Notes under the pieces: model-generated
Databases searched by the model: none
Told to the model about the DNA's origin: nothing
Seen by the model: only the letters and a program-made list of their open reading frames with translations
Position numbers and translations under genes: made by a program
Part shown: positions 1-64,000 of the stretch, in pieces
Numbering within the stretch: the stretch's first letter is position 1
Layout: each line of letters begins with the position of its first letter
DNA from: Deltaproteobacteria bacterium
Lineage (GTDB): Bacteria; Desulfobacterota; Desulfuromonadia; Desulfuromonadales; Geopsychrobacteraceae
DNA length: 64,000 nt
Direction: 5' to 3'
Assembly: GCA_018399135.1 (NCBI GenBank)
Contig: JAGYPB010000003.1
Span: 23,639 to 87,638 of the forward strand

Positions 1-2
1 AT

Positions 3-779
3 GATCGCCCGACCTGTGTCTCGCGGGTGGAGGCTGCAGTGCAACTGGCCCGCCAACAGGGTTCTCATCTGACCGGAATTTTTATTATTTCACAGTTGTA
101 TTTCTCCCATCATCGCTCCGAATTTGTCGCCCGGGCAGAAGCAGCGCGAAAGAAATTTGAAGAGCAGGCGGCAAAGGCACAGGTTTCGACCGAGTGGATT
201 CTGGTCGATTGTCAGACCAGCCGCATTGATTTGATCAATGCCCTGAACCTCCATGCTCACTATCATGATCTACTGGTGATCAGCCAGACTGATAGCTCGG
301 CCGATGAGCAGGGTGTCCCGGATAATCTTCCTGAAAAGGCGGTGCTGGGCAGTGGTCGGCCGGTGTTGATTGTCCCCTACGCCGGTCGTTACAACCACGA
401 TTACAAACAGATCCTCATGGCCTGGCGTGGCGGGCCTGAATCCTGCCGGGCATTGCACGATTCCATGCCGATTCAGCGGGTGGCAGATCATATCCGGGTG
501 GTGACGGTTCACGGACCGGGCGGAGATGAAGCTTACCAGGCTCATACTGCTGATATCAGTCAGCATATGTCTCGTTACGAGTTGCCCCTGTCCTGCGAAA
601 AAAGGGTTAGTGGTGATTTGAGTATCGGCGATCTGCTGTTAAATATGTCAGCTGATTATGGTGTTGATCTGCTGGTGATGGGGGCAACCTCCCAGACACG
701 CCGTGGTCAGCAGACGCTGGGTGAGACCGGACGTCACCTGCTGAAATGTATGACGTTGCCGGTGCTGATGTCCCATTAA
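3..779 (+). CDS. Universal stress protein (UspA family, tandem domains), 5' end truncated by window start
   Basis: Frame stays open upstream of the track ORF (DRPTCVSRVEAAVQLARQQGSHLTGIF...); C-term LLVMGATSQTRRGQQTLGETGRHLLKCMTLPVLMSH is Usp-like. Confidence 0.85.
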   Translation, partial: DRPTCVSRVEAAVQLARQQGSHLTGIFIISQLYFSHHRSEFVARAEAARKKFEEQAAKAQVSTEWILVDCQTSRIDLINALNLHAHYHDLLVISQTDSSADEQGVPDNLPEKAVLGSGRPVLIVPYAGRYNHDYKQILMAWRGGPESCRALHDSMPIQRVADHIRVVTVHGPGGDEAYQAHTADISQHMSRYELPLSCEKRVSGDLSIGDLLLNMSADYGVDLLVMGATSQTRRGQQTLGETGRHLLKCMTLPVLMSH

Positions 780-780
780 C

Positions 781-932
781 GATGGTGTCGCAAAAACTCG
801 CCAATGGCTGAGTTGCTGCGCCTATCCACCGCTACGACGTACATAAATACCCCACATTGCTCAATAATCGCGCGCCATGCATGTGGCGCCTTTTGCTTAG
901 CCATCGACATTGATACTTTTGCGAAAGCATCA
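781..932 (+). repeat. Dispersed repeat family A, copy 1
   Basis: GATGGTGTCGCAAAAACTCGCCAA...GACGTACATAAATAC...CGCGCCATGCATGTGGCGCCTTTTGCTTAGCCATC...ACTTTTGCGAAAGCATCA aligns end to end with 38447-38600 (+) and the reverse complement of 60353-60508. Confidence 0.9.
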
Positions 933-935
933 CTA

Positions 936-2345
936 ATGGTTAATCCCTCTCTGCAGGAACTGACCCGTGAGCTTGATGCGATCATCGACTCTTCCTCCGA
1001 TGGTCTGTTCGTCTGTGATGCCGGCGGGCGGATTTTGCGAGTTAATCCCGCTTCAGCACGCATCAATAATGCCACCCCCGAGCAGCTTGAAGGGCGCGAT
1101 TATCTTGAGGTTGCCAATGAAGGACTGGTATTGCTTCCTTCCGCAGCCCTGGAAGCCATCAAAGCCAAAGCCCAAGTCAGTCTGTTACAGCAGAGCCGTA
1201 CCGGGCGTAAACTGATTTCTACTGCAACACCGGTTTTTGATGATCATCAACAACTGATTCGGGTGGTGGTCAGTGAACGCGATGTTACCGAGATTGAGCG
1301 GCTCAAACGTGATCTGGAAGACCAGCAGGAACTGGGTAACCAGTTTCGTCGGCAGCTATCCCAGTTGCAGCGTGAGCAGTTAAATGGCCGGGACGTTATC
1401 GCCGAGAGTCCGTTGATGGCGGCGACCCTTAAGCAGATCCGGCGTTTGAGTCAGGTCGATTCAACGGTGCTGCTTCTGGGTGAGTCGGGGGTTGGTAAGG
1501 GCTTGATTGCCGATCTTATTCACGTCGGCTCTCATCGTGCCCAGCAACCGATGATCAGGCTCAATTGTGGGGCGATTCCGGAATCCCTGATTGAGGCAGA
1601 GCTGTTCGGCTACGAGCGCGGGGCCTTTACCGGGGCGGTTGCCAATAAACCGGGTCAGCTCGAGTTGGCTGACAAGGGGACGGTGTTTCTTGATGAAATT
1701 GCTGAATTGCCATTGTCAGCTCAGGTCAAATTATTGCGCTTTATGGAGGATGGCCGGTTAACCCGCCTTGGTGCCACCAAAGAACGGCAGATTGATGTGC
1801 GGATCATTGCGGCAACTAACCGTGATCTGAAGCAACGGGTCGATAACGGACTGTTCCGTGAGGATCTTTATTATCGCCTCAGCGTCATCCCTGTGCATAT
1901 TCCCCCATTGCGCCGGCGGCAGGAGTGTGTGGTGCCGTTATTGAACTCCTACCTCCATTATTTTGCTGAGCGTGACGGGGTGCAGCGACAGTTGACCCCG
2001 GCAGTTCTCGATCTGCTCTGTGCTTATGGGTGGCCTGGGAATGTGCGTGAATTGATGAATCTGTGTGAGCGTCTGGTGGTCATGTCCGAGGGGCCACTGA
2101 TTGATGTCAATCATCTGCCTGTGGCGATTTTATCCAATAGCACAACCAACAGTGAAATCTCAACCCAGTGGCCGTCGCCAATGACCATGGCGCAGATTCT
2201 GGCCAGTGTTGAACGAGAAATTCTTCACCAGGCCCATAAACGTTACGGCAGACAGTGTCTGATTGCCGAAAAGCTGGGAATGAGTCAGCCCACGGTAGCG
2301 CGTAAATTGCGCCACTATGGGATTGGTAAGTTTTTAGGTGAATAA
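936..2345 (+). CDS. Sigma-54-dependent Fis-family transcriptional regulator with PAS domain
   Basis: GESGVGKG Walker A, GAFTGA, LDEIAELPLSAQVKLLRF, C-term Fis-type HTH; the track ORF start at 804 runs into repeat A, so ATG 936 (MVNPSLQEL) is preferred. Confidence 0.9.
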   Translation: MVNPSLQELTRELDAIIDSSSDGLFVCDAGGRILRVNPASARINNATPEQLEGRDYLEVANEGLVLLPSAALEAIKAKAQVSLLQQSRTGRKLISTATPVFDDHQQLIRVVVSERDVTEIERLKRDLEDQQELGNQFRRQLSQLQREQLNGRDVIAESPLMAATLKQIRRLSQVDSTVLLLGESGVGKGLIADLIHVGSHRAQQPMIRLNCGAIPESLIEAELFGYERGAFTGAVANKPGQLELADKGTVFLDEIAELPLSAQVKLLRFMEDGRLTRLGATKERQIDVRIIAATNRDLKQRVDNGLFREDLYYRLSVIPVHIPPLRRRQECVVPLLNSYLHYFAERDGVQRQLTPAVLDLLCAYGWPGNVRELMNLCERLVVMSEGPLIDVNHLPVAILSNSTTNSEISTQWPSPMTMAQILASVEREILHQAHKRYGRQCLIAEKLGMSQPTVARKLRHYGIGKFLGE

Positions 2346-2353
2346 GCCCGGGA

Positions 2354-3199
2354 TCATAGCTCCTGATCGCTGCGTATCCGCAGGTACGAGGGGAATTTTG
2401 GAATTCCTGACTGATAGTAGCCATGGTGCTTGTAGTTGATGACTGTGTTGATAGCGGGCGGGTTGTCGCGATCCGTGTCGCTTAAGCCACTTCCGATTCG
2501 GAATTCCGTGCCATCAGCGGCTCTGACCAGCAGGGCCCCCAATCTTCCGCTGTTGCGACCTTTGCCGGGCAGGTGAGCAATCACCGTTGCTTCGGCATCA
2601 TGGAAGTTTTTTGCCTTGAGGATATGGGGACGGCGCCCCGCCTGATAGAGGGCATCCGGATCGCGGATAATCAGCCCTTCACCACCCAGAGCTTCAATGC
2701 GCTTCAACTCCTGATCCAGGTGCGCGTGGTTTTCTACCGGAATCTGTTCAACAACAAAGGCATTAGGCGAGGGAGATTTTGTAAACCAAATAACGGCGGC
2801 TGTGATCCGCTTGCGAAATGGTCCTGGTGTCGCTGGAACGTCAAAGACAGCAAACTGAAGTTGCAGCCAGCCGGCGTGCGGTTGCTGGTGCATGACGATG
2901 GATGCCGTCTGTTCAAAGGTGCCACGACCGCCCCACAGCTCCCCCTCCAGGGGAAAGGGTGGCAGGTCGGCGGTAAATTCCGGTGGCGCAGCCAGGCGGT
3001 TCCCATTTTTACTATACAACTGTGAACCGTCCCAGTAACCACGAATACCGTCAAGCTTTTCACTCATCCACCAGCCATCAACTGCCGTTTGCGTGGTGTA
3101 GGTCTGCGGCAACATCGGTTCGAAGGCCACAGCGGGAGTGAAGATAAGGGTCAGCAGAGACAGACATAACAAGCTTGTGGACGTGATAATTTTTGACAT
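2354..3199 (-). CDS. Minimal ATP-dependent DNA ligase (LigE/LigB-like) with N-terminal signal peptide
   Basis: SEKLDGIRGYWDG nucleotidyltransferase motif I, GELWGGRG, GGEGLIIRDP, LKAKNFHDAEATV; N-term MSKIITSTSLLCLSLLTLIFTPAVAFEP is signal-peptide-like. Confidence 0.85.
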   Translation of the reverse strand: MSKIITSTSLLCLSLLTLIFTPAVAFEPMLPQTYTTQTAVDGWWMSEKLDGIRGYWDGSQLYSKNGNRLAAPPEFTADLPPFPLEGELWGGRGTFEQTASIVMHQQPHAGWLQLQFAVFDVPATPGPFRKRITAAVIWFTKSPSPNAFVVEQIPVENHAHLDQELKRIEALGGEGLIIRDPDALYQAGRRPHILKAKNFHDAEATVIAHLPGKGRNSGRLGALLVRAADGTEFRIGSGLSDTDRDNPPAINTVINYKHHGYYQSGIPKFPSYLRIRSDQEL

Positions 3200-3282
3200 G
3201 TTCCCCCTCCATGTATAAAAACTGCTCAAATAGTCGGTATGATTTGGCTATTACCTGATCCCTCGATCCTGTAAATGTTCTT

Positions 3283-3822
3283 TCAGCGGCGGAGATTGCC
3301 GCAGTCGGCCGAAATCCAGCGGGCTTTCTGGTTGACGTTGAACTCTTCCGGCTTTCCGTCCATCTCAGTGTGAATGACGGCGTTGCCGCTGTACTCTTTG
3401 GGATTAACGATGGTGACATTGCCCTCGCCGCGGGAAGGCGGGTCGCCGGCGCAGGCGAAGCGGATATGAATGCGGTCGCCACTGCGTTCGACGATCTCCT
3501 GGGTGCAGTTTTCATCGGCCAGATGAAGTTTATTATCGGCGATGTCTGCGGCGGTGATGCAGAGGCGGAAGCTGGTTTCGTCCTTGCCGAAGTTCACCCC
3601 TTGAGCGGCCATCATCTGTTCCATCATTTGCCGTTGTGCCGGGGGTAACGCGTCCAGTTGCTGACGCGCCTGGCGCATGGCCTCTTCCATCTGACCGCTT
3701 TGGCTGGTCATCTGTATGCGATGCTCCCACAGTCCCGGTTCAATGTTTAACGGTTGCGCGACAGCCTGATGGGCGCTAAATGCAGCGATCAGGACGAACA
3801 GCAGGATCAGTTTATGTTTCAT
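3283..3822 (-). CDS. DUF3617-like secreted protein
   Basis: Signal peptide, then NIEPGLWEHRIQMTSQSG; family recognised by pattern. Confidence 0.65.
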   Translation of the reverse strand: MKHKLILLFVLIAAFSAHQAVAQPLNIEPGLWEHRIQMTSQSGQMEEAMRQARQQLDALPPAQRQMMEQMMAAQGVNFGKDETSFRLCITAADIADNKLHLADENCTQEIVERSGDRIHIRFACAGDPPSRGEGNVTIVNPKEYSGNAVIHTEMDGKPEEFNVNQKARWISADCGNLRR

Positions 3823-3914
3823 GGTCACCTCCTTGAAGATTTTGCCCCGTCAGCTTGCGAACACAGGATATTATCCTAGATTACATAGTTTTTCCTGGCG
3901 CAGGAGCCGATTTT

Positions 3915-4217
3915 ATGACGAACGATATTTCCCTCTATCAGCACATTTATACCCTGGTAAAGCAGATTCCACAAGGCCAGGTGGCCAGCTATGGTTCTCT
4001 GGCTGGTGTGGCCGGGACTACAGCGCGGGTGGTCGGTTTTGCCCTGGCGGTCTTGCCCGAGCAGAGTGCTGTGCCCTGGCAACGGGTCATCAACAGTCAG
4101 GGGGCCGGATCAGCGCCAGAAAGGACAGCGACCGGGCAAAGGTACAACGGGCGTTGCTGGAAGCCGAAGGTTTGTTTTGATGCGTCCAGCAAGGTTGATT
4201 CAGTCTGCTTTCGTTAA
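3915..4217 (+). pseudogene. MGMT/Atl-like DNA-binding domain protein, frameshifted
   Basis: LYQHIYTLVKQIPQGQVASYGSLAG..ARVVGFAL....VPWQRVINSQG in frame 3, RISARKDSDRAKVQRALLEAEG in frame 2, then FDASSKVD in frame 3. Confidence 0.7.
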
Positions 4218-5060
4218 CCGTATATTGTTCAGATTCGCAGGGCATGTTTCTACTGCCAGCAGCACTTCCCTTGCGTTGCAGACCGCCGCGATAGCCGCCG
4301 ATGAGCCGTCCCCCGCAGCACACGATGACGGGAATCAGATAACAGATCGGATTCTGGCCGATGGCCTGACCGACGCGCGAGAACAGCGGTCCGGTTGGCC
4401 GATTTTCTCAACAATCTGGCGATAAGCGGCAGGCAGCCAGGGCGGAATGTGCGGCAGCGCCTGCCAGACGCGAGCTGAAATTCGTGCCATGCAGATGCAA
4501 TATCAGGGGATTGTCTGGTTCATTCAGCATGGGTGCAAAGATCTTTTTGACGATGTTTGCTGTTGCGTCACTGTCTTCAGTGAGCTGCGCGTTGAGCCAG
4601 TCTTTATGCAATTGTTTCAGGGTGCTGATGCCGTCATCATCAAAAATCCAGCCGGCAGATGCCCCTTGAGGTTACGCCAATCAGGGCCGTCGAAAGGGGG
4701 TCGGGTGCACCTGTAGCGCAGGTGCAGGTTCTCTCCTTTGCTACGAACTTCACCAGGGGTGACCACCGCCTCGACGGCAACCAGCAGATCGTGGAGACGA
4801 CTCGGGCTACTTAGGCCGCTGGCGAAAGGTTTCCAGAATCGATGCCGACTGATCCAGCAGCTGTCGACGCTTGCTGCTGGTGAGAGATGTTGCAGATAGC
4901 GTTTGGGGCTGATGCCATATAGCGTCGGAACAAGCGCTGGCAAGAAGGTAGCCAGGGCTCAACGAAACAAGCGGCAAATCTGTCCAGTGGCGGTTGCCGA
5001 TCGGTGTTTGTTTGGTGAATGGGTGATGATGTCGATCATGCGCTGATAGTCGCTTGGCAT
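4090..5060 (-). pseudogene. Degenerate or frameshifted hypothetical protein gene
   Basis: Consecutive minus-strand fragments in different frames (MPSDYQRMIDIITH..., PDWRNLKGHLPAGF..., HKDWLNAQLTEDSDATANIVKKIFAPMLNEPDNPLILHLHG...). Confidence 0.4.
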
Positions 5061-5222
5061 CTGGCTGATCTCCTTTTGGTTAATACGCTAGCACTGGTGG
5101 AGGATACTGCCAATCCGGTGTCATTTTACCGTCGTAGTGACTTTTTCTCTTGCAACTTTTTTTTTTGATTCGGGTATCTAGATGGCCTCGGGCGCAGCAC
5201 ATTTCCACATTGATAAGTCTAC

Positions 5223-5268
5223 GTCCCTATCGTCTAGCCTGGCCCAGGACACCGCCCTTTCACGGCGG
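5223..5268 (+). tRNA. 3'-truncated tRNA-Glu (UUC) remnant
   Basis: GTCCCTATCGTCTAGCCTGGCCCAGGACACCGCCCTTTCACGGCGG contains the acceptor 5' strand, D-arm and anticodon arm (CCGCC-CTTTCAC-GGCGG, anticodon TTC); no T-arm or 3' acceptor strand follows. Confidence 0.75.
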
Positions 5269-5501
5269 CAGAAGTGCGCCAAAAAACACCACACAAATAC
5301 CAGATAAAGAAAATCTGCATCAAATGTCACATGCAAGCTACCTCTGACATGCAGCCCATGGGAGTAACCGGGGCGATGCTATGCTTTTGCAGTCCAAAAA
5401 ATGCTACAACGCAAATAGCTCCGTTTAAAGTGCCGTTGACCTCTTTACTAAAAGCACATATGATTACACATATACTTTTGTGTTGGTTGTGGAGGTTTTC
5501 C

Positions 5502-5732
5502 ATGGGACAGGTCACAATTTATTTGGATGATGAGATCGAAGCTAAAATGCGCGCGGCTGCACAGTCTCAAAATCTTTCTCAAAGCAAGTGGGTCGCTCAA
5601 TTGATTAAAGAAAAAACCTTGGATCAGTGGCCGGAGTCAGTCGTCAGACTTGCCGGCACATGGGATGACATGATTATGGCAGAAGAGATCAGGTCATCCT
5701 CTGGCGCTGATACCATCAGGGAGAAATTGTGA
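5502..5732 (+). CDS. VapB-like antitoxin (RHH-type)
   Basis: MGQVTIYLDDEIEAKMRAAAQSQNLSQSKWVAQLIKEK; RBS GGAGG upstream; followed directly by a PIN toxin. Confidence 0.85.
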   Translation: MGQVTIYLDDEIEAKMRAAAQSQNLSQSKWVAQLIKEKTLDQWPESVVRLAGTWDDMIMAEEIRSSSGADTIREKL

Positions 5733-6127
5733 TGTATGTTCTTGACACCAATACATTGATTTATTTTTTTAAAGGTGTCGGGAATGTTGCAAAAAATCTG
5801 CTCAACCATTCCCCAAGGGAGATTGGAATACCAAGCATTGTTTTGTTTGAACTTGAGGTCGGTATCGCTAAATCCAGCGCACCTGACAAAAGAATGAAAC
5901 AGCTTGAGGAAATTATTTCAATCGTCAGCATCCTTGATTTTACCGCAAAAGAGGCCAAGGTCGCTGCTGCCATCCGTGCCCAACTCGAAAAAGCGGGGAC
6001 ACCAATTGGCCCCTTCGATACTCTGATCGGGGCTACTGCCCTGGCCAACCAGTCCACACTGGTGACCCACAACATAAAAGAATTCAGTCGGATAAATAAG
6101 CTGCCAATTGAAGACTGGTATCAGTAG
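5732..6127 (+). CDS. vapC: VapC-like PIN-domain toxin
   Basis: MYVLDTNTLIYFFKG, SIVLFELEVGIAKS, IGPFDTLIGATALANQSTLVTHNIKEFSRI; ATG overlaps the vapB stop. Confidence 0.9.
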   Translation: MYVLDTNTLIYFFKGVGNVAKNLLNHSPREIGIPSIVLFELEVGIAKSSAPDKRMKQLEEIISIVSILDFTAKEAKVAAAIRAQLEKAGTPIGPFDTLIGATALANQSTLVTHNIKEFSRINKLPIEDWYQ

Positions 6128-6137
6128 ATGGTAATAA

Positions 6138-6232
6138 ACGGGGGGCATGATAAACTGGGGACATAATACCGATTATCTCCATAATCGGTATTATGTCCCC
6201 AGTTTATCCCGTTTATCGTCCTATGCCCCCGT
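6138..6232. repeat. Long hairpin with perfect 28-bp inverted repeat and 4-nt loop
   Basis: GATAAACTGGGGACATAATACCGATTAT (6149-6176), CTCC, ATAATCGGTATTATGTCCCCAGTTTATC (6181-6208); outer arms ACGGGGGGCAT/ATGCCCCCGT also pair. Confidence 0.95.
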
Positions 6233-6243
6233 CCAAGGATCGA

Positions 6244-6708
6244 ATGTTGACTAATCAACCTTCACAACTTGTAGAAATCTTTTCCGATGGTGCCTGCTCC
6301 GGCAATCCCGGCCCCGGTGGCTACGGAACCATTTTGCGCTTTGGTAACCACGAGAAGGAACTATCGGGTTTCGCTGAGTTGACCACTAATAACCGGATGG
6401 AGTTGCTCGGGGCAATCGTTGGCCTTGAAGCCTTGAAACGCCCCTGCCGCATCCGTCTGACGACCGATTCCCAATATCTGATCAAAGGGGTGACCGAATG
6501 GTCTGCCGGGTGGCGGCGCAACGGCTGGCGCAACTCCAGGAAGGAGGAGGTAGCCAACCGCGATCTGTGGGAACGTCTGCTTGAGCTGGTAACAATCCAT
6601 GATATTGAATGGGTCTGGGTCAAGGGGCACGCCGGCCATGCGGAAAATGAGCGTTGTGATGAGTTGGCGCGGCGCGAGATTGTAAAAGCGGCGAACGGCG
6701 TGTCTTGA
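6244..6708 (+). CDS. rnhA: Ribonuclease HI
   Basis: [74 protein letters not shown]; track start 6193 lies inside the hairpin, ATG 6244 preferred. Confidence 0.95.
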
Positions 6709-6838
6709 TCGGCAGGGTAAAAAAAGTACAACTTTTTAACACACGACTTCTCTGATTGATGACAGATGTGGTAGTATCCGTCGCGTGTTCATTCATGACG
6801 GTCTTTAGATAAGAGCTTTCCCCTTTGCTGGAGATATC

Positions 6839-7279
6839 ATGTCCCTTCCAGATGCAGGCACTGTTTCACCACCGGTGACCCCGGCAGGGGTCGAAGGCTT
6901 TATTTCCTTCGCCCTTTACAGTGTTATTGCTGTAAGTTTGATTCTGCTGTTGATGTTCCTTGCCTGGTTTCTCGGGCAGCGCACCACCTCCGCTGAAAAA
7001 AATGCTCCTTACGAATCCGCCGTTGATCCGATTGGTGACGCGCGCTTAAGTGGTCCGGTACCTTTTTATCTGGTCGCCATCTTTTTTATCATTTTCGATC
7101 TGGAAGCCGTGTTCATCGTGTCCTGGGCCGTCGCCTATGATCTGCTGGGGTGGAACGGCTTCTGGCAGATTTCCTTTTTTATCGTCAATCTTTTCCTGGG
7201 GCTGGTGTATCTGTGGAAGATGGGTGCACTGGACTGGGGCGTACAGCCCGCACGTAATCGGCGCAGGAGATCTTCATGA
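6839..7279 (+). CDS. nuoA: NADH-quinone oxidoreductase subunit A
   Basis: [20 protein letters not shown]; first gene of the nuo operon. Confidence 0.95.
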
Positions 7280-9657
7280 GTGAAAAACTGCCACAGGGGG
7301 TATTGCTCACCCGTGCCGATGACCTGATCAATTGGGGGCGCAAAAACAGCCTCTGGCCGATGTTTTTCGGTCTGTCCTGTTGTTTTGTCGAGATGATGAC
7401 GAGCATGACCCCGCGTTTTGACCTGGCGCGCTTCGGCGCGGAAGTGCTGCGTGGAACGCCGCGCGAGTCGGATGTGATGATTATCTCCGGCACCCCGTTC
7501 AAGAAGATGGGTGCTTCCATCCTGCGGGTCTATGAGCAGATGCCCAACCCCAAATGGGTTATTGCCATGGGCAGTTGCGCCAACTCCGGTGGCATGTACG
7601 ATGTTTACAGTGTCATCCAGGGGGTCAACCAGATTCTGCCGGTGGATGTCTATATCCCCGGTTGCCCGCCCCGCCCCGAGGCTTTTTTGCAGGGGATTAT
7701 CGAACTGCAAAAAAAGATTGTCGCCGAAGAGCAGCCGGCACGTAAGGTTTTTGGTATGGCGGGCGGCAGTGAAGGAACAACGGTACCGCCGCTGGTCGAT
7801 GGCGTCACCAAGAGCCGCGACCCGCGCGGGCCGGGCTATGGCAACACCCCGCTGCGTGGAACCGTGCAGCAGCCACCCGCATTCCCCCACAACCGTACCG
7901 CCAACAGCTGGCGGCCGCCGCAGCCCAAACAGGAGTTTCCGCCTTCAGCTGAGGCTGTCTATCGTGACGTACAGGAACGCTTCAAGGGGGAGGTGACGAT
8001 TGATCCGTTAGCGGCTGATATGCCGGTGCTGATCTGTCCGGTGGCGCGGATTCGTGAGCTGCTTTACTTTCTCAAGCATGAAGCGGTGATCAAGTATCAG
8101 CGCCTGGAAGATCTGACCGCTATTGATGAACGTCTGCGGCGCCAACCCTGCGATCATCAATTTACCCTGGTCTATCACTTGCTCAACTTTAGCGATCCCG
8201 GTTACCTGCGGATCAAGGTGCCACTGACGGGTGAATACCCACAGGTACCAACGATCACCGAAATCTGGCCGTCGGCTGGTTGGTACGAACGCGAAGTTTT
8301 TGATATGTTTGGCATCACGTTTCCCGGTCATAAGGATCTGCGGCGGATTCTGATGCCGGCCACCTGGGAAGGTCATCCCTTGCGTAAGGAGCACCCGTCG
8401 CGCGCCACCGACATGCCTCCTTTTACCGTTGATACTGCCATGGACTATATTCCAGTGGCGGCAGACAAGCTTGTTCCTCTGCCTGGAGCCGATGACGGCA
8501 GCATGGTGTTGAATCTCGGGCCACATCACCCTGGTACCCATGGCGTATTGCGTGTGGTGCTGCGGATGCAGGGGGAAGAATTGACCGATATCGATGTCGA
8601 TCTCGGTTACCACCACCGGGGCGCTGAAAAGATCGGCGAGCGCCAGCACTGGGCACAGTTTATTCCCTACACCGACCGTATCGATTACCTCTCCGGGGTG
8701 CAGAACAACCTGGCCTATCTGCATTCCCTTGAAACCCTGCTCGGGGTCTCGGTGCCGCAGCGCGCTGATTATGCCCGGGTGATGTTGTGTGAGCTGTTCC
8801 GTCTGGCCAGTCATCTGGTCTGGCTCGGCACCTATGCTCACGATGTCGGGGCCATGACCCCGGTCTTCTACTGTTTCGACTCGCGCGAAAAGATATTTGA
8901 TATCGTTGAGATGATCACCGGCGGGCGCATGCATCCGTCCTGGCTACGCATCGGTGGCCTGCCCCTGGACCTGCCGGAAGGCTGGAAACAGAAGGTTGAC
9001 ACTTTTACCAGCGATTTTGACAAACGCATCAATGAGCTCGACAGCATGCTCACCGACGGCCCGGTGTTCCGTGCCCGGAGTGAAGGCGTCGGCATTGTCA
9101 ACCTGGATGAGGCCCTCGACTGGGGTTTCTCCGGCCCTAACCTGCGTGCCAGTGGCTCCAGCTGGGACTTGCGCCGCACGATGCCCTACAGTGCCTACAA
9201 TGACTTTGATTTTGATGTGGTCAGTTTCACTGGCGGTGATTGCTTTGATCGCTACCGCGTGCGCCTGGAGGAGCTGCGCCAGTCGTTGCGGATTGTCAAG
9301 CAGGCGGCCGAACGCATGCCGGGCGGGCGCTGGATGACCGATGATTACCGCTATACCTACCCGCAGCGCGGCGATGGCCTGCACGATATCGAAAGCCTGA
9401 TTCATCACTTTGTCAATGTGTCGAGCGGTCCGGTTGCACCCTTGGGCGAAGTTTATCGAGCGACGGAGTCGAGCAAAGGGGAGTGTGGTTATTACCTGGT
9501 CAGTGATGGTGGCAGCAGTGCCTACCGCTGCCGTATCCGCACCCCATCCTTCGCCCACATGCAGGCGTTCTCGTGGATCTGCAAAGGGAGTATGCTGGCG
9601 GATATGATTGCGGTGATGGGATCGATTGATTTTATATTGGCAGATCTTGATCGTTAA
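7276..9657 (+). CDS. NADH-quinone oxidoreductase subunit B/C/D fusion
   Basis: NuoB motifs ([30 protein letters not shown]), NuoC ([24 protein letters not shown]), NuoD ([15 protein letters not shown]..., C-term DFILADLDR) in one 793-aa frame. Confidence 0.95.
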
Positions 9658-9665
9658 GGGGCGTT

Positions 9666-10179
9666 ATGAAAGCGATTGAATCACAGACCACCAGCCATCT
9701 GCTCGATCAGAACACTCTGGCGGAATTTATCCGTCATGCCGGTGAGATAGAGCATCCGCGTGAGATGATCATCGACGTGCTGCGTGCCATTCAGCTGCAT
9801 CATGGCTGGGTACCGGATGAAGGGGTCGAGTTGACGGCCTCGATCCTTGGCCTGACTCCGGTTGAGGTCGAAGAGATTGCCACCTTTTATGACAAGATCT
9901 TCCGCCGCCCGGTTGGGTCGTTTAATCATCCATCTGTGGCGTTCTGTCTGTTGCTGAGCCAGGGCCGAAAAGAAGATTGCTGTTTATCTGCAGAAGGCCC
10001 TGAGCATTGAATTTGGTCAGACGACGGAAGATGGACTTTTTACGCTGCTGCCGTCCTGTTGTCTTGGGTGCTGTGGTATCGCCCCGGCAGTGATGGTCAA
10101 GCAACAATTCTACGGGCCTCTGACCCCGGAAAAGGTCGATGAACTGATTGCCACGCTGCGTCTGGAGGGGTCGGTATGA
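9666..10179 (+). pseudogene. nuoE: NADH-quinone oxidoreductase subunit E, frameshifted
   Basis: N-term ORF to 10010; C-term KIAVYLQKALSIEFGQTTEDGLFTLLPSCCLGCCGIAPAVMVKQQFYGPLTPEKVDELIATLRLEGSV in another frame, stop overlapping nuoF ATG. Confidence 0.85.
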
Positions 10180-11453
10180 GTCAGACTACGCAGCTGTTAT
10201 TTAAAAATCGGGTTCCCGGAAACACTGCTTTTATCAAGGAATTCAGCGCTAATGGTGGTTATCAGGGGCTGAAGACCGCTATGCAGACCATGACTCCTCT
10301 CGAAATCCGCGATTTGGTCAAGGCGTCGGCTTTGCGCGGGCGCGGCGGCGCCGGGTTCCCCACTGGAGTGAAATGGGGCTTTTTCCCTGCAGATAAGCCG
10401 GGGATCAAATATCTGGTGTGTAACTGCGACGAAATGGAACCGGGTACCTATAAAGATGGCGTCCTGTTACAGGCAGATCCTCACCAGTTGATCGAGGGGA
10501 TGATCCTTTCGGCCTTTGCCCTGCAGACCCAGGTGGGTTATATCTTCATCCGCTATGCCTATGAAAAACAGGCAGAAAATTTGCGCCGCGCTATTGCTGA
10601 AGCGACGCAAGCCGGCTACCTTGGCAAAAATATTCTCGGTAGCGGTTTTGATTTTGAACTTCATGTCCACGGCAGCGCCGGACGTTATATCCTTGGCGAG
10701 GAAACCGCCCTGCTTAATGGTCTTGAGGGGATTCGCCCCAATCCGCGTTTAAAACCCCCCTTCCCGGCGGTGCGCGGGCTCTTTGGTCAGCCGACGACGG
10801 TTAATAACGTCGAAACCCTTGCCAACATTCCCCATATCGTTACCGGCGGGGCCCAGTGGTTCAAGGATCTGGCCTTGACTACCGATGGCTCGGGGACGAA
10901 ATTGTTTGGACTGTCGGGGCATCTCAATCGCACCGAGTGTTTTGAATTGCCGGTGGGGATCAGTCTGCGTGAAGTGGTTGAAACCTATGGTCAGGGGATG
11001 TGGAAAAACAAGCAATTCAAGGCGTGTCTGCCCGGTGGTGCCTCGACCCCGTATCTGACCCGTGAGCATATGGATGTTGCCCTTGATTTTGCCTCGCTGG
11101 AAAAGGTCGGTAGCCGTTTCGGTACGGCCGGGGTGACAGCCTTTGATGAAGATACCTGCATGGTCGCCGTAACCCTTAACCTGATCCGCTTTTTTGCCCG
11201 TGAGAGTTGTGGCTGGTGTACCCCATGCCGAGATGGATTGACGATGGTGCGCTGGATCCTGGAAATGTTTGAATCCGGCAAGGGGACGATTGAACATCTG
11301 GAGATGCTTAAAGACCAGCTGAAAAATATCTCCGGCAAGAGCTTCTGTGCCCTGGCAGAAGGGGCGATGGGGCCGGTTGCCGGTCTGCTGACCCATTTTG
11401 AGCAGGAAATTGTTGACCACATTGAGCGCGGACGCTGTCCGTTCAGCAAGTAA
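10176..11453 (+). CDS. nuoF: NADH-quinone oxidoreductase subunit F
   Basis: RGRGGAGFPTGVKW, CNCDEMEPGTYKDG, ESCGWCTPCRDG. Confidence 0.96.
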   Translation: MSQTTQLLFKNRVPGNTAFIKEFSANGGYQGLKTAMQTMTPLEIRDLVKASALRGRGGAGFPTGVKWGFFPADKPGIKYLVCNCDEMEPGTYKDGVLLQADPHQLIEGMILSAFALQTQVGYIFIRYAYEKQAENLRRAIAEATQAGYLGKNILGSGFDFELHVHGSAGRYILGEETALLNGLEGIRPNPRLKPPFPAVRGLFGQPTTVNNVETLANIPHIVTGGAQWFKDLALTTDGSGTKLFGLSGHLNRTECFELPVGISLREVVETYGQGMWKNKQFKACLPGGASTPYLTREHMDVALDFASLEKVGSRFGTAGVTAFDEDTCMVAVTLNLIRFFARESCGWCTPCRDGLTMVRWILEMFESGKGTIEHLEMLKDQLKNISGKSFCALAEGAMGPVAGLLTHFEQEIVDHIERGRCPFSK

Positions 11454-11463
11454 GAAGTTGACT

Positions 11464-13809
11464 ATGCCGACATTGACCATCGACAACCAGACGATTAGCG
11501 TTCCCGAAGGGAAGACCATCCTTGAGGCTGCTGAGGCTCTCGGCATCATGGTTCCCCATTTCTGTTATCACAAGGAGTTAGGTGCCGTTGGAGCATGCCG
11601 TATGTGTGCCGTGACGGTTCACACCGGCCCTATGCCCGGCCTGAAAATGGCCTGCCTGATTGCGGTTGAAGAGGGGATGGTGGTCACCACCGGCGATGAT
11701 GCGTCAGCGACCTTTCGTGAGCGCGTCGGAGAATGGCTGATGCTCAATCACCCCCACGATTGTCCGGTCTGTGATGAGGGCGGCGAATGTCAACTGCAGG
11801 AGATGACCATCTCCAGTGGCCACGGCATCCGTCGCTATCAGGGGGGAAAGGGCACTTATACCAATCAGGATCTTGGCCCTTTCATTGCCCAGGAAATGAA
11901 CCGTTGCATCCAGTGTTATCGTTGTGCGCGTACCTACAAAGATTACTGTGGCGGGCGTGATTTTGGCGTCATGGGTTCACGTAACCGGGTCTTTTTTGGA
12001 CGCTTCAAGGAGGGGATGCTGGAAAGTGATTTTTCCGGCAATCTGGTTGATCTGTGCCCAACCGGGGTTTTTACTGATCGCACCTTCCGCTTTAAATCTC
12101 GAGCATGGGATCTGGAGCAGGCTGATTCCGTTTGCCCACACTGTGGCGTTGGCTGTGCGACTGTTCCTGGTGGCCGGCTGCGTGAACTGCAACGGGTACA
12201 AAGTGGTGATAACTCGCTGGTTAATGCGACCTTTATCTGTGATCGTGGTCGTTTTGGCAGTGGCTACGCCAATCACCCCGAGCGCCCACGTCAGGCGCGG
12301 CAGGGGGATCAGCCTATCAGCGTGGGCGCTGCTCTGACAACCCTTGAAACGCAGATCCGTGCTGCGATAAAGCACCATGGGCCGGAAGCAGTGCTGCTGG
12401 TTGGCTCTGATCGGGCTTCATTGGAAACTAACTGGCTGTTGCAGCGCACTGCCAAACATTTTGGCTGCCGTGTACCGGTTCTTAATGCCCATCATCATCG
12501 TCACCAGACCGCGCAGATGGCGGCTTTCGATTTTTCTGATCAGCTGGCCTCATTGCAGGATATTCGTACCAGCGATCTCGTGCTGGTCTGCGGGGTTGAT
12601 CCCCTTGCTGAAGCGCCCCTTCTGGCGCTGGCCCTGCGCCAGGCGGTACGCAAAGGTGGCCGGGTGGTGGTGTATGACCCGCGTCCGGTCGAACTGCCCT
12701 GTGACTATGATCAGGTAGCTATTGCACCGCTGGCATTACAGGAATTGCTCGCTGATAGTGGTGCCGAAGGGCGCCATCTGCGTGATCTGATCGGGCAGGC
12801 AAAAGCCCCGATCATTGTTGCCGGTGCCGACCTGTTGGGGCCCGTCGGGTTTCAGAAAGTCCGGAAATGGGCTGAAAAGTCTTCGAATGCAGAACGTCCT
12901 TGTCTGATGTATCCGGTGCTGGCTGGAGCTAACAGCTTTGGTACGGCATTGCTGAGTCTGCCGGAGCAGGATGATCTGTTGACCCGACTTGACAGTGGCA
13001 AGGTGAAGATGCTGATTTGCGTGGAAACAGATCCCCTGCTTGAAGCTCCCGACGGCGAGCGTTTTGCTGCAGCGCTGACTCGTCTTGAGCAGTTGGTTGT
13101 ACTTGACTATTTGCCGACATCATTGAGTACGCACGCCAATCTGTTTGTCCCGACCTGTCCTCCGGTCGAAGACAGTGGAACCTTTATCAATAATGAAGGG
13201 CGTTTGCGCCGCTTTCAGCAGGTGATCAAGCCGGGGCAGAGCCTCGCTGTGGGTGAACATCCGTCGCGTGAATTTTCCCTTGATACCCCTGGCAGTGATC
13301 CGCAACCGGCAGCCTTGTTATTGCAGCGCCTGATCGGACGGGAGCTGCCCCTGGCAGAACTGCATCGGCAGCTGGTGCTTGAGCAGCCCCGGCTGGCAGC
13401 ACTCACCAAACTTAAAGCGGGGGAGGCCGGGTCACGGGTGACCCCCGCCGTAGCTCGTCCGCAATTTATTGATCAACTGCCTGAACAACCGGTGCAGACC
13501 CTTGAACTGGTGGTGTCACCAGCGCGTTATGGAGGAGATCTGTTCAGCCGTTATGCACCTAAACTGGAGCCCCGCAAACGACTGCCATGCTTCTATCTGC
13601 ATCCAGATGAACTACAGAAACATGGGTTGAAAGACGGTGATAACGCCGTTGTCGAGACCGACTTCGGCAGTTTCAGATTGTCGGTATGCAGTCAACCCGG
13701 CATGGCTGCAGGTTGTGTTCTGGTTGAAAGCAGCGCGGCTTTCCCCCAGTTAATTCCGGGTGCGGGCTTTAGCTACTGTGTTATTAGCCCGGGAGGTGCC
13801 AATGAATGA
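11464..13809 (+). CDS. nuoG: NADH-quinone oxidoreductase subunit G
   Basis: 2Fe-2S N-term (GACRMCAVTV), HPHDCPVCDEGGECQLQ, CIQCYRCARTYKDYCG, molybdopterin-type domain. Confidence 0.95.
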   Translation: MPTLTIDNQTISVPEGKTILEAAEALGIMVPHFCYHKELGAVGACRMCAVTVHTGPMPGLKMACLIAVEEGMVVTTGDDASATFRERVGEWLMLNHPHDCPVCDEGGECQLQEMTISSGHGIRRYQGGKGTYTNQDLGPFIAQEMNRCIQCYRCARTYKDYCGGRDFGVMGSRNRVFFGRFKEGMLESDFSGNLVDLCPTGVFTDRTFRFKSRAWDLEQADSVCPHCGVGCATVPGGRLRELQRVQSGDNSLVNATFICDRGRFGSGYANHPERPRQARQGDQPISVGAALTTLETQIRAAIKHHGPEAVLLVGSDRASLETNWLLQRTAKHFGCRVPVLNAHHHRHQTAQMAAFDFSDQLASLQDIRTSDLVLVCGVDPLAEAPLLALALRQAVRKGGRVVVYDPRPVELPCDYDQVAIAPLALQELLADSGAEGRHLRDLIGQAKAPIIVAGADLLGPVGFQKVRKWAEKSSNAERPCLMYPVLAGANSFGTALLSLPEQDDLLTRLDSGKVKMLICVETDPLLEAPDGERFAAALTRLEQLVVLDYLPTSLSTHANLFVPTCPPVEDSGTFINNEGRLRRFQQVIKPGQSLAVGEHPSREFSLDTPGSDPQPAALLLQRLIGRELPLAELHRQLVLEQPRLAALTKLKAGEAGSRVTPAVARPQFIDQLPEQPVQTLELVVSPARYGGDLFSRYAPKLEPRKRLPCFYLHPDELQKHGLKDGDNAVVETDFGSFRLSVCSQPGMAAGCVLVESSAAFPQLIPGAGFSYCVISPGGANE

Positions 13810-14794
13810 AATGCTGGTGACCCTGGCTCTGATTCTGGGAAAACTACTGTTCATTTTTGGTGTTGTTCTGTTCATGGCGGCCTATCTGGTGCTGGCGGAA
13901 CGCAAGATTTTGGGGCGTATGCAGCTGCGCTATGGCCCCAACCGGGTTGGCCCTTTTGGGTTGATGCAACCGCTAGCGGATGTCATCAAGTTGTTGACCA
14001 AGGAGGATTTTGTCCCGGCACGAGCCGACAAGTGGTTGTTTTTGATTGCGCCTGGGATTACTGCCGTCACGGCCCTGTTGGTTTTTGCTGTTATTCCCTT
14101 CGGTCCAACTCAGGAAATCTTCGGTCAACAGGTTCCTCTGGTGGTGGTTGATCTGAATATCGGGGTGCTCTACTTCCTCGGTGTATCGTCCATGGCCGTC
14201 TACGGGGTGGTGCTTGGGGGATGGGCTTCGAACTCCAAATATTCCCTGCTTGGCGGGGTTCGTGGGTTATCGCAGATGGTCAGCTACGAACTCTCTTTGG
14301 GTTTGTCGCTGGTGCCGGTGATTATGATGGCCCGGTCATTTTCCTTGACCGATATCGTCATGGCTCAACAGTCGCTCCCCTTTATGTTGCTTAATCCCGT
14401 TGCCTTCGGGGTCTTTTTTATCTGTGTGCTGGCAGAAAGCAATCGTATTCCTTTTGACTTGCCTGAAGCTGAAAACGAACTGGTTGGCGGCTTTCACACT
14501 GAATATTCAGGGATGCGTTTCGGTCTCTTTTTTGTCGGTGAATACATCAATATGGTGGTTCTCGGTTCGCTGGTGACAGTATTTTTCCTCGGTGGCTGGC
14601 ACGGCCCGTGGTTGCCGCCGATGCTCTGGTTTTTGCTTAAAGTGCTGGCGGTGTGCGCCATGTTTATCTGGATTCGCGCCAGCATGCCGCGCCTGCGTTA
14701 CGATCAATTGATGAATCTGGGTTGGAAAGTCCTTCTGCCCCTGACGCTGGTCAATATTCTGGTGACCGGCGCTGTCTTGTTGGGATTGGGTTAA
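13802..14794 (+). CDS. nuoH: NADH-quinone oxidoreductase subunit H
   Basis: LAERKILGRMQLRYGPNRVGPFGLMQPLADVIKLLTKED. Confidence 0.96.
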   Translation: MNEMLVTLALILGKLLFIFGVVLFMAAYLVLAERKILGRMQLRYGPNRVGPFGLMQPLADVIKLLTKEDFVPARADKWLFLIAPGITAVTALLVFAVIPFGPTQEIFGQQVPLVVVDLNIGVLYFLGVSSMAVYGVVLGGWASNSKYSLLGGVRGLSQMVSYELSLGLSLVPVIMMARSFSLTDIVMAQQSLPFMLLNPVAFGVFFICVLAESNRIPFDLPEAENELVGGFHTEYSGMRFGLFFVGEYINMVVLGSLVTVFFLGGWHGPWLPPMLWFLLKVLAVCAMFIWIRASMPRLRYDQLMNLGWKVLLPLTLVNILVTGAVLLGLG

Positions 14795-14798
14795 CAGT

Positions 14799-15329
14799 AT
14801 GCATGTTATCAGAGGAATTCGCGGAACCTTTCAGCCCTTCTGGGTAACATTGCGTAATATGTTCCGTAAGCCGGTGACGATCCAATATCCGGAAGAGAAA
14901 CAGCAACTCCCTGAACGCTATCGGGCGCGGCTGATCTTGACCCGAGATCCGGACGGGGCCGAACGTTGTGTTGCCTGTCATTTATGCAGTGCCGCCTGTC
15001 CGGTCGATTGCATCTCCATGCAGGCCGCTGAAGCCGAGGACGGGCGCCGTTATGCCGCCTGGTTCCGCATCAATTTCACCCGCTGTATTTTTTGCGGACT
15101 CTGTACCGAGGCGTGTCCTACGTTGGCGATTCAGGTGACAGCAGATTTTGAACTGGCCGGTCGTGATCTGCTCAAGTTGGTGTATGAAAAGGAAGATCTG
15201 CTGGTCGATCATTGTGGTAACGACAATAGCTACAACTTCTATCGCCAGAGCGGGATCGGCGTTGCTGCGCCGCGCGGTACCAATCCCGGCGAAACTCCAC
15301 CGGCGGATGTCAAGGATCTGATGCCATGA
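14799..15329 (+). CDS. nuoI: NADH-quinone oxidoreductase subunit I
   Basis: Two 4Fe-4S motifs CVACHLCSAACPVDCI and CIFCGLCTEACPTLAI. Confidence 0.96.
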   Translation: MHVIRGIRGTFQPFWVTLRNMFRKPVTIQYPEEKQQLPERYRARLILTRDPDGAERCVACHLCSAACPVDCISMQAAEAEDGRRYAAWFRINFTRCIFCGLCTEACPTLAIQVTADFELAGRDLLKLVYEKEDLLVDHCGNDNSYNFYRQSGIGVAAPRGTNPGETPPADVKDLMP

Positions 15330-15853
15330 TTGCGACCACCATGTTTTATCTGCTTGGCGCCGTGGCGCTGGGGGCAACCGGATTGGCCATCATCCAGCGC
15401 AACCCGGTCTATGCGGTGATCTATCTGGTCAAGAGCATTTTTGCCCTGGCGCTTATTTTTTATCTGTTGGGAGCGCCACTGTTGGCGGCCCTGCAGGTTA
15501 TTGTCTATGCCGGCGCGATCATGGTGTTGTTTCTGTTTGTGATTATGATGCTCGAGGTCACGCCAACCAATGCCTCTACGCGTAGCGCCCCAGGCTGGAT
15601 GCAGTGGGCTCCGGTGCTGTTTCTGACCCTGACCCTGGTTGTCTTAACTTTAGTGTTGATCGGCCTTGATCCGGCTACGTCAGAAGGTATTCCACGCTGG
15701 CATGCCACGCCTCGTGATTTTGGTTATACCCTGTTTAAAGAATACGCTCTGGCGGTCAAGATCATTTCTTTTCAGCTCTCCTTTGCCGCGGTTGGGGCTT
15801 TCCATGTCGGCATGACCGAGCGCAGACGCGCGCGGCTGGAGGATGCATCATGA
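15326..15853 (+). CDS. nuoJ: NADH-quinone oxidoreductase subunit J
   Basis: Membrane protein, QVIVYAGAIMVLFLFVIMML. Confidence 0.95.
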   Translation: MIATTMFYLLGAVALGATGLAIIQRNPVYAVIYLVKSIFALALIFYLLGAPLLAALQVIVYAGAIMVLFLFVIMMLEVTPTNASTRSAPGWMQWAPVLFLTLTLVVLTLVLIGLDPATSEGIPRWHATPRDFGYTLFKEYALAVKIISFQLSFAAVGAFHVGMTERRRARLEDAS

Positions 15854-16155
15854 TTGTGCCGATGGAACATCTGTTAACTCTTGCGACCCTGCTCTTTGCC
15901 CTGGGCCTCGCTTGTGTACTGGTACGGCGCAACCTGATTATGATTCTGATCGGGGTGGAGATCATGATTAATTCAGTCGGGCTGGTGCTGGTCGGGGCTT
16001 CAGCTTTCTGGCAACAGGTTGATGGCCAGATCATGGTGCTCATCTTGATGGCTATTACTGCTGCCGAAGTAGCAATTGGTCTGGCGCTGGTGGTTTATCT
16101 CCATCAGCAGAAAAAGAGCATTGATGTCGGCATTTTTGATGAGATGAGGGGCTGA
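15850..16155 (+). CDS. nuoK: NADH-quinone oxidoreductase subunit K
   Basis: RRNLIMILIGVEIMINSVGLVLVG...AAEVAIGLALVVYLHQ. Confidence 0.96.
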   Translation: MIVPMEHLLTLATLLFALGLACVLVRRNLIMILIGVEIMINSVGLVLVGASAFWQQVDGQIMVLILMAITAAEVAIGLALVVYLHQQKKSIDVGIFDEMRG

Positions 16156-17990
16156 TGGATATTCTTCTGACCCTGATACTGTTACTTCCCCTGGCCGGTG
16201 GCGTGATCAATGCCTGTTTAGGTCAACGTCTTCCGCGCCCGGTGCCGGTATTTATTGCCTGCGGCGCGGTCATCGGCAGTTTCCTCGCCGCTCTCGGCAG
16301 TTTTACCCTGGCCACGGGCGAGGGCTATCGGCTGGTGCTGTTTACCTGGCTGAAAAGTGGCAATTTCCAGGCCGATGTCGGTTTGCTGTTCGACCCGCTG
16401 GCGGCAATTATGACGCTGATGGTCACCGGCGTTGCCAGTTTAATTCACCTTTATGCCGCCGGTTATATGGAGGATGATTCCGATCAGGTACGCTTTTTTG
16501 CCCTGCTGAATCTGTTTGTTTTTGCCATGCTTACCATTGTCCTGGCCGATAACCTGCTGCCGTTGTTCCTACAAGGTTGGCTTCTGTTCTTACGGTTTAA
16601 TCGGTTTCTGTATCGCAAAACGGAAAATGCAGACGCGGGCTGCAAGGCCTTTATCGTCACAATGGATTAAGGATCTCTTTTTGCCGTGGCGCTTCTGTGG
16701 TTGTTTGTCTTGTTTGAACCATCAGCATTGAGGGATCAACGCCCAGGTGGCGGGGTTGGATATGACCACTATCACCCTGCTCAGTCTGCTCCTTTTAATC
16801 GGCGCCTGTGGTAAGAGTGCAGCTACCGTTGATGAGCTGGCTGCCGGATGCTATGGCTGGCCCACACCGGTCTCTGCCCTGACATGCAGCGACCATGGTT
16901 ACCGCCGGGGTTTATCTGTTGTGGCCGCATGTTCCCCCTGGTTTCTGTCGTCCACCGCCATGGCAGCCATTGCACTACGGTATCGCTACCGCCTTGTGGC
17001 GCACCTGCGCTCTGGCGCAAAACGAAATCAAACGGTGCTGGCCTATTCCACCATGAGTCAGGTCGGCTACGTTTCTGGCGGTCGGGTTGGGCAGCGTCTC
17101 GGCGGCGATGTTTCATCTGATCACCCATGCCTTTTTCAAGGCGTTACTCTTATGGCGGCTGGTTGTGTTATCAATCTGGCCGGTCACGAGAACGACATCC
17201 GCCGCATGTGGGTGGTTTGCGCCAGCGCTCTCCCCTGGTGTTCTGGCTGTTTATTGCCGGACTCTGGCGCCCGGCTGGGGCACCACTAACCAGCGGATTC
17301 TTCTCTAAGGATTTGATTCTGGCAACCGCCTTTGTCCAGGGCGACTGAGTTTCATCAAGGGCTTTACGGCTTGGGAGTGGCGACTGTGTTACTGACGTCC
17401 TTTTATTGTTTCCGGCTGGCCTACCTGGTGTTTGGTGGCGATTATCGTGGCGATGATTTACCCCATGAGCCTAATGGTTTGATGTTATGGCCACCGGATC
17501 CCTTTGGCATTTTTAGGCTTTCCGCCGGCCTGCTCTCAACCTTCCCACCTGTTTGCCGGTGGTTCCTGGTTTCGGTTGGCTTGGGCGCGAGCAGGATGTG
17601 CCGCATCTGACAATTGCTACGGAATACTGTTGATCGGCACGGCGGTAGCGGTTTTTGTCCTAGGCTGGTTGATGGCTGCTTTGCGCTACCGTAGATATGT
17701 TCAACGCCCGGCGTCGGTAGTCAGCGAATTTTTACTCAATGGCTGGCGTGCTGATGATCTGTTCGATCTATTGCTGGTGAGGCCGTTCATAAAAATTGGG
17801 CGCTTCTGGGTTCACAAGGAGTAGAGATCGGGCTGATTGAGGGGGTGCTTGTGGCACTGTCCGTAGTTGTAACGATCTCGGAACGCGCCTGCGTAGCCTG
17901 GGTGCCGGCAAGGTAAACCTTTATCTGCATGGCCTGGTGTGGGGTTTTGTGGTGATTGTCGGGTGGTTTTTATTGCGCGCCCTGACCTAG
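16155..17990 (+). pseudogene. nuoL: NADH-quinone oxidoreductase subunit L, multiply frameshifted
   Basis: NuoL fragments in several frames (FDPLAAIMTLMVTGVASLIHLYAAGYMEDD; VLAYSTMSQVGY; FFSKDLILA; C-term GKVNLYLHGLVWGFVVIVGWFLLRALT). Confidence 0.85.
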
Positions 17991-18039
17991 AAATTTATCT
18001 GATGTTGATATTGCCGGAAAGTAAAGGATAACTGCAATC

Positions 18040-19518
18040 ATGGTGATCGACTTTCCCCTGTTAAGCCTCTTGCTCTTTACTCCGTTGGCGGGTGCGTTCA
18101 TGTGTCTGCTCTTTGGGGTGGGGAACAACGCGGCCCCACGTTGGGTAGCCCTGCTAACCGCCGGCGGCGTGTTTGTTTTTAGTCTGTTGGTGTGTCTGCT
18201 GCAGACGCCGAGTGCAGGTTGGTTGCTCTATGAGGACTATCGCTGGATTGAGCAGTTTGGCATCCGCTATACCCTGGGACTCGACGGCCTTTCATCGGTA
18301 CTGATCCTGCTGACGGCTTTTCTGCAGGTGTTGGCGGTTCTGGTTTCCTGGCGTCAGGAACGTGCTCCCGGTGTCTATTTTGCCCTGTTGCTGGTATTGG
18401 AGATGGCAGCCATTGGGGTTTTGCTGGCCCTGGATTTAATTCTTTTCTACCTTTTCTGGGAATTAATGCTGATTCCCATGTTCTTTCTTATTGGGGTCTG
18501 GGGATATCAGCGCCGTTTTCAGGCTGCGGTGAAGTTTTTTCTTTACACTCTGGTTGGCAGTTTGTGTCTGCTGCTGGCGGTGATCAGCTTGTATCTGCTG
18601 CATGGTGAACAGACCGGCACCTACACCTTTGCTCTTGAAGCGTTAAAACAGACCGAATTGAGCACAACCCAGGAAATGGTGTTTTTTCTCTGCTTTATGG
18701 CGGCCTTTGTGGTCAAAATACCCTTGTTCCCGTTCCACAGTTGGCTGCCCGATGCCCATGCTGAAGGCCCGGCTGCCGGTTCGGTTGATTTGGCGGGTCT
18801 GCTTCTTAAAACCGGGGTCTACGGCATGATCCGCTTTGCCTTTCCGCTTTTTCCGGTTGCCGCACAAAAAGCCCTTCCATTGCTTGCCGGATTGGCTCTG
18901 GTCGGACTTTTCTACGCCGCCTGGGTTGCTTTCCAGCAGGTTGATATCAAACGTATTGTCGCTTTTTCATCCATCTCGCACATGGGGTTCGTTATTCTTG
19001 GCCTCGCAGCCTGGAATCAGACCGCATGGGAGGGGAGTGTGTTGCTGATGGTGAACCATGCGATTACTACCGCGGGTCTGTTTGCGGTGGTCGCCATGAT
19101 CGAGCAACGTACCGGAACCCGTAGCCTCGATCAGTTGGGCGGACTATGGAAAAGTCACCCCAATATGTCGGCTTTTTTTCTGCTGTTCTGTATGGCCTCT
19201 CTGGGATTGCCGGGATTGGCAAACTTTGCTGGTGAAATATTAATTTTGATTGGAGTTTTTACGGTGAAGCCTCTGTGGGCGGTGATCGCGGTAGGAGGCA
19301 TCCTTTTTTCTGCGGTTTACACTTTGAAACTGGTGCAAGGCACCTTGTGGGGTAGTCATTGTGAGCCCCATGATAAACGGGATTTGCACTCACGCGAATG
19401 GCTGGTGTTGATTCCCCTGGGGGCACTGGTGGTAGCTCTGGGCTGTTACCCGCAACCGGTGCTTGACCTGCTTCGAGAGCCCCTTGGCTCCTTGTTGCTG
19501 GTGGGAGGGATGCCATGA
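18040..19518 (+). CDS. nuoM: NADH-quinone oxidoreductase subunit M
   Basis: FLLYTLVGSL, FPFHSWLPDAHAEGPAAGSV, KRIVAFSSISHMGFV. Confidence 0.96.
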   Translation: MVIDFPLLSLLLFTPLAGAFMCLLFGVGNNAAPRWVALLTAGGVFVFSLLVCLLQTPSAGWLLYEDYRWIEQFGIRYTLGLDGLSSVLILLTAFLQVLAVLVSWRQERAPGVYFALLLVLEMAAIGVLLALDLILFYLFWELMLIPMFFLIGVWGYQRRFQAAVKFFLYTLVGSLCLLLAVISLYLLHGEQTGTYTFALEALKQTELSTTQEMVFFLCFMAAFVVKIPLFPFHSWLPDAHAEGPAAGSVDLAGLLLKTGVYGMIRFAFPLFPVAAQKALPLLAGLALVGLFYAAWVAFQQVDIKRIVAFSSISHMGFVILGLAAWNQTAWEGSVLLMVNHAITTAGLFAVVAMIEQRTGTRSLDQLGGLWKSHPNMSAFFLLFCMASLGLPGLANFAGEILILIGVFTVKPLWAVIAVGGILFSAVYTLKLVQGTLWGSHCEPHDKRDLHSREWLVLIPLGALVVALGCYPQPVLDLLREPLGSLLLVGGMP

Positions 19519-20930
19519 ACCTGGAGTCGTTACAGTCGCTACTCCCCCAGATCCTGCTGGCTTTGGGCTCAACCGCCATTCTTCTGGGTGGTGCCTGGGT
19601 GCGCAATCGCCGACTGTGGTTGCTTGCTGGTAGCATAGTGGCTATCCTTGCTGCCCTGACAGCAACTTTTGTCGAACCGGTACAGATCGATATCCTCGGC
19701 ATGTACTCGGCGTCTGCCTATGCGCGCTTTTGTACGGTGCTCTGGTCGTTGACTGTTGCCGCAACTCTGGTCATCAGCTTTCGCTACGTGGACATTTTTC
19801 GTTTTGGTGGCGGAGAGTATGCGTCATTAATGTTGTTTGCCGCAGCAGGGATGAGTTTGTTGTCGGCGGCAACCTCTTTTATTGGACTGTTTCTTGGGTT
19901 AGAAGTTCTAACTCTGGCTCTATATATTCTTATTGCTTTTCGTCATGAAGACACACGTGGCGCCGAAGCGGGAATGAAATATCTGGTGTTTGGCGCGGTG
20001 GCAACGGCATTTCTGGCCTTCGGTATTGCCCTGATCTATGCTGCCACCGGCACCTTCAATCTGCAGGCTGCGGCCGCAGGGTTACAAGCCGAAAGCGGCC
20101 TGCGTCCGCTGGGGTTGGCAGGATGGGCGTTGCTGCTGGTCGCCATCGGTTTTAAAGTTTCTCTGGTGCCTTTTCACCTATGGACGCCTGACGTTTATCA
20201 GGGAGCTCCCGCGCCGGTCAGCGGCCTGCTCGCAACAGCTGCAAAGGGGGCTGTGCTGACGGCCTTTTTACCGTTGCTGGTGATGACGGGCGAGGGGGTG
20301 GCTGACATCAGTGCCGTGCTCTGGTTCCTGGCCATTGTCACCATGCTGGTCGGCACATTTGCCGCTTTGTCGCAAACCAATATCAAGCGTATGCTCGCTT
20401 ATTCGTCGGTTGTCCATATGGGTTATCTTTTGATTGCCCTGATTGTCGCAGGGGAGGAAGGCAGCCGCGCCCTGTTATTTTATCTGGTAGTTTATTCCCT
20501 GGCGACCTTTGGTGCCTTCGGAATTATTACTACCTTTGCGGATGAAAATGGCGAGATTCAGAGTTATGATGATCTGCGCGGTCTGGCCGCTCTCCATCCA
20601 CGGCGCTGTGCCATGTTATCTGTGTTTTTGTTGTCCCTGACGGGGATTCCGCCGTTGGCTGGATTCTTTGCCAAGTTTGGTCTGTTTCAGGCTGCTTTTC
20701 GTAGCGGCTATGTCGAATTGGCAGTCATTGGAATCATTGCATCGGTCATATCGGTTTATTATTATCTAAGACCGATCATCGTTCTTTATTCCTCCGAACC
20801 GGCACTGGTTTGTCGCGATGTTGCCGCACAATCAGAAACCTTGTTGCTGGTTGGTTGTGCGGTGGTTATTGTGATACTGGGTGTTTATCCGGCCCCTTTG
20901 CTGGAGTTGGTGGCGCAGATTGTTCCCTGA
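19515..20930 (+). CDS. nuoN: NADH-quinone oxidoreductase subunit N
   Basis: VPFHLWTPDVYQGAPAPVSGLLATAAKGA, NIKRMLAYSSVVHMGYLLIAL. Confidence 0.96.
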   Translation: MNLESLQSLLPQILLALGSTAILLGGAWVRNRRLWLLAGSIVAILAALTATFVEPVQIDILGMYSASAYARFCTVLWSLTVAATLVISFRYVDIFRFGGGEYASLMLFAAAGMSLLSAATSFIGLFLGLEVLTLALYILIAFRHEDTRGAEAGMKYLVFGAVATAFLAFGIALIYAATGTFNLQAAAAGLQAESGLRPLGLAGWALLLVAIGFKVSLVPFHLWTPDVYQGAPAPVSGLLATAAKGAVLTAFLPLLVMTGEGVADISAVLWFLAIVTMLVGTFAALSQTNIKRMLAYSSVVHMGYLLIALIVAGEEGSRALLFYLVVYSLATFGAFGIITTFADENGEIQSYDDLRGLAALHPRRCAMLSVFLLSLTGIPPLAGFFAKFGLFQAAFRSGYVELAVIGIIASVISVYYYLRPIIVLYSSEPALVCRDVAAQSETLLLVGCAVVIVILGVYPAPLLELVAQIVP

Positions 20931-20946
20931 CAGCAGTACAAATATT

Positions 20947-21089
20947 GTATCTGTTCAGCACCGGATAGGGGATCCTATGTCACGGGACACTTTGCTTCAT
21001 CCATCACCGCTTGCTGTCGCCGTCCATGGCGACAGACACCCTTGCCACAGGACCCCCTATCCTGTGTAAGGCCATAGCTGAACAGTTAC
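20947..21089 (+). repeat. Repeat family B, long copy with nested inverted repeats
   Basis: Ends GTATCTGTTCAGC / GCTGAACAGTTAC; nested GGATAGGGGATCC / GGACCCCCTATCC; inner TGTCGCC-GTCCAT-GGCGACA. Confidence 0.85.
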
Positions 21090-21118
21090 CAAATATTTTT
21101 AAAACGAGGATACCTCTT

Positions 21119-21520
21119 ATGTCTGTTGACGAAAAAATTGCCCAGTTTCTCCAATCCGCAGCCTTTGCGGTTGTTGGGGTATCAACTAAACCGGATAAGT
21201 TTGGCAACAAAATTTTCAAATGCTATCAGAAAAAGGGTTATCGGGTTGTTCCGATTCACCCCCTGGAAAAGGAAATCGAGGGGGTTTCCTGTGTATCCAA
21301 TGTCTCTGAACTGCCCTCTGAAGTTGTCAGCCTATCAGTGGTAACCCCGCCCGCTGTTACAGAGAAGCTGGTGATCAGTGCGGCTGAAAAGGGGATCAAA
21401 AATATCTGGATGCAACCTGGAGCGGCAAGTCCTGCTGCAGTAGCTTTTTGTGAACAGCAGGGGATTAACGTGATTGCTGATGGCACCTGTGTGCTGCTAC
21501 GTTTTGGCTGCCACCATTAG
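21119..21520 (+). CDS. CoA-binding domain protein (YccU-like)
   Basis: FAVVGVSTKPDKFGNKIFKCYQKKGYRVVPIHP, IWMQPGAASPAAVAFCEQQGINVIADGTCV. Confidence 0.9.
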   Translation: MSVDEKIAQFLQSAAFAVVGVSTKPDKFGNKIFKCYQKKGYRVVPIHPLEKEIEGVSCVSNVSELPSEVVSLSVVTPPAVTEKLVISAAEKGIKNIWMQPGAASPAAVAFCEQQGINVIADGTCVLLRFGCHH

Positions 21521-21630
21521 CCTTGCTTGGACCCTGATTCCGGGCAGGAGTGACAGTTTTTTCAGGGGCGTCATTGTGCTCCTTTTTTTGTCAGAAAAAA
21601 ACGCACGTCTTAGCTCCGTGGATTGGTTGG

Positions 21631-22479
21631 ATGTTTAAAGATTTTGAATTCATCGTAAAAAACATGGGTGATCTGCCTCCTTCTCCTGTGGTGGCAACCC
21701 GGTTGCTTGAGCTCTTGCGCGATCCGGAATTACGGATTAAAGATCTGGCCAACGCGGTATCCCTTGATCCGGTTATCTCGGCAAAGCTACTTAAAATTGC
21801 TAATTCTGTTATGTACCACCAGGTCAAGCAGGTCAGTTCGGTTGATCGTGCCTTGATTGTGGTTGGGGAAAATGTTCTCAAAAACCTGGCCCTTGAATAC
21901 AGTTTACGCAGTACCCAGAGAACTTACGGGCTGTTGGAGAGGAAGCTGTGGGAAAATTCCATCGGTTGTGCCGTGGCCAGCAGGATGATTGCTGATAAAC
22001 TGACATCCCTTGACAAGAGCGAGGCTTATCTTGCCGGGCTTCAGCGTCATATCGGTAAGGTGGTGATGATTAACCGTGACAAGAACCTTTACCGCGAAGT
22101 GCTGCAGATTGTTGAGCGAGGGGAAGGAACCCTGCGCGATGTCGAACGTGCTCTTTTTGCCTACTCCCACGAGCTGGTTGGTGCGGCGCTGCTCGATTAC
22201 TGGAACTATCCTAAGCGGATTGTTAATGCAACCCTGTATCATCATGATCTGGAAAAATCCCGCAAACTGGATGATGAGACCTTTACCCTGTGTGCCGTGC
22301 TTTCTCTGGCGAGTTGTTTCTGTAGTAATTTCGGCATCGGCTTTCAGGATGCGCAGGAGGTAGATTTAACTCTATGTCATGGCTCCTTTGCTCTCGAAGC
22401 CAATCCAATGGTCTTAGAAGATTTAAAGGAGCTGTTTTACCCAGAGTTTGTAAAGGAGCGTAACCTTTTTCTTACTTGA
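21631..22479 (+). CDS. HDOD domain protein
   Basis: LPPSPVVATRLLELLRDPELRIKDLANAVSLDPVISAKLLKIANS; AYLAGLQRHIGKVVMI. Confidence 0.9.
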   Translation: MFKDFEFIVKNMGDLPPSPVVATRLLELLRDPELRIKDLANAVSLDPVISAKLLKIANSVMYHQVKQVSSVDRALIVVGENVLKNLALEYSLRSTQRTYGLLERKLWENSIGCAVASRMIADKLTSLDKSEAYLAGLQRHIGKVVMINRDKNLYREVLQIVERGEGTLRDVERALFAYSHELVGAALLDYWNYPKRIVNATLYHHDLEKSRKLDDETFTLCAVLSLASCFCSNFGIGFQDAQEVDLTLCHGSFALEANPMVLEDLKELFYPEFVKERNLFLT

Positions 22480-22523
22480 CATTAAGCCATCCGTGCAGCT
22501 GTCAGCAACAGAGGACTTAGTCT

Positions 22524-23615
22524 ATGTGCAAAAAAATATTTATAGCTGCAACCGGCCAGAATTGTGGCAAAACAACCACCAGCTTGTCATTGTTACATCG
22601 GGCGCTGGAGAAATATTCACGCATCGGCTTTATTAAACCTTTTGGTCCAAAACGTACAAACTATCAGGGTCGCCATGTAGATGTGGATGCTGCTCTGATA
22701 GCCCAGGTATATTCCATGGATGATCGCCTTGATCTGATGTCGCCGGTTGTCCTGGATGCCAATACCACGCGTCGTTTTCTTGATAGCGATGCGGATTCTT
22801 CGGTATTGTTGGCACAGATTACCGAGGCGGTACGACAATTGGAACAGGAGTGTGACTTTTTGATCATCGAAGGTGCCGGACATTCCGGCGTAGGTTCGGT
22901 CATGGGGTTGAATAACGCTCAATTGGCGTGTCATTTGGAAGCTCCAGTGCTGATCGTGTCGGGTGCCGGTATTGGTCACGTTATCGATGATCTGTATCTG
23001 AACCTGGCTCTGTTTCGAGAATCGGGTGCCGATGTCCGGATGATTCTGTCAAACAAGTTGTTGAAAAGTAAACGCGATGCGACTCTTCACTATCTGCAGA
23101 AAGCGTTTGCAAAAACCAGTATCAGAGTGGTTGGTGGTTTCAACTATTCACCGGTACTTGCGAATCCCACCCTGAAATATCTTTCTGAACTATTACAGGT
23201 TGAGCTTAAGGCAGAGTCGCATCAGATCCGACGCATTGTTCATAATGTCCTGATTGGTGCCGCCTCAACGCAGCGGGTGGTTGATCTTCTCCACGATTCG
23301 AGTCTGGTTATTGTTAACAGTAGCCGCGACGAAGTACTGGTGATGCTGGCGACCCTCTATCACCTGGTACGTTTTCGTAGCAAACTGGCGGGTATCGTTA
23401 TCGCCGGCACTGTACCGGTGGCGGACATCGTTCAGCAGGTTATTGATGATTCAAGAATTCCTTACCTTCGTTGCCAGTCAACGGTTGCCGAGGTCTATAC
23501 AACGATCCAGGCAGATGTTGCCAAAATCGGTATTGACGACAATGAAAAAATTGAACTGATTCATCGTCTGGCTGAAACAGAACTTGATTTTGATCAGATA
23601 GATACTGTTTTTTAG
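22524..23615 (+). CDS. BioD-like P-loop / DRTGG domain protein (Pta N-terminal-like)
   Basis: IFIAATGQNCGKTTTSLSLL P-loop, LIIEGAGHSGVGSVMGLNNAQLA; C-terminal DRTGG-like region. Confidence 0.85.
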   Translation: MCKKIFIAATGQNCGKTTTSLSLLHRALEKYSRIGFIKPFGPKRTNYQGRHVDVDAALIAQVYSMDDRLDLMSPVVLDANTTRRFLDSDADSSVLLAQITEAVRQLEQECDFLIIEGAGHSGVGSVMGLNNAQLACHLEAPVLIVSGAGIGHVIDDLYLNLALFRESGADVRMILSNKLLKSKRDATLHYLQKAFAKTSIRVVGGFNYSPVLANPTLKYLSELLQVELKAESHQIRRIVHNVLIGAASTQRVVDLLHDSSLVIVNSSRDEVLVMLATLYHLVRFRSKLAGIVIAGTVPVADIVQQVIDDSRIPYLRCQSTVAEVYTTIQADVAKIGIDDNEKIELIHRLAETELDFDQIDTVF

Positions 23616-23667
23616 CCGGCAGTTGGGCCATTTGCCCTTGTCCCTTGAGACAAAGGAAACTGTATCC

Positions 23668-24927
23668 ATGGGATTTTTTAATAAATTATTTGGCGGTAAG
23701 ACCAGCGTGGAGTCATTGCAGCGCGCGGTTGAACAAAAGCGTTTTGCAGATGCTGTTTATCTTGCAGATGAACTGGCTAATCAACCCCTTGGCGATGAAG
23801 AGTCATTACACGTAGCGCAATGGCGTGCACAAGCCGGAGATGGTCTGGCGCGTTTGAATTTGATTGAAGCGAAAGCGAAACAGGGTAATGGTGAAGAGCA
23901 TGAAGCGGCTGATTACTTTGCCATGGCTTTGCAGTATGCTCACAGTGATCAATTAAAAGAAGAGATTGTGCACGCACGTGACATCCCGTTTGTGGTTCTG
24001 TCCCCTTCAGAGCCTGTGCCGGGGTCTGGAAGCAGCACCTGCGTTTCCGCAGAAGGGCGCCGGCAAGAGGTGGATTCTTCTGCTGATGTTGATGATTTCA
24101 TCCGATTTGATTTAATCCTGACGTCTTATCCAGAGAGCCAGCGAGAGCGCTATCATCATCGAGGAAAAGAATTTATTGCCGCTTTTTTGCTTGCTCACGA
24201 AGGAGAAAATGTTCAGGCAAATGAAATGTTCAAAAAAGTAAACGAGATAGATCAGGATGACCTCTACTGGTTTGAAGTCGGCGCACTGCAGGCACGCATG
24301 GGCAATCTGACCCACGCGAAAGAATCTCTTGAGCATTCGTTACAGTTGAATCCGGATCTGCTGCTGGCGGTTGATGCTTTGGTTGAGGTACTGCTGGCGT
24401 TGGAACAGGTCGAGGAGGCCCGGAGCTTCCTTGAAGCAAAGATCCAAACAAAAAACGGTAGCCTTGTTAACTACCACGCTTTGCTGGTGACCATCCACAG
24501 TCATCGCCAGGATTGGCCTGCTGCAGTTGTTCATGTCCGTCACTGTGTGCAGGAAAATTACAGTGAGCCTGATTTTATTGTTTTAGCTGCGGCGGTGATG
24601 GAGAAAGTCGGAGAACTTGCAGAAGCCGAAGACTTGCTGAAAAGATTACCGGCAGGAGGGGGCTGTAAGGGCCATAATATCAACCTGCCGTTGGCGGAGT
24701 TTTATCTGCGCCATGATCGCGAGCTGGAAAAGGCTTTTTCCAGCTTTAATGCAGCAGTTAAGCAATATCCCGACAATCCACGCTGGCGCCTGCGCCTCGC
24801 ACAAACTTGTTTTGCCCGCCAGTGGCACAGAGATGGCCTGCAGTTAATACAGCAACTTGGTGATGTCGAATTGCCGGCTGAGATGGAAGCTGAAAGGCTG
24901 CGGTTGTTGTCACAACACGGCGCTTAA
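23668..24927 (+). CDS. Tetratricopeptide repeat protein
   Basis: TPR-like helical repeats (GNLTHAKESLEHSLQLNPDLLLAVDALVEVLL). Confidence 0.8.
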   Translation: MGFFNKLFGGKTSVESLQRAVEQKRFADAVYLADELANQPLGDEESLHVAQWRAQAGDGLARLNLIEAKAKQGNGEEHEAADYFAMALQYAHSDQLKEEIVHARDIPFVVLSPSEPVPGSGSSTCVSAEGRRQEVDSSADVDDFIRFDLILTSYPESQRERYHHRGKEFIAAFLLAHEGENVQANEMFKKVNEIDQDDLYWFEVGALQARMGNLTHAKESLEHSLQLNPDLLLAVDALVEVLLALEQVEEARSFLEAKIQTKNGSLVNYHALLVTIHSHRQDWPAAVVHVRHCVQENYSEPDFIVLAAAVMEKVGELAEAEDLLKRLPAGGGCKGHNINLPLAEFYLRHDRELEKAFSSFNAAVKQYPDNPRWRLRLAQTCFARQWHRDGLQLIQQLGDVELPAEMEAERLRLLSQHGA

Positions 24928-25059
24928 TGATCCGTGTCGCTGTGATGACTGATGTGCCGCCAATCGAGTCCATATCAGCGTTCGTGGGTGGTTAGTCTGC
25001 GCACTCATAAGTCTGTCTGCGCATTGGTGGTTCATATTTTTAGCAGCAAGGATACTCGA

Positions 25060-26151
25060 ATGAGCGGCAACGCGACTGAGGCTGCCAACCAACCACTAAA
25101 AAGCCCCTGGGGCTTTGCCCAGTTGCTTGAGCAGATTGACATGGGCATTCTGGTTCTCGATTTGGCCCGGCAACAGGTTGACTATTGTAATGCCGCCCTG
25201 TTTGATGTGCTGGGAGAAGATTTTCTGTGCACCAGTTTTGAGCATCTGTATGAATTGTTTGTCGCTCCCGTTGAGGGCTCTGCCGTTGCTTCGCGTAGCT
25301 CGCATCAGGTCCTTTACCAGGAACGCTTGTACGGCTATACAATCTACCGGGCTGCACCACGGTACTGTTGTATTTTTGTCCGTGATATCACTGAAAAGCA
25401 GCGTCTAGAATCGATTGCCCAGGCCATCAATGCCATGGATAATCTTGGTTTTATTTTTTCAGGAATTCGTCACGAAATTGGAAATCCCCTTAATTCACTC
25501 AAAATGGCTTTGACAGCACTGCAAAAAAACCATGTTCAGGAGAGTCGTGAATCCCTTGATGAATATGTAGCGCGCGCACTGGCCGATGTCGGACGTATGG
25601 AATATCTACTCAAATCGCTCAAGGCTTTCAGCTTGTACGAGCGGGTAGAACTCCATGAGATGTCCCTGGTCGAGTTTATGGAAAAGTTCATCGCCCTTGT
25701 TGAGCATGATTTTCATGCCTGTGGAATCAGAATCCGCACCGCTATCCCGTTGGATATTGGTCAGGTTAAAATTGATGAACGGGCGTTACACCAGGCTCTG
25801 CTTAATATTTTTAACAATGCTGCCGAAGCACTGAAAGGGCGACGGGAGCCGGTAATTCATATCACCACACAAAAGCGCGGAGAACTGGTATGGTTAAGGA
25901 TCCGGGATAATGGTTGCGGGATCAAGCCTGAGCAGAAAAAACATCTGTTTCAGCCTTTTAATACCAGTAAGCCACAAGGTAACGGGTTGGGGCTGGTAAT
26001 CACCAGAAAACTGCTGGCGATGATGAATGGTGATATTGCCATTGACAGCTGGCCTCAGCGTGGAACCGAAGTCAGAGTCAGCCTGCCTTTGGCTGAATCC
26101 GCTACAAGGGAACCGGGATCAACGGACCCCTTTCCCTCCATAACAAACTGA
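25060..26151 (+). CDS. PAS-containing sensor histidine kinase
   Basis: GIRHEIGNPLNSLKMAL H-box, LLNIFNNAAEAL N-box, GLGLVITRKLL G-box. Confidence 0.9.
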   Translation: MSGNATEAANQPLKSPWGFAQLLEQIDMGILVLDLARQQVDYCNAALFDVLGEDFLCTSFEHLYELFVAPVEGSAVASRSSHQVLYQERLYGYTIYRAAPRYCCIFVRDITEKQRLESIAQAINAMDNLGFIFSGIRHEIGNPLNSLKMALTALQKNHVQESRESLDEYVARALADVGRMEYLLKSLKAFSLYERVELHEMSLVEFMEKFIALVEHDFHACGIRIRTAIPLDIGQVKIDERALHQALLNIFNNAAEALKGRREPVIHITTQKRGELVWLRIRDNGCGIKPEQKKHLFQPFNTSKPQGNGLGLVITRKLLAMMNGDIAIDSWPQRGTEVRVSLPLAESATREPGSTDPFPSITN

Positions 26152-26170
26152 CAAAGTGGGTGGGTGCAAA

Positions 26171-27256
26171 ATGAAAAAAGTTCTGATTGTAGACGATGAG
26201 GCCTCGTTTCTGCTGTCGCTCAAAGACGTATTGAAGGTTCATCAGGATAAATTTAAAATCCTTACGGCGGAAAATGGCAGCGTTGCTGTTGATTTGCTGC
26301 GCGATACCAGTGTTGATTTGCTGGTAACTGACTTGCGTATGCCGGAGATGAACGGTTTCGAATTGTTAGCGTGGGTTAGTCGACATCAGCCCCAATTGCC
26401 GGTGATTGCCATGTCGGCTTTTGGTACTCCGGAGATTGAGGCGCGACTGAGTAAAATGGATACGCTTCAGTTTATCGAAAAGCCGGTTGATCTGCCGTTG
26501 CTGGAAAAAGCTATTTTCAATGGTCTCAAGGCAGCGGGTAAGAGTTTTATCCGCGGTATTGCCCTGGCTACTTTTTTGCAACTAATGAATGTTGAAAAGA
26601 AAAACTGTACTCTGAAAATTGCTGCAACGAAGGGGCCTGCCTACTTGTTTGTCGCTAATGGCGAATTGATTGATGCAGAATACGCTAACCTGAAGGGCCG
26701 GGATGCCGTTCTTGAGATTGTCAGTTGGGATGATGCAGAAATTGAAATGGATGCTGTTTGTCGGCGCCAGGATGATGTTATCAACATGCCTCTCGGGCAT
26801 TTACTGATAGAAGCGTTCAGGATCAAGGATGAGGCGGCAGAACAAATGAAGCAAAATGCCAGGGATGCAGTTTCTGCTCCCGCTACAGACCCATCAATCC
26901 CCACAGTTACTTCCGGATCAGTAACACGACCAGTTGATTCCGCTCTGGCAGGGAGATTAAGCGCAATCCGTAACGTGCAGGAATTCGCCATTTACAATAT
27001 TCACGAAGGTTTGATAGGTACCAACCCTGGATCCTGTTCCATTGCGGAATTTGATCCCGCTGTTTTTGAGGAGGCTCTGACGGTTATTTCCCAGGAACTT
27101 GAGTGGGAAAACTTCCGTTCGATGGCTCTTGGCACAACTAAGCGCAACCGTTATCTGCTGGTTAATCAGCAACAACAGCAGGTAGTGCTCAAGCTCAAGC
27201 CGGGAGCGCAGACAGCACAAGTGTTGAAAGAAATTGAGCGGGTTGTTGATCTGTAA
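26171..27256 (+). CDS. Response regulator with DUF4388-type middle domain and roadblock-like C-terminus
   Basis: Receiver KVLIVDDEASFLLSL...LLVTDLRMPEMNG; middle FLQLMNVEKKNCTLKI...GELIDAEYANLKGRDAVLEIVSWDDAEIEMD. Confidence 0.85.
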   Translation: MKKVLIVDDEASFLLSLKDVLKVHQDKFKILTAENGSVAVDLLRDTSVDLLVTDLRMPEMNGFELLAWVSRHQPQLPVIAMSAFGTPEIEARLSKMDTLQFIEKPVDLPLLEKAIFNGLKAAGKSFIRGIALATFLQLMNVEKKNCTLKIAATKGPAYLFVANGELIDAEYANLKGRDAVLEIVSWDDAEIEMDAVCRRQDDVINMPLGHLLIEAFRIKDEAAEQMKQNARDAVSAPATDPSIPTVTSGSVTRPVDSALAGRLSAIRNVQEFAIYNIHEGLIGTNPGSCSIAEFDPAVFEEALTVISQELEWENFRSMALGTTKRNRYLLVNQQQQQVVLKLKPGAQTAQVLKEIERVVDL

Positions 27257-27308
27257 CTGATGCATTGACAAGAACCACGATGACGGTAATCCGGGAGACA
27301 ACTAAGGG

Positions 27309-27659
27309 ATGACGCATTTAATTGATGAACTGAAAGTAATTCCTGGAGTCCTTGGTGCCTGCTTTTTCAAGGCAGGAGAGGGGGTGACAGCCGTCAATCT
27401 CCCCCCCGTGTTTAAAAAAGAACGGCTAGAGTTGGTCGGTAATCAACTGGCTAAAATCTATACCGCCGGAGCGTCAACCTTTGTTGATTTTACCGGCCTG
27501 TCGTTGCACTTTGATGAGACGATTATTGTCACTAAAGCCGTTGCTGCCGACATCCTTTGTTTCGTTATCTGTGACCCTGTTTATAGTCACAATGTTCTGG
27601 CTATGTCGTTGGATCTGTTGCAGGAAGAGATCGGTGACCACAGCGTTGTGAAAGGGTAG
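27309..27659 (+). CDS. Roadblock/LC7-like domain protein
   Basis: DELKVIPGVLGACFFKAGEGVTAVNLP...; size and position. Confidence 0.6.
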   Translation: MTHLIDELKVIPGVLGACFFKAGEGVTAVNLPPVFKKERLELVGNQLAKIYTAGASTFVDFTGLSLHFDETIIVTKAVAADILCFVICDPVYSHNVLAMSLDLLQEEIGDHSVVKG

Positions 27660-27664
27660 ATTAT

Positions 27665-28012
27665 ATGGCAACAGCAAAGGATTTTGTCGTACGGATCAGC
27701 AAGATTTCCGGGATCTATGGGTGTTTATTAACCAAACGCGATGGTACCCTGGTTGGCCGCGCCATTGAGAATCCGGAAAATTATACGATTCTTATGCAGA
27801 TCAGTGGAGAAGTGGCTCAGGAAATCCAGCAGAAGATTGGCGTAAATCATTGTCGTTCAGTTAATTTCGTTTGTCAGGGTGAGGATAGTTTCTATGTTTT
27901 CCCCATCGATGGTTACTTGCTGGGGGTTGTCGCGCAACCGGGAACAGAGCATAACGTCATGGTTGATGAGGTGAACCGGTTGATCGGGCGAGTAACAACC
28001 GGAAGTTCTTGA
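27665..28012 (+). CDS. Roadblock/LC7-like domain protein (second copy)
   Basis: ISKISGIYGCLLTKRDGTLVGRAIENPENYTILMQ...; same size class and adjacent. Confidence 0.6.
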   Translation: MATAKDFVVRISKISGIYGCLLTKRDGTLVGRAIENPENYTILMQISGEVAQEIQQKIGVNHCRSVNFVCQGEDSFYVFPIDGYLLGVVAQPGTEHNVMVDEVNRLIGRVTTGSS

Positions 28013-28307
28013 CCCGGTTGTGTCACCAAAAGACATTAAGGGGAGCGGTCATGATAAATGTATTACGCCCGTGCCGCCTATGGTCATAGCTGTCGGCTAT
28101 CCTGACGAAAAAAGATCGGTCATCCTGAAAGTTCGTTGCGAACTGAAAAAATTCATCATGAAGGTTACAGTGTCTAGCTTCGCTGTTGTTATTCAGGTTT
28201 TTTGTGTCACGGGGTTGATTTCCATTTAAGGAAATGACACCCTAGGGAGCAAAGCAAGGCAAATGTGGTGCCTTGTCTATTTGTGACTTAAAAATACAGG
28301 AGATGAC

Positions 28308-28739
28308 ATGACAGCAGTAGCAACAGGGAGTAAAATTAAAGTTCACTACACCGGTACCTTCGACGATGGCGAAGTTTTTGACAGTTCGCGTCAGGCACAA
28401 CAGCCTTTTGAGTTCGAGGTCGGTTCCGGTCAGGTGATCCCTGGGTTTGACAACGCCGTAGTTGGTATGAAAGCCGGAGAAACCAAGCAGGTGCGCCTGA
28501 CTGAAGATGAAGCCTATGGGCCTTACAATCAGGAGATGGTTTTCGATGCCGACCCCAATCAGTTTGAAGATGGATTGTCTCCCGAAGTGGGGCAACAGTT
28601 TCAAACCCAGATGCAGGATGGAACCCCATTGTTGCTAACCGTTAAGGCGGTCAGCGATGACAAAATCACCCTTGATGCAAATCATCCGATGGCTGGTAAA
28701 GCCCTCAATTTTGATTTGGAAGTTGTCGAAGTGGGTTAA
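28308..28739 (+). CDS. FKBP-type peptidyl-prolyl isomerase (SlyD-like)
   Basis: VHYTGTFDDGEVFDSSRQAQQPFEFEVGSGQVIPGFDNAVVGMKAGETKQV. Confidence 0.95.
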   Translation: MTAVATGSKIKVHYTGTFDDGEVFDSSRQAQQPFEFEVGSGQVIPGFDNAVVGMKAGETKQVRLTEDEAYGPYNQEMVFDADPNQFEDGLSPEVGQQFQTQMQDGTPLLLTVKAVSDDKITLDANHPMAGKALNFDLEVVEVG

Positions 28740-28775
28740 TTGCCCCTTTGAGCAATGTTTTCCAAAGATTTATCT

Positions 28776-28804
28776 GGCCCGATATGACTATATCGGGCCT
28801 TTTT
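28776..28804. terminator. Rho-independent terminator between convergent genes
   Basis: GGCCCGATAT-GACT-ATATCGGGCC followed by TTTTT. Confidence 0.9.
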
Positions 28805-29762
28805 AAATTGCCGTTTCACAGTTGATGATGGCCAGCCACCAGGAAGCGACAATCAGTATTAAAGCCAGGGTGCCGCACAGCAGGTTGCTGCGACCAGAGG
28901 TTTTGATTTCTTCAGGTACCAGGGTGAAAAGTACAGCCAGGATCGCACCACAGATAAAGCCCAGCAGGTGGGCAGCAACGTCAGTATTTTCGTCACCGAC
29001 CCCAAGGATCGCGAGTAGACCTAAAGCGGCGGCAAAGGGCAATGGCCAGCGGCGCCACAAGCTGGAACGGTAGCGTAGCAGATTGTAGAGGGCCAGCAAG
29101 CCGAGAGCGCCAAAAACCGCAGTAGAGGCACCGATTGATCGATGGCTTGAAGACTGCAAGAGGGCATTGAGAACGTTGCCCAGAGTGCCGGCGGCAAGAA
29201 CAAGAAAAAATGCGACGCCAGAACCTAAAGTGCGGCACAGGCGCAGAATCAGTAATCCACCTAAAGTGAGATTGCCAAGTAGATGCAGGGTGCCGGAATG
29301 CAGGGTCAGGGCTGTGGTCGTTCGCCACCATTGTCCTGCGCGGATGTGGCCGACATCCGCACTACCCAGTGCAAGCCAGTCGATGTTCTGTAGTCCAAAC
29401 AGTGAAAATTGCTGATAGCTTAACGGGTGAAACAGCAGCAGGGCAATAAAAACCCATATCGTTGTTGACTGATTGTCTTTTAACGGCGTCGGAGCAGGTG
29501 GGGGTGGGGGCCAGTTACGGTTTTCCTGTTCGTAACTGTTAAGCTCTTTCAGCGCTTCCTGAAAAGAATCGACCGGAACCAGCAGTTGGAGAGAGTCCCC
29601 GTCTTTTTCGCTGCGCCAGGGAATACGCCGGGCTTGCAGCACCAGGGGCCAGTGCTTGAGTTGGCGTTTGTTTAACGGGTGCGCAGATAGTCCATCTTGA
29701 AGTTGCGCGGGGATGGCGACCCAATCGGGACGATCAATGTCGTGTGACGATTTCAAATCCAT
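28803..29762 (-). CDS. Rhomboid-family intramembrane serine protease
   Basis: GASTAVFGALG (GxSx motif), LHLLGNL, several TM helices. Confidence 0.85.
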   Translation of the reverse strand: MDLKSSHDIDRPDWVAIPAQLQDGLSAHPLNKRQLKHWPLVLQARRIPWRSEKDGDSLQLLVPVDSFQEALKELNSYEQENRNWPPPPPAPTPLKDNQSTTIWVFIALLLFHPLSYQQFSLFGLQNIDWLALGSADVGHIRAGQWWRTTTALTLHSGTLHLLGNLTLGGLLILRLCRTLGSGVAFFLVLAAGTLGNVLNALLQSSSHRSIGASTAVFGALGLLALYNLLRYRSSLWRRWPLPFAAALGLLAILGVGDENTDVAAHLLGFICGAILAVLFTLVPEEIKTSGRSNLLCGTLALILIVASWWLAIINCETAI

Positions 29763-29842
29763 ATCTTATCATGACAGAAATGGAATGTTTAGTGGTGGTC
29801 TTTTTGTTGTCTGATTAATCCATCGCTAGAGCTGCCGGAGAG

Positions 29843-30385
29843 TTGCAAGTAGTGGCAAAAGATACGATAAGATCGATGAATGTCAGGGGGTTAGCTGACG
29901 AATTAGGCATTTGGCTGCGGATTGCGGCCGGGGTGGAATCATGCTGTGCCGCGCCTCAGGGGGAGCAACTGCTGGATAACCTTGCCGCTATCCCAGTCGT
30001 GTCGAGCAGGGCCAGTCGACGGCTTGGTTGTTATGTTTTTTGCGGTGATGAGCCGGTGTGTATCAGGCTGCAATTTGCTCAGGAACCGGAGAACCTGCGG
30101 CAGACGTTTCTGCACGAGATTGCCCACGCCTGTGACCATCTGAGTCAGCACGGTGGAAGTCGGCGGGTCGCACATGGTAACAGTTGGCGGCAATGGGCTC
30201 TTGCCCTGGGAATCGACACCGCCACGACCGGCCGTAGTGTAGCTATTGTCGCTTTACATCAGCAGCGGCGCAAACTGGTGGCCATTTGCCTGGCGTGTGG
30301 TGCAGAAATTTATCGGGTACGACGCTTGAACCGCAACAATCGCTATATTCATTCCTCCTGCGGCGGTGTCCTCAAAACCCGGTGA
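29843..30385 (+). CDS. SprT-like zinc metalloprotease-domain protein
   Basis: FLHEIAHACDHLS (HExxH), HGNSWRQWALALG, zinc-ribbon CLACG...SSCGG. Confidence 0.8.
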   Translation: MQVVAKDTIRSMNVRGLADELGIWLRIAAGVESCCAAPQGEQLLDNLAAIPVVSSRASRRLGCYVFCGDEPVCIRLQFAQEPENLRQTFLHEIAHACDHLSQHGGSRRVAHGNSWRQWALALGIDTATTGRSVAIVALHQQRRKLVAICLACGAEIYRVRRLNRNNRYIHSSCGGVLKTR

Positions 30386-30487
30386 CGAAGCCCTTACCTG
30401 TCTTTAACAAATCTTGACATTCTCGAGCTCATAAAATCTGCGATCTTCCGCCAATCAACCTCACATAAGACTTGGGAGGGCCCTGCA

Positions 30488-30619
30488 ATGAACATGAAAA
30501 CGATAGCTGTAGCGCACAACGTTGATCCTCATGCGATTTACGCAGTGATCTATGCCATCGTCGTCGCCAGGTTCCGTAACACGCAGCTACCGTTTGGCCC
30601 CAGACGCTGGTGGTATTAA
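30488..30619 (+). CDS. Small ORF, 43 aa, unknown
   Basis: GGGAGGG RBS 5' of ATG; MNMKTIAVAHNVDPHAIYAVIYAIVVARFRNTQLPFGPRRWWY*; below the size cut-off of the ORF track. Confidence 0.4.
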   Translation: MNMKTIAVAHNVDPHAIYAVIYAIVVARFRNTQLPFGPRRWWY

Positions 30620-31083
30620 AGCGTCAGAAGAAAATCGAGAACCTGCTGCGGATGTTCAGCGGCTTTAGCAACCTTGGGCCAATGTTTGATAACGATTCCC
30701 TGTTCATCGATGAGCACTGTTGAACGGATACAGCCGATGCTGGTTTTACCATACATTTTCTTTTCGCCCCAAGCCTGATAGTCCTGCATCATCGTCGCGT
30801 CGGGATCACTGAGCAGGGTAAACGGCAAATTGAACTGGCTGATGAATTGATCGTGAGAGGCGAGGCTGTCCTTGCTGACACCGATCAGTTTGACATTCAT
30901 CTTCAACAACTGTTCATGCATCGTAGCAAAGGCACAGGATTCCTTGGTGCATCCCGGGGTGCTGTCCTTGGGATAAAAGTAGATGATAAGTTTTTTGCCG
31001 GCGTAATCTGCGAGTCGATGCTGTCTGCCATCGCTTCCGTCTAGACAGAAATCGGAAGCGTTCTGCCCTTCTTTGATCGCCAT
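30616..31083 (-). CDS. bcp: Thiol peroxidase, Bcp-type peroxiredoxin
   Basis: IYFYPKDSTPGCTKESCAF. Confidence 0.93.
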   Translation of the reverse strand: MAIKEGQNASDFCLDGSDGRQHRLADYAGKKLIIYFYPKDSTPGCTKESCAFATMHEQLLKMNVKLIGVSKDSLASHDQFISQFNLPFTLLSDPDATMMQDYQAWGEKKMYGKTSIGCIRSTVLIDEQGIVIKHWPKVAKAAEHPQQVLDFLLTL

Positions 31084-31088
31084 AAGGA

Positions 31089-31358
31089 TTATCCTTTCTC
31101 GTCTTGATCTAGAAGCTCTCTGAGTTTCTCCAGCTTTTTGCTGATGGCCACTTCAACCTGGTCGTGGCCAAACATCCAGCGCAGTTGCCCCAACATCAGG
31201 GTGGCATCGGCCAGTTCATCTATAACCTCTTGCTGCGATATCTTGCCACGCTTGAAATGTTTGAGGGCGGTAATTAATTCGGCACATTCTTCTATTGCCT
31301 GATCATATTGTGCATCAATCCCCCAACGGGCTATGGTGGCCTGATAGATTTTTTCCAT
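31089..31358 (-). CDS. MazG-like nucleotide pyrophosphohydrolase-type protein
   Basis: AIEECAELITALKHFKRGKISQQEVIDELADATLML (ExxE...ExxD). Confidence 0.75.
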   Translation of the reverse strand: MEKIYQATIARWGIDAQYDQAIEECAELITALKHFKRGKISQQEVIDELADATLMLGQLRWMFGHDQVEVAISKKLEKLRELLDQDEKG

Positions 31359-31484
31359 TGGTCGAGCCTTGTCGGAAGACTGAAGCGGATTAATTAAGTG
31401 ATTTTTGAGTCACCTGGATGGGCGAAATCGTTGCCTATACGTCATGCAGGAGCAAGCTTGTCAGATGAAATCCTGAGACTTTGG

Positions 31485-32222
31485 TCAGATAGTGTCGGGA
31501 CGTTCCTTGTTTAAAAACATCGCCAGTTTCTCTTCCACCAGGTTCAAATGTTCAAGCATTTTAGCACGAGCCCGCTCAGGGTCGCGCGCTTCAATTGCCT
31601 CAAGAATTTCACGGTGGTGATTAAGCAACAGTTCAACATATCCTTCTTTGCTGTAAAATTCTCCGAGGGCAACCATTATCGTAGCTTGAAACAGGGTCTG
31701 AATGGTATTGAGTACGTGAACCTGAATAGTATTATGACTTGCTGCTGTAATTGTCAGGTGGAACTGAAAGTCGATTTCCGGATCCCAACCGCCGCTTTCA
31801 GCTTGTTCCTCCATGACCGTATAGATTTCTCGTAAACGCTCGAGTTCCGGCTTTTCGGCACGTTTTGCAGCGAGGTACGCTGACCATGTTTCCAACCCCA
31901 TCCGGACTTCCGTCAGGGCATGGAGCATCCGCGGATCACGGCGTTCGACCATGCTGGCCAGAGGATCAGCCATGGTGACATCAGCAAGGGAACGGACATA
32001 GGTGCCTCCGCCCTGCCGGGAATCGAGAAAACCCATCGCTTCCAGAACCATGATGGCCTCACGCACCGACGGACGACTGACACCTAAAAAAGTAGCAAGC
32101 TCGCGTTCAGAAGGGATACGCTGACCAGGGCCGAGATCACCACGTGAAATCAGTTCTTTAATCTGGTCAACAATTTCTTCAGATAATTTTTTGGGACGGA
32201 TCGGTTTAAATACTGTGGCCAT
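31485..32222 (-). CDS. FadR-family GntR transcriptional regulator (FCD domain)
   Basis: GQRIPSERELATFLGVSRPSVREAIMVLEAMGFLDSRQGGGTYV. Confidence 0.93.
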   Translation of the reverse strand: MATVFKPIRPKKLSEEIVDQIKELISRGDLGPGQRIPSERELATFLGVSRPSVREAIMVLEAMGFLDSRQGGGTYVRSLADVTMADPLASMVERRDPRMLHALTEVRMGLETWSAYLAAKRAEKPELERLREIYTVMEEQAESGGWDPEIDFQFHLTITAASHNTIQVHVLNTIQTLFQATIMVALGEFYSKEGYVELLLNHHREILEAIEARDPERARAKMLEHLNLVEEKLAMFLNKERPDTI

Positions 32223-32318
32223 TTTTTTCTCCGAATTATTTGGTAAGACCTTTTATCATAGCCGTCGAGCAAAAACAAGATATGATAAAGCCATCAGAGA
32301 AGGGGCCTTGGCGGCAGG

Positions 32319-33077
32319 TTATTCTCGGGCTTTCTGATTGCGTTTATAGCGGGTAAACCAGCCCTGGAATTCCTTTTCCTCGTGTTCCATTTCAAATGCA
32401 TTGACCAGGCCTCGAGCCAGGGAAACTGCAACAGCGCGGTTGCGCAGGTTAAAGGAATCACCATACTTATCGCTATGAAACTGTTCCTGATCTAGTCCCA
32501 GCTTGTTATAAAGTGAGTTGAGCCGGCTCTGGATGCCACGGCGCGAAAGATAGCGGCGCTGTGCCATCAGATTGTCGGTCAACCCCAGGGATATGTCGAG
32601 TAGCGCCTCGTATTCGATGTCAGACAGGGCCGTCAAGCTGTGTCCGGCACGCCCTTGAACTTTACGGACTTCAGGCGCAATCCAACATTGTTCATCAATC
32701 AGCACTGTACGGATAGCAGAGCTGATCTGTTCTTTGCTTGCTGATTTGAGGATATAGCCGTAGACAGTTTCCGGTGGAACAATTTTAACCAGAGAGCGTA
32801 CGTACATTTCGTCTTTAAATTGACTCCAGAAAACGATCCGCGCCTGGGGCTGCTTGCTCCATAACTGTCGGGCAAATTCAACACCGTTCAATTCCGGCAT
32901 CTGAATGTCACTGATAATTAAGGGACAATCACGTTCACTGCCAATTTCCAGAGCAACCTGTCCGGTTGCAGCACGGGTGACGCTAACCTGCTCCGGCCAT
33001 TGGGAAAAAAGTTGTTCAAGAAACTCCAGGTCTTTAGGGTTGTCTTCAGCGATAAGAATTTCCAGAGAGGTGGACAT
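32319..33077 (-). CDS. Response regulator with LuxR-like output region
   Basis: EILIAEDNPKDLEFLEQLF, LIISDIQMPELNG; C-terminal HTH region. Confidence 0.85.
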   Translation of the reverse strand: MSTSLEILIAEDNPKDLEFLEQLFSQWPEQVSVTRAATGQVALEIGSERDCPLIISDIQMPELNGVEFARQLWSKQPQARIVFWSQFKDEMYVRSLVKIVPPETVYGYILKSASKEQISSAIRTVLIDEQCWIAPEVRKVQGRAGHSLTALSDIEYEALLDISLGLTDNLMAQRRYLSRRGIQSRLNSLYNKLGLDQEQFHSDKYGDSFNLRNRAVAVSLARGLVNAFEMEHEEKEFQGWFTRYKRNQKARE

Positions 33078-33088
33078 GGTTGGCTCCA

Positions 33089-34474
33089 TCAATTTGCACT
33101 AGCGGTGTGAAGGGTCAGCTCAAAACGGGTTCCGCTGGAAAAGCGTGATTGCTTCCACTGTACCTGGGCACCAATGGCCCGTGTGCGCTCGCGGATGTTG
33201 TTGAGACCGCGCCCCTGCTCGTTAGCTCGGCCGTTAGTGAGGCCACAGCCGTTGTCCTCAACCGAAAACACCAGGGTCTCCTCGCGCAGTTCCAGATTAA
33301 CCTCGTAGCGACTGGCCGCCGCATGTTTGTGAACATTCTGGATCGCTTCGATGGCAATGCGATAAATGGCAAGCTGCTTAATGCGGTCAAGGTTCAAGTC
33401 GGTTACCCTTGGATCGATATAAAGATGGCAGGCTGGGCCACCAGCGGGTTGTCCGATTTGATCAATATGGGCTTCGATAGCTGCGCCGAGGCCAAGAATA
33501 TCAAGGGTTTGCGGGTGCAGGTTGTTCATGATATCGCGCAGATTGGTTATTGCCTTATTAAGGTCGTGTTCCAGGCTTATGACGCGGTCGCCGACGGCAT
33601 CCCGATCCTGCAGGCCGCTCAGGGATTGCAGGCCGCGTAAAATCCCGGACAGATCGGATAATGATTGGTCGTGGAGATCCATGGCGATGCGGCGGCGCTC
33701 ATCTTCCGCACCTTCGAGCAGTTTCTCCGTGCCGACGACCTGAATTAAGCGGGTGGCCATGCGATTGATGGAACGCGCCAGCACATCCATCTCATCCTGA
33801 ATCCGATCGGGTGCCGGGGGTAGATCAAGGCTTCCGTCGGCAATTCGGGCGGCATTGGTGGAGATGGTCTGAATGCGGCTTAAAATGCGCCGACTGAAAT
33901 AGATGGATATTGACAACCCCAACAGCATGGCAATAATCAAAACCGCGATGGTCACCAGAACCGTTCGCTCAACCAGCTGGTTGATATCCTGTTCATGGAC
34001 CTGGCGTAGATGATTGCGGTGGTTCTGGGTCAGGCTGGAGAGACCCGAAAGCTCTGCACGCAATTGAGCAAAGAGGGGGGCTGTATTCTCAGGCTCAAGG
34101 CCGGCAGCAGGATTGAGACTACGTGCCAGATCAGACAGGTACTGAATCTGTTCGGAGTTTTTAAGGTTTTCGAAGGATTCTATCCGGGCGATTGCCGAGA
34201 GCATTCGCTCATAAAGATCAACAATCAAAGCCAGGTCTTCCGGTGCTGCCATCCCGCTGTGTTGAATGACGCGCAATAAAACATGCAGTCGGCGCGCTGC
34301 CATATCGGCCTCAGCCAGTGCGACAAAGTTTGTTTCTGCTACTCTGATGCTGCGTCTTTTGCTGTTGAGATCCCAATAAGTATAGTGCATGAAAATCAGG
34401 AGCAGCAAGAGCAGCATCAGGATCATCGCAGGAGCAAGAAGTATCTGGTGTTTAACTGTTATGCGCATCAGCAA
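33089..34474 (-). CDS. NarX/DegS-type sensor histidine kinase
   Basis: HAMP, ERRRIAMDLHDQSLSDLSGIL (HisKA_3), VEDNGCGLTNG. Confidence 0.9.
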   Translation of the reverse strand: MLMRITVKHQILLAPAMILMLLLLLLIFMHYTYWDLNSKRRSIRVAETNFVALAEADMAARRLHVLLRVIQHSGMAAPEDLALIVDLYERMLSAIARIESFENLKNSEQIQYLSDLARSLNPAAGLEPENTAPLFAQLRAELSGLSSLTQNHRNHLRQVHEQDINQLVERTVLVTIAVLIIAMLLGLSISIYFSRRILSRIQTISTNAARIADGSLDLPPAPDRIQDEMDVLARSINRMATRLIQVVGTEKLLEGAEDERRRIAMDLHDQSLSDLSGILRGLQSLSGLQDRDAVGDRVISLEHDLNKAITNLRDIMNNLHPQTLDILGLGAAIEAHIDQIGQPAGGPACHLYIDPRVTDLNLDRIKQLAIYRIAIEAIQNVHKHAAASRYEVNLELREETLVFSVEDNGCGLTNGRANEQGRGLNNIRERTRAIGAQVQWKQSRFSSGTRFELTLHTASAN

Positions 34475-34523
34475 ATAATACCATGTTCTCTGGTCTTTGG
34501 GACTGTGCGGATACGTAGAGGCG

Positions 34524-36131
34524 TCATTTTTTCAGGCCAAGATGGCGAAATGCCGTATCGGCAAGATCAACCATCCCCTCAATTGTTTTTCTGTAAAGTC
34601 GGCGGATAGGTACATCATTGACATGAAGCTGCTTATCAATTTTTTGCAGAAGAATCTTGTCTCCAGTACCAAATCCTTCAAGTGCGGTGGCGGCCTGTGG
34701 GTCGATGCCGATCAGGAAGCGGTAATCGTGTTTTTCATGGCGGGCGGAAACTAGCAGCAGGGTGCGTTCAATGTCGCCATTGCGAAAATTATGTCGCGAT
34801 GTTTTTGCCAACAGACGGGCTACACAGCGTTTTTTTTCGCCGAGAACCGTCTCCAGGCTCATGTTGATGGGCTTGAGTTGGCCTAGGGAAATTTTATCAC
34901 TCAGAAGATAGCCTGTTGGTTTCCGTTTGAGGAAGCTTTGTTCTGTTTCCAATAATACCACAACGTTGTTATTGATCGGCCCGCCAATGGAATGCGACAA
35001 GGCCGCCCGGAATTGACCACTGGTCAAAAATCGGTGGTTTTCAACAATCTGCACCATACCGGTTGCTCCCAGGGGGTGCCCGCGGCCCTTAAGACCGCCA
35101 GTCAGATTGGTCGGAAATTGTCCATTGGGGCCGGTAATGGAGTCATCCAGAAGCCCTTCCAGAAGCTGCTGACGAGGGATAACGCCGAGATCAACCAGGT
35201 TGATTGGGCCAAAGCCGTTGAATGGATCGTGCATGTTGATATGGATGGAACCTGCCAACTGATCCAGACCACTGAGCTTGGCTTTGCCCAGAGCCTGGGC
35301 AAGGGCGATACGGGTTGCCGGAAAACTGGTGAATGACAAACGATCGGCAATGGTGGGAATGTCGGTTCCGGAACCGATCCCACTGACCCGTACGGCCCCA
35401 GGAGCGGCAGTTAACAGACAGGCGGCGATACCATCTGACATGGGGCAGAAATCGTAGTAGTGCAGCGGGTCGTAATAGAGGTAGTTTTTGCCGTTTTCGA
35501 TGTCGGCGAAATAGGTTTCGACCGGAATTTCATAATTCAGATGGGCATCAGGGTTTTGTGCCGCGAAGCGTTGAGCACGCTCAGTCAGTCGCGCCGAAAA
35601 GGACATCCATTCGTGGTTCGACAGGTTGAACTCGTCCATCAAGCTGCGCGCGACCAGGGCCCCACAGGCCGGCATAGTCAAGCCGTACTCAGCTTCTTCG
35701 CGATCGATAACGCCGGCGACAATGCGTGTTGCCGCAGCGGTTGTGGCGTCGGTCATTTTCTGGATACCGATGGCTAGAACCTGGTCATGCTGCCCGGAGG
35801 CAACTTCAAGGTAGGCAGCTTCAAAGGCGCTGGCGCCGGAGGAAGATGCGGTATCAACCAGAATTGATTTGGCACCACTGATGCCAAGTCGACCACTGAT
35901 TTTTGCCGCTACATTGTCGATGCCGGAAAAGGCAAAAGGATTCTGGCTGCCGACAATGACACAGCCAATTTTCTGTTGAGATTCACTGTGGTTTTGCACC
36001 AGGGGTTTGAGCTGATCGACAAGTTCAAAAAAACTCATGGTCGGACGATGATGACCGTTGTATTTGCCAACCGGGAGCATGAAAGATTCGGCTAGATAGA
36101 CAGGTCGTGGTTGGAAAGTCATCCGCTTCAC
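34524..36131 (-). CDS. Thiolase-like protein with C-terminal extension (possible non-canonical active site)
   Basis: ILVDTASSSGASAFEAAYLEVASG, GLKGRGHPLGATGMVQIVE, thiolase-fold pattern. Confidence 0.8.
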   Translation of the reverse strand: MKRMTFQPRPVYLAESFMLPVGKYNGHHRPTMSFFELVDQLKPLVQNHSESQQKIGCVIVGSQNPFAFSGIDNVAAKISGRLGISGAKSILVDTASSSGASAFEAAYLEVASGQHDQVLAIGIQKMTDATTAAATRIVAGVIDREEAEYGLTMPACGALVARSLMDEFNLSNHEWMSFSARLTERAQRFAAQNPDAHLNYEIPVETYFADIENGKNYLYYDPLHYYDFCPMSDGIAACLLTAAPGAVRVSGIGSGTDIPTIADRLSFTSFPATRIALAQALGKAKLSGLDQLAGSIHINMHDPFNGFGPINLVDLGVIPRQQLLEGLLDDSITGPNGQFPTNLTGGLKGRGHPLGATGMVQIVENHRFLTSGQFRAALSHSIGGPINNNVVVLLETEQSFLKRKPTGYLLSDKISLGQLKPINMSLETVLGEKKRCVARLLAKTSRHNFRNGDIERTLLLVSARHEKHDYRFLIGIDPQAATALEGFGTGDKILLQKIDKQLHVNDVPIRRLYRKTIEGMVDLADTAFRHLGLKK

Positions 36132-36151
36132 CTCCTGCTAAGTAAGATTGG

Positions 36152-36196
36152 TAAAAAAAAACCCCGAAGACCTGGAGGGGGGGTAGGTCTTCGGGG
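36152..36196 (-). terminator. Strong rho-independent terminator (minus strand)
   Basis: Minus strand: CCCCGAAGACCT-ACCCCCCCTCC-AGGTCTTCGGGG-TTTTTTTTT. Confidence 0.93.
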
Positions 36197-36286
36197 CCGG
36201 AGTCTCCCGGAGGAGCTCCATTGTTCTTAAATTTACACGAAGCGTTTGTTGATGTAAAGTGAAAAAAACAAGCGGGAAGTGGAAAG

Positions 36287-37753
36287 TTATCGTTGTCCTT
36301 CAGGGCTGTTGTTCTGGTTTTTTGGCAGATTCATGGCAAAACGACTGCCTTTTCCGGGGAGCGAGGACACGTCGATAGTCCCATGGTGGGTATCAACGAC
36401 CCATTTTACAATGGCCAAGCCTAGACCTGTGCCACCATCGTAATGGTGGATTTTTTTGTCAACCCGGTAAAATTTCTCAAAAATATGCTCCAGATGATGA
36501 TTTTCTATACCGATTCCAGTGTCGCTGACGGCTATGGTGACCGATGATTCAGTAGCCTCGGCAGCGATGGTAACAACTCCTTGTGTAGGGGTGTAGCGAA
36601 TAGCGTTGGTCAGCAAGTTAAGTAGTCCCTGGCGCAAACGAAGTTCGTCAGCATGGATAATGATATCATCGTCCGCGCAGTCTAATTCAATCTGAATCTC
36701 TTTTTCTCCGGCAAGAATCTGTCCCTGACGTTGCAGGTCGGTAAGTAGATGGGTCAAGTGGATTGAGCTTGGCTGTAGAGGGATTTCTCCGAGATCGCTC
36801 TTCGACAGAGTCAGCAGGTCATGGACAAGAAAGCCCATCCGCGTGATTTCTTCCAGATTGGATTCAAGCACCTGCTTGATATCGTGGCCTTCTTTTTTGC
36901 TGCGCAGAGCTATTTCTGTTTCACCCCGTAAAATCGTCAAGGGGGTACGCAGTTCGTGGGCAACGTGTGCCTCAAATTGACGAGCTCGGTGCAGAGCAGA
37001 AAACATCCGCTGGTTCAACTGATAAATGCTGTCAGCAAGTTGACGTAGTGCGGGTGATTTTAATCGGTCTGTGGGAAAGGGCTGTGGAGGATGATCCGGC
37101 CCACTGTTCTCAATCAGTGTGATTAATTGAATCAGGCTGGCGTCTTGCTGTTGACGCCGCAAATGGGGAAAATATAATGCGGTAGCGGCGAGAAGTAGAA
37201 CGGAGCCGAGTAAAAGGACCAGACGCCAACGGAACAGTTGTGCGGTAGACGAGGTCAGATCAATGCTCAGGAGTTGGTAGGCAGAAGTTTGATCTGCATT
37301 TTTTGTTGGCCATAGCAGAGCCCGGCGAGTTTCACCCTGACTGGTAGTGAAAAAAAAAGTTTTCTTATTTGTTGGCGGATTGGCCGGCATGGTTATTTGT
37401 AAATGAGTCCCCGCTGAAGACAGGCATATCAAGTGTCCGCCTGGCGTATAGCGGGCAAAATGCCATTCGTCAAGCAGGTGGCTCAAGGGCGCAGCAGCCC
37501 ATTCGCAGGGGGTTCTAGTGGGTGTTTCTTCTGGTGGCAGGGCTTGCTGGAGATAATCCAGTGTACTGGCAGTCAGCTTCAGCTCACCATCGATGCGGTC
37601 GAGCATCTCCCGATTCAGGGATGATTGCCACAAAAAACTACCAATCCCCAGAATAATTGCCAGGACTAACAGGGGGGCATAAACAAACTGTCTATTGAGC
37701 TCTGTTGGGAGGGGCAAACTATTCCGACTCCTTGAGCATGTAGCCAACGCCAC
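36287..37753 (-). CDS. Sensor histidine kinase
   Basis: VAHELRTPLTILRGETEIAL, LLNLLTNAIRYTP, GTGLGLAIVKWV. Confidence 0.93.
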   Translation of the reverse strand: MALATCSRSRNSLPLPTELNRQFVYAPLLVLAIILGIGSFLWQSSLNREMLDRIDGELKLTASTLDYLQQALPPEETPTRTPCEWAAAPLSHLLDEWHFARYTPGGHLICLSSAGTHLQITMPANPPTNKKTFFFTTSQGETRRALLWPTKNADQTSAYQLLSIDLTSSTAQLFRWRLVLLLGSVLLLAATALYFPHLRRQQQDASLIQLITLIENSGPDHPPQPFPTDRLKSPALRQLADSIYQLNQRMFSALHRARQFEAHVAHELRTPLTILRGETEIALRSKKEGHDIKQVLESNLEEITRMGFLVHDLLTLSKSDLGEIPLQPSSIHLTHLLTDLQRQGQILAGEKEIQIELDCADDDIIIHADELRLRQGLLNLLTNAIRYTPTQGVVTIAAEATESSVTIAVSDTGIGIENHHLEHIFEKFYRVDKKIHHYDGGTGLGLAIVKWVVDTHHGTIDVSSLPGKGSRFAMNLPKNQNNSPEGQR

Positions 37754-38393
37754 GCACTGTGTGGATCAGTTTTTTGTCAAAGCCACGATCAATTTTCTTG
37801 CGCAGGTAGTTGACATAGACATCAATAATGTTGGTGAAAGTGTCAAAAGTATAATCCCACACCTGTTCCGCAATCATGGTGCGCGTTAAGCCTTGCTCGG
37901 GGTTGCGCATAAAATATTCCAATAGCGCATACTCTTTGGTGGTCAGCTCAATTTCCTTATTATTTCTCCAGACTTTGTGGGATACAGGATCAAGGCGCAC
38001 ATCGGCATAAAAGAGTTCTGCACCACGATCCCGGGCGTTGCGACGAATCAGCGCGTTGACACGAGAAACCAACTCAGCAAAAGCAAAAGGTTTGGTCAGG
38101 TAGTCATCACTGCCACTGTCAAGGCCGCTAACGATGTCGTCAATACTGTCTTTGGCTGTCAGGCAGAGAACCGGCGTTGTGATGTTTTTCCGGCGCAGAG
38201 CCTGGATGACGCTGAGCCCGTCCATTTCGGGTAACATGACGTCCATCAGTATAAGGTCATAGCTCCCGTTCATGGCCAAAGCTAGCCCTTCCTCACCATC
38301 TGCTGCCAGTTGGACAGAGAATTCTTCTTCTTCAAGCCCGCGCTTGATGAAACCGGCAACTTTTTTTTCATCTTCAACAACCAGAATGCGCAT
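37719..38393 (-). CDS. OmpR-family response regulator
   Basis: MRILVVEDEKKVAGFIKRGL, LILMDVMLPEMDG, C-terminal winged helix. Confidence 0.95.
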   Translation of the reverse strand: MRILVVEDEKKVAGFIKRGLEEEEFSVQLAADGEEGLALAMNGSYDLILMDVMLPEMDGLSVIQALRRKNITTPVLCLTAKDSIDDIVSGLDSGSDDYLTKPFAFAELVSRVNALIRRNARDRGAELFYADVRLDPVSHKVWRNNKEIELTTKEYALLEYFMRNPEQGLTRTMIAEQVWDYTFDTFTNIIDVYVNYLRKKIDRGFDKKLIHTVRGVGYMLKESE

Positions 38394-38446
38394 GGAGCTG
38401 TCTCCTTTAACCGGTGACCAGGCTATGACCTGTCGTGGCTAACCTT

Positions 38447-38600
38447 GATGGCGTCGCTAAAACTCACCAACTGCTACGTTGGCGCAATCGTCTTCCTGCT
38501 TCGATGTACATCAGTACGTCTCACTGCTCGACAATTGCGCTCCTTGCATTTGGCTCTTTTTGCTTTGCTATCTAATGATTTACTTTTTGCGAAAGTATCA
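38447..38600 (+). repeat. Dispersed repeat family A, copy 2
   Basis: GATGGCGTCGCTAAAACTCACCAACTGC...GATGTACATCAGTACGTCTCACTGCTCGACAATTGCGC...TTGCATTTGGCTCTTTTTGCTT...TTTTTGCGAAAGTATCA. Confidence 0.9.
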
Positions 38601-38891
38601 ACCTTCATGTGAAATAGGTGAAAGATGGTTGTCTCACGGAGCCGCAATTCAGTTGCTTAAGCGAACGGGTAGCGAAAAAACCTCTTAAGTAGTGCTTGCT
38701 CATGAGAAACCTCCGAGGATATTAACAGAGTCAGAAGTTCAGCGCAAGAATATTGATAGTGTTTTTTAATTTGCTTATAAGTTCATGGTCAGATTGATCA
38801 ATCCAGACAGATGAAACTTTTTCCTCCGGGTGCGAAACGGTGAAAAAATAGAGATTATTTGTTGATTTTCATGCATAGATTCTGTTAATTA

Positions 38892-39824
38892 GTGATGATG
38901 AAAGAAAAATACGTATCTATAGATGTTAACGTAAGTGGCAAATTGGTTGAGTTGGCGAGCGCGGTGCTGATGGATCAGGGGAGTTGTGGTATTCTTGTAG
39001 AGGATCAACAACTCGATACTTTTGATGTGCCAGATACTCCTTTGGTTGCGGACAAGGACTATATCCTGACCGCTTATTTTGCGAACGAGGATCCTGTTGC
39101 AATGCTGTTGGCCCGGTTAACTTCGGCTTTTTCGCAGATGCCGGTGTGTGCTGCTGGTGCGATCAGTTTGACTGCTAGTGAGGCTTTGCCTCAAGTTGAT
39201 TGGGCTCAGAGCTGGAAACAACACTTTACCGGCTTTCAGATAGGCAATCGTCTGATTGTTCATCCAAGTTGGGAAACTCCGCGCGTCGAAGAAGGTCAGG
39301 TCGCTATTGAAATTGATCCGGGCATGGCCTTTGGTACCGGAACCCACGCGACCACCCGCTTGTGCCTTGAGGCGATTGTCGAACAACTGGAAAGTCGTCA
39401 GCGTCCGCTCAAACTGCTCGATGTCGGTACCGGCTCAGGCATATTGGCTATTGGTGCTGCAGCATTGGGCTGTGACCAGGTCGTGGCGACAGATATTGAT
39501 CTGGTTGCCTGTGGTGTTGCGCAGGAGAATGTCGAGCGCAATAGCCTTGTTGATCGGGTAAAAATAACTACAGAGCCTCTTGAACTCATCGAAGGTACTT
39601 ATGATCTGGTCGTTGCCAATATTCTTGCCGAGGAAAATATTCGTCTCAAGGATGCGTTGATTCATCACTTGCAGCCTGGGGGGTGGCTGATTTTATCCGG
39701 AATCCTCAAGGAAAAGGAACCTCTTGTGTCTGCAGCTTTTGCCGGCTCTGAGATGGTCGCTATACCGCCACGCAGCCAGGAAGATTGGGTCTGTCTTGTG
39801 TATCAGCTGCAGAAAGTGACATGA
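38892..39824 (+). CDS. prmA: Ribosomal protein L11 methyltransferase
   Basis: EIDPGMAFGTGTHATTRLCLEAI, LLDVGTGSGILAIGAAALG, VVANILAEENIRLK. Confidence 0.95.
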   Translation: MMMKEKYVSIDVNVSGKLVELASAVLMDQGSCGILVEDQQLDTFDVPDTPLVADKDYILTAYFANEDPVAMLLARLTSAFSQMPVCAAGAISLTASEALPQVDWAQSWKQHFTGFQIGNRLIVHPSWETPRVEEGQVAIEIDPGMAFGTGTHATTRLCLEAIVEQLESRQRPLKLLDVGTGSGILAIGAAALGCDQVVATDIDLVACGVAQENVERNSLVDRVKITTEPLELIEGTYDLVVANILAEENIRLKDALIHHLQPGGWLILSGILKEKEPLVSAAFAGSEMVAIPPRSQEDWVCLVYQLQKVT

Positions 39825-40545
39825 GAAGTTTTTTTGTAGCGGATGTGGATTTCCGACTGAACGAAAGTATCCTGTTACCTGAGGCCGTACACCATCACCT
39901 GATTAGGGTATTAAGGCTCGAGCCGGGAGCTGAATTTCGCCTTTTTGATGGGTGCGGACGGGTTGCCGAAGCTGTGTTGCAGAAGGATGGACTTGCTCGC
40001 TTGTGTCAGGTCAACGACACGGTGGCGGCACCATGTCGGATTCAGCTGATTCAAGGTGTTCCCAAGGGTGACAAAACCGAACTGATTCTGCAAAAAGGGA
40101 CAGAGTTGGGAGTCAGTCAGTTTCACCTGGTGACTACTGAACGCAGTGTTGTCCGTTTTAAACGCGAGACGCGTCAGCGGTTGCGCTGGCAAAAAATTAT
40201 CCAGGAGGCAGCTCGACAGTGTGGCCAATATCATCTGCCCGTGCTGCAGTACAGTGATTCTCTGAAGGCGGCTATGGAAACTGCAGACGCCGATGTTAAG
40301 CTGTTGTTTGTGGGAGCAGAGTGAGGCTCCTCTTGCGGATTTTGACCACGGATCAACATCAGAAGAGATTTCAGTCGTGGCCCCGAAGGATTACCGATAC
40401 CGAGCCGCTTCGGCGATCTCCAGGGTTTATCAAGCCATCGCTTTGGACCAAAAATTTGCGTACGAAGCCGCCGGTCTTGCGATAATCGCAGTTTTTACAA
40501 TATCTTTATGGTGATTTATCCGGTAGATCGGGTTCAATCAAGTAA
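39821..40545 (+). pseudogene. rsmE: 16S rRNA m3U1498 methyltransferase, C-term frameshifted; 3' end approximate
   Basis: MRSFFVADVDFRLNESILLPEAVHHHLIRVLRL...GVPKGDKTELILQKGTELGV; downstream FGPKILRT-like sequence in other frames. Confidence 0.8.
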
Positions 40546-41220
40546 ATCTTTTATCATCTGGAAAAGGACATGTCATGAAATTGCCCCAGGAAATTGTGGC
40601 TACAACAACTTCGACTATCTCGACAGCTGCAAAAAAAGTGCAGCGAGATCTGGCAGAGATTTAAGCAGCGCTTTGGAATCCAAAAGTGTTCTGTTCCCCG
40701 GAGTCTCGGCAGCTGTAGTGGCTAATCAGGTTGAAGACGAAGATCTGCTTGCAGCTGAGAGCTTCAGGGTGGCTGCTGCAACTTGGCGCCCGAGGCCGGA
40801 GTGCATGTAATCGGGCTGCCCATACAGACTCGGTAGATGATTCCGCTGGTGATGAATTTCGGAGTTCTGACTTTTATAGGGGAGAGAGCAGCGAAGGAAG
40901 ATCTTTTCATTTGATGAACTGTTTGAAGAGGCTCACAAGAAGATGATATGGAAAAGGAGAATATGAAGCGCACAAAAACCGATAATGCTTTCAGCCTAAA
41001 CAAGAGAAAAAAATTTTTACTTTTGATATTTCACAAGTGAATGAAAACATGGGAGATGAATTTCAGTTTTTTGATACGAAAGGGCATCGCAGATACCGGA
41101 AGCAGATAAATTCAACGCCGGAACAAGCGAGATTTACAGAGGCCCCTCCGACCCGCACGATTTACCGGAGTCTTCAGCGAGTCGTGGAGGCTCAGCAACC
41201 ATCCTCCTGCTCCAGACCCA

Positions 41221-41889
41221 ATGAATGTTGCCGCAGCAGCGGTGCTAATTCACCTGATAGCAGGGCCTTGGCCCGGTGATACCCTTTCAGCGTCGGACGG
41301 CGAGCCTTCTTTCAAAGTCAAGACGTTAGAAGAAAATGCGCTGGATAACCCGGATATCGAACAACGTCAGGAAGACTCTTTTTCAGAAATAACAGCGGAA
41401 GAACTGTCAAGCGCAGCAGAGTTTGTGCCGGAGGGGTTGCCGGCATCTCTGGGCGAGCGGTTCGCATCCTTTATTTATGATGCCGTGATCCTGATCATTA
41501 TTGGACTGGGCTTCGTCGTTGCTGCAGAGTTGTCCATGTCCAGAGAAACCGGCCCATTGCCGACCCTCGATACCCTGATTGACTTGTCAGTACCCTATTT
41601 TCTGGTGTTTTTTTCCCTTACTTTCGGATATTTCACCCTTTTTCATTTTCTCGCCGGCCAAACCCCCGGCAAAATGCTGACCGGCTTGCGGGTAGAAACC
41701 AGTGGCGGTGAGTCACTGACCTTTTCCCAGGCCTTTTTACGCAGTGTCGGTGGCTTGTTGCAGCTTCTCCCCTTGGGTCTTGGCTATCTGCAGCTACTGT
41801 TCAGCAGCGAGGGCCGTGGCTGGAATGACCGCCTCGCCGATACTCAAGTTGTCAAGGTTGTGTCAAATAATAATTTACCCCATTCTTAA
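41221..41889 (+). CDS. RDD-family membrane protein (N-term upstream appears frameshifted)
   Basis: LGERFASFIYDAVILIIIGLGF...LAGQTPGKMLTGLRVETSGGESLTFSQAFLRSVGGLL...WNDRLADTQVVKV. Confidence 0.8.
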   Translation: MNVAAAAVLIHLIAGPWPGDTLSASDGEPSFKVKTLEENALDNPDIEQRQEDSFSEITAEELSSAAEFVPEGLPASLGERFASFIYDAVILIIIGLGFVVAAELSMSRETGPLPTLDTLIDLSVPYFLVFFSLTFGYFTLFHFLAGQTPGKMLTGLRVETSGGESLTFSQAFLRSVGGLLQLLPLGLGYLQLLFSSEGRGWNDRLADTQVVKVVSNNNLPHS

Positions 41890-42492
41890 CGCGATAAAAG
41901 ATTCTAGATCGGGGCACTTGATGAATTCATTGTGTTCAAGCTCCCAGGCGATGGTAGAATTTGGCATCGGGCCATAGTCATGTCCAGGATATACAATGGT
42001 CGTTTCCGGCAGCTTTTTCAGGCGCTGCAGGCTGGTGTAAAGGTGGTTCACGTTGCTGCCCGGCAAATCGGCTCGACCGCAACGGCTGACAAACAGGGTA
42101 TCTCCTGAGATAATTCCTGCCGGCGTGACAAATACTACCGAACCGGGTGCATGTCCGGGGGTGTGCATGACAGTGATGAACGAATTGCCGATGGGTAATT
42201 TCATTCCCTCTGCCAGCGGGATATCGGCGTCAGGAACAGCATCCGGATGGGCAGCAAGTTTAATTTTCCCTGCGGCCAGGATGTCACCATTCCCTTTGAT
42301 ATGATCCTGATGGCCGTGGGTGTTAAGTAGAAGACGCAAGGTAATTTTGCGCCGGGCGGCTTCATCAAGAACAAGCTGCGGCCGCATGGACGGGTCGACA
42401 ACTGCACCTTCGCGAGTTTGAGGACAATAAATCAGATAGGAGAAATTCTCCATATCACTTGTCTTTAGCTGAATGATCTCAAGGGCTACCAT
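41875..42492 (-). CDS. MBL-fold metallo-hydrolase (glyoxalase II-like)
   Basis: LLNTHGHQDHIKGN, MHTPGHAPGSVVF, ISGDTLF, YPGHDYGP. Confidence 0.92.
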   Translation of the reverse strand: MVALEIIQLKTSDMENFSYLIYCPQTREGAVVDPSMRPQLVLDEAARRKITLRLLLNTHGHQDHIKGNGDILAAGKIKLAAHPDAVPDADIPLAEGMKLPIGNSFITVMHTPGHAPGSVVFVTPAGIISGDTLFVSRCGRADLPGSNVNHLYTSLQRLKKLPETTIVYPGHDYGPMPNSTIAWELEHNEFIKCPDLESFIALRMG

Positions 42493-42704
42493 GGGTAGGT
42501 CACCGGTTCCTGTTTGCCGATATGGCGGATTTCCATGCTGATAATTTTAAAGCGATCCCCTGTTTTGTGTACCACCCATTCGTCCCCCTCTTCGGGTGGT
42601 TGAGGAAACTCGCGGGAACCCAGAAAAACGTCTTCATTGCCGATCATTCCCCACCAGTCGAGGGCGCCGGTCTGCCAGATCTTGGTCTTCAGAAAAAAGG
42701 CCAT
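42486..42704 (-). CDS. Hypothetical protein, 72 aa
   Basis: MAFFLKTKIWQTGALDWWGMIGNEDVFLGSREFP...; GGAGAA RBS; overlaps downstream MBL start. Confidence 0.65.
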   Translation of the reverse strand: MAFFLKTKIWQTGALDWWGMIGNEDVFLGSREFPQPPEEGDEWVVHKTGDRFKIISMEIRHIGKQEPVTYPW

Positions 42705-42811
42705 TGTTTCTCCTGTGCATAGTAGTAAGTGGTTGAGCGATTTCAGCTTAAACCTTATACTAGCAGAGAGGGTTGGGCAGCGACAACCATGGAAGAGGGA
42801 GTGATAAGGCA

Positions 42812-43651
42812 ATGAGATTTACCAAGATGCATGGTGCCGGCAACGACTACGTTTATGTCAATTGTTTTGAAGAGCATATTGACGACCCTGCGAGTCTGGC
42901 TCAGCAAGTCAGTAATCGCAATGTTGGCATTGGTTCTGACGGATTGATCCTGATTTTGCCATCAAGCCGCGCTGATCTGCGTATGCGTATGTTCAATGCC
43001 GACGGTAGTGAGGCAGAGATGTGTGGCAATGGCATTCGCTGCGTTGCTAAATATGCTTATGACCATGGCCTGACTAAAAAAACCGACATCAGCATCGAAA
43101 CCGGTCATGGTGTTTTGAGTCTGCACCTGTTTGTTAACAGTTGCGGGGGGGTTGAACGGGTGCGTGTCGCTATGGGGCAACCGGGACTGACCCGTTCGCT
43201 GTTGCCGATGACCGGTTCGGCCAACGAACAGGCATTGAATGTTCCTCTCGAGATTGCCGACCATTCCCTTGAGTTGACTTGTGTTTCCATGGGGAACCCC
43301 CATGCGGTTATTTATGTCGATGATGTGGAGCAGTTCCCAGTCACCCAGGTTGGCCCGCTGATTGAACATCATTCCTGGTTCCCCAAGCGCACTAATGTGG
43401 AATTTGTCCAGATCCTCTCGGCTGGTGAGGTGATTCAGCGTACCTGGGAGCGTGGTGCCGGTGAAACCCTGGCCTGTGGTACCGGAGCGGCAGCGGTGAC
43501 GGTCGCCGGGGTGTTGACTGGAAGAACCGAGCGCAGAATCACCAATCACCTGAAGGGTGGCGATCTGTTCATGGAGTGGCTTGATGGCGGAGAGGTGTTA
43601 ATGACCGGTCCGGCTGTCGAAGTCTTCAGCGGGATTTATGCCCCAGGCTAA
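42812..43651 (+). CDS. dapF: Diaminopimelate epimerase
   Basis: MRFTKMHGAGNDYVYVNCF, EMCGNGIRCVAKYA, WERGAGETLACGTGAAA. Confidence 0.97.
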   Translation: MRFTKMHGAGNDYVYVNCFEEHIDDPASLAQQVSNRNVGIGSDGLILILPSSRADLRMRMFNADGSEAEMCGNGIRCVAKYAYDHGLTKKTDISIETGHGVLSLHLFVNSCGGVERVRVAMGQPGLTRSLLPMTGSANEQALNVPLEIADHSLELTCVSMGNPHAVIYVDDVEQFPVTQVGPLIEHHSWFPKRTNVEFVQILSAGEVIQRTWERGAGETLACGTGAAAVTVAGVLTGRTERRITNHLKGGDLFMEWLDGGEVLMTGPAVEVFSGIYAPG

Positions 43652-43661
43652 ATAAGGTTAC

Positions 43662-44318
43662 ATGATGAAAGCGGTTCTCTTTGATCTGGATAACACCCTC
43701 TATTCACCACGCTGTGACCTGTTTTCCCTGATTGATGTGCGGATCAACCGCTATATGGAAGAATTTGCCGGCATTGCCATTGCCGAAGTTGATGGATTGC
43801 GGCGCCGTTATTGGCGCGACTACGGGGCGACCTTGTTGGGCTTGATCCGTCATCATGAGGTCGATCCGGAGGATTATCTCGACTACGTTCATGATGTAGA
43901 TGTCGCCAGTCGTCTGACCCCTGACCCTGGTCTGCGCGCTGTGCTGAAAGATTCCGTTATCCCCAGTTATGTCTTTACCAACGGCTCGCGTTGCCATGCT
44001 GATCGGGTGCTGGGTGTTCTTGGTATTGAGGATCTGTTTGTTGATGTTTTTGATATCCGTATTGCCCGGTACCAGCCCAAGCCCAACCCCGATCCTTATC
44101 AGCAGGTACTGGGACGGCTTGCTTTGCAGGGGAAAGACTGTGTCATGGTTGAAGACCAGCTGCAGAATCTGAAAACCGCCAAGATTTTCGGTATGACCAC
44201 CGTCCTGGTTGCCCCTGAAGGGCAGATTCATGGTGATGTTTCCTGTGTCGACAGTCATCTCCACGCAGTGGGCGACATCGCTCCCTTGCTCCATCGCTGG
44301 CGTACCGGTGTTCGTTGA
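43662..44318 (+). CDS. HAD-family hydrolase (pyrimidine 5'-nucleotidase-like)
   Basis: VLFDLDNTLYSPRCDLF, YVFTNGSRCHADRVL, VEDQLQNLKTAK. Confidence 0.9.
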   Translation: MMKAVLFDLDNTLYSPRCDLFSLIDVRINRYMEEFAGIAIAEVDGLRRRYWRDYGATLLGLIRHHEVDPEDYLDYVHDVDVASRLTPDPGLRAVLKDSVIPSYVFTNGSRCHADRVLGVLGIEDLFVDVFDIRIARYQPKPNPDPYQQVLGRLALQGKDCVMVEDQLQNLKTAKIFGMTTVLVAPEGQIHGDVSCVDSHLHAVGDIAPLLHRWRTGVR

Positions 44319-45193
44319 TGGTGGAGCCATTTCAATCCTTCCCCTTGCTGCTTGGTACCCACGTCTCAATTGCCGGGGGAATGGAACAGGCTTTTTCCCG
44401 TGCCAACACCATCGGTGCTACCGCCATCCAGATTTTTACCCGCAATGCCAGCCGTTGGCAGGCTCCTCCCCTGACCGAAGGAACCGTCGTAGCCTTTTGT
44501 GCGGCCCGACAAGCAAGTGCTGTGCATTATGTTGCTGCCCATAGCAGTTATCTGCTGAATCTCGCCAGCCCCGATCCGAACCAGCGTCAACGCTCAATCG
44601 TTACCTGTCTTGACGAACTGGAGCGTTGCCGGAGATTAGGGGTTGAAGCGCTCGTTATCCATCCCGGCTCCCATAAAGGGGAAGGGGTCACTGCGGGCCT
44701 GACGACCTTGTGTCGGAGTTTCGAGCAAATTTACCGACAAGCCGGCGAAGATGTAACCATTCTACTGGAAAATACTGCTGGTCAGGGCGCTTCTCTGGGT
44801 GCGTCTATGGACGAGTTAGCCTGGGCGCTTGAGCGTCTTGACAGCAACAGTTTTGGCCTCTGTCTGGATACTTGTCACGCTTTTGCAGCCGGCTACGATA
44901 TCAGCACCCCACAAGGTTATGAGCAACTGATGGAGCAGATTGATCGGTTGATCGGTATTGACCGCTTACAACTTTTTCATCTTAATGACAGTAAGAAGCC
45001 CTTAGGTTCGAGGGTGGATCGCCATGAACATGTCGGTCAGGGATTGATCGGCGTTGAGGGATTTCGGTGTTTGATGCGAGATCAGCGCTTTGCTCACTGT
45101 CCCAAAATTACCGAAACGCCGCCGGGGGAGAACAATTATAATGATCTGGAAAATCTGGCTCTGTTGCGACAACTAGCGCAAGGCCATAGCTGA
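44315..45193 (+). CDS. nfo: Deoxyribonuclease IV (AP endonuclease)
   Basis: LGTHVSIAGGMEQAF, VIHPGSHKG, LLENTAGQG, CLDTCHAFAAGYD, HLNDSKKPLGSRVDRHEHVGQG. Confidence 0.96.
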   Translation: MMVEPFQSFPLLLGTHVSIAGGMEQAFSRANTIGATAIQIFTRNASRWQAPPLTEGTVVAFCAARQASAVHYVAAHSSYLLNLASPDPNQRQRSIVTCLDELERCRRLGVEALVIHPGSHKGEGVTAGLTTLCRSFEQIYRQAGEDVTILLENTAGQGASLGASMDELAWALERLDSNSFGLCLDTCHAFAAGYDISTPQGYEQLMEQIDRLIGIDRLQLFHLNDSKKPLGSRVDRHEHVGQGLIGVEGFRCLMRDQRFAHCPKITETPPGENNYNDLENLALLRQLAQGHS

Positions 45194-45201
45194 ATAGTTA
45201 C
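45189..45201 (+). repeat. Repeat family B, terminal half-copy
   Basis: GCGCAAGGCCATAGCTGAATAGTTAC matches the 3' end of the B copies (AAGGCCATAGCTGAACAGTTAC). Confidence 0.65.
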
Positions 45202-45221
45202 GAATAAATAAAGGACAAATT

Positions 45222-45671
45222 ATGCGTGCGGTTGTTCAACGAGTCACTCAGGCAGGAGTGACGGTAGCAGAAAAAAAAGTTGCAGCGATCACAACCGGGC
45301 TGCTGGTATTGTTGGGGATAGAAAAGGGGGATAATCACAAGGACGCCACTTATCTGGCGGAGAAAATTGCCGGATTGCGGATTTTTGAAGATGCGGCTGG
45401 TAAAATGAACTTGTCCGTCAGCGAGATAAACGGCGGGGTGCTGGTAGTATCGCAGTTCACCCTTCTTGGCGATTGTCGCAAAGGTCGGCGCCCAGGCTTT
45501 TCAAGTGCGGCGCCACCTGATTTGGCTGCACCCCTGTGTGATCATGTTGTTGATTTGTTGAGAGGTTTGGGAATGAAGGTTCAGACCGGGGTTTTTGGCG
45601 CTGATATGGCAGTGGATCTGGTGAATGATGGGCCGGTGACAATGCTGATTGATAGCAGAAGGTTGTTTTAG
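45222..45671 (+). CDS. dtd: D-aminoacyl-tRNA deacylase
   Basis: [59 protein letters not shown]. Confidence 0.96.
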
Positions 45672-45683
45672 CTGGAGGGCAAA

Positions 45684-46211
45684 ATGAGAATATTGATCCT
45701 GATGGTTGTAATGTGCACCTTTCCTCTGGTAGCGGTGGCAACCTTGTATACCTGCCGTGACAGCGAAGGGCGGCTTCATGTCACCGACAATCTGCAGTCC
45801 CTGCCGGATGAATGTCGAAGCGGTGCCCGTCAGGTGGAAGCCACCGATCCCGATAATCTGCAATTTGTTCCAGAGCGTACTCCGGCTCCAGCGGTTGATA
45901 GCCGCTCCGAGTTTCAGCGCCAGTTGCTCGAACAACAGCGCCGGCAGCAGGAGCAGGACAAGCGCGAAGAACAGATGATCCAAGAGGCGCGGGGGCTGGC
46001 AGAGAGGTTTAAACAGGCTCAGCAGGATCGCCGCAATGCCATCAGACGCTGGAGCGCCGATTCACGTCGTACGATTGAACAGGCTGCCGATGATATGGCT
46101 GCTGCCCGTAGCGGTAAGCAGCGGATGCTGATAAACCTTGAGCAGCAGCGGGTGTCGACAGGGACCGCAGAACAGGTGCGAGCGCTTCTTGAACAGATCA
46201 GTGAGCCCTGA
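45684..46211 (+). CDS. DUF4124-like secreted protein
   Basis: Signal peptide, LYTCRDSEGRLHVTDNLQSLPDEC, coiled coil. Confidence 0.7.
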   Translation: MRILILMVVMCTFPLVAVATLYTCRDSEGRLHVTDNLQSLPDECRSGARQVEATDPDNLQFVPERTPAPAVDSRSEFQRQLLEQQRRQQEQDKREEQMIQEARGLAERFKQAQQDRRNAIRRWSADSRRTIEQAADDMAAARSGKQRMLINLEQQRVSTGTAEQVRALLEQISEP

Positions 46212-46239
46212 TTGTCGGGGCCAATAAAGACAGTGGTCG

Positions 46240-47043
46240 CTACTCTTTCTTAAGCAGGTCGTTTATTCGAGTGCGCAACCGCAAAAAGGCTTCATGGTTA
46301 ATTGAACGAATTTTTGGCAGATCCACTTTGATGTCATGGCTGATCCGTCCTGGATTCTTGTCAAACAGCAGGATCCGCTCCCCGAGCAGCAGCGCTTCAG
46401 TGACATCGTGGGTAACAAAGAGAATCGTTGGTGCAAATTGCCGTCGAAGTTCCTGCAACAGGCTCTGCATCTGCTCACGAGTCTGGGCGTCAAGGGCGGC
46501 AAAGGGTTCGTCCATGAGAAGAATCCGAGGTTGTAGAATCAACACCCGCGCCAACGCCACCCGTTGTTTCATCCCTCCTGAAATCTCTCGCGGCAGATAG
46601 TCACCAAAGTCGCTTAAGCCAACCAGATCGATAAAACGATCAACTTCCTGACGCTTCCGACGTCGGCTTAAGGGGCTATTGACAAGTCCGAAAGCGATAT
46701 TTTCTCTGACCGTTAACCAGGGGAAAAGGGCATCTTCCTGAAAAACCATGCAGCAGGCCGGGCCTGGGTGGTGCATGGGCTCGCCATTGAGAAGGATCTT
46801 GCCGGCACTGGGTTTAATAAAGCCGGCCAGCAGTTTGAGCAGGGTCGACTTGCCACAGCCGCTGGGGCCAAGCAGGCAGACCAGCTCTTTTTGCGCTACG
46901 CTGAAAGAAAGATCTTTCAAGGCACTGATCTGTTCATTAGCATCTGATGTAAAGCGCTTGACCAGGCCATTGACCTCGAGAATCACCGGTTCAGCGATGA
47001 TGTCCTGACGAGGGTGAATGATCTGCAGGTGGCCACGACTCAT
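46240..47043 (-). CDS. ABC transporter ATPase (NitT/TauT type)
   Basis: LLGPSGCGKSTLLKLLAG, ISGGMKQRVALARVLILQPRILLMDEPFAALD. Confidence 0.94.
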   Translation of the reverse strand: MSRGHLQIIHPRQDIIAEPVILEVNGLVKRFTSDANEQISALKDLSFSVAQKELVCLLGPSGCGKSTLLKLLAGFIKPSAGKILLNGEPMHHPGPACCMVFQEDALFPWLTVRENIAFGLVNSPLSRRRKRQEVDRFIDLVGLSDFGDYLPREISGGMKQRVALARVLILQPRILLMDEPFAALDAQTREQMQSLLQELRRQFAPTILFVTHDVTEALLLGERILLFDKNPGRISHDIKVDLPKIRSINHEAFLRLRTRINDLLKKE

Positions 47044-47840
47044 GTTAGTCTCCGCGCGCTTTTGAAAAACAGGCGCAGCAACAGGTGCAGGCCGGTGTCG
47101 CACAATCGGCCGATCAGGGCAATCAGGATAATACCGACGATGATGATGTCATTGCGTCCAAGCATGCGGGCATCCATGATCACTGCACCAAGACCGTTGG
47201 GAACGCCGGTGAGTTCACCAAGAACCAGATAGGCCCAGGAGACCCCCATCCCCAGCCGCAGACCGGTAACAATATGGGGCATTGCCGCCGGTAGCAACAC
47301 CCGGTAAATGCGGCGCGTGCGGTTCATGCCGAGCATGGTGCCGGCCTGGGTTAAGATGGGATTGATCTGTCGGGCACCAGCTTCAACATTGAGAAAGATG
47401 GGAAAAAAAGCTGCCAGTGCTACCAGGAAAACGGTGGTTTTAAGGCCGATGCCAAACCAGATCAAGGCCAGAGGGAGCCAGCAGATACCTGGAACTGCGC
47501 GCAAGGCATTGAGAGTGGTACCCAGGAGTAACTGGATGCTGTTAAGCCGCCCGGATAACAATCCTAATGGCAGACCAATGGCGGTCGCCAGGGAAAAACC
47601 GAGGAGCACGCGACCGATGCTGGCACTGAAGTCCCCCCAGAAGCGGCCGGTATAAATTCCTTTTTGCGGATCGCCAAGAATATAATCCAATCCGGCAACA
47701 AGAACCTGCTGAGGATGGGGGAGCAGATAGTTCGGGATCATTTCCCGGTGGCTGAGCAGGTGCCAACCCAGCAGCAGAAAAACAGGAAGAACCCACGGCA
47801 GGCTCTGCCGCAGCCAGATATTGGGGCGTCCTGTTCTCAT
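47040..47840 (-). CDS. ABC transporter permease (NitT/TauT type)
   Basis: LNALRAVPGICWLPLALIWFGIG, AMPHIVTGLRLGMGVSWAYLVLGE. Confidence 0.92.
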   Translation of the reverse strand: MRTGRPNIWLRQSLPWVLPVFLLLGWHLLSHREMIPNYLLPHPQQVLVAGLDYILGDPQKGIYTGRFWGDFSASIGRVLLGFSLATAIGLPLGLLSGRLNSIQLLLGTTLNALRAVPGICWLPLALIWFGIGLKTTVFLVALAAFFPIFLNVEAGARQINPILTQAGTMLGMNRTRRIYRVLLPAAMPHIVTGLRLGMGVSWAYLVLGELTGVPNGLGAVIMDARMLGRNDIIIVGIILIALIGRLCDTGLHLLLRLFFKSARRLT

Positions 47841-48802
47841 TGATGAATACTGGCCCTCCGGACAAAAGACAGATCGAAAAGCTGCTCATAATCAGGTTGC
47901 CGACTGATGATGCCTAGTGCCTGCATCTGTTTACCCAAGGCACGTACCTGGGCGATGAAGGTGTCATCCATATCCCAGGTAAGCTCCATGTTACCGGCGG
48001 CTTGTTCGAGAACCGCTAGTTGGGCGCCGAATTCTGAGGCAGTTTGTAGCCATGTCTGTGGGTTGGCGTTAAGCCAGTCAGTAGCAGCAGCATGGGCGCT
48101 GACCAGCTGCTGGACAACCTCGGGGTTATGCTCGATGGTTGAGCGGTTGACAATCATCGCTGCGTTAATGGTGCCGACGGAATCTTCAAAGTAGGGGTAG
48201 GTGAGGATACGACCGAACCCCTGAACCATCGCCAGGGTCGGGAAGGGCTCCCCCGATAAAAAAGCATCGATGTTCCCTCGCGCCAGGGCTATTCCCATAT
48301 CAAAAAAATCCACTCGCATCAGTTTGACGTCGCTGCCGGCGGACAGACCGTTCTGCCGCAGGGTTTCCCGCAATAAGATTTCATGCATGGTTCCCGGTAC
48401 ATAGCCGATGGTTTTGCCTTTCAGCTCTGCTACCGATGTAATGCCACTGTTGCTGCCGACCACCAGAGCCGAGGCGCGGTTACACAAAGCGGCGACAATA
48501 ACGATTGGCTGTCCGAGGGAAGCGGAGTGGATGGCATGGGCGAGGGTGGTGCCGGCCATCACCAGACTTCCCGCAAGGAGCGCCGTTTTCTGGTCGGCCG
48601 GGTTAGTGAAGGTGCGGACATCAATCTTGATCTCAGCTGGCATGAAATCCTGATAGAAAAAAGGCTGAATGGTCTGAGCCGTCTTCCAGGTGCCCACCCT
48701 TAATTCATCGGCAAAGCCGGCGGTCGGAAACCCAGCTATTATGATCAAAACAAAAGCTGTCAGGAACTTGCGAAAAAGCTGATAAGAAAACAGATTCATC
48801 AC
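47837..48802 (-). CDS. ABC transporter substrate-binding protein (NMT1/SsuA-like)
   Basis: Signal peptide; LRVGTWKTAQTIQPFFYQDF, ELKGKTIGYVPGTMHEILLRETLRQNGL. Confidence 0.9.
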   Translation of the reverse strand: MMNLFSYQLFRKFLTAFVLIIIAGFPTAGFADELRVGTWKTAQTIQPFFYQDFMPAEIKIDVRTFTNPADQKTALLAGSLVMAGTTLAHAIHSASLGQPIVIVAALCNRASALVVGSNSGITSVAELKGKTIGYVPGTMHEILLRETLRQNGLSAGSDVKLMRVDFFDMGIALARGNIDAFLSGEPFPTLAMVQGFGRILTYPYFEDSVGTINAAMIVNRSTIEHNPEVVQQLVSAHAAATDWLNANPQTWLQTASEFGAQLAVLEQAAGNMELTWDMDDTFIAQVRALGKQMQALGIISRQPDYEQLFDLSFVRRASIHQ

Positions 48803-49830
48803 AGTGCCTTGTGGTTGGGAGCAGTTGTTGCCGAGCCATAGCAGTTGGAGGAGAGCAAGGGGTCAAGGTTCATTTCTCGCTGGATCTGTTGACAGGCTTC
48901 AATACCGTGTCCGCGGCCTTTGCCGGTGTCGTCGATACCGTCGCGCGGGCTGGAACCCACTTCAGGGAAGAACAGGTTGGCTCCGGCCATGAGGGATGCG
49001 GAGTGTGGCTCATGGGTGCAATGGGCTTGGGGAATATTTCCCATGATCAGTCGGCTGACGGCAACCAGTCGCGCCATTTCCAGTTCGGTAATCATGCCGA
49101 ATTTTTCCATGGGTGAACCGGGAAAGTTGATACGGCGCATGACTCCGCTGTAGGTTGCCCCATTGTCGCGGGCCAACAGCATCAGATCGACTATCTCTTC
49201 GGCACTATGTTCCGGACCGACGGGTTCGATGCAGTTAGCCCAGTGCAGACCAACCTCGCGCAGAACCTTGATGGTAGCGATCCGCTTATCGCGATTCAAG
49301 GGAGTGTCACGCCCCTCACCCAGCCTGACAGCATGATATGCGCTGACAAATCCGGCCTTGAGGAGTTTTTCCCCTTCTCGATGGTTGATGTCGCGCGTGT
49401 TGGCTACCAGCGGGGTTGAAACTTCGCGACTGAGGATTCGGCCGATTTCCAGCAGCTTCTCGAATGGGTAGGAGCCGGTCGTCATCAAATTCAACCCATC
49501 AGCATGCTGACTCTCCGCATGTTTCGCCCAGGTGACTACCTGCTCGATGGGAAACTCGGTTTTTTCTGTGAAAATACCGGCCGTGTAAGTCAGACTACAG
49601 AACAGACAATCCAGGGGACAGGGTTCAATGTTAAGGCCGATATGGAAGTGGTTCTCCCCTTTGGATCCGAACTGCTCTTTTGACATCCGGTCAGCGGTGG
49701 CCATCAGCTGATAGCAAACCTCTGAATGCAGGGGAATGGTCATCAGTTGCAGCGCTTCTTCGCGAGTAAGAAGGGTATATTCCAGAGCCTTGGAAAAAAT
49801 ATCCTGATAGCGCAGGTGTAGTAATGTCAC
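48799..49830 (-). CDS. BioB-like radical SAM protein of unassigned function
   Basis: GLNIEPCPLDCLFCSL (CxxxCxxC), GLNLMTTGSYPFEKLLEIGRIL; BioB/HydE/PylB-like layout. Confidence 0.85.
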   Translation of the reverse strand: MTLLHLRYQDIFSKALEYTLLTREEALQLMTIPLHSEVCYQLMATADRMSKEQFGSKGENHFHIGLNIEPCPLDCLFCSLTYTAGIFTEKTEFPIEQVVTWAKHAESQHADGLNLMTTGSYPFEKLLEIGRILSREVSTPLVANTRDINHREGEKLLKAGFVSAYHAVRLGEGRDTPLNRDKRIATIKVLREVGLHWANCIEPVGPEHSAEEIVDLMLLARDNGATYSGVMRRINFPGSPMEKFGMITELEMARLVAVSRLIMGNIPQAHCTHEPHSASLMAGANLFFPEVGSSPRDGIDDTGKGRGHGIEACQQIQREMNLDPLLSSNCYGSATTAPNHKAL

Positions 49831-49928
49831 TGCTGAAACCTTTCTGAGGATTGAGGGTTATTCTGTAAAAGTAACACAATTGCCGGTGTGGAAACATCCA
49901 TCACCGGCAATTGAAATTGTATCTTTTG

Positions 49929-49989
49929 GTATATTTATTCAGTTGTCGCTCTTGGCGCAGGATCCGAAGATCCGGTGCTGAACAGATAC
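49929..49989 (+). repeat. Repeat family B, short copy
   Basis: GTATATTTATTCAGTTGTCGCTCTTGGCGCAGGATCCGAAGATCCGGTGCTGAACAGATAC. Confidence 0.8.
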
Positions 49990-50021
49990 CTTTTGGTTTT
50001 GAAGTTTTGGGCAGATCACCC

Positions 50022-50465
50022 TCAGGGTTTAACAACATCACCTGGGAAGGCTTTATTGTAAGCTTCCTGCCCTTTGGTCAGAACAAACAGCCGGCTTGGG
50101 TCGATGCCATTTTTCTGCAAGTAATCGTAAGGTCTGGTGGCACCACTACCGCCGCGTGGACAGATAACGACTATATCTTCAGTGGTTGCTTTGGCTCTAG
50201 CCAGGACAATCTCCAGTTTGCGGTAATCGTCTTCAGATTCAAGTGGGCGGGCGAAGGTCTGAACGGCTACCGGCAGATAACCGCTGGCAAACTCCTTGGG
50301 GTTCTGGGTTGAGAAGACCATCAATCTTCCGTGCTCAACGTCACCGGCATCAAGTCTGGTTTTGAACTCTTGTGGTGAAATGTGGTTGTAGTCTTTAGCA
50401 ATAACGGTAGATGTCAGGGTCAAAGACAGGGCGAAGGTCAGACAGAGGATAAGATACTTGTTCAT
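50022..50465 (-). CDS. Periplasmic rhodanese-like protein
   Basis: Signal peptide; VVICPRGGSGATRPYDYLQKNGI (active-site Cys loop). Confidence 0.85.
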   Translation of the reverse strand: MNKYLILCLTFALSLTLTSTVIAKDYNHISPQEFKTRLDAGDVEHGRLMVFSTQNPKEFASGYLPVAVQTFARPLESEDDYRKLEIVLARAKATTEDIVVICPRGGSGATRPYDYLQKNGIDPSRLFVLTKGQEAYNKAFPGDVVKP

Positions 50466-50489
50466 TTTTTTTCTCCTGGTGATGTTGGG

Positions 50490-51110
50490 TTAATTGGAAC
50501 AGCTTGGTTGTGGGGGTTTTTTTGCAAGTTCTGACCGAGTACGGATCTTCTGATAGATCACCGGAATCAGGGACACGATGGCAATCAGGAACAGGCCGAT
50601 CAGGAATGTCGGAGAGATCTTGCCCTGAAATAGGTCAAGTAGTGAGCTGGAAAACACAATAAAAGCAATGCAGCCGGGTAGCATGAAGATGAAGGTGGCC
50701 AGGGCGTAATGGCTGAACTTGATGCCGGTCAGGCCGAAGGCGTAGTTGAGCAGATTGCGCGAAAACAGGGGATCAGTCGGAGTCAGGGGCGACCATCTTC
50801 CACCCCTGCTCGGCGACCCGTATATCCAGTTGCTCTCCAGCGCGCGCCGCTCAAGCGGCTTTTGATCAGATCGCGGGCCAGGTAGCGCGGATACCAAAAA
50901 GGCGACGCAGGCGCCGGCTGTCGCCGAGGTAATACTGCCAGATCACCCCCCAGAAGGGGCCAAACAGGATGCCACCGACGATTGTCATCGGCAGCCCGGG
51001 CAGAAACAGTGTCGGTGTCAGGGTAGACCGCCATATAGATCAATCTGGTGCAAGATGCCATACTGTTGCAGGAAACCGCGCAGCCAAGTTCCCGTTCCTA
51101 AATGGCCCGC
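50490..51110 (-). pseudogene. VTT/TVP38-type membrane protein region, frameshifted
   Basis: LFSRNLLNYAFGLTGIKFSHYALATFIFMLPGCIAFIVF; upstream GLPMTIVGGILFGPFWGVIWQYYLGD in another frame. Confidence 0.65.
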
Positions 51111-52369
51111 TGATACCGGTCTGATGGGCTACGATGACGGCGATGACCAGAGCTGAAATAATGGCGAGTTTGAGGGTGAGTGACCCGGGCTGTTTGGCTG
51201 GCGGCGGAACAAGGTCTGTTCCCGGTTGTTGCTGCTGCGGTGAAATCGCGCTGCAGGGTTTTCTTGAACTGCCGCCGCCGCAGATAGGTCAAGGGGGCTT
51301 TGGTGACCTTGTGTTTGGCCGTTAGAGCGGTTTGCGGTTGAAATATCAGATCCAGAACATGGCCGGTTGTGGTTTTTCCACTGAAACTGTTGGTGCAGCC
51401 GGCACAGTAACTGACAATCGGCTTGCCTTGTGCTTCGTCGAGGCGCTGATCAATCCACTGCTGTGACTGTTCCGGCACCAGACAACTCGTGCCGCCCCCT
51501 TCACCGCAACAGATGGTGAGTTCCCTGCTGTGGGGCATTTCCATCACCTTGAAACCGGCCCTTAACAGCAGTTGTCGCACCGCATCCTGCACCGTGGCAT
51601 CTGAACGGGTAACACAGGGATCGTGAACAGTAACAAGGGTTTTTTTTGTGGCCTCTGCTAACGCTGGTGCCGGCGGGTGTTCAGCCAGAGCCTCGTAGAT
51701 CGTCCGGGTGGTCAGCTCGGGCGCATACTGAGTGAACACGCTGGAACAATTCGGGCAAGCGACCAGCACCTGTTTGATGCCATGGGTTGTCAGGTAGTTG
51801 CTCAGTTCCTCAAACATGGTCGCAAAATGACCATGATCCCCTAAATCATGGGAGGGTTTATTGCAGCAATCCAGCACAATACCGAGGGCTGGAATGAGCT
51901 GTTGCAGATATTCAAAAACTCTGTTGGTGGTTTCCGCACGGCTTCCAACCAGGGCGCAGCCGGGAAAAAAGATGGTATCGCAGTTATCCGGCAGGGCATA
52001 CCAGCTATAGGCTCTGGAATTGCCGGTGCGCTCGTATTTGCGCAGGCCGCGATGTTCCGGCAGGTCGGACAGGCCATGAGCAGAAGCCTCACGGCGCATT
52101 TCAAGAAACATGCGCGCCGGGTCAAGACCATCCGGGCAAACTTGGGTACAGAGTCCGCAAAGATGACATTCAAAGGCTCGGGTCAGCAATCCCGGGCTGC
52201 CATGATTATAATCAGACGCCTGTTGCAGTGGATCACCGTAGCGCGTGAGGAAATGACATTCAGCAACACAGACGCCGCATTGGGTGCAGTTGTGTTGGTG
52301 GTCGTCAAGTTGCCGGCGCAGATCCGGAACGATTGTTTGGGTATCAGCCGTAGCTGTCAGGGGCGTCAA
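51098..52369 (-). CDS. (Fe-S)-binding oxidoreductase with two CCG domains (GlpC/LutA/HdrD-like)
   Basis: CTQCGVCVAEC, CHLCGLCTQVCPDG, FFPGCALVGSRAETTNRV, LDCCNKPSHDLGD, CCGEGGGTSCLVPE. Confidence 0.9.
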   Translation of the reverse strand: MTPLTATADTQTIVPDLRRQLDDHQHNCTQCGVCVAECHFLTRYGDPLQQASDYNHGSPGLLTRAFECHLCGLCTQVCPDGLDPARMFLEMRREASAHGLSDLPEHRGLRKYERTGNSRAYSWYALPDNCDTIFFPGCALVGSRAETTNRVFEYLQQLIPALGIVLDCCNKPSHDLGDHGHFATMFEELSNYLTTHGIKQVLVACPNCSSVFTQYAPELTTRTIYEALAEHPPAPALAEATKKTLVTVHDPCVTRSDATVQDAVRQLLLRAGFKVMEMPHSRELTICCGEGGGTSCLVPEQSQQWIDQRLDEAQGKPIVSYCAGCTNSFSGKTTTGHVLDLIFQPQTALTAKHKVTKAPLTYLRRRQFKKTLQRDFTAAATTGNRPCSAASQTARVTHPQTRHYFSSGHRRHRSPSDRYQRAI

Positions 52370-52457
52370 TGCCTTGCCTTGTCAGATAGGAATTGAATCG
52401 AAAAACCTCTCAAGCAAAATAGAATAATCATTTCACCTCCGCATGCATGCTAAAAGG

Positions 52458-52486
52458 TTGACTTGACAGGGTCAAATGGATAATTT
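52458..52486 (+). promoter_or_regulatory. Candidate sigma-70 promoter with LTTR-like dyad
   Basis: TTGACT-17 nt-TAATTT upstream of the LysR gene; dyad TTGAC-N8-GTCAA (52458-52475) overlaps the -35. Confidence 0.5.
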
Positions 52487-52531
52487 TGATTAATCCGATG
52501 GTGGCTATTGCATAAACCGATAGGAGTATTT

Positions 52532-53437
52532 ATGACCCTGCGTCAGCTTGAATTGTTTGTAGCGGTTGCCGAAACCGGCAGCTTTTCCCGTGGCGGTGAA
52601 TTCTTGTCCCTCACCCAGTCAACGGTGAGCCAACATATTGCCGCCCTTGAAGAAGAGTTTGGCGCAAGACTTCTTGATCGAATCAGTAAAGGGGTTGTGC
52701 TTACTGCCGGAGGAAAAGTTTTTCTCCACCAGGCCCGCATGATTATCGCCGAGGTTGATCAGCTTAAACAGGCGATGAATCGTTTTCACGGTATAGATCA
52801 TGCCGTTCTTGAATTGGGCGCAAGCAATATTCCGGCAAATTATCTGGTGCCAAGGCTGCTGCCAATATTGCATAAGCGCTATCCGGGAATTGAAATGAAT
52901 GTTCGGATGGGGGATACGCAGCAGATTCTCAATGATATCCGTGATCAGCACGTGGAGTTAGGTTTGGTGGGCGGTCGAGTTGAAGATGACCTTTACCGTT
53001 ACACCCCGGTGATGTCGGATGAATTGATTTTGATTGCCGGCATCGATCATCCTCTGGGTCAGGTTGCAACGATCAGTCTGGGGCAAGTGTTTGAACTGCA
53101 ACTGGTGGTTCGTGAACCGGGTTCCGGAACCTGGCAGAGTCTTTATAATGCCCTGCTCAAAGCGGGCTGTGATCCCCAGTCATTGCATGTGCTCGCGCGC
53201 CTGGGAAGCAACGAAGCGGTACGTCGTACCGTTGCTTCCGGCTATGGCTGTGCCTTTGTTTCAGATCTGTCAGCCAGGGAAAGTATCCAGCGTGGGGAAT
53301 TGCACCGGGTTGAGGTTGATGGATTACAGATTGTCCGGCAACTCTGGCTGGCAGAGATGGCTGAGCGCACCAGCTCCCCGGCGGCTCAGGCGGTAAAACA
53401 GCTGGTTATTGAAAACTTCGGAAGCGGGGAACGCTGA
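52532..53437 (+). CDS. LysR-family transcriptional regulator (CysB/selenium-metabolism-like)
   Basis: MTLRQLELFVAVAETGSFSRGGEFLSLTQSTVSQHIAALEEEFGARLLDR. Confidence 0.93.
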   Translation: MTLRQLELFVAVAETGSFSRGGEFLSLTQSTVSQHIAALEEEFGARLLDRISKGVVLTAGGKVFLHQARMIIAEVDQLKQAMNRFHGIDHAVLELGASNIPANYLVPRLLPILHKRYPGIEMNVRMGDTQQILNDIRDQHVELGLVGGRVEDDLYRYTPVMSDELILIAGIDHPLGQVATISLGQVFELQLVVREPGSGTWQSLYNALLKAGCDPQSLHVLARLGSNEAVRRTVASGYGCAFVSDLSARESIQRGELHRVEVDGLQIVRQLWLAEMAERTSSPAAQAVKQLVIENFGSGER

Positions 53438-53560
53438 GAACGTTAAGATCGGTCAGCAAAGCTTTACATTAACGGTTTTCTGATTATAATGTTATGCGTT
53501 ATTTTTATCTGACAAAATACCAATAATTTTCAAGGGTCTATTCATTACTAATGAAAAGGA

Positions 53561-53986
53561 GTGATGCTAATGAGAAAACAGATTGTACGCTATGTAGGTA
53601 AACCTCTGTGCCTTTTCCTTGCCCTGTGCTTTCTTACTGTCGATGTCGGTATTCATACCGCGCAGGCAGGGATGATCAGTACCGAAACGGTTCTTGCTGC
53701 GCAGGCCAATAATGAGGCGCGCACGCAGGTGGTGGATTTTTTCGCCCGTGAGGATGTCCAGCAGGTCATGGTATCTCAAGGGGTGGCTGCGGATGAAGTG
53801 GCTGCACGGGTGGCCAGCCTGTCCGATGCTGAAGTCATGCAGATTGCCAACGAACTTGATCATCTTCCCGCAGGGGCCAGTTTGGGTACAGTGGTCGGTG
53901 CCGTCCTCTTTATTTTTGTGGTGCTGCTCGTCACTGATATTTTGGGATATACAAAGGTTTTTACCTTTGTCCAGCCTATTCGCTAG
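53561..53986 (+). CDS. PA2779-family protein
   Basis: Small exported or membrane protein, EARTQVVDFFAREDVQQVMVSQGV...; directly upstream of a PA2778-type gene. Confidence 0.8.
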   Translation: MMLMRKQIVRYVGKPLCLFLALCFLTVDVGIHTAQAGMISTETVLAAQANNEARTQVVDFFAREDVQQVMVSQGVAADEVAARVASLSDAEVMQIANELDHLPAGASLGTVVGAVLFIFVVLLVTDILGYTKVFTFVQPIR

Positions 53987-54949
53987 ATGTTAACAGGTAA
54001 GTTAAAAAGCGCAGGTGGGCGGTGGCTAACCTGCGCTTTTTTTTGTATTGGTACTCTGCTCACCAGCGGCTGTAGCACCTATCAATATCAGAGCGCTTTG
54101 CGCCCTGAGCCACAGCGTGTTCAACTCGCTGAAGTCCCCTTCTTTGCACAGGAAGAGTACCAGTGTGGGCCGGCAGCGCTGGCCATGCTGCTGGCGTGGA
54201 ATGGTGAGGATATTTCCTTGCCGCAACTGGTAGAGCAGGTTTACTCACCGGCACTTCAAGGAAGTCTGCAGCCGTCTATCGTTGCTGCTGCCCGGCGGCA
54301 GGGTTATTTGGCGTATTCCCTCAATGGCTGGTCTGAGCTGATAGCTGAGCTTAAAGGCGGACAACCGGTGATGATAATTCAAAACCTTGGTTTGTCCTGG
54401 TATTCACGGTGGCATTATGCCGTGGTCATTGGTTACGATCAGGAAGATGGAACGGTGCTTCTCCACTCGGGGGTCTATCCCGAAATGACCATGTCTATGG
54501 GGGTTTTCGAGCGTACCTGGCGGCGCGGTGATTATTGGGGGCTGGTTGTCGTCCCTCCGGATAGTATGCCGGCCAGCGCTACCGAAAACGCTTTTCTGAG
54601 CGCCGTTGTCGGTCTTGAGCGGGCACAACAGTTTTCTGCGGCCAGGGCAGGTTATCATGCTGCTGTTGATAAGTGGCCCAACAGTTTTGTTGCATGGATG
54701 GGGATGGGTAATAGTAGTTATCAAGCTGGAGATATGGACACAGCTATCCATTCTTTTCGTCAGGCAGCTGCGCTACAGCCGGAAAGCGGCATTGCGCTGA
54801 ACAATCTGGCCCTGGTTCTGGCGGTGGTCGGGTCGCGCGTTGAGGCACTGGATGTGATTGATGAAGCCATCACCCGCGGGGGGGAATTACAAGGTGCTTT
54901 CCGGCAGACCCGAAAAAAAATAATAGCTGGAGAAATGCCGGTAAAATGA
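53987..54949 (+). CDS. PA2778-family C39-like cysteine peptidase / TPR lipoprotein
   Basis: Lipobox LTSGC, EEYQCGPAALAMLL, RWHYAVVIGYDQ, TPR-like C-term. Confidence 0.85.
   Translation: MLTGKLKSAGGRWLTCAFFCIGTLLTSGCSTYQYQSALRPEPQRVQLAEVPFFAQEEYQCGPAALAMLLAWNGEDISLPQLVEQVYSPALQGSLQPSIVAAARRQGYLAYSLNGWSELIAELKGGQPVMIIQNLGLSWYSRWHYAVVIGYDQEDGTVLLHSGVYPEMTMSMGVFERTWRRGDYWGLVVVPPDSMPASATENAFLSAVVGLERAQQFSAARAGYHAAVDKWPNSFVAWMGMGNSSYQAGDMDTAIHSFRQAAALQPESGIALNNLALVLAVVGSRVEALDVIDEAITRGGELQGAFRQTRKKIIAGEMPVK
54004..54044 (+). terminator. Terminator-like hairpin inside a CDS start region
   Basis: AAAAAGCGCAGGT-GGGCGGTGGCTA-ACCTGCGCTTTTTTTT; 13-bp perfect stem, 12-nt loop, 8-T tract. Confidence 0.8.
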
Positions 54950-54983
54950 GCTGCCGTTGTCTGTGCAACGGTGGCAGTAATGG

Positions 54984-56909
54984 TCATTTAAGCAGTTTGT
55001 TGATAACCTCCCGGTACTTGGTTTCGATAACGTGACGTTTCTTTTTCAGCGTGTTGGTCAATTCTTCGCCGGCAGTAAATTCCTTGTCTAAAAAATGAAT
55101 GTTCTGAAGTTTTTCAAAAGGTTTGAATCCTTTTTTTGTATTCAACAACTTATTGATTTCGACTTTGACCCGATCCAGAACCTTTTGATCAGAAAGCAGC
55201 TGATCCTTGGTTTCTGCCAGTTGTTCAGCTTTGTCGGCAATAAACTCACGTAACAGATCCATATCAGGTACGATCAGCGCACCAAGCCCTTTTTTATCCT
55301 GTCCGACCAGAACCGCATCGGTGACAAAGGGGAGTTGGGTAATGGTTGACTCAATCCGACTGGGATCAATATTTTCACCACTGGCCAGAACAATAATTTC
55401 TTTTGAGCGACCAGTAATCACCAGCTCGCCGCTCAATGTCAATTTGCCCAGATCGCCGGTGCGAAAAAAACCGTCAGCAGTGAAAGCGTTACGATTTTCT
55501 TCGTCGTCCTGGTAATAGCCTGGGAATACCTGCTCTCCACGAACCTGAATTTCCCCTTCTTCTCCAGCGGGCAGTTTCTGACCCTCTTCAGCGACAATTC
55601 GCAGTTCCGTCCCTTTTGTGGGTGGCCCCAGGGTGCCGAAAATCTCACAGTTCAGTGCCCGTCCGGCAATGGCTGGTGCGCATTCGGTCATGCCGTAGGC
55701 GTTGACGATGCGGATGCCGATGGCATCGATCCACTCATCCAGATAGGTTGGCAAACTGCCACCACCACTGATCGCCATGCGTAAGCGTCCCCCAAAACGC
55801 GTTTGCACTGCCGCGAGTTTTTTCAGGGCGAAACGGTAAGGTAATAACAGGCTAACTAGCATACTGAGGGAGATCAGTTTTTCCCAGACAACAATCAAGG
55901 GGTTGCTGTGGTGAAATCGTGGTAACTGGTTTTTCAGGCGACGCCGGTGAAAACGATAAGTGACAGAGATAGTTACGAGCTTTTTAAAGATGCGCGCCTT
56001 ACGCGGATCCTGTTTTTCAAGGGTTTGATTGATCTTGCTGTACATCGATTCCCACAGCCGCGGCACCGTTGCTACCAGAGTAGGCTGGTAGGTTTCCAGA
56101 TCGGCAGCAAAGGTTTTGATGCTTGAATAAACGGTGCAGCACCCTTGTGATAAAGCAAGATATTCACACGCCCGTTCAAAAATATGCCAGCTTGGCAGAA
56201 TGGAGACAAAGCTGTCGGTTTCTTTAAGGGCAATGATTTCCGGCAGGGTGTGGACATTGTACATAATGTTGCGGTGGGTGAGGATGACCCCTTTGGGATT
56301 GCCGGTGGTTCCTGAGGTGTAGATCAGGGTAAATGTGTCGTCAAGGCTTAAGGCGTAGCGACGGGCAATGAATTCTTCCCGGTCGCCTGGGGTGATAGTT
56401 CGGTCGTCAAGGATGTCATTGTAACTGTAGACATTATCGAACCAGCGGTGGGTCTTTCCGCCTTCGATAACGAAAATCGACCGCAGGTTCTTCATCTTCT
56501 TGAGCATGGTGCTGTGGGCTTTGAGCAGTGCTTCTGTTTCAATAACCAGAAACTCGCAATCGGCATGTGCAAGAATGTATTCGAGTTCCTGGGTGGGGGT
56601 ATCGCTGCCGCGCGGAATGCTGATCGCTCCTAGAGAGATCAGGGCAACGTCGGTGACTATCCAGCCGTAGCGGTTGTCCGATAACAGCATGACCTTGCTT
56701 CCCTTGCCAACCTTATGGGAGGCAAAGGCTTTGGCAAGAATCAACGCATCCTCAAAAAGCTTGCCATAACTGACGTGAAATTCGCTGCCGGCGGCACGAT
56801 AGATAAAAGCGTTGTGCTCAGCATAGTTTTCACTGCTGGCTAGCAAAGTATCAAACAGGGTTCCCTGTGGCGTGACGGCAGTAACCATCATGGTTATTGT
56901 CCGCAGCAC
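54984..56909 (-). CDS. Long-chain acyl-CoA synthetase (AMP-binding)
   Basis: [64 protein letters not shown]. Confidence 0.95.
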
Positions 56910-57376
56910 TTTTTGAATTTTTTACCACTGCCACAACCGCACGGGTCGTTACGGCCAATCTTGGAGACAGTCACTGGGGGAGATTTGATCATTTCCCCCT
57001 CGGTAAACAGCCAATGACCGTCGAGTTTGACAAAATGCCCGCGCTCATGATGGTTGCGGATCACCCCTTTGTCGCGAAAACGCGCAATGAATTCGACCTC
57101 GCCGCGCTCACCATCAGCGCTGTCTGTGCTTGTTGCAACCACTTCGAGCCCGAGCCACTGGGATTTTTCGGCCCAGCTTTTGGTGCCTTTGTGGTCGTAA
57201 TTGGTGCGGTGGTCCGGGTGGGTGCTGTTGTAAAGAAAATCAACCGCCACCTTGTCATGGGCACTGTAACGGGCACGCATTAGTTCTTCCGCTGTTGCCG
57301 CAATTTTATTACCGCTGATGAATGGTTCGCAACAATCGGCATATTCCATGTTTGTGCCGCACGGGCATAGGTTCAC
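56894..57376 (-). CDS. YchJ-family SEC-C metal-binding protein
   Basis: [18 protein letters not shown]...[15 protein letters not shown]...[19 protein letters not shown]. Confidence 0.93.
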
Positions 57377-57438
57377 GGGAGTCTCCTTCTTGCTTCAATA
57401 AATGAACACAAAGGGCGGGGTATTATCTTGAGGAAAAC

Positions 57439-57495
57439 GTAACTATTCAGCTCTATCCTTGCCCAGGATCCCCGAACCGGTACTGAACAGAATAC
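57439..57495 (-). repeat. Repeat family B, short copy
   Basis: GTAACTATTCAGCTCTATCCTTGCCCAGGATCCCCGAACCGGTACTGAACAGAATAC. Confidence 0.85.
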
Positions 57496-57505
57496 GGAAA
57501 AACAA

Positions 57506-58027
57506 TTACTGATTCGTTGGTGTCTGCTCTGCTGCCATGCGCGCCCGCCGGGCCTTACGGCGTTCACGGATCATCCGTGTGTCTTCGTAAAGATCGCTGA
57601 AGGTAGCCTGAAGGGTGTCCTCAAAGGTGGCCATTTCGCCATTGTTTTCTGCGATAAAAGCTTCCGCATCAGCCCGCTGGGCAAAGGCCCATTTAGCGCG
57701 TTTGCTCATTACTCCGGGGCGCTTTCCACCAATCACCCAGATAGCGGTTTCAGCGTCAATCAGTTCGTCGGTGTAATAATCACCGACCATCATCTGTACT
57801 GGTGCCTTGTCAAGATTGTTGACCATATCTACAGCCGCACAGCGGATGCTGCAGGTCCCGACCTCACTGCCGTCGTCATACACAAGCAGCATGCGGCTGA
57901 AGGAGAATTTACCGCGATCCATTCCGCAATGAGGGCAGGAGGGGTGGTTGACAATGTCGCTCTGAGAGCCGATAACTAGAGTGGCAACAAACAACAGGGC
58001 AAAAAACAGCAGAATAATTTTTTTCAC
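57506..58027 (-). CDS. NosL-like protein
   Basis: PSCPHCGMDRGKFSFSRMLLVYDDGSEVGTCSIRCAAVDM; GTG start after GGAG. Confidence 0.85.
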   Translation of the reverse strand: MKKIILLFFALLFVATLVIGSQSDIVNHPSCPHCGMDRGKFSFSRMLLVYDDGSEVGTCSIRCAAVDMVNNLDKAPVQMMVGDYYTDELIDAETAIWVIGGKRPGVMSKRAKWAFAQRADAEAFIAENNGEMATFEDTLQATFSDLYEDTRMIRERRKARRARMAAEQTPTNQ

Positions 58028-58180
58028 AATAATCTCCTCGTAGGCCGGGGCATTCATTGCCATAGCATAGGTACAAAAACCTGACCGCATCCTTTTACCA
58101 GTAAATTGTGGCAACGACAAGGGCCCGGCGAATTTTTGTCCCAAGCCGGATGACACCGCCGCAGCGGAGAATGACAACAG

Positions 58181-58855
58181 ATGGATCCCCTTTATTCCCT
58201 GGCATTAATGACCGGATTATTCGGCTCCGCCCACTGCATTGGTATGTGCGGCGGTATTGTTACCGCACTATCGCTGACCGCCGATGGGCGCAACAGCGGC
58301 CCCTTGTTTCATCTGCTCTATAATGTCGGCAGAACAGTCACTTACGGACTGATCGGCCTGGTAGTCGGCTGGCTCGGTTCGGCTCTGGCAATGAGCGGTT
58401 CTTATCAGCTGGTGACCCTGGGGCTGTTGATTTTCAGTGATATTCTTGTCATCCTGATTGGACTCGGTAGCGTCGGCCTGTTTAAACGGATCAATATCAT
58501 GGCCCTCGAGTTTGCCGGGCCGATTCAGTATTTGTCACGTGCGGTCAAAGGCTTGCGTAGATTACCTCCGGCGTTGTCGGCTCTGCCACTGGGGATGCTG
58601 TTCGGTTTTTTGCCTTGTGGGCTGTTATACGCTATGGCGATTACCGCCGCCGGTAGCGCTGACCCGCTACGGGGAGGTATCACCATGGTCGCTTTTGGTG
58701 TTGGCACCATTCCCTCCCTGTTTCTGGTCGGGAGTGCCGCTCAGTGGTTCAGCCGCAAGCGCAACTGGATGCTGAAAGGGGCTGGGTTGCTGGTTGCCCT
58801 GATGGGTTGTTATAATTTGTTCCGGCATCTGACCATGGATGTTGTTTGTCATTAG
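58181..58855 (+). CDS. Sulfite exporter TauE/SafE-family (cytochrome biogenesis-like) membrane protein
   Basis: GLFGSAHCIGMCGGIV, GMLFGFLPCGLLYAM. Confidence 0.88.
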   Translation: MDPLYSLALMTGLFGSAHCIGMCGGIVTALSLTADGRNSGPLFHLLYNVGRTVTYGLIGLVVGWLGSALAMSGSYQLVTLGLLIFSDILVILIGLGSVGLFKRINIMALEFAGPIQYLSRAVKGLRRLPPALSALPLGMLFGFLPCGLLYAMAITAAGSADPLRGGITMVAFGVGTIPSLFLVGSAAQWFSRKRNWMLKGAGLLVALMGCYNLFRHLTMDVVCH

Positions 58856-58885
58856 CAGACTGTTTAAATCAATCTGGAGAAGTCG

Positions 58886-59998
58886 ATGGAAGAATCAGTC
58901 AATAAGCTCATTGTTCAGTTTTTGAATACGCTTAATCTTGATGGAAATTATGCCTGGATCATTCAGGCTTTTATTGTTGTCCTGCTGACATCCTTAGCCA
59001 GTTATGGGGTCAAAAGGACTTTTGATCGTCTTGAAAAAACGGCACAGACTACCAAAACCTTTTGGGATGATTTACTCATCAGCTCAGCTCGCAAACCGGT
59101 ACGGATTTTTATCTGGCTCAATGGTCTGTTATGGGCAACTGAAGTTGTCCGTCAAGTTTCGAATGAGCCGATTTTTAATTTTATCGATCCGATCCGTGAA
59201 GTTTCCTTTATTGTGATTTTTGCCTGGTTTATGACAGGCTTGATCAATAAGGGTGAAGCGACAATTCAAAGCCCAAAACGAGTGAAAAAACCCCTTGATG
59301 CAACAACCGCATCGGCTCTGGGCAAATTATTACGGTTATCGGTGCTGATAACGACAGCGCTTGTTGTCCTGCAGACATTGGGCTTTAGTATTTCAGGTGT
59401 GTTGGCTTTTGGTGGTATCGGTGGTATCGCCGTCGGTTTTGCTGCCAAGGATCTACTCGCCAATTTTTTCGGTGGCTTGATGATCTATCTGGATCAACCA
59501 TTCAGGGTCGGCGATTGGGTGCGCTCGCCCGATAAAGAGATTGAGGGGACAGTTGAAAACATCGGCTGGCGTCTGACTTGTATCCGAACCTTTGACAAGC
59601 GCCCTTTATATGTTCCCAATGCAACGTTTGCCACAATTTCTGTGGAAAATCCGTCGCGGATGACTAACCGGCGTATTTTTGAAAACATCGGGGTGCGTTA
59701 TGCTGACGGCAATAAAGTCGTCACTATCGTCAAGCAGGTCAAAAAGATGCTGTGTTCGCATCCGGACATCGCTGCCGATCTGACGATGATCGTCAATGTG
59801 AATCGCTTTGCCGCTTCTTCCATCGATTTTATGGTCTACACCTTTACCAAAACCACGAACTGGGTGGAATTTCATGGCATCAAAGAGGACGTGATGCTCA
59901 AGATTATGGGGATTATTGAAGATAACGGGGCAGAGATTGCTTACCCGACCCAGACGATTCATCTCGAATCACCGGAACCCGATCCGCAGGAACAGTAG
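58886..59998 (+). CDS. MscS-family mechanosensitive channel
   Basis: GGIAVGFAAKDLLANFFGGLMIYLDQPFRVGDWV, VPNATFATISVENPSRM. Confidence 0.94.
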   Translation: MEESVNKLIVQFLNTLNLDGNYAWIIQAFIVVLLTSLASYGVKRTFDRLEKTAQTTKTFWDDLLISSARKPVRIFIWLNGLLWATEVVRQVSNEPIFNFIDPIREVSFIVIFAWFMTGLINKGEATIQSPKRVKKPLDATTASALGKLLRLSVLITTALVVLQTLGFSISGVLAFGGIGGIAVGFAAKDLLANFFGGLMIYLDQPFRVGDWVRSPDKEIEGTVENIGWRLTCIRTFDKRPLYVPNATFATISVENPSRMTNRRIFENIGVRYADGNKVVTIVKQVKKMLCSHPDIAADLTMIVNVNRFAASSIDFMVYTFTKTTNWVEFHGIKEDVMLKIMGIIEDNGAEIAYPTQTIHLESPEPDPQEQ

Positions 59999-60047
59999 TT
60001 CTGAACTGCAGGTCATATTGATACTCAATACCCAAGGAGACAGGAAC

Positions 60048-60332
60048 ATGGCAAAGGCAAGCGCGCGGCACATTCTGGTACCATCAGAGGCAGACTGTAA
60101 TACCTTAAAAAAAATGATCGAAGGCGGCGAGGATTTTGCCGACGTGGCGAAACAGCACTCAAAATGTCCTTCCGGCAAGCAGGGGGGTGCGCTGGGCGAA
60201 TTTTCCCCCGGGCAGATGGTCAAGGAGTTTGACGAGGTGGTTTTTTCCGGTGACATCGGCAAGGTGCTGGGGCCGGTCAAGACCCAGTTCGGTTATCATC
60301 TGATTGAGATTACCAGCCGCACCGACTCATAA
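60048..60332 (+). CDS. Parvulin-type peptidyl-prolyl isomerase
   Basis: ARHILVPSEADCNTLKKMIEGGEDFADVAKQHSKCPSGKQGGALGEFSPGQMVKEFD. Confidence 0.95.
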   Translation: MAKASARHILVPSEADCNTLKKMIEGGEDFADVAKQHSKCPSGKQGGALGEFSPGQMVKEFDEVVFSGDIGKVLGPVKTQFGYHLIEITSRTDS

Positions 60333-60352
60333 GATTCTGGATATCAACTAAT

Positions 60353-60508
60353 TGATGCTTTTGCAAAAAAGCATCAGGTGGGATGACTAAGCAAAAAGCG
60401 CCAAATGCAAGGCGCGCTATTGTTGAACAATGAGACGTACTTATGTACGTCGAAGCAGCGAAATGATGGCAGCAACGCCGCAGTTGGTGAGTTTTTGCGA
60501 CGCCATCA
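60353..60508 (-). repeat. Dispersed repeat family A, copy 3 (reverse orientation)
   Basis: Reverse complement GATGGCGTCGCAAAAACTCACCAACTGCGGCGTTGCTGCC...GACGTACATAAGTACGTCTCATTG...GCGCGCCTTGCATTTGGCGCTTTTTGCTTAGTCATCC...TGATGCTTTTTTGCAAAAGCATCA. Confidence 0.93.
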
Positions 60509-60509
60509 C

Positions 60510-61382
60510 CTATTTGCGTAGTGCCAGGGAGGCGTTGGCCGAAAAAATCAGAAAGGTGCCGATCCAGCCGGTAGCTGTCAGAACCGGATCAGCAACCAGC
60601 AGCGGACCGAGCAGGGCGGCCATGAGGATGCGGCTGGAGGAAAGAATGGATCCTTCCACCGCGGTAACAAAGACGAAGCCGTAGGTCAGCAGGTATTGCC
60701 CTAACACGCCGGCAACGGAACAGCTGAGTAAAAACAGGAGTTCGGTGCTGTCTGGCAGGAAGATGGTATCGTGAAATAATATCAGGATAAAGACCATTCC
60801 CAGACCAAACATGTAAAGCAGAATGGTCTGGGAATCATGGTACTGACGACTGATATTCAGGTAGATAATTGCCGCGGCGGCAGTCATGCCAGATGCCATT
60901 CCCCATAAACTGCCCGAGCCAAAATTCATGTCCCCCGGCGCCAGCACGAGCCAGATGCCGGTGAAGGCAACAAAAACAATGATAAAAGACACCAGATCGC
61001 GCTGCCCGCGCAGGAAAAACCAGGAAAACAGAGCAACAAACAACGGATAGGTCATGTTGAGAATATTGGCCTGGGCTACCGATCCGACTTCGACGGCTTT
61101 GTAAAAGCAGAAAACTGCGGCTGTATTGGTAACGGCGCGACCGATAAGATAATGGTGATTGCGAGGTTTGACTGGTTGTCGTTGCAGCAGCATCGTGGAA
61201 GCTACGACGATTAAGCCAAGGAGAAAGCGGGCAAAAACGTAATAGGCTGACGCAATCTCGACATAGGCCACGCCCCAGCGGATGATCAGGGTAGCGAGGT
61301 AAAAGAAAAAGGCCGAGCCTAGTACCGCACACCAGCCGATGGCTTGACGGGATGTTGTGGGTGGGGGACCGGGCAAGATCAT
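60510..61382 (-). CDS. EamA/DMT-family transporter
   Basis: Ten-TM-like pattern, two EamA repeats. Confidence 0.88.
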   Translation of the reverse strand: MILPGPPPTTSRQAIGWCAVLGSAFFFYLATLIIRWGVAYVEIASAYYVFARFLLGLIVVASTMLLQRQPVKPRNHHYLIGRAVTNTAAVFCFYKAVEVGSVAQANILNMTYPLFVALFSWFFLRGQRDLVSFIIVFVAFTGIWLVLAPGDMNFGSGSLWGMASGMTAAAAIIYLNISRQYHDSQTILLYMFGLGMVFILILFHDTIFLPDSTELLFLLSCSVAGVLGQYLLTYGFVFVTAVEGSILSSSRILMAALLGPLLVADPVLTATGWIGTFLIFSANASLALRK

Positions 61383-61389
61383 ACGCAGT

Positions 61390-62304
61390 TCAACGCCCTT
61401 CCAGCGTATGGAGGAGGTCGAGCATCATCCGGTTTGCGGGAACGGGGATGTCGTATTTCTCACCGAGTCTGACCACTTTGCCGGCAAACATATCGACTTC
61501 GGTACGGCGTCCCGCTTCTACATCCTGGAGCATGGAGGTTTTGCCTATGGGTGACAGGGCATTGAGCACCGGCGGCCAGGCCAGAAGATCTTGTTCTGTG
61601 AGGTTGATGCCTTGAGCCTGGGCCAGGGTGATGACTTCCTGCATCAGGGTGTCAACCACGGTGCGGGCACTGGCGGATTGCTGAAAGACTCCATAAGGGG
61701 CCCTCAGGATGGCCGATGCCTGATTGATGCCGACATTGACCATAAATTTCCACCATAGCATCCGCAGCATGTCAGTTGGTGTTTCCCAAGGGAGATCAGC
61801 ATCGTCGAGGGCCTTCTGGATTTCGCCGATCAGAGGATCTTCCCCATCATTACGAGCTCTGCCGAAAATAAGCCGACCGGCATTGGCGACGGTCACCAGT
61901 CCTTTGTCACGAACCGCGTCTATACCCACTGCAACACAGTAAAGTATCTGACCGCTACCGCAGCCTGTAGCGATCTCCTCTTCGCTTGATAGCCCGTTCA
62001 TTACCGAAAGAACAAGCGTTTCCGGGCCGACCTGGGAGCGAATCAGCGGCATGGCATCGGCAAGTTGATAATCTTTCAGGGCGACGATGACAAGATCAGC
62101 AGGCCCCCGGCATTGGCAGGGGGCAATGACATCGACTCGGAAGTGGTCACCGTTAACCCTCAACCCCTCCCTGCGTAAGGTTTCTCCTCGGCCTCCTTCA
62201 GCTGCTACCGCGACGGAGAATTTTCCACAGCGGATAAAGCGACTTGCGTAAAAAGCACCGAGAGCACCGGCACCGACAATAATGATTTTTTCAATAGAAT
62301 GCAT
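61390..62304 (-). CDS. 2-dehydropantoate 2-reductase family protein
   Basis: IIIVGAGALGAFYASRF, LWWKFMVNVGINQASAIL. Confidence 0.92.
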   Translation of the reverse strand: MHSIEKIIIVGAGALGAFYASRFIRCGKFSVAVAAEGGRGETLRREGLRVNGDHFRVDVIAPCQCRGPADLVIVALKDYQLADAMPLIRSQVGPETLVLSVMNGLSSEEEIATGCGSGQILYCVAVGIDAVRDKGLVTVANAGRLIFGRARNDGEDPLIGEIQKALDDADLPWETPTDMLRMLWWKFMVNVGINQASAILRAPYGVFQQSASARTVVDTLMQEVITLAQAQGINLTEQDLLAWPPVLNALSPIGKTSMLQDVEAGRRTEVDMFAGKVVRLGEKYDIPVPANRMMLDLLHTLEGR

Positions 62305-62352
62305 GGCGATGTTTCTGAAAAATGAGGGATAGCTGTAGCCGTACAGCGGAGT

Positions 62353-62862
62353 TCAGGATGTTTTCTTACGGCGGAAAAGTCCGGTTTTCAGACTCGATAC
62401 CCGGTCAAGAAAGAGCAGCCCATCAAGGTGATCAATTTCATGCTGGATGGCTATCGCTTCAAATTCTTCAGCGCGGATAACCTGGCGCTGGTTGTTCTCA
62501 TCCTGATACTGGACAACAATGGATTCAGCCCGGGTAACATTGCCGGTATAGTCTGGAACGGACATGCAGCCCTCGCGCGCTTCGCAGGTTCCTTCGCGTT
62601 CAATAATTTCCGGGTTGACCATCTGCATCAGGCCGTGATTTTCCTGCTTTTTCCCCAGTTTGCTGCTTGATACATCGACCACGACAGCACGGCGCAGATC
62701 ACCAATCTGCGGTGCCGCAATACCAACCGAATGGCCGGCCGCGACCATGGTGTCGACCAGATCCTGAAGCAGGCTGCGGACGGAATCGTCAAAATGATCT
62801 ATCGTCACTGAAATTTCTTTGAGCAGTGGATCCGGATACACCAGAACAGTTTTTACAGCCAT
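62353..62862 (-). CDS. def: Peptide deformylase
   Basis: GHSVGIAAPQIGDLRR, REGCMSVPDY, IQHEIDHLDGLLFLD. Confidence 0.95.
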   Translation of the reverse strand: MAVKTVLVYPDPLLKEISVTIDHFDDSVRSLLQDLVDTMVAAGHSVGIAAPQIGDLRRAVVVDVSSSKLGKKQENHGLMQMVNPEIIEREGTCEAREGCMSVPDYTGNVTRAESIVVQYQDENNQRQVIRAEEFEAIAIQHEIDHLDGLLFLDRVSSLKTGLFRRKKTS

Positions 62863-62865
62863 TTG

Positions 62866-63405
62866 TTACAACTCCACGGCAATCAATGAACGTACAGAAA
62901 TATCCACCTGCAATTGTTTCTTTAATGCTGTCATCCAGTTTTCCACGGCATCGATTTCAATGTTTGGTGGCAGGATCGCTTCAATCATCATGACATAAAC
63001 TGGTTTTTCTGTTGTGCCGATGAGTTTGGTATTTAGATCGGTAATATTGATCTGATACTCTCCCAGAACCTTGGCCACCTGATAGACAATTCCCGGTTTG
63101 TCAGCACCGTAAACGGAAATCATACATTGTTCGCCTTCCAGGTCAGGGCTGATTTCCCCACCTGGCTTCATGGTGCGGATGAACACCGACAGGTTGGTTT
63201 CCTCAAGATGACTGAAGTCTTCTTCGAACTGATCCTTGGAGGTGATATTCGGGTTGGAGATGATCAGGATCATGGAGAATTGGCCACCTAAAATCGAGCA
63301 GCTTGAATCTGCGATATTGAACCCGAGGCGGTAGAGAATTTCCGTTACCTGGGCAACGATACCGGGACGATCACGGCCAATAATGGTCAGGGCAAAATAT
63401 TGCAT
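62866..63405 (-). CDS. ACT-domain protein (GcvR-like)
   Basis: ALTIIGRDRPGIVAQVTEILYRLGFNIADSSCSIL; second ACT repeat VYGADKPGIVYQVAKVLG. Confidence 0.9.
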   Translation of the reverse strand: MQYFALTIIGRDRPGIVAQVTEILYRLGFNIADSSCSILGGQFSMILIISNPNITSKDQFEEDFSHLEETNLSVFIRTMKPGGEISPDLEGEQCMISVYGADKPGIVYQVAKVLGEYQINITDLNTKLIGTTEKPVYVMMIEAILPPNIEIDAVENWMTALKKQLQVDISVRSLIAVEL

Positions 63406-63515
63406 GGTGTCTCCTCCTTGATGATAAATAAATGGTAGAAAAGGATAATGCCTGATTTGCTGAGGGTAGGCAAGGGTGGAGAGACACAGATGAATGGCTC
63501 TACAAAAAATTAAAG

Positions 63516-64000
63516 CTAACCTGCAATGCGATCCACAATCAACACCGTGAACAAGAGGGCCATCGACAGATTCACCAGATGAAAGCGCCGCAGGGCGATC
63601 TCTTCGGTAGAGCCAGATCGTGTGTTGATAAGGCCAGCAAGCAACATGAGCAATCCGGATAATAGAATGGTCGTGACAAAGGGGTGGGCAATAAACCCGA
63701 ACAGGGGAAAGAGCAGGTAGCAGAGAAACAGACCGGCAATCCAGCAGTTGTTGATCTGTAGTAGTCGCTCGGTTGGAATAGAGCGAAACAAGTTCGGCAA
63801 GCCGCTGCGCTGCAGATCATCGCGATAGCGACACAACAATAGCCAGGTGTGAGGAATCTGCCATACAAACAGGGTGCCGGCAAGAATGATCGCCGGCTGG
63901 GTCAGTAGCGACCCCCCCGCAGCGGTCCAGCCGATGAGTGGCGGCAGGGCACCACAAACGGCGCCAGGCAGGGCAGCAAAAGCCGTCCTGCGTTTAAGTG
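63516..64000 (-). CDS. ctaB: Protoheme IX farnesyltransferase, truncated by window end
   Basis: Minus strand open to the window edge: LKRRTAFAALPGAVCGALPPLIGWTAAGG...GTLFVWQIPHTWLLLCRYRDDLQRSGLPNL. Confidence 0.9.
   Translation of the reverse strand, partial: LKRRTAFAALPGAVCGALPPLIGWTAAGGSLLTQPAIILAGTLFVWQIPHTWLLLCRYRDDLQRSGLPNLFRSIPTERLLQINNCWIAGLFLCYLLFPLFGFIAHPFVTTILLSGLLMLLAGLINTRSGSTEEIALRRFHLVNLSMALLFTVLIVDRIAG

Follow-up and report, generated by a model that had tools for sequence, protein, structure and literature searches.

ISPse1, a member of the IS1182 family, is 1653 bp long, has 16-bp terminal inverted repeats (TIRs) and makes duplications of 4 bp (PMC3281130), while IS1272, of the same family, is 1,934 bp long, also has 16-bp TIRs (PMC5678879), and makes no duplication, replacing inverted-repeat targets instead (PMC5678879). 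The ERIC and Correia repeats are intergenic imperfect palindromes, and transcripts which contain them are processed by RNases (PMC10969869). Chunjie, which the same source describes after Chen 2008, is a non-autonomous DNA transposon (MITE) of Geobacter uraniireducens, intergenic, present in tens of copies and furnished with TIRs and direct repeats (PMC10969869), and the genome accounts of Pelobacter carbinolicus and Geobacter bemidjiensis list multicopy nucleotide sequences (PMC3543383, PMC2996986).

Chunjie comes from a related iron-reducer, and the family described here shares with it, by description, an intergenic location, tens of copies, TIRs and direct repeats, but its elements are ~155 bp long whereas Chunjie measures 178-235 bp. 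It resembles the P. carbinolicus and G. bemidjiensis sequences, again by description only, in that these are unexplained intergenic repeats, some of them palindromic, from the same broad group. ERIC and Correia, which belong to other hosts and have other TIRs and target duplications than the present family, are likewise many-copy intergenic imperfect palindromes of a similar size class, and ERIC also spans related families; this likeness rests on description rather than on sequence.

The window, by which is meant the whole stretch of 64,000 nucleotides that was analyzed, contains three copies of the family, whose ends were set with target duplications taken into account:

781-931, plus strand: MITE copy 1, subfamily I, old, without an exact target duplication
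38447-38599, plus strand: MITE copy 2, subfamily I
38441-38446, plus strand: left target-site duplication of copy 2, AACCTT, read directly from the sequence
38600-38605, plus strand: right target-site duplication of copy 2, AACCTT, read directly from the sequence
60354-60507, minus strand: MITE copy 3, subfamily I, nearest to the consensus
60492-60507, minus strand: left TIR of copy 3, GATGGCGTCGCAAAAA
60354-60369, minus strand: right TIR of copy 3, TTTTTGCAAAAGCATC, which as its reverse complement reads GATGCTTTTGCAAAAA
60381-60507, minus strand: hairpin body of copy 3, GATGGC...GTCATC (consensus GCCATC), with the more stable fold formed from the plus strand

The earlier note on this DNA had reported three similar copies of ~150 bp that can be aligned over their full length, and this holds with coordinates shifted by only 1-2 bp: the whole-length alignment has a mean column identity of 79%, and the likeness is not due to chance, a blastn search with copy 3 recovering the other two at 3e-34 and 6e-27. 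Left ends nearly identical to that of copy 3 lie at 781-796 in copy 1 and 38447-38462 in copy 2, and the window holds no other strong dispersed repeats. Copy 1 fills the space left between two genes, one with a Usp domain, whose stop is at 779, and one resembling a sigma-54 activator, whose ATG is at 936. The neighbours of copy 2 are a gene for an OmpR-type regulator, on the minus strand with its start at 38393, and an ORF for a PrmA-like methyltransferase that runs from 38892; copy 3 separates the 3' ends of two convergent genes, a DMT transporter (stop at 60510) and a parvulin (stop at 60332).

Each element has the form GATGGYGTCGCAAAAA...TTTTTGCGARWGCATC, is bounded by terminal inverted repeats (the pair GATGGYGTCGCAAAAA / GATGCNNTCGCAAAAA), is ~150-155 bp long and has no coding capacity; its parts are the two inverted terminal repeats (consensus GATGNNNTCGCAAAAA), an imperfect palindrome of ~127 nt and a short right-end module. 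Exact target duplications of 6-7 bp abut the ends in 78 of 135 copies, compared with about 1.2 in shuffles, and most follow the pattern A-N4-T, with A at position 1 in 62/78 and T at position 6 in 72/78; within the window, the flanking sequences of copies 1 and 3 show no exact duplication. Empty sites are also found, the flanks of several copies corresponding to uninterrupted orthologous DNA that lacks the element, most clearly for locus L118 against L190 and L190 against L347, while certain other comparisons are ambiguous. Remnants accompany the complete elements: body-deleted scars are common (L187, L343, L345, L391), lone TIR ends occur in genomes G059 and G007, and a TIR-pattern search of G058 returned MITEs, scars and nested variants of 242 bp and nothing else. 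The mobility of the family is well supported, and the repeats are very probably non-autonomous DNA transposons, that is, MITEs, with an IS1182-like transposase acting in trans as their likely source. Of the alternatives offered in the earlier note, a REP/MITE-like or a structured element, it is thus the MITE side that the inverted ends, duplications and empty sites bear out.

If the family instead consisted of REP or REPIN-type elements, it would owe its spread to a RAYT transposase, a Y1 tyrosine enzyme that works on hairpins in single-stranded form. The elements are indeed intergenic palindromes in tens of copies, their hairpin is constrained on one strand, and in G059 their orientation tracks replication, as would be expected for single-strand insertion (both features are described below). 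Such an origin is nevertheless extremely improbable, because terminal inverted repeats, clear 6-bp target duplications and empty sites mark a MITE rather than a REP; the length of ~155 bp and ends held in common with a DDE transposon also count against it.

The many genome-wide copies predicted from the window were found, with 18 blastn matches to copy 3 in its own 2.86-Mb MAG and 19 by covariance model at E<=0.1. The family occurs in 45/60 relatives, and the order-wide covariance-model search gave matches in 64/89 genomes and 34/42 genera. Copy number is patchy, from 0 to ~60 per genome, and the family comprises at least two sequence subfamilies. When the element is removed, its site falls within an ORF in 35/186 cases (19%), compared with 77% for random positions. 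Plasmid records gave no DNA match to a subfamily I query, nor did phage records to a subfamily II query. Of the two outcomes that the earlier note named as refuting, a lack of further copies is contradicted by these counts, and a match to a catalogued element was not obtained in Rfam, where no family reaches its gathering score within the window and the best sub-threshold match to copy 3 is TarA (18 bits, E=0.74).

A candidate parent was traced via its protein; a search for the parent as TIR pairs with duplications in the retrieved loci gave none. In G091, positions 1319-3199 of locus L401 hold a transposon of 1.88 kb whose TIRs, GATGGTCCCGCAAAA, enclose a complete ORF for a transposase. The 575-aa product is of DDE type and IS1182-like: it matches the Pfam domains DDE_Tnp_1_6 (PF13751) and DUF772 (PF05598), both over cut-off, and the NCBIfam model IS1182 (NF033551) at E=2.8e-49 over 477 aa, with 168 bits, below the curated cut-off of 270. 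ISNCY had given the initial lead as the parent family, but IS1182 is the best model. Two further genomes link such a transposase to the ends of the element: in G130 (L402) a transposase fragment is followed by TTTTTGCGAATGCATC, which is letter-for-letter the right end of the MITE in its genus-mate G059, and in G074 (L394) a decayed transposase is followed by TTTTTGCGAGGCCATC. With its length and ~16-bp TIRs the candidate is comparable to ISPse1 and IS1272, while the 6-bp A-N4-T duplications of the MITEs differ from the 4 bp of ISPse1 and the absence of duplication in IS1272; insertion into a stem-loop target without duplication, as in IS1272, is not seen in the MITEs, and it has been described for IS1272 rather than for every member of IS1182.

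As judged from these sequences, the IS1182-like transposon is likely the autonomous parent of the MITE family. Relatives of the transposase are rare, being found in 3/136 genomes of the order at E<=1e-10 with a 106-aa fragment as query; none was found in the window's own genome, and viral contigs likewise contained no relative. G091, the holder of the intact transposon, has no MITE by covariance model, and the flanks of its transposon show no exact duplication. The lack of a transposase beside the copies, remarked on in the earlier note, fits a MITE, since none is required near the copies if the likely parent sits elsewhere in the order.

The body of the element is a rod hairpin of ~127 nt, of which the core hairpin recognized earlier (GACGTAC-ATAA-GTACGTC) is real but forms merely the apex. 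The compensatory changes that the earlier note wished to see tested are present: Watson-Crick double changes affect 9/22 and 10/31 pairs, whereas a slid pairing yields no more than 4, and the diverged subfamilies, two or more in number, retain one hairpin. The strand opposite to the direction in which the element was originally read folds better in 92/95 and 136/137 copies (228/232 in total), and a strand-neutral count puts G-T against A-C mismatches at 37:11 and 58:6. Because the fold of the opposite strand is the more stable, the body looks to be under constraint as single-stranded RNA or DNA.

That constraint need not reflect function. Intrastrand template switching corrects imperfect palindromes, a mutational process well established under the name of quasi-palindrome correction, and the frequency of body-deleted scars suggests that the palindrome is processed during replication; covariation of purely mutational origin, in a MITE whose body has no function, is accordingly a possibility to be taken seriously, if not the favoured one. 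Strand-symmetric switching should, however, leave no excess of G-T on one strand, and such an excess over A-C is seen in 13 columns versus 1 combined, a count softened by the relatedness of the copies. The compensatory changes, the strand-specific GU asymmetry and the conservation across an order could also be read as the marks of a structured regulatory RNA family, a cis-acting leader or sRNA repeated by happenstance. This is very improbable given the mobility evident from duplicated targets, empty sites and an uneven copy number, the adjoining genes of no consistent class or position, the lack of an Rfam match, and the finding that, where the neighbouring genes run in tandem, transcription mostly does not copy out the better-folding strand (68 vs 30). 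The earlier suggestion of a structured element is likewise correct, in that the MITE body retains its hairpin with compensatory changes, but nothing points to a free-standing regulatory RNA.

In the complete genome G059, the plus strand of the element as originally read lies on the leading strand in 57/64 copies (Fisher p=2e-10); the orientation is independent of gene strand (17/46 flanking genes opposed), and its switches coincide with GC-skew switches. In G046, neighbours on the same contig agree in orientation 22 to 8, and the GC-skew orientation test gives 15/24. No bias with replication direction was found in G058, G003, G002 or G084. It is conceivable, if doubtful, that the one-strand fold is selected and ties the insertion of the element, or its survival, to the replication fork, hence the near-uniform orientation in some hosts; if this were true, the family would derive from a DDE transposon and pass through a hairpin stage specific to one strand. 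The orientation in G059, with its switches and its indifference to gene strand, and the co-oriented neighbours in G046 would also suit an element that some hosts have recruited as a chromosomal signal oriented with replication, comparable to KOPS or Chi, but this is most unlikely, given the four unbiased genomes and the fact that insertion bias or orientation-dependent loss explains the pattern equally well.

For the MITEs, a mechanism may be proposed in which the IS1182-like transposase, acting in trans, would cut at the GATG/CATC ends and the element would be inserted at 6-bp staggered cuts. Intergenic insertions would persist and those within genes would mostly be lost, and in genomes where no relative of the transposase was found, the window's own included, the copies would be stranded remnants. 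More tentatively, the hairpin may be kept since a single-stranded form, either a transcript or DNA exposed by replication, aids spread or tolerance, the relevant strand presumably being the one opposite to the direction of original reading.

A repeat common in a metal- and sulfur-reducing order of environmental importance is now named and delimited, with a likely transposon source, so that annotators and assemblers could mask or date it. The diverged subfamilies with one hairpin and a strand asymmetry provide a test of passive versus selected MITE bodies, and the replichore-oriented copies of one genome make the choice between insertion bias and orientation-dependent loss testable.

The repeat of about 150-155 bp described in the earlier note is a real MITE family which extends across the order and has a likely IS1182-like source. 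Its three stretches in the window are real and homologous over their whole length, with the exact limits below.

Copies of the element in the window
781-931, plus strand: copy 1
38447-38599, plus strand: copy 2
60354-60507, minus strand: copy 3

The guess that many further copies would be present genome-wide was right: in the MAG to which the window belongs (2.86 Mb in 153 contigs, 84.9% complete), copy 3 used as a blastn query gives 18 matches, and a covariance model gives 19 at E<=0.1. Copy 1 fills the whole gap (781-936) between the stop of the Usp gene and the ATG (936) of the sigma-54 activator gene, an in-frame ATG at 804 falls within the copy, and no clear Shine-Dalgarno precedes ATG 936, so that the leader of the activator gene is MITE-derived.

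When copies are read with their flanks, the element start is fixed as GATGGYGTCGCAAAAA and the end as TTTTTGCGAAAGCATC; the reverse complement of this end, GATGCTTTCGCAAAAA, is a mirror of the start. Between these lies a body of about 127 nt with the terminus TTTTTGCTTAGCCATC, with which the start also pairs, giving a single long rod hairpin followed by a short right-end module. Related genomes hold at least two subfamilies which have the ends and the overall fold in common, subfamily I with the pattern CTCACCAACTGC...GACGTACGTAAGTACG... and subfamily II with GTCCGCCCTACGGCG...CTCGACATAC...GTATGCCTTC...CCTGAAAAA. Head-to-tail tandem copies occur at loci L226/L233 (1258494-1258948 of the closed genome G059), L315, L317 and L140. 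In genome G058 there are 242-bp variants in which the MITE holds another inverted-repeat sequence; since AATAGT flanks the L336 variant on both sides, this nested form may itself have been mobile.

Nested 242-bp variants in G058
L336, 1098-1339
L337, 1046-1287
L341, 851-1090

RNAalifold returns one rod for 15 own-genome copies, with 6 pairs backed by double changes, and Watson-Crick double changes are found at 9 of 22 pairs in subfamily I (60 non-redundant bodies) and 10 of 31 in subfamily II (72), compared with at most 4 in a slid-pairing control, counts which are not independent because the copies share ancestry. When both strands of 232 bodies were folded, the strand opposite to the direction in which the element was first written (GATGG to CATC) was the more stable in 92 of 95 and 136 of 137, again among related copies. 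Such changes could in principle arise from symmetric processes, for example palindrome correction via template switching, but these should not yield an excess of G-T over A-C; in the strand-neutral comparison of single mismatches inside Watson-Crick helices the ratios are 37:11 and 58:6, or 7:1 and 6:0 by columns, the related copies making these counts non-independent.

Mobility of the element is well supported. Directly outside GATGG and CATC lies a 6-bp, in some cases 7-bp, direct repeat, which is exact in 78 of the 135 copies whose flanks are non-redundant, compared with 1.2 after right flanks are shuffled among copies (39 of 70 versus 0.8 in the first copy set); the duplicated hexamer begins with A in 62 of the 78 and ends with T in 72. 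Window copy 2 has AACCTT at both flanks; no exact flanking repeat was found at copies 1 and 3, as is expected if both are older. Several copies have flanks that match uninterrupted DNA in other genomes, the clearest empty sites being those of L118 versus L190 and L190 versus L347; part of the flank alignments with orthologues is ambiguous. The orthologue of the L192 site, in L391, has lost the hairpin body by deletion and carries a scar. Scars retaining only end modules (GATGGCTAAGCCATC and similar) were seen at several loci.

Scars
L391, about 4802-5625
L345, 1312
L343, 745
L187, 4969

Once the element is removed, only 35 of 186 sites lie inside an open frame, versus 77% of positions drawn at random from these loci. 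The insertions at L064 (1501-1656) and L224 (1501-1653) adjoin a start codon, the L064 duplication AGGGAT overlapping the Shine-Dalgarno/ATG region; the orthologous window locus, 14402-15196, aligns across the junction.

The element was found in 45 of 60 relatives. Across 89 well-completed genomes from the order it occurs in 64, which span 34 of 42 genera, with 1 to about 60 copies per positive genome, the high counts being at-least values; many other genomes searched had none. Among the matches listed in a pattern scan of named genomes are Desulfuromonadales MAGs (Geopsychrobacter, Desulfuromusa, Desulfuromonas, Pelobacter), Desulfobulbales (Desulfurivibrio, Desulfocapsa), Desulfobacterales and a few MAGs with other phylum labels, including BMS3Bbin05 (L108, L212), Chloroflexi C2.bin.19 (L137, L149, L164) and Bacteroidales AUK297 (L145), which may reflect binning errors or lateral spread. 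Plasmid and phage records, with one query per record set, gave no match.

In G059 the plus strand of the element lies on the leading strand in 57 of 64 copies (Fisher p=2e-10), with replichore limits taken from the orientation switches and afterwards checked against sampled GC skew, whose switches coincide with them; copies follow replication even where adjacent genes do not.

Copies in G059
Whole contig G059:C1; loci L241-L260, L309-L328 and L372-L391

Orientation also clusters in G046 (22 same versus 8 opposite), where GC-skew agreement is weak (15 of 24), and no bias was found in G058, G003, G002 or G084; the bias is therefore host-specific. Between tandem genes, with G059 left out, elements are co-directional in 68 cases versus 30, and thus the more stable hairpin strand is kept out of mRNA.

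DNA-pattern searches found no transposon with the element ends. A transposase-family search led to a decayed G074 gene that has TTTTTGCGAGGCCATC, a sequence similar to the MITE end, at its downstream end. P0001, a related C-terminal fragment also encoded in G074, was queried against 136 genomes of the order and has relatives in only 3. G091 holds an intact gene (575 aa) in a 1.88-kb element with GATGGTCCCGCAAAA at both ends, and in G130, of the genus of G059, a gene fragment is followed by TTTTTGCGAATGCATC, identical in every letter to the right end of the G059 MITEs; each of the three genomes thus has a transposase locus with MITE-type ends. No such ends were found at a second G074 fragment (L398), no exact duplication flanks the G091 transposon, and the model detected no MITEs in G091. 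The transposase matches IS1182 model NF033551 at E=2.8e-49, with a score short of the curated cut-off of that model, and has DDE_Tnp_1_6 and DUF772 domains, each scoring above its own. Its best plasmid-borne relative (37% identity; L404 1132-2943, Microvirga sp. VF16 plasmid) is IS1182-like, with ends starting ATGACGG and a possible 4-bp duplication, AGCT.

From these sequence matches, an IS1182-like transposon is the probable source of the family, with putative mobilisation in trans. The IS1182 members described in the literature do not treat their targets alike: the duplications made by ISPse1 are 4 bp long (PMC3281130), while IS1272 makes none and takes the place of inverted-repeat targets (PMC5678879), in contrast to the 6-bp A-N4-T of the MITEs. 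If the parent link is right, the elements with this habit would therefore form a distinct group. As a MITE family it is ordinary in kind, with a reach and a single-strand signal which are above average.
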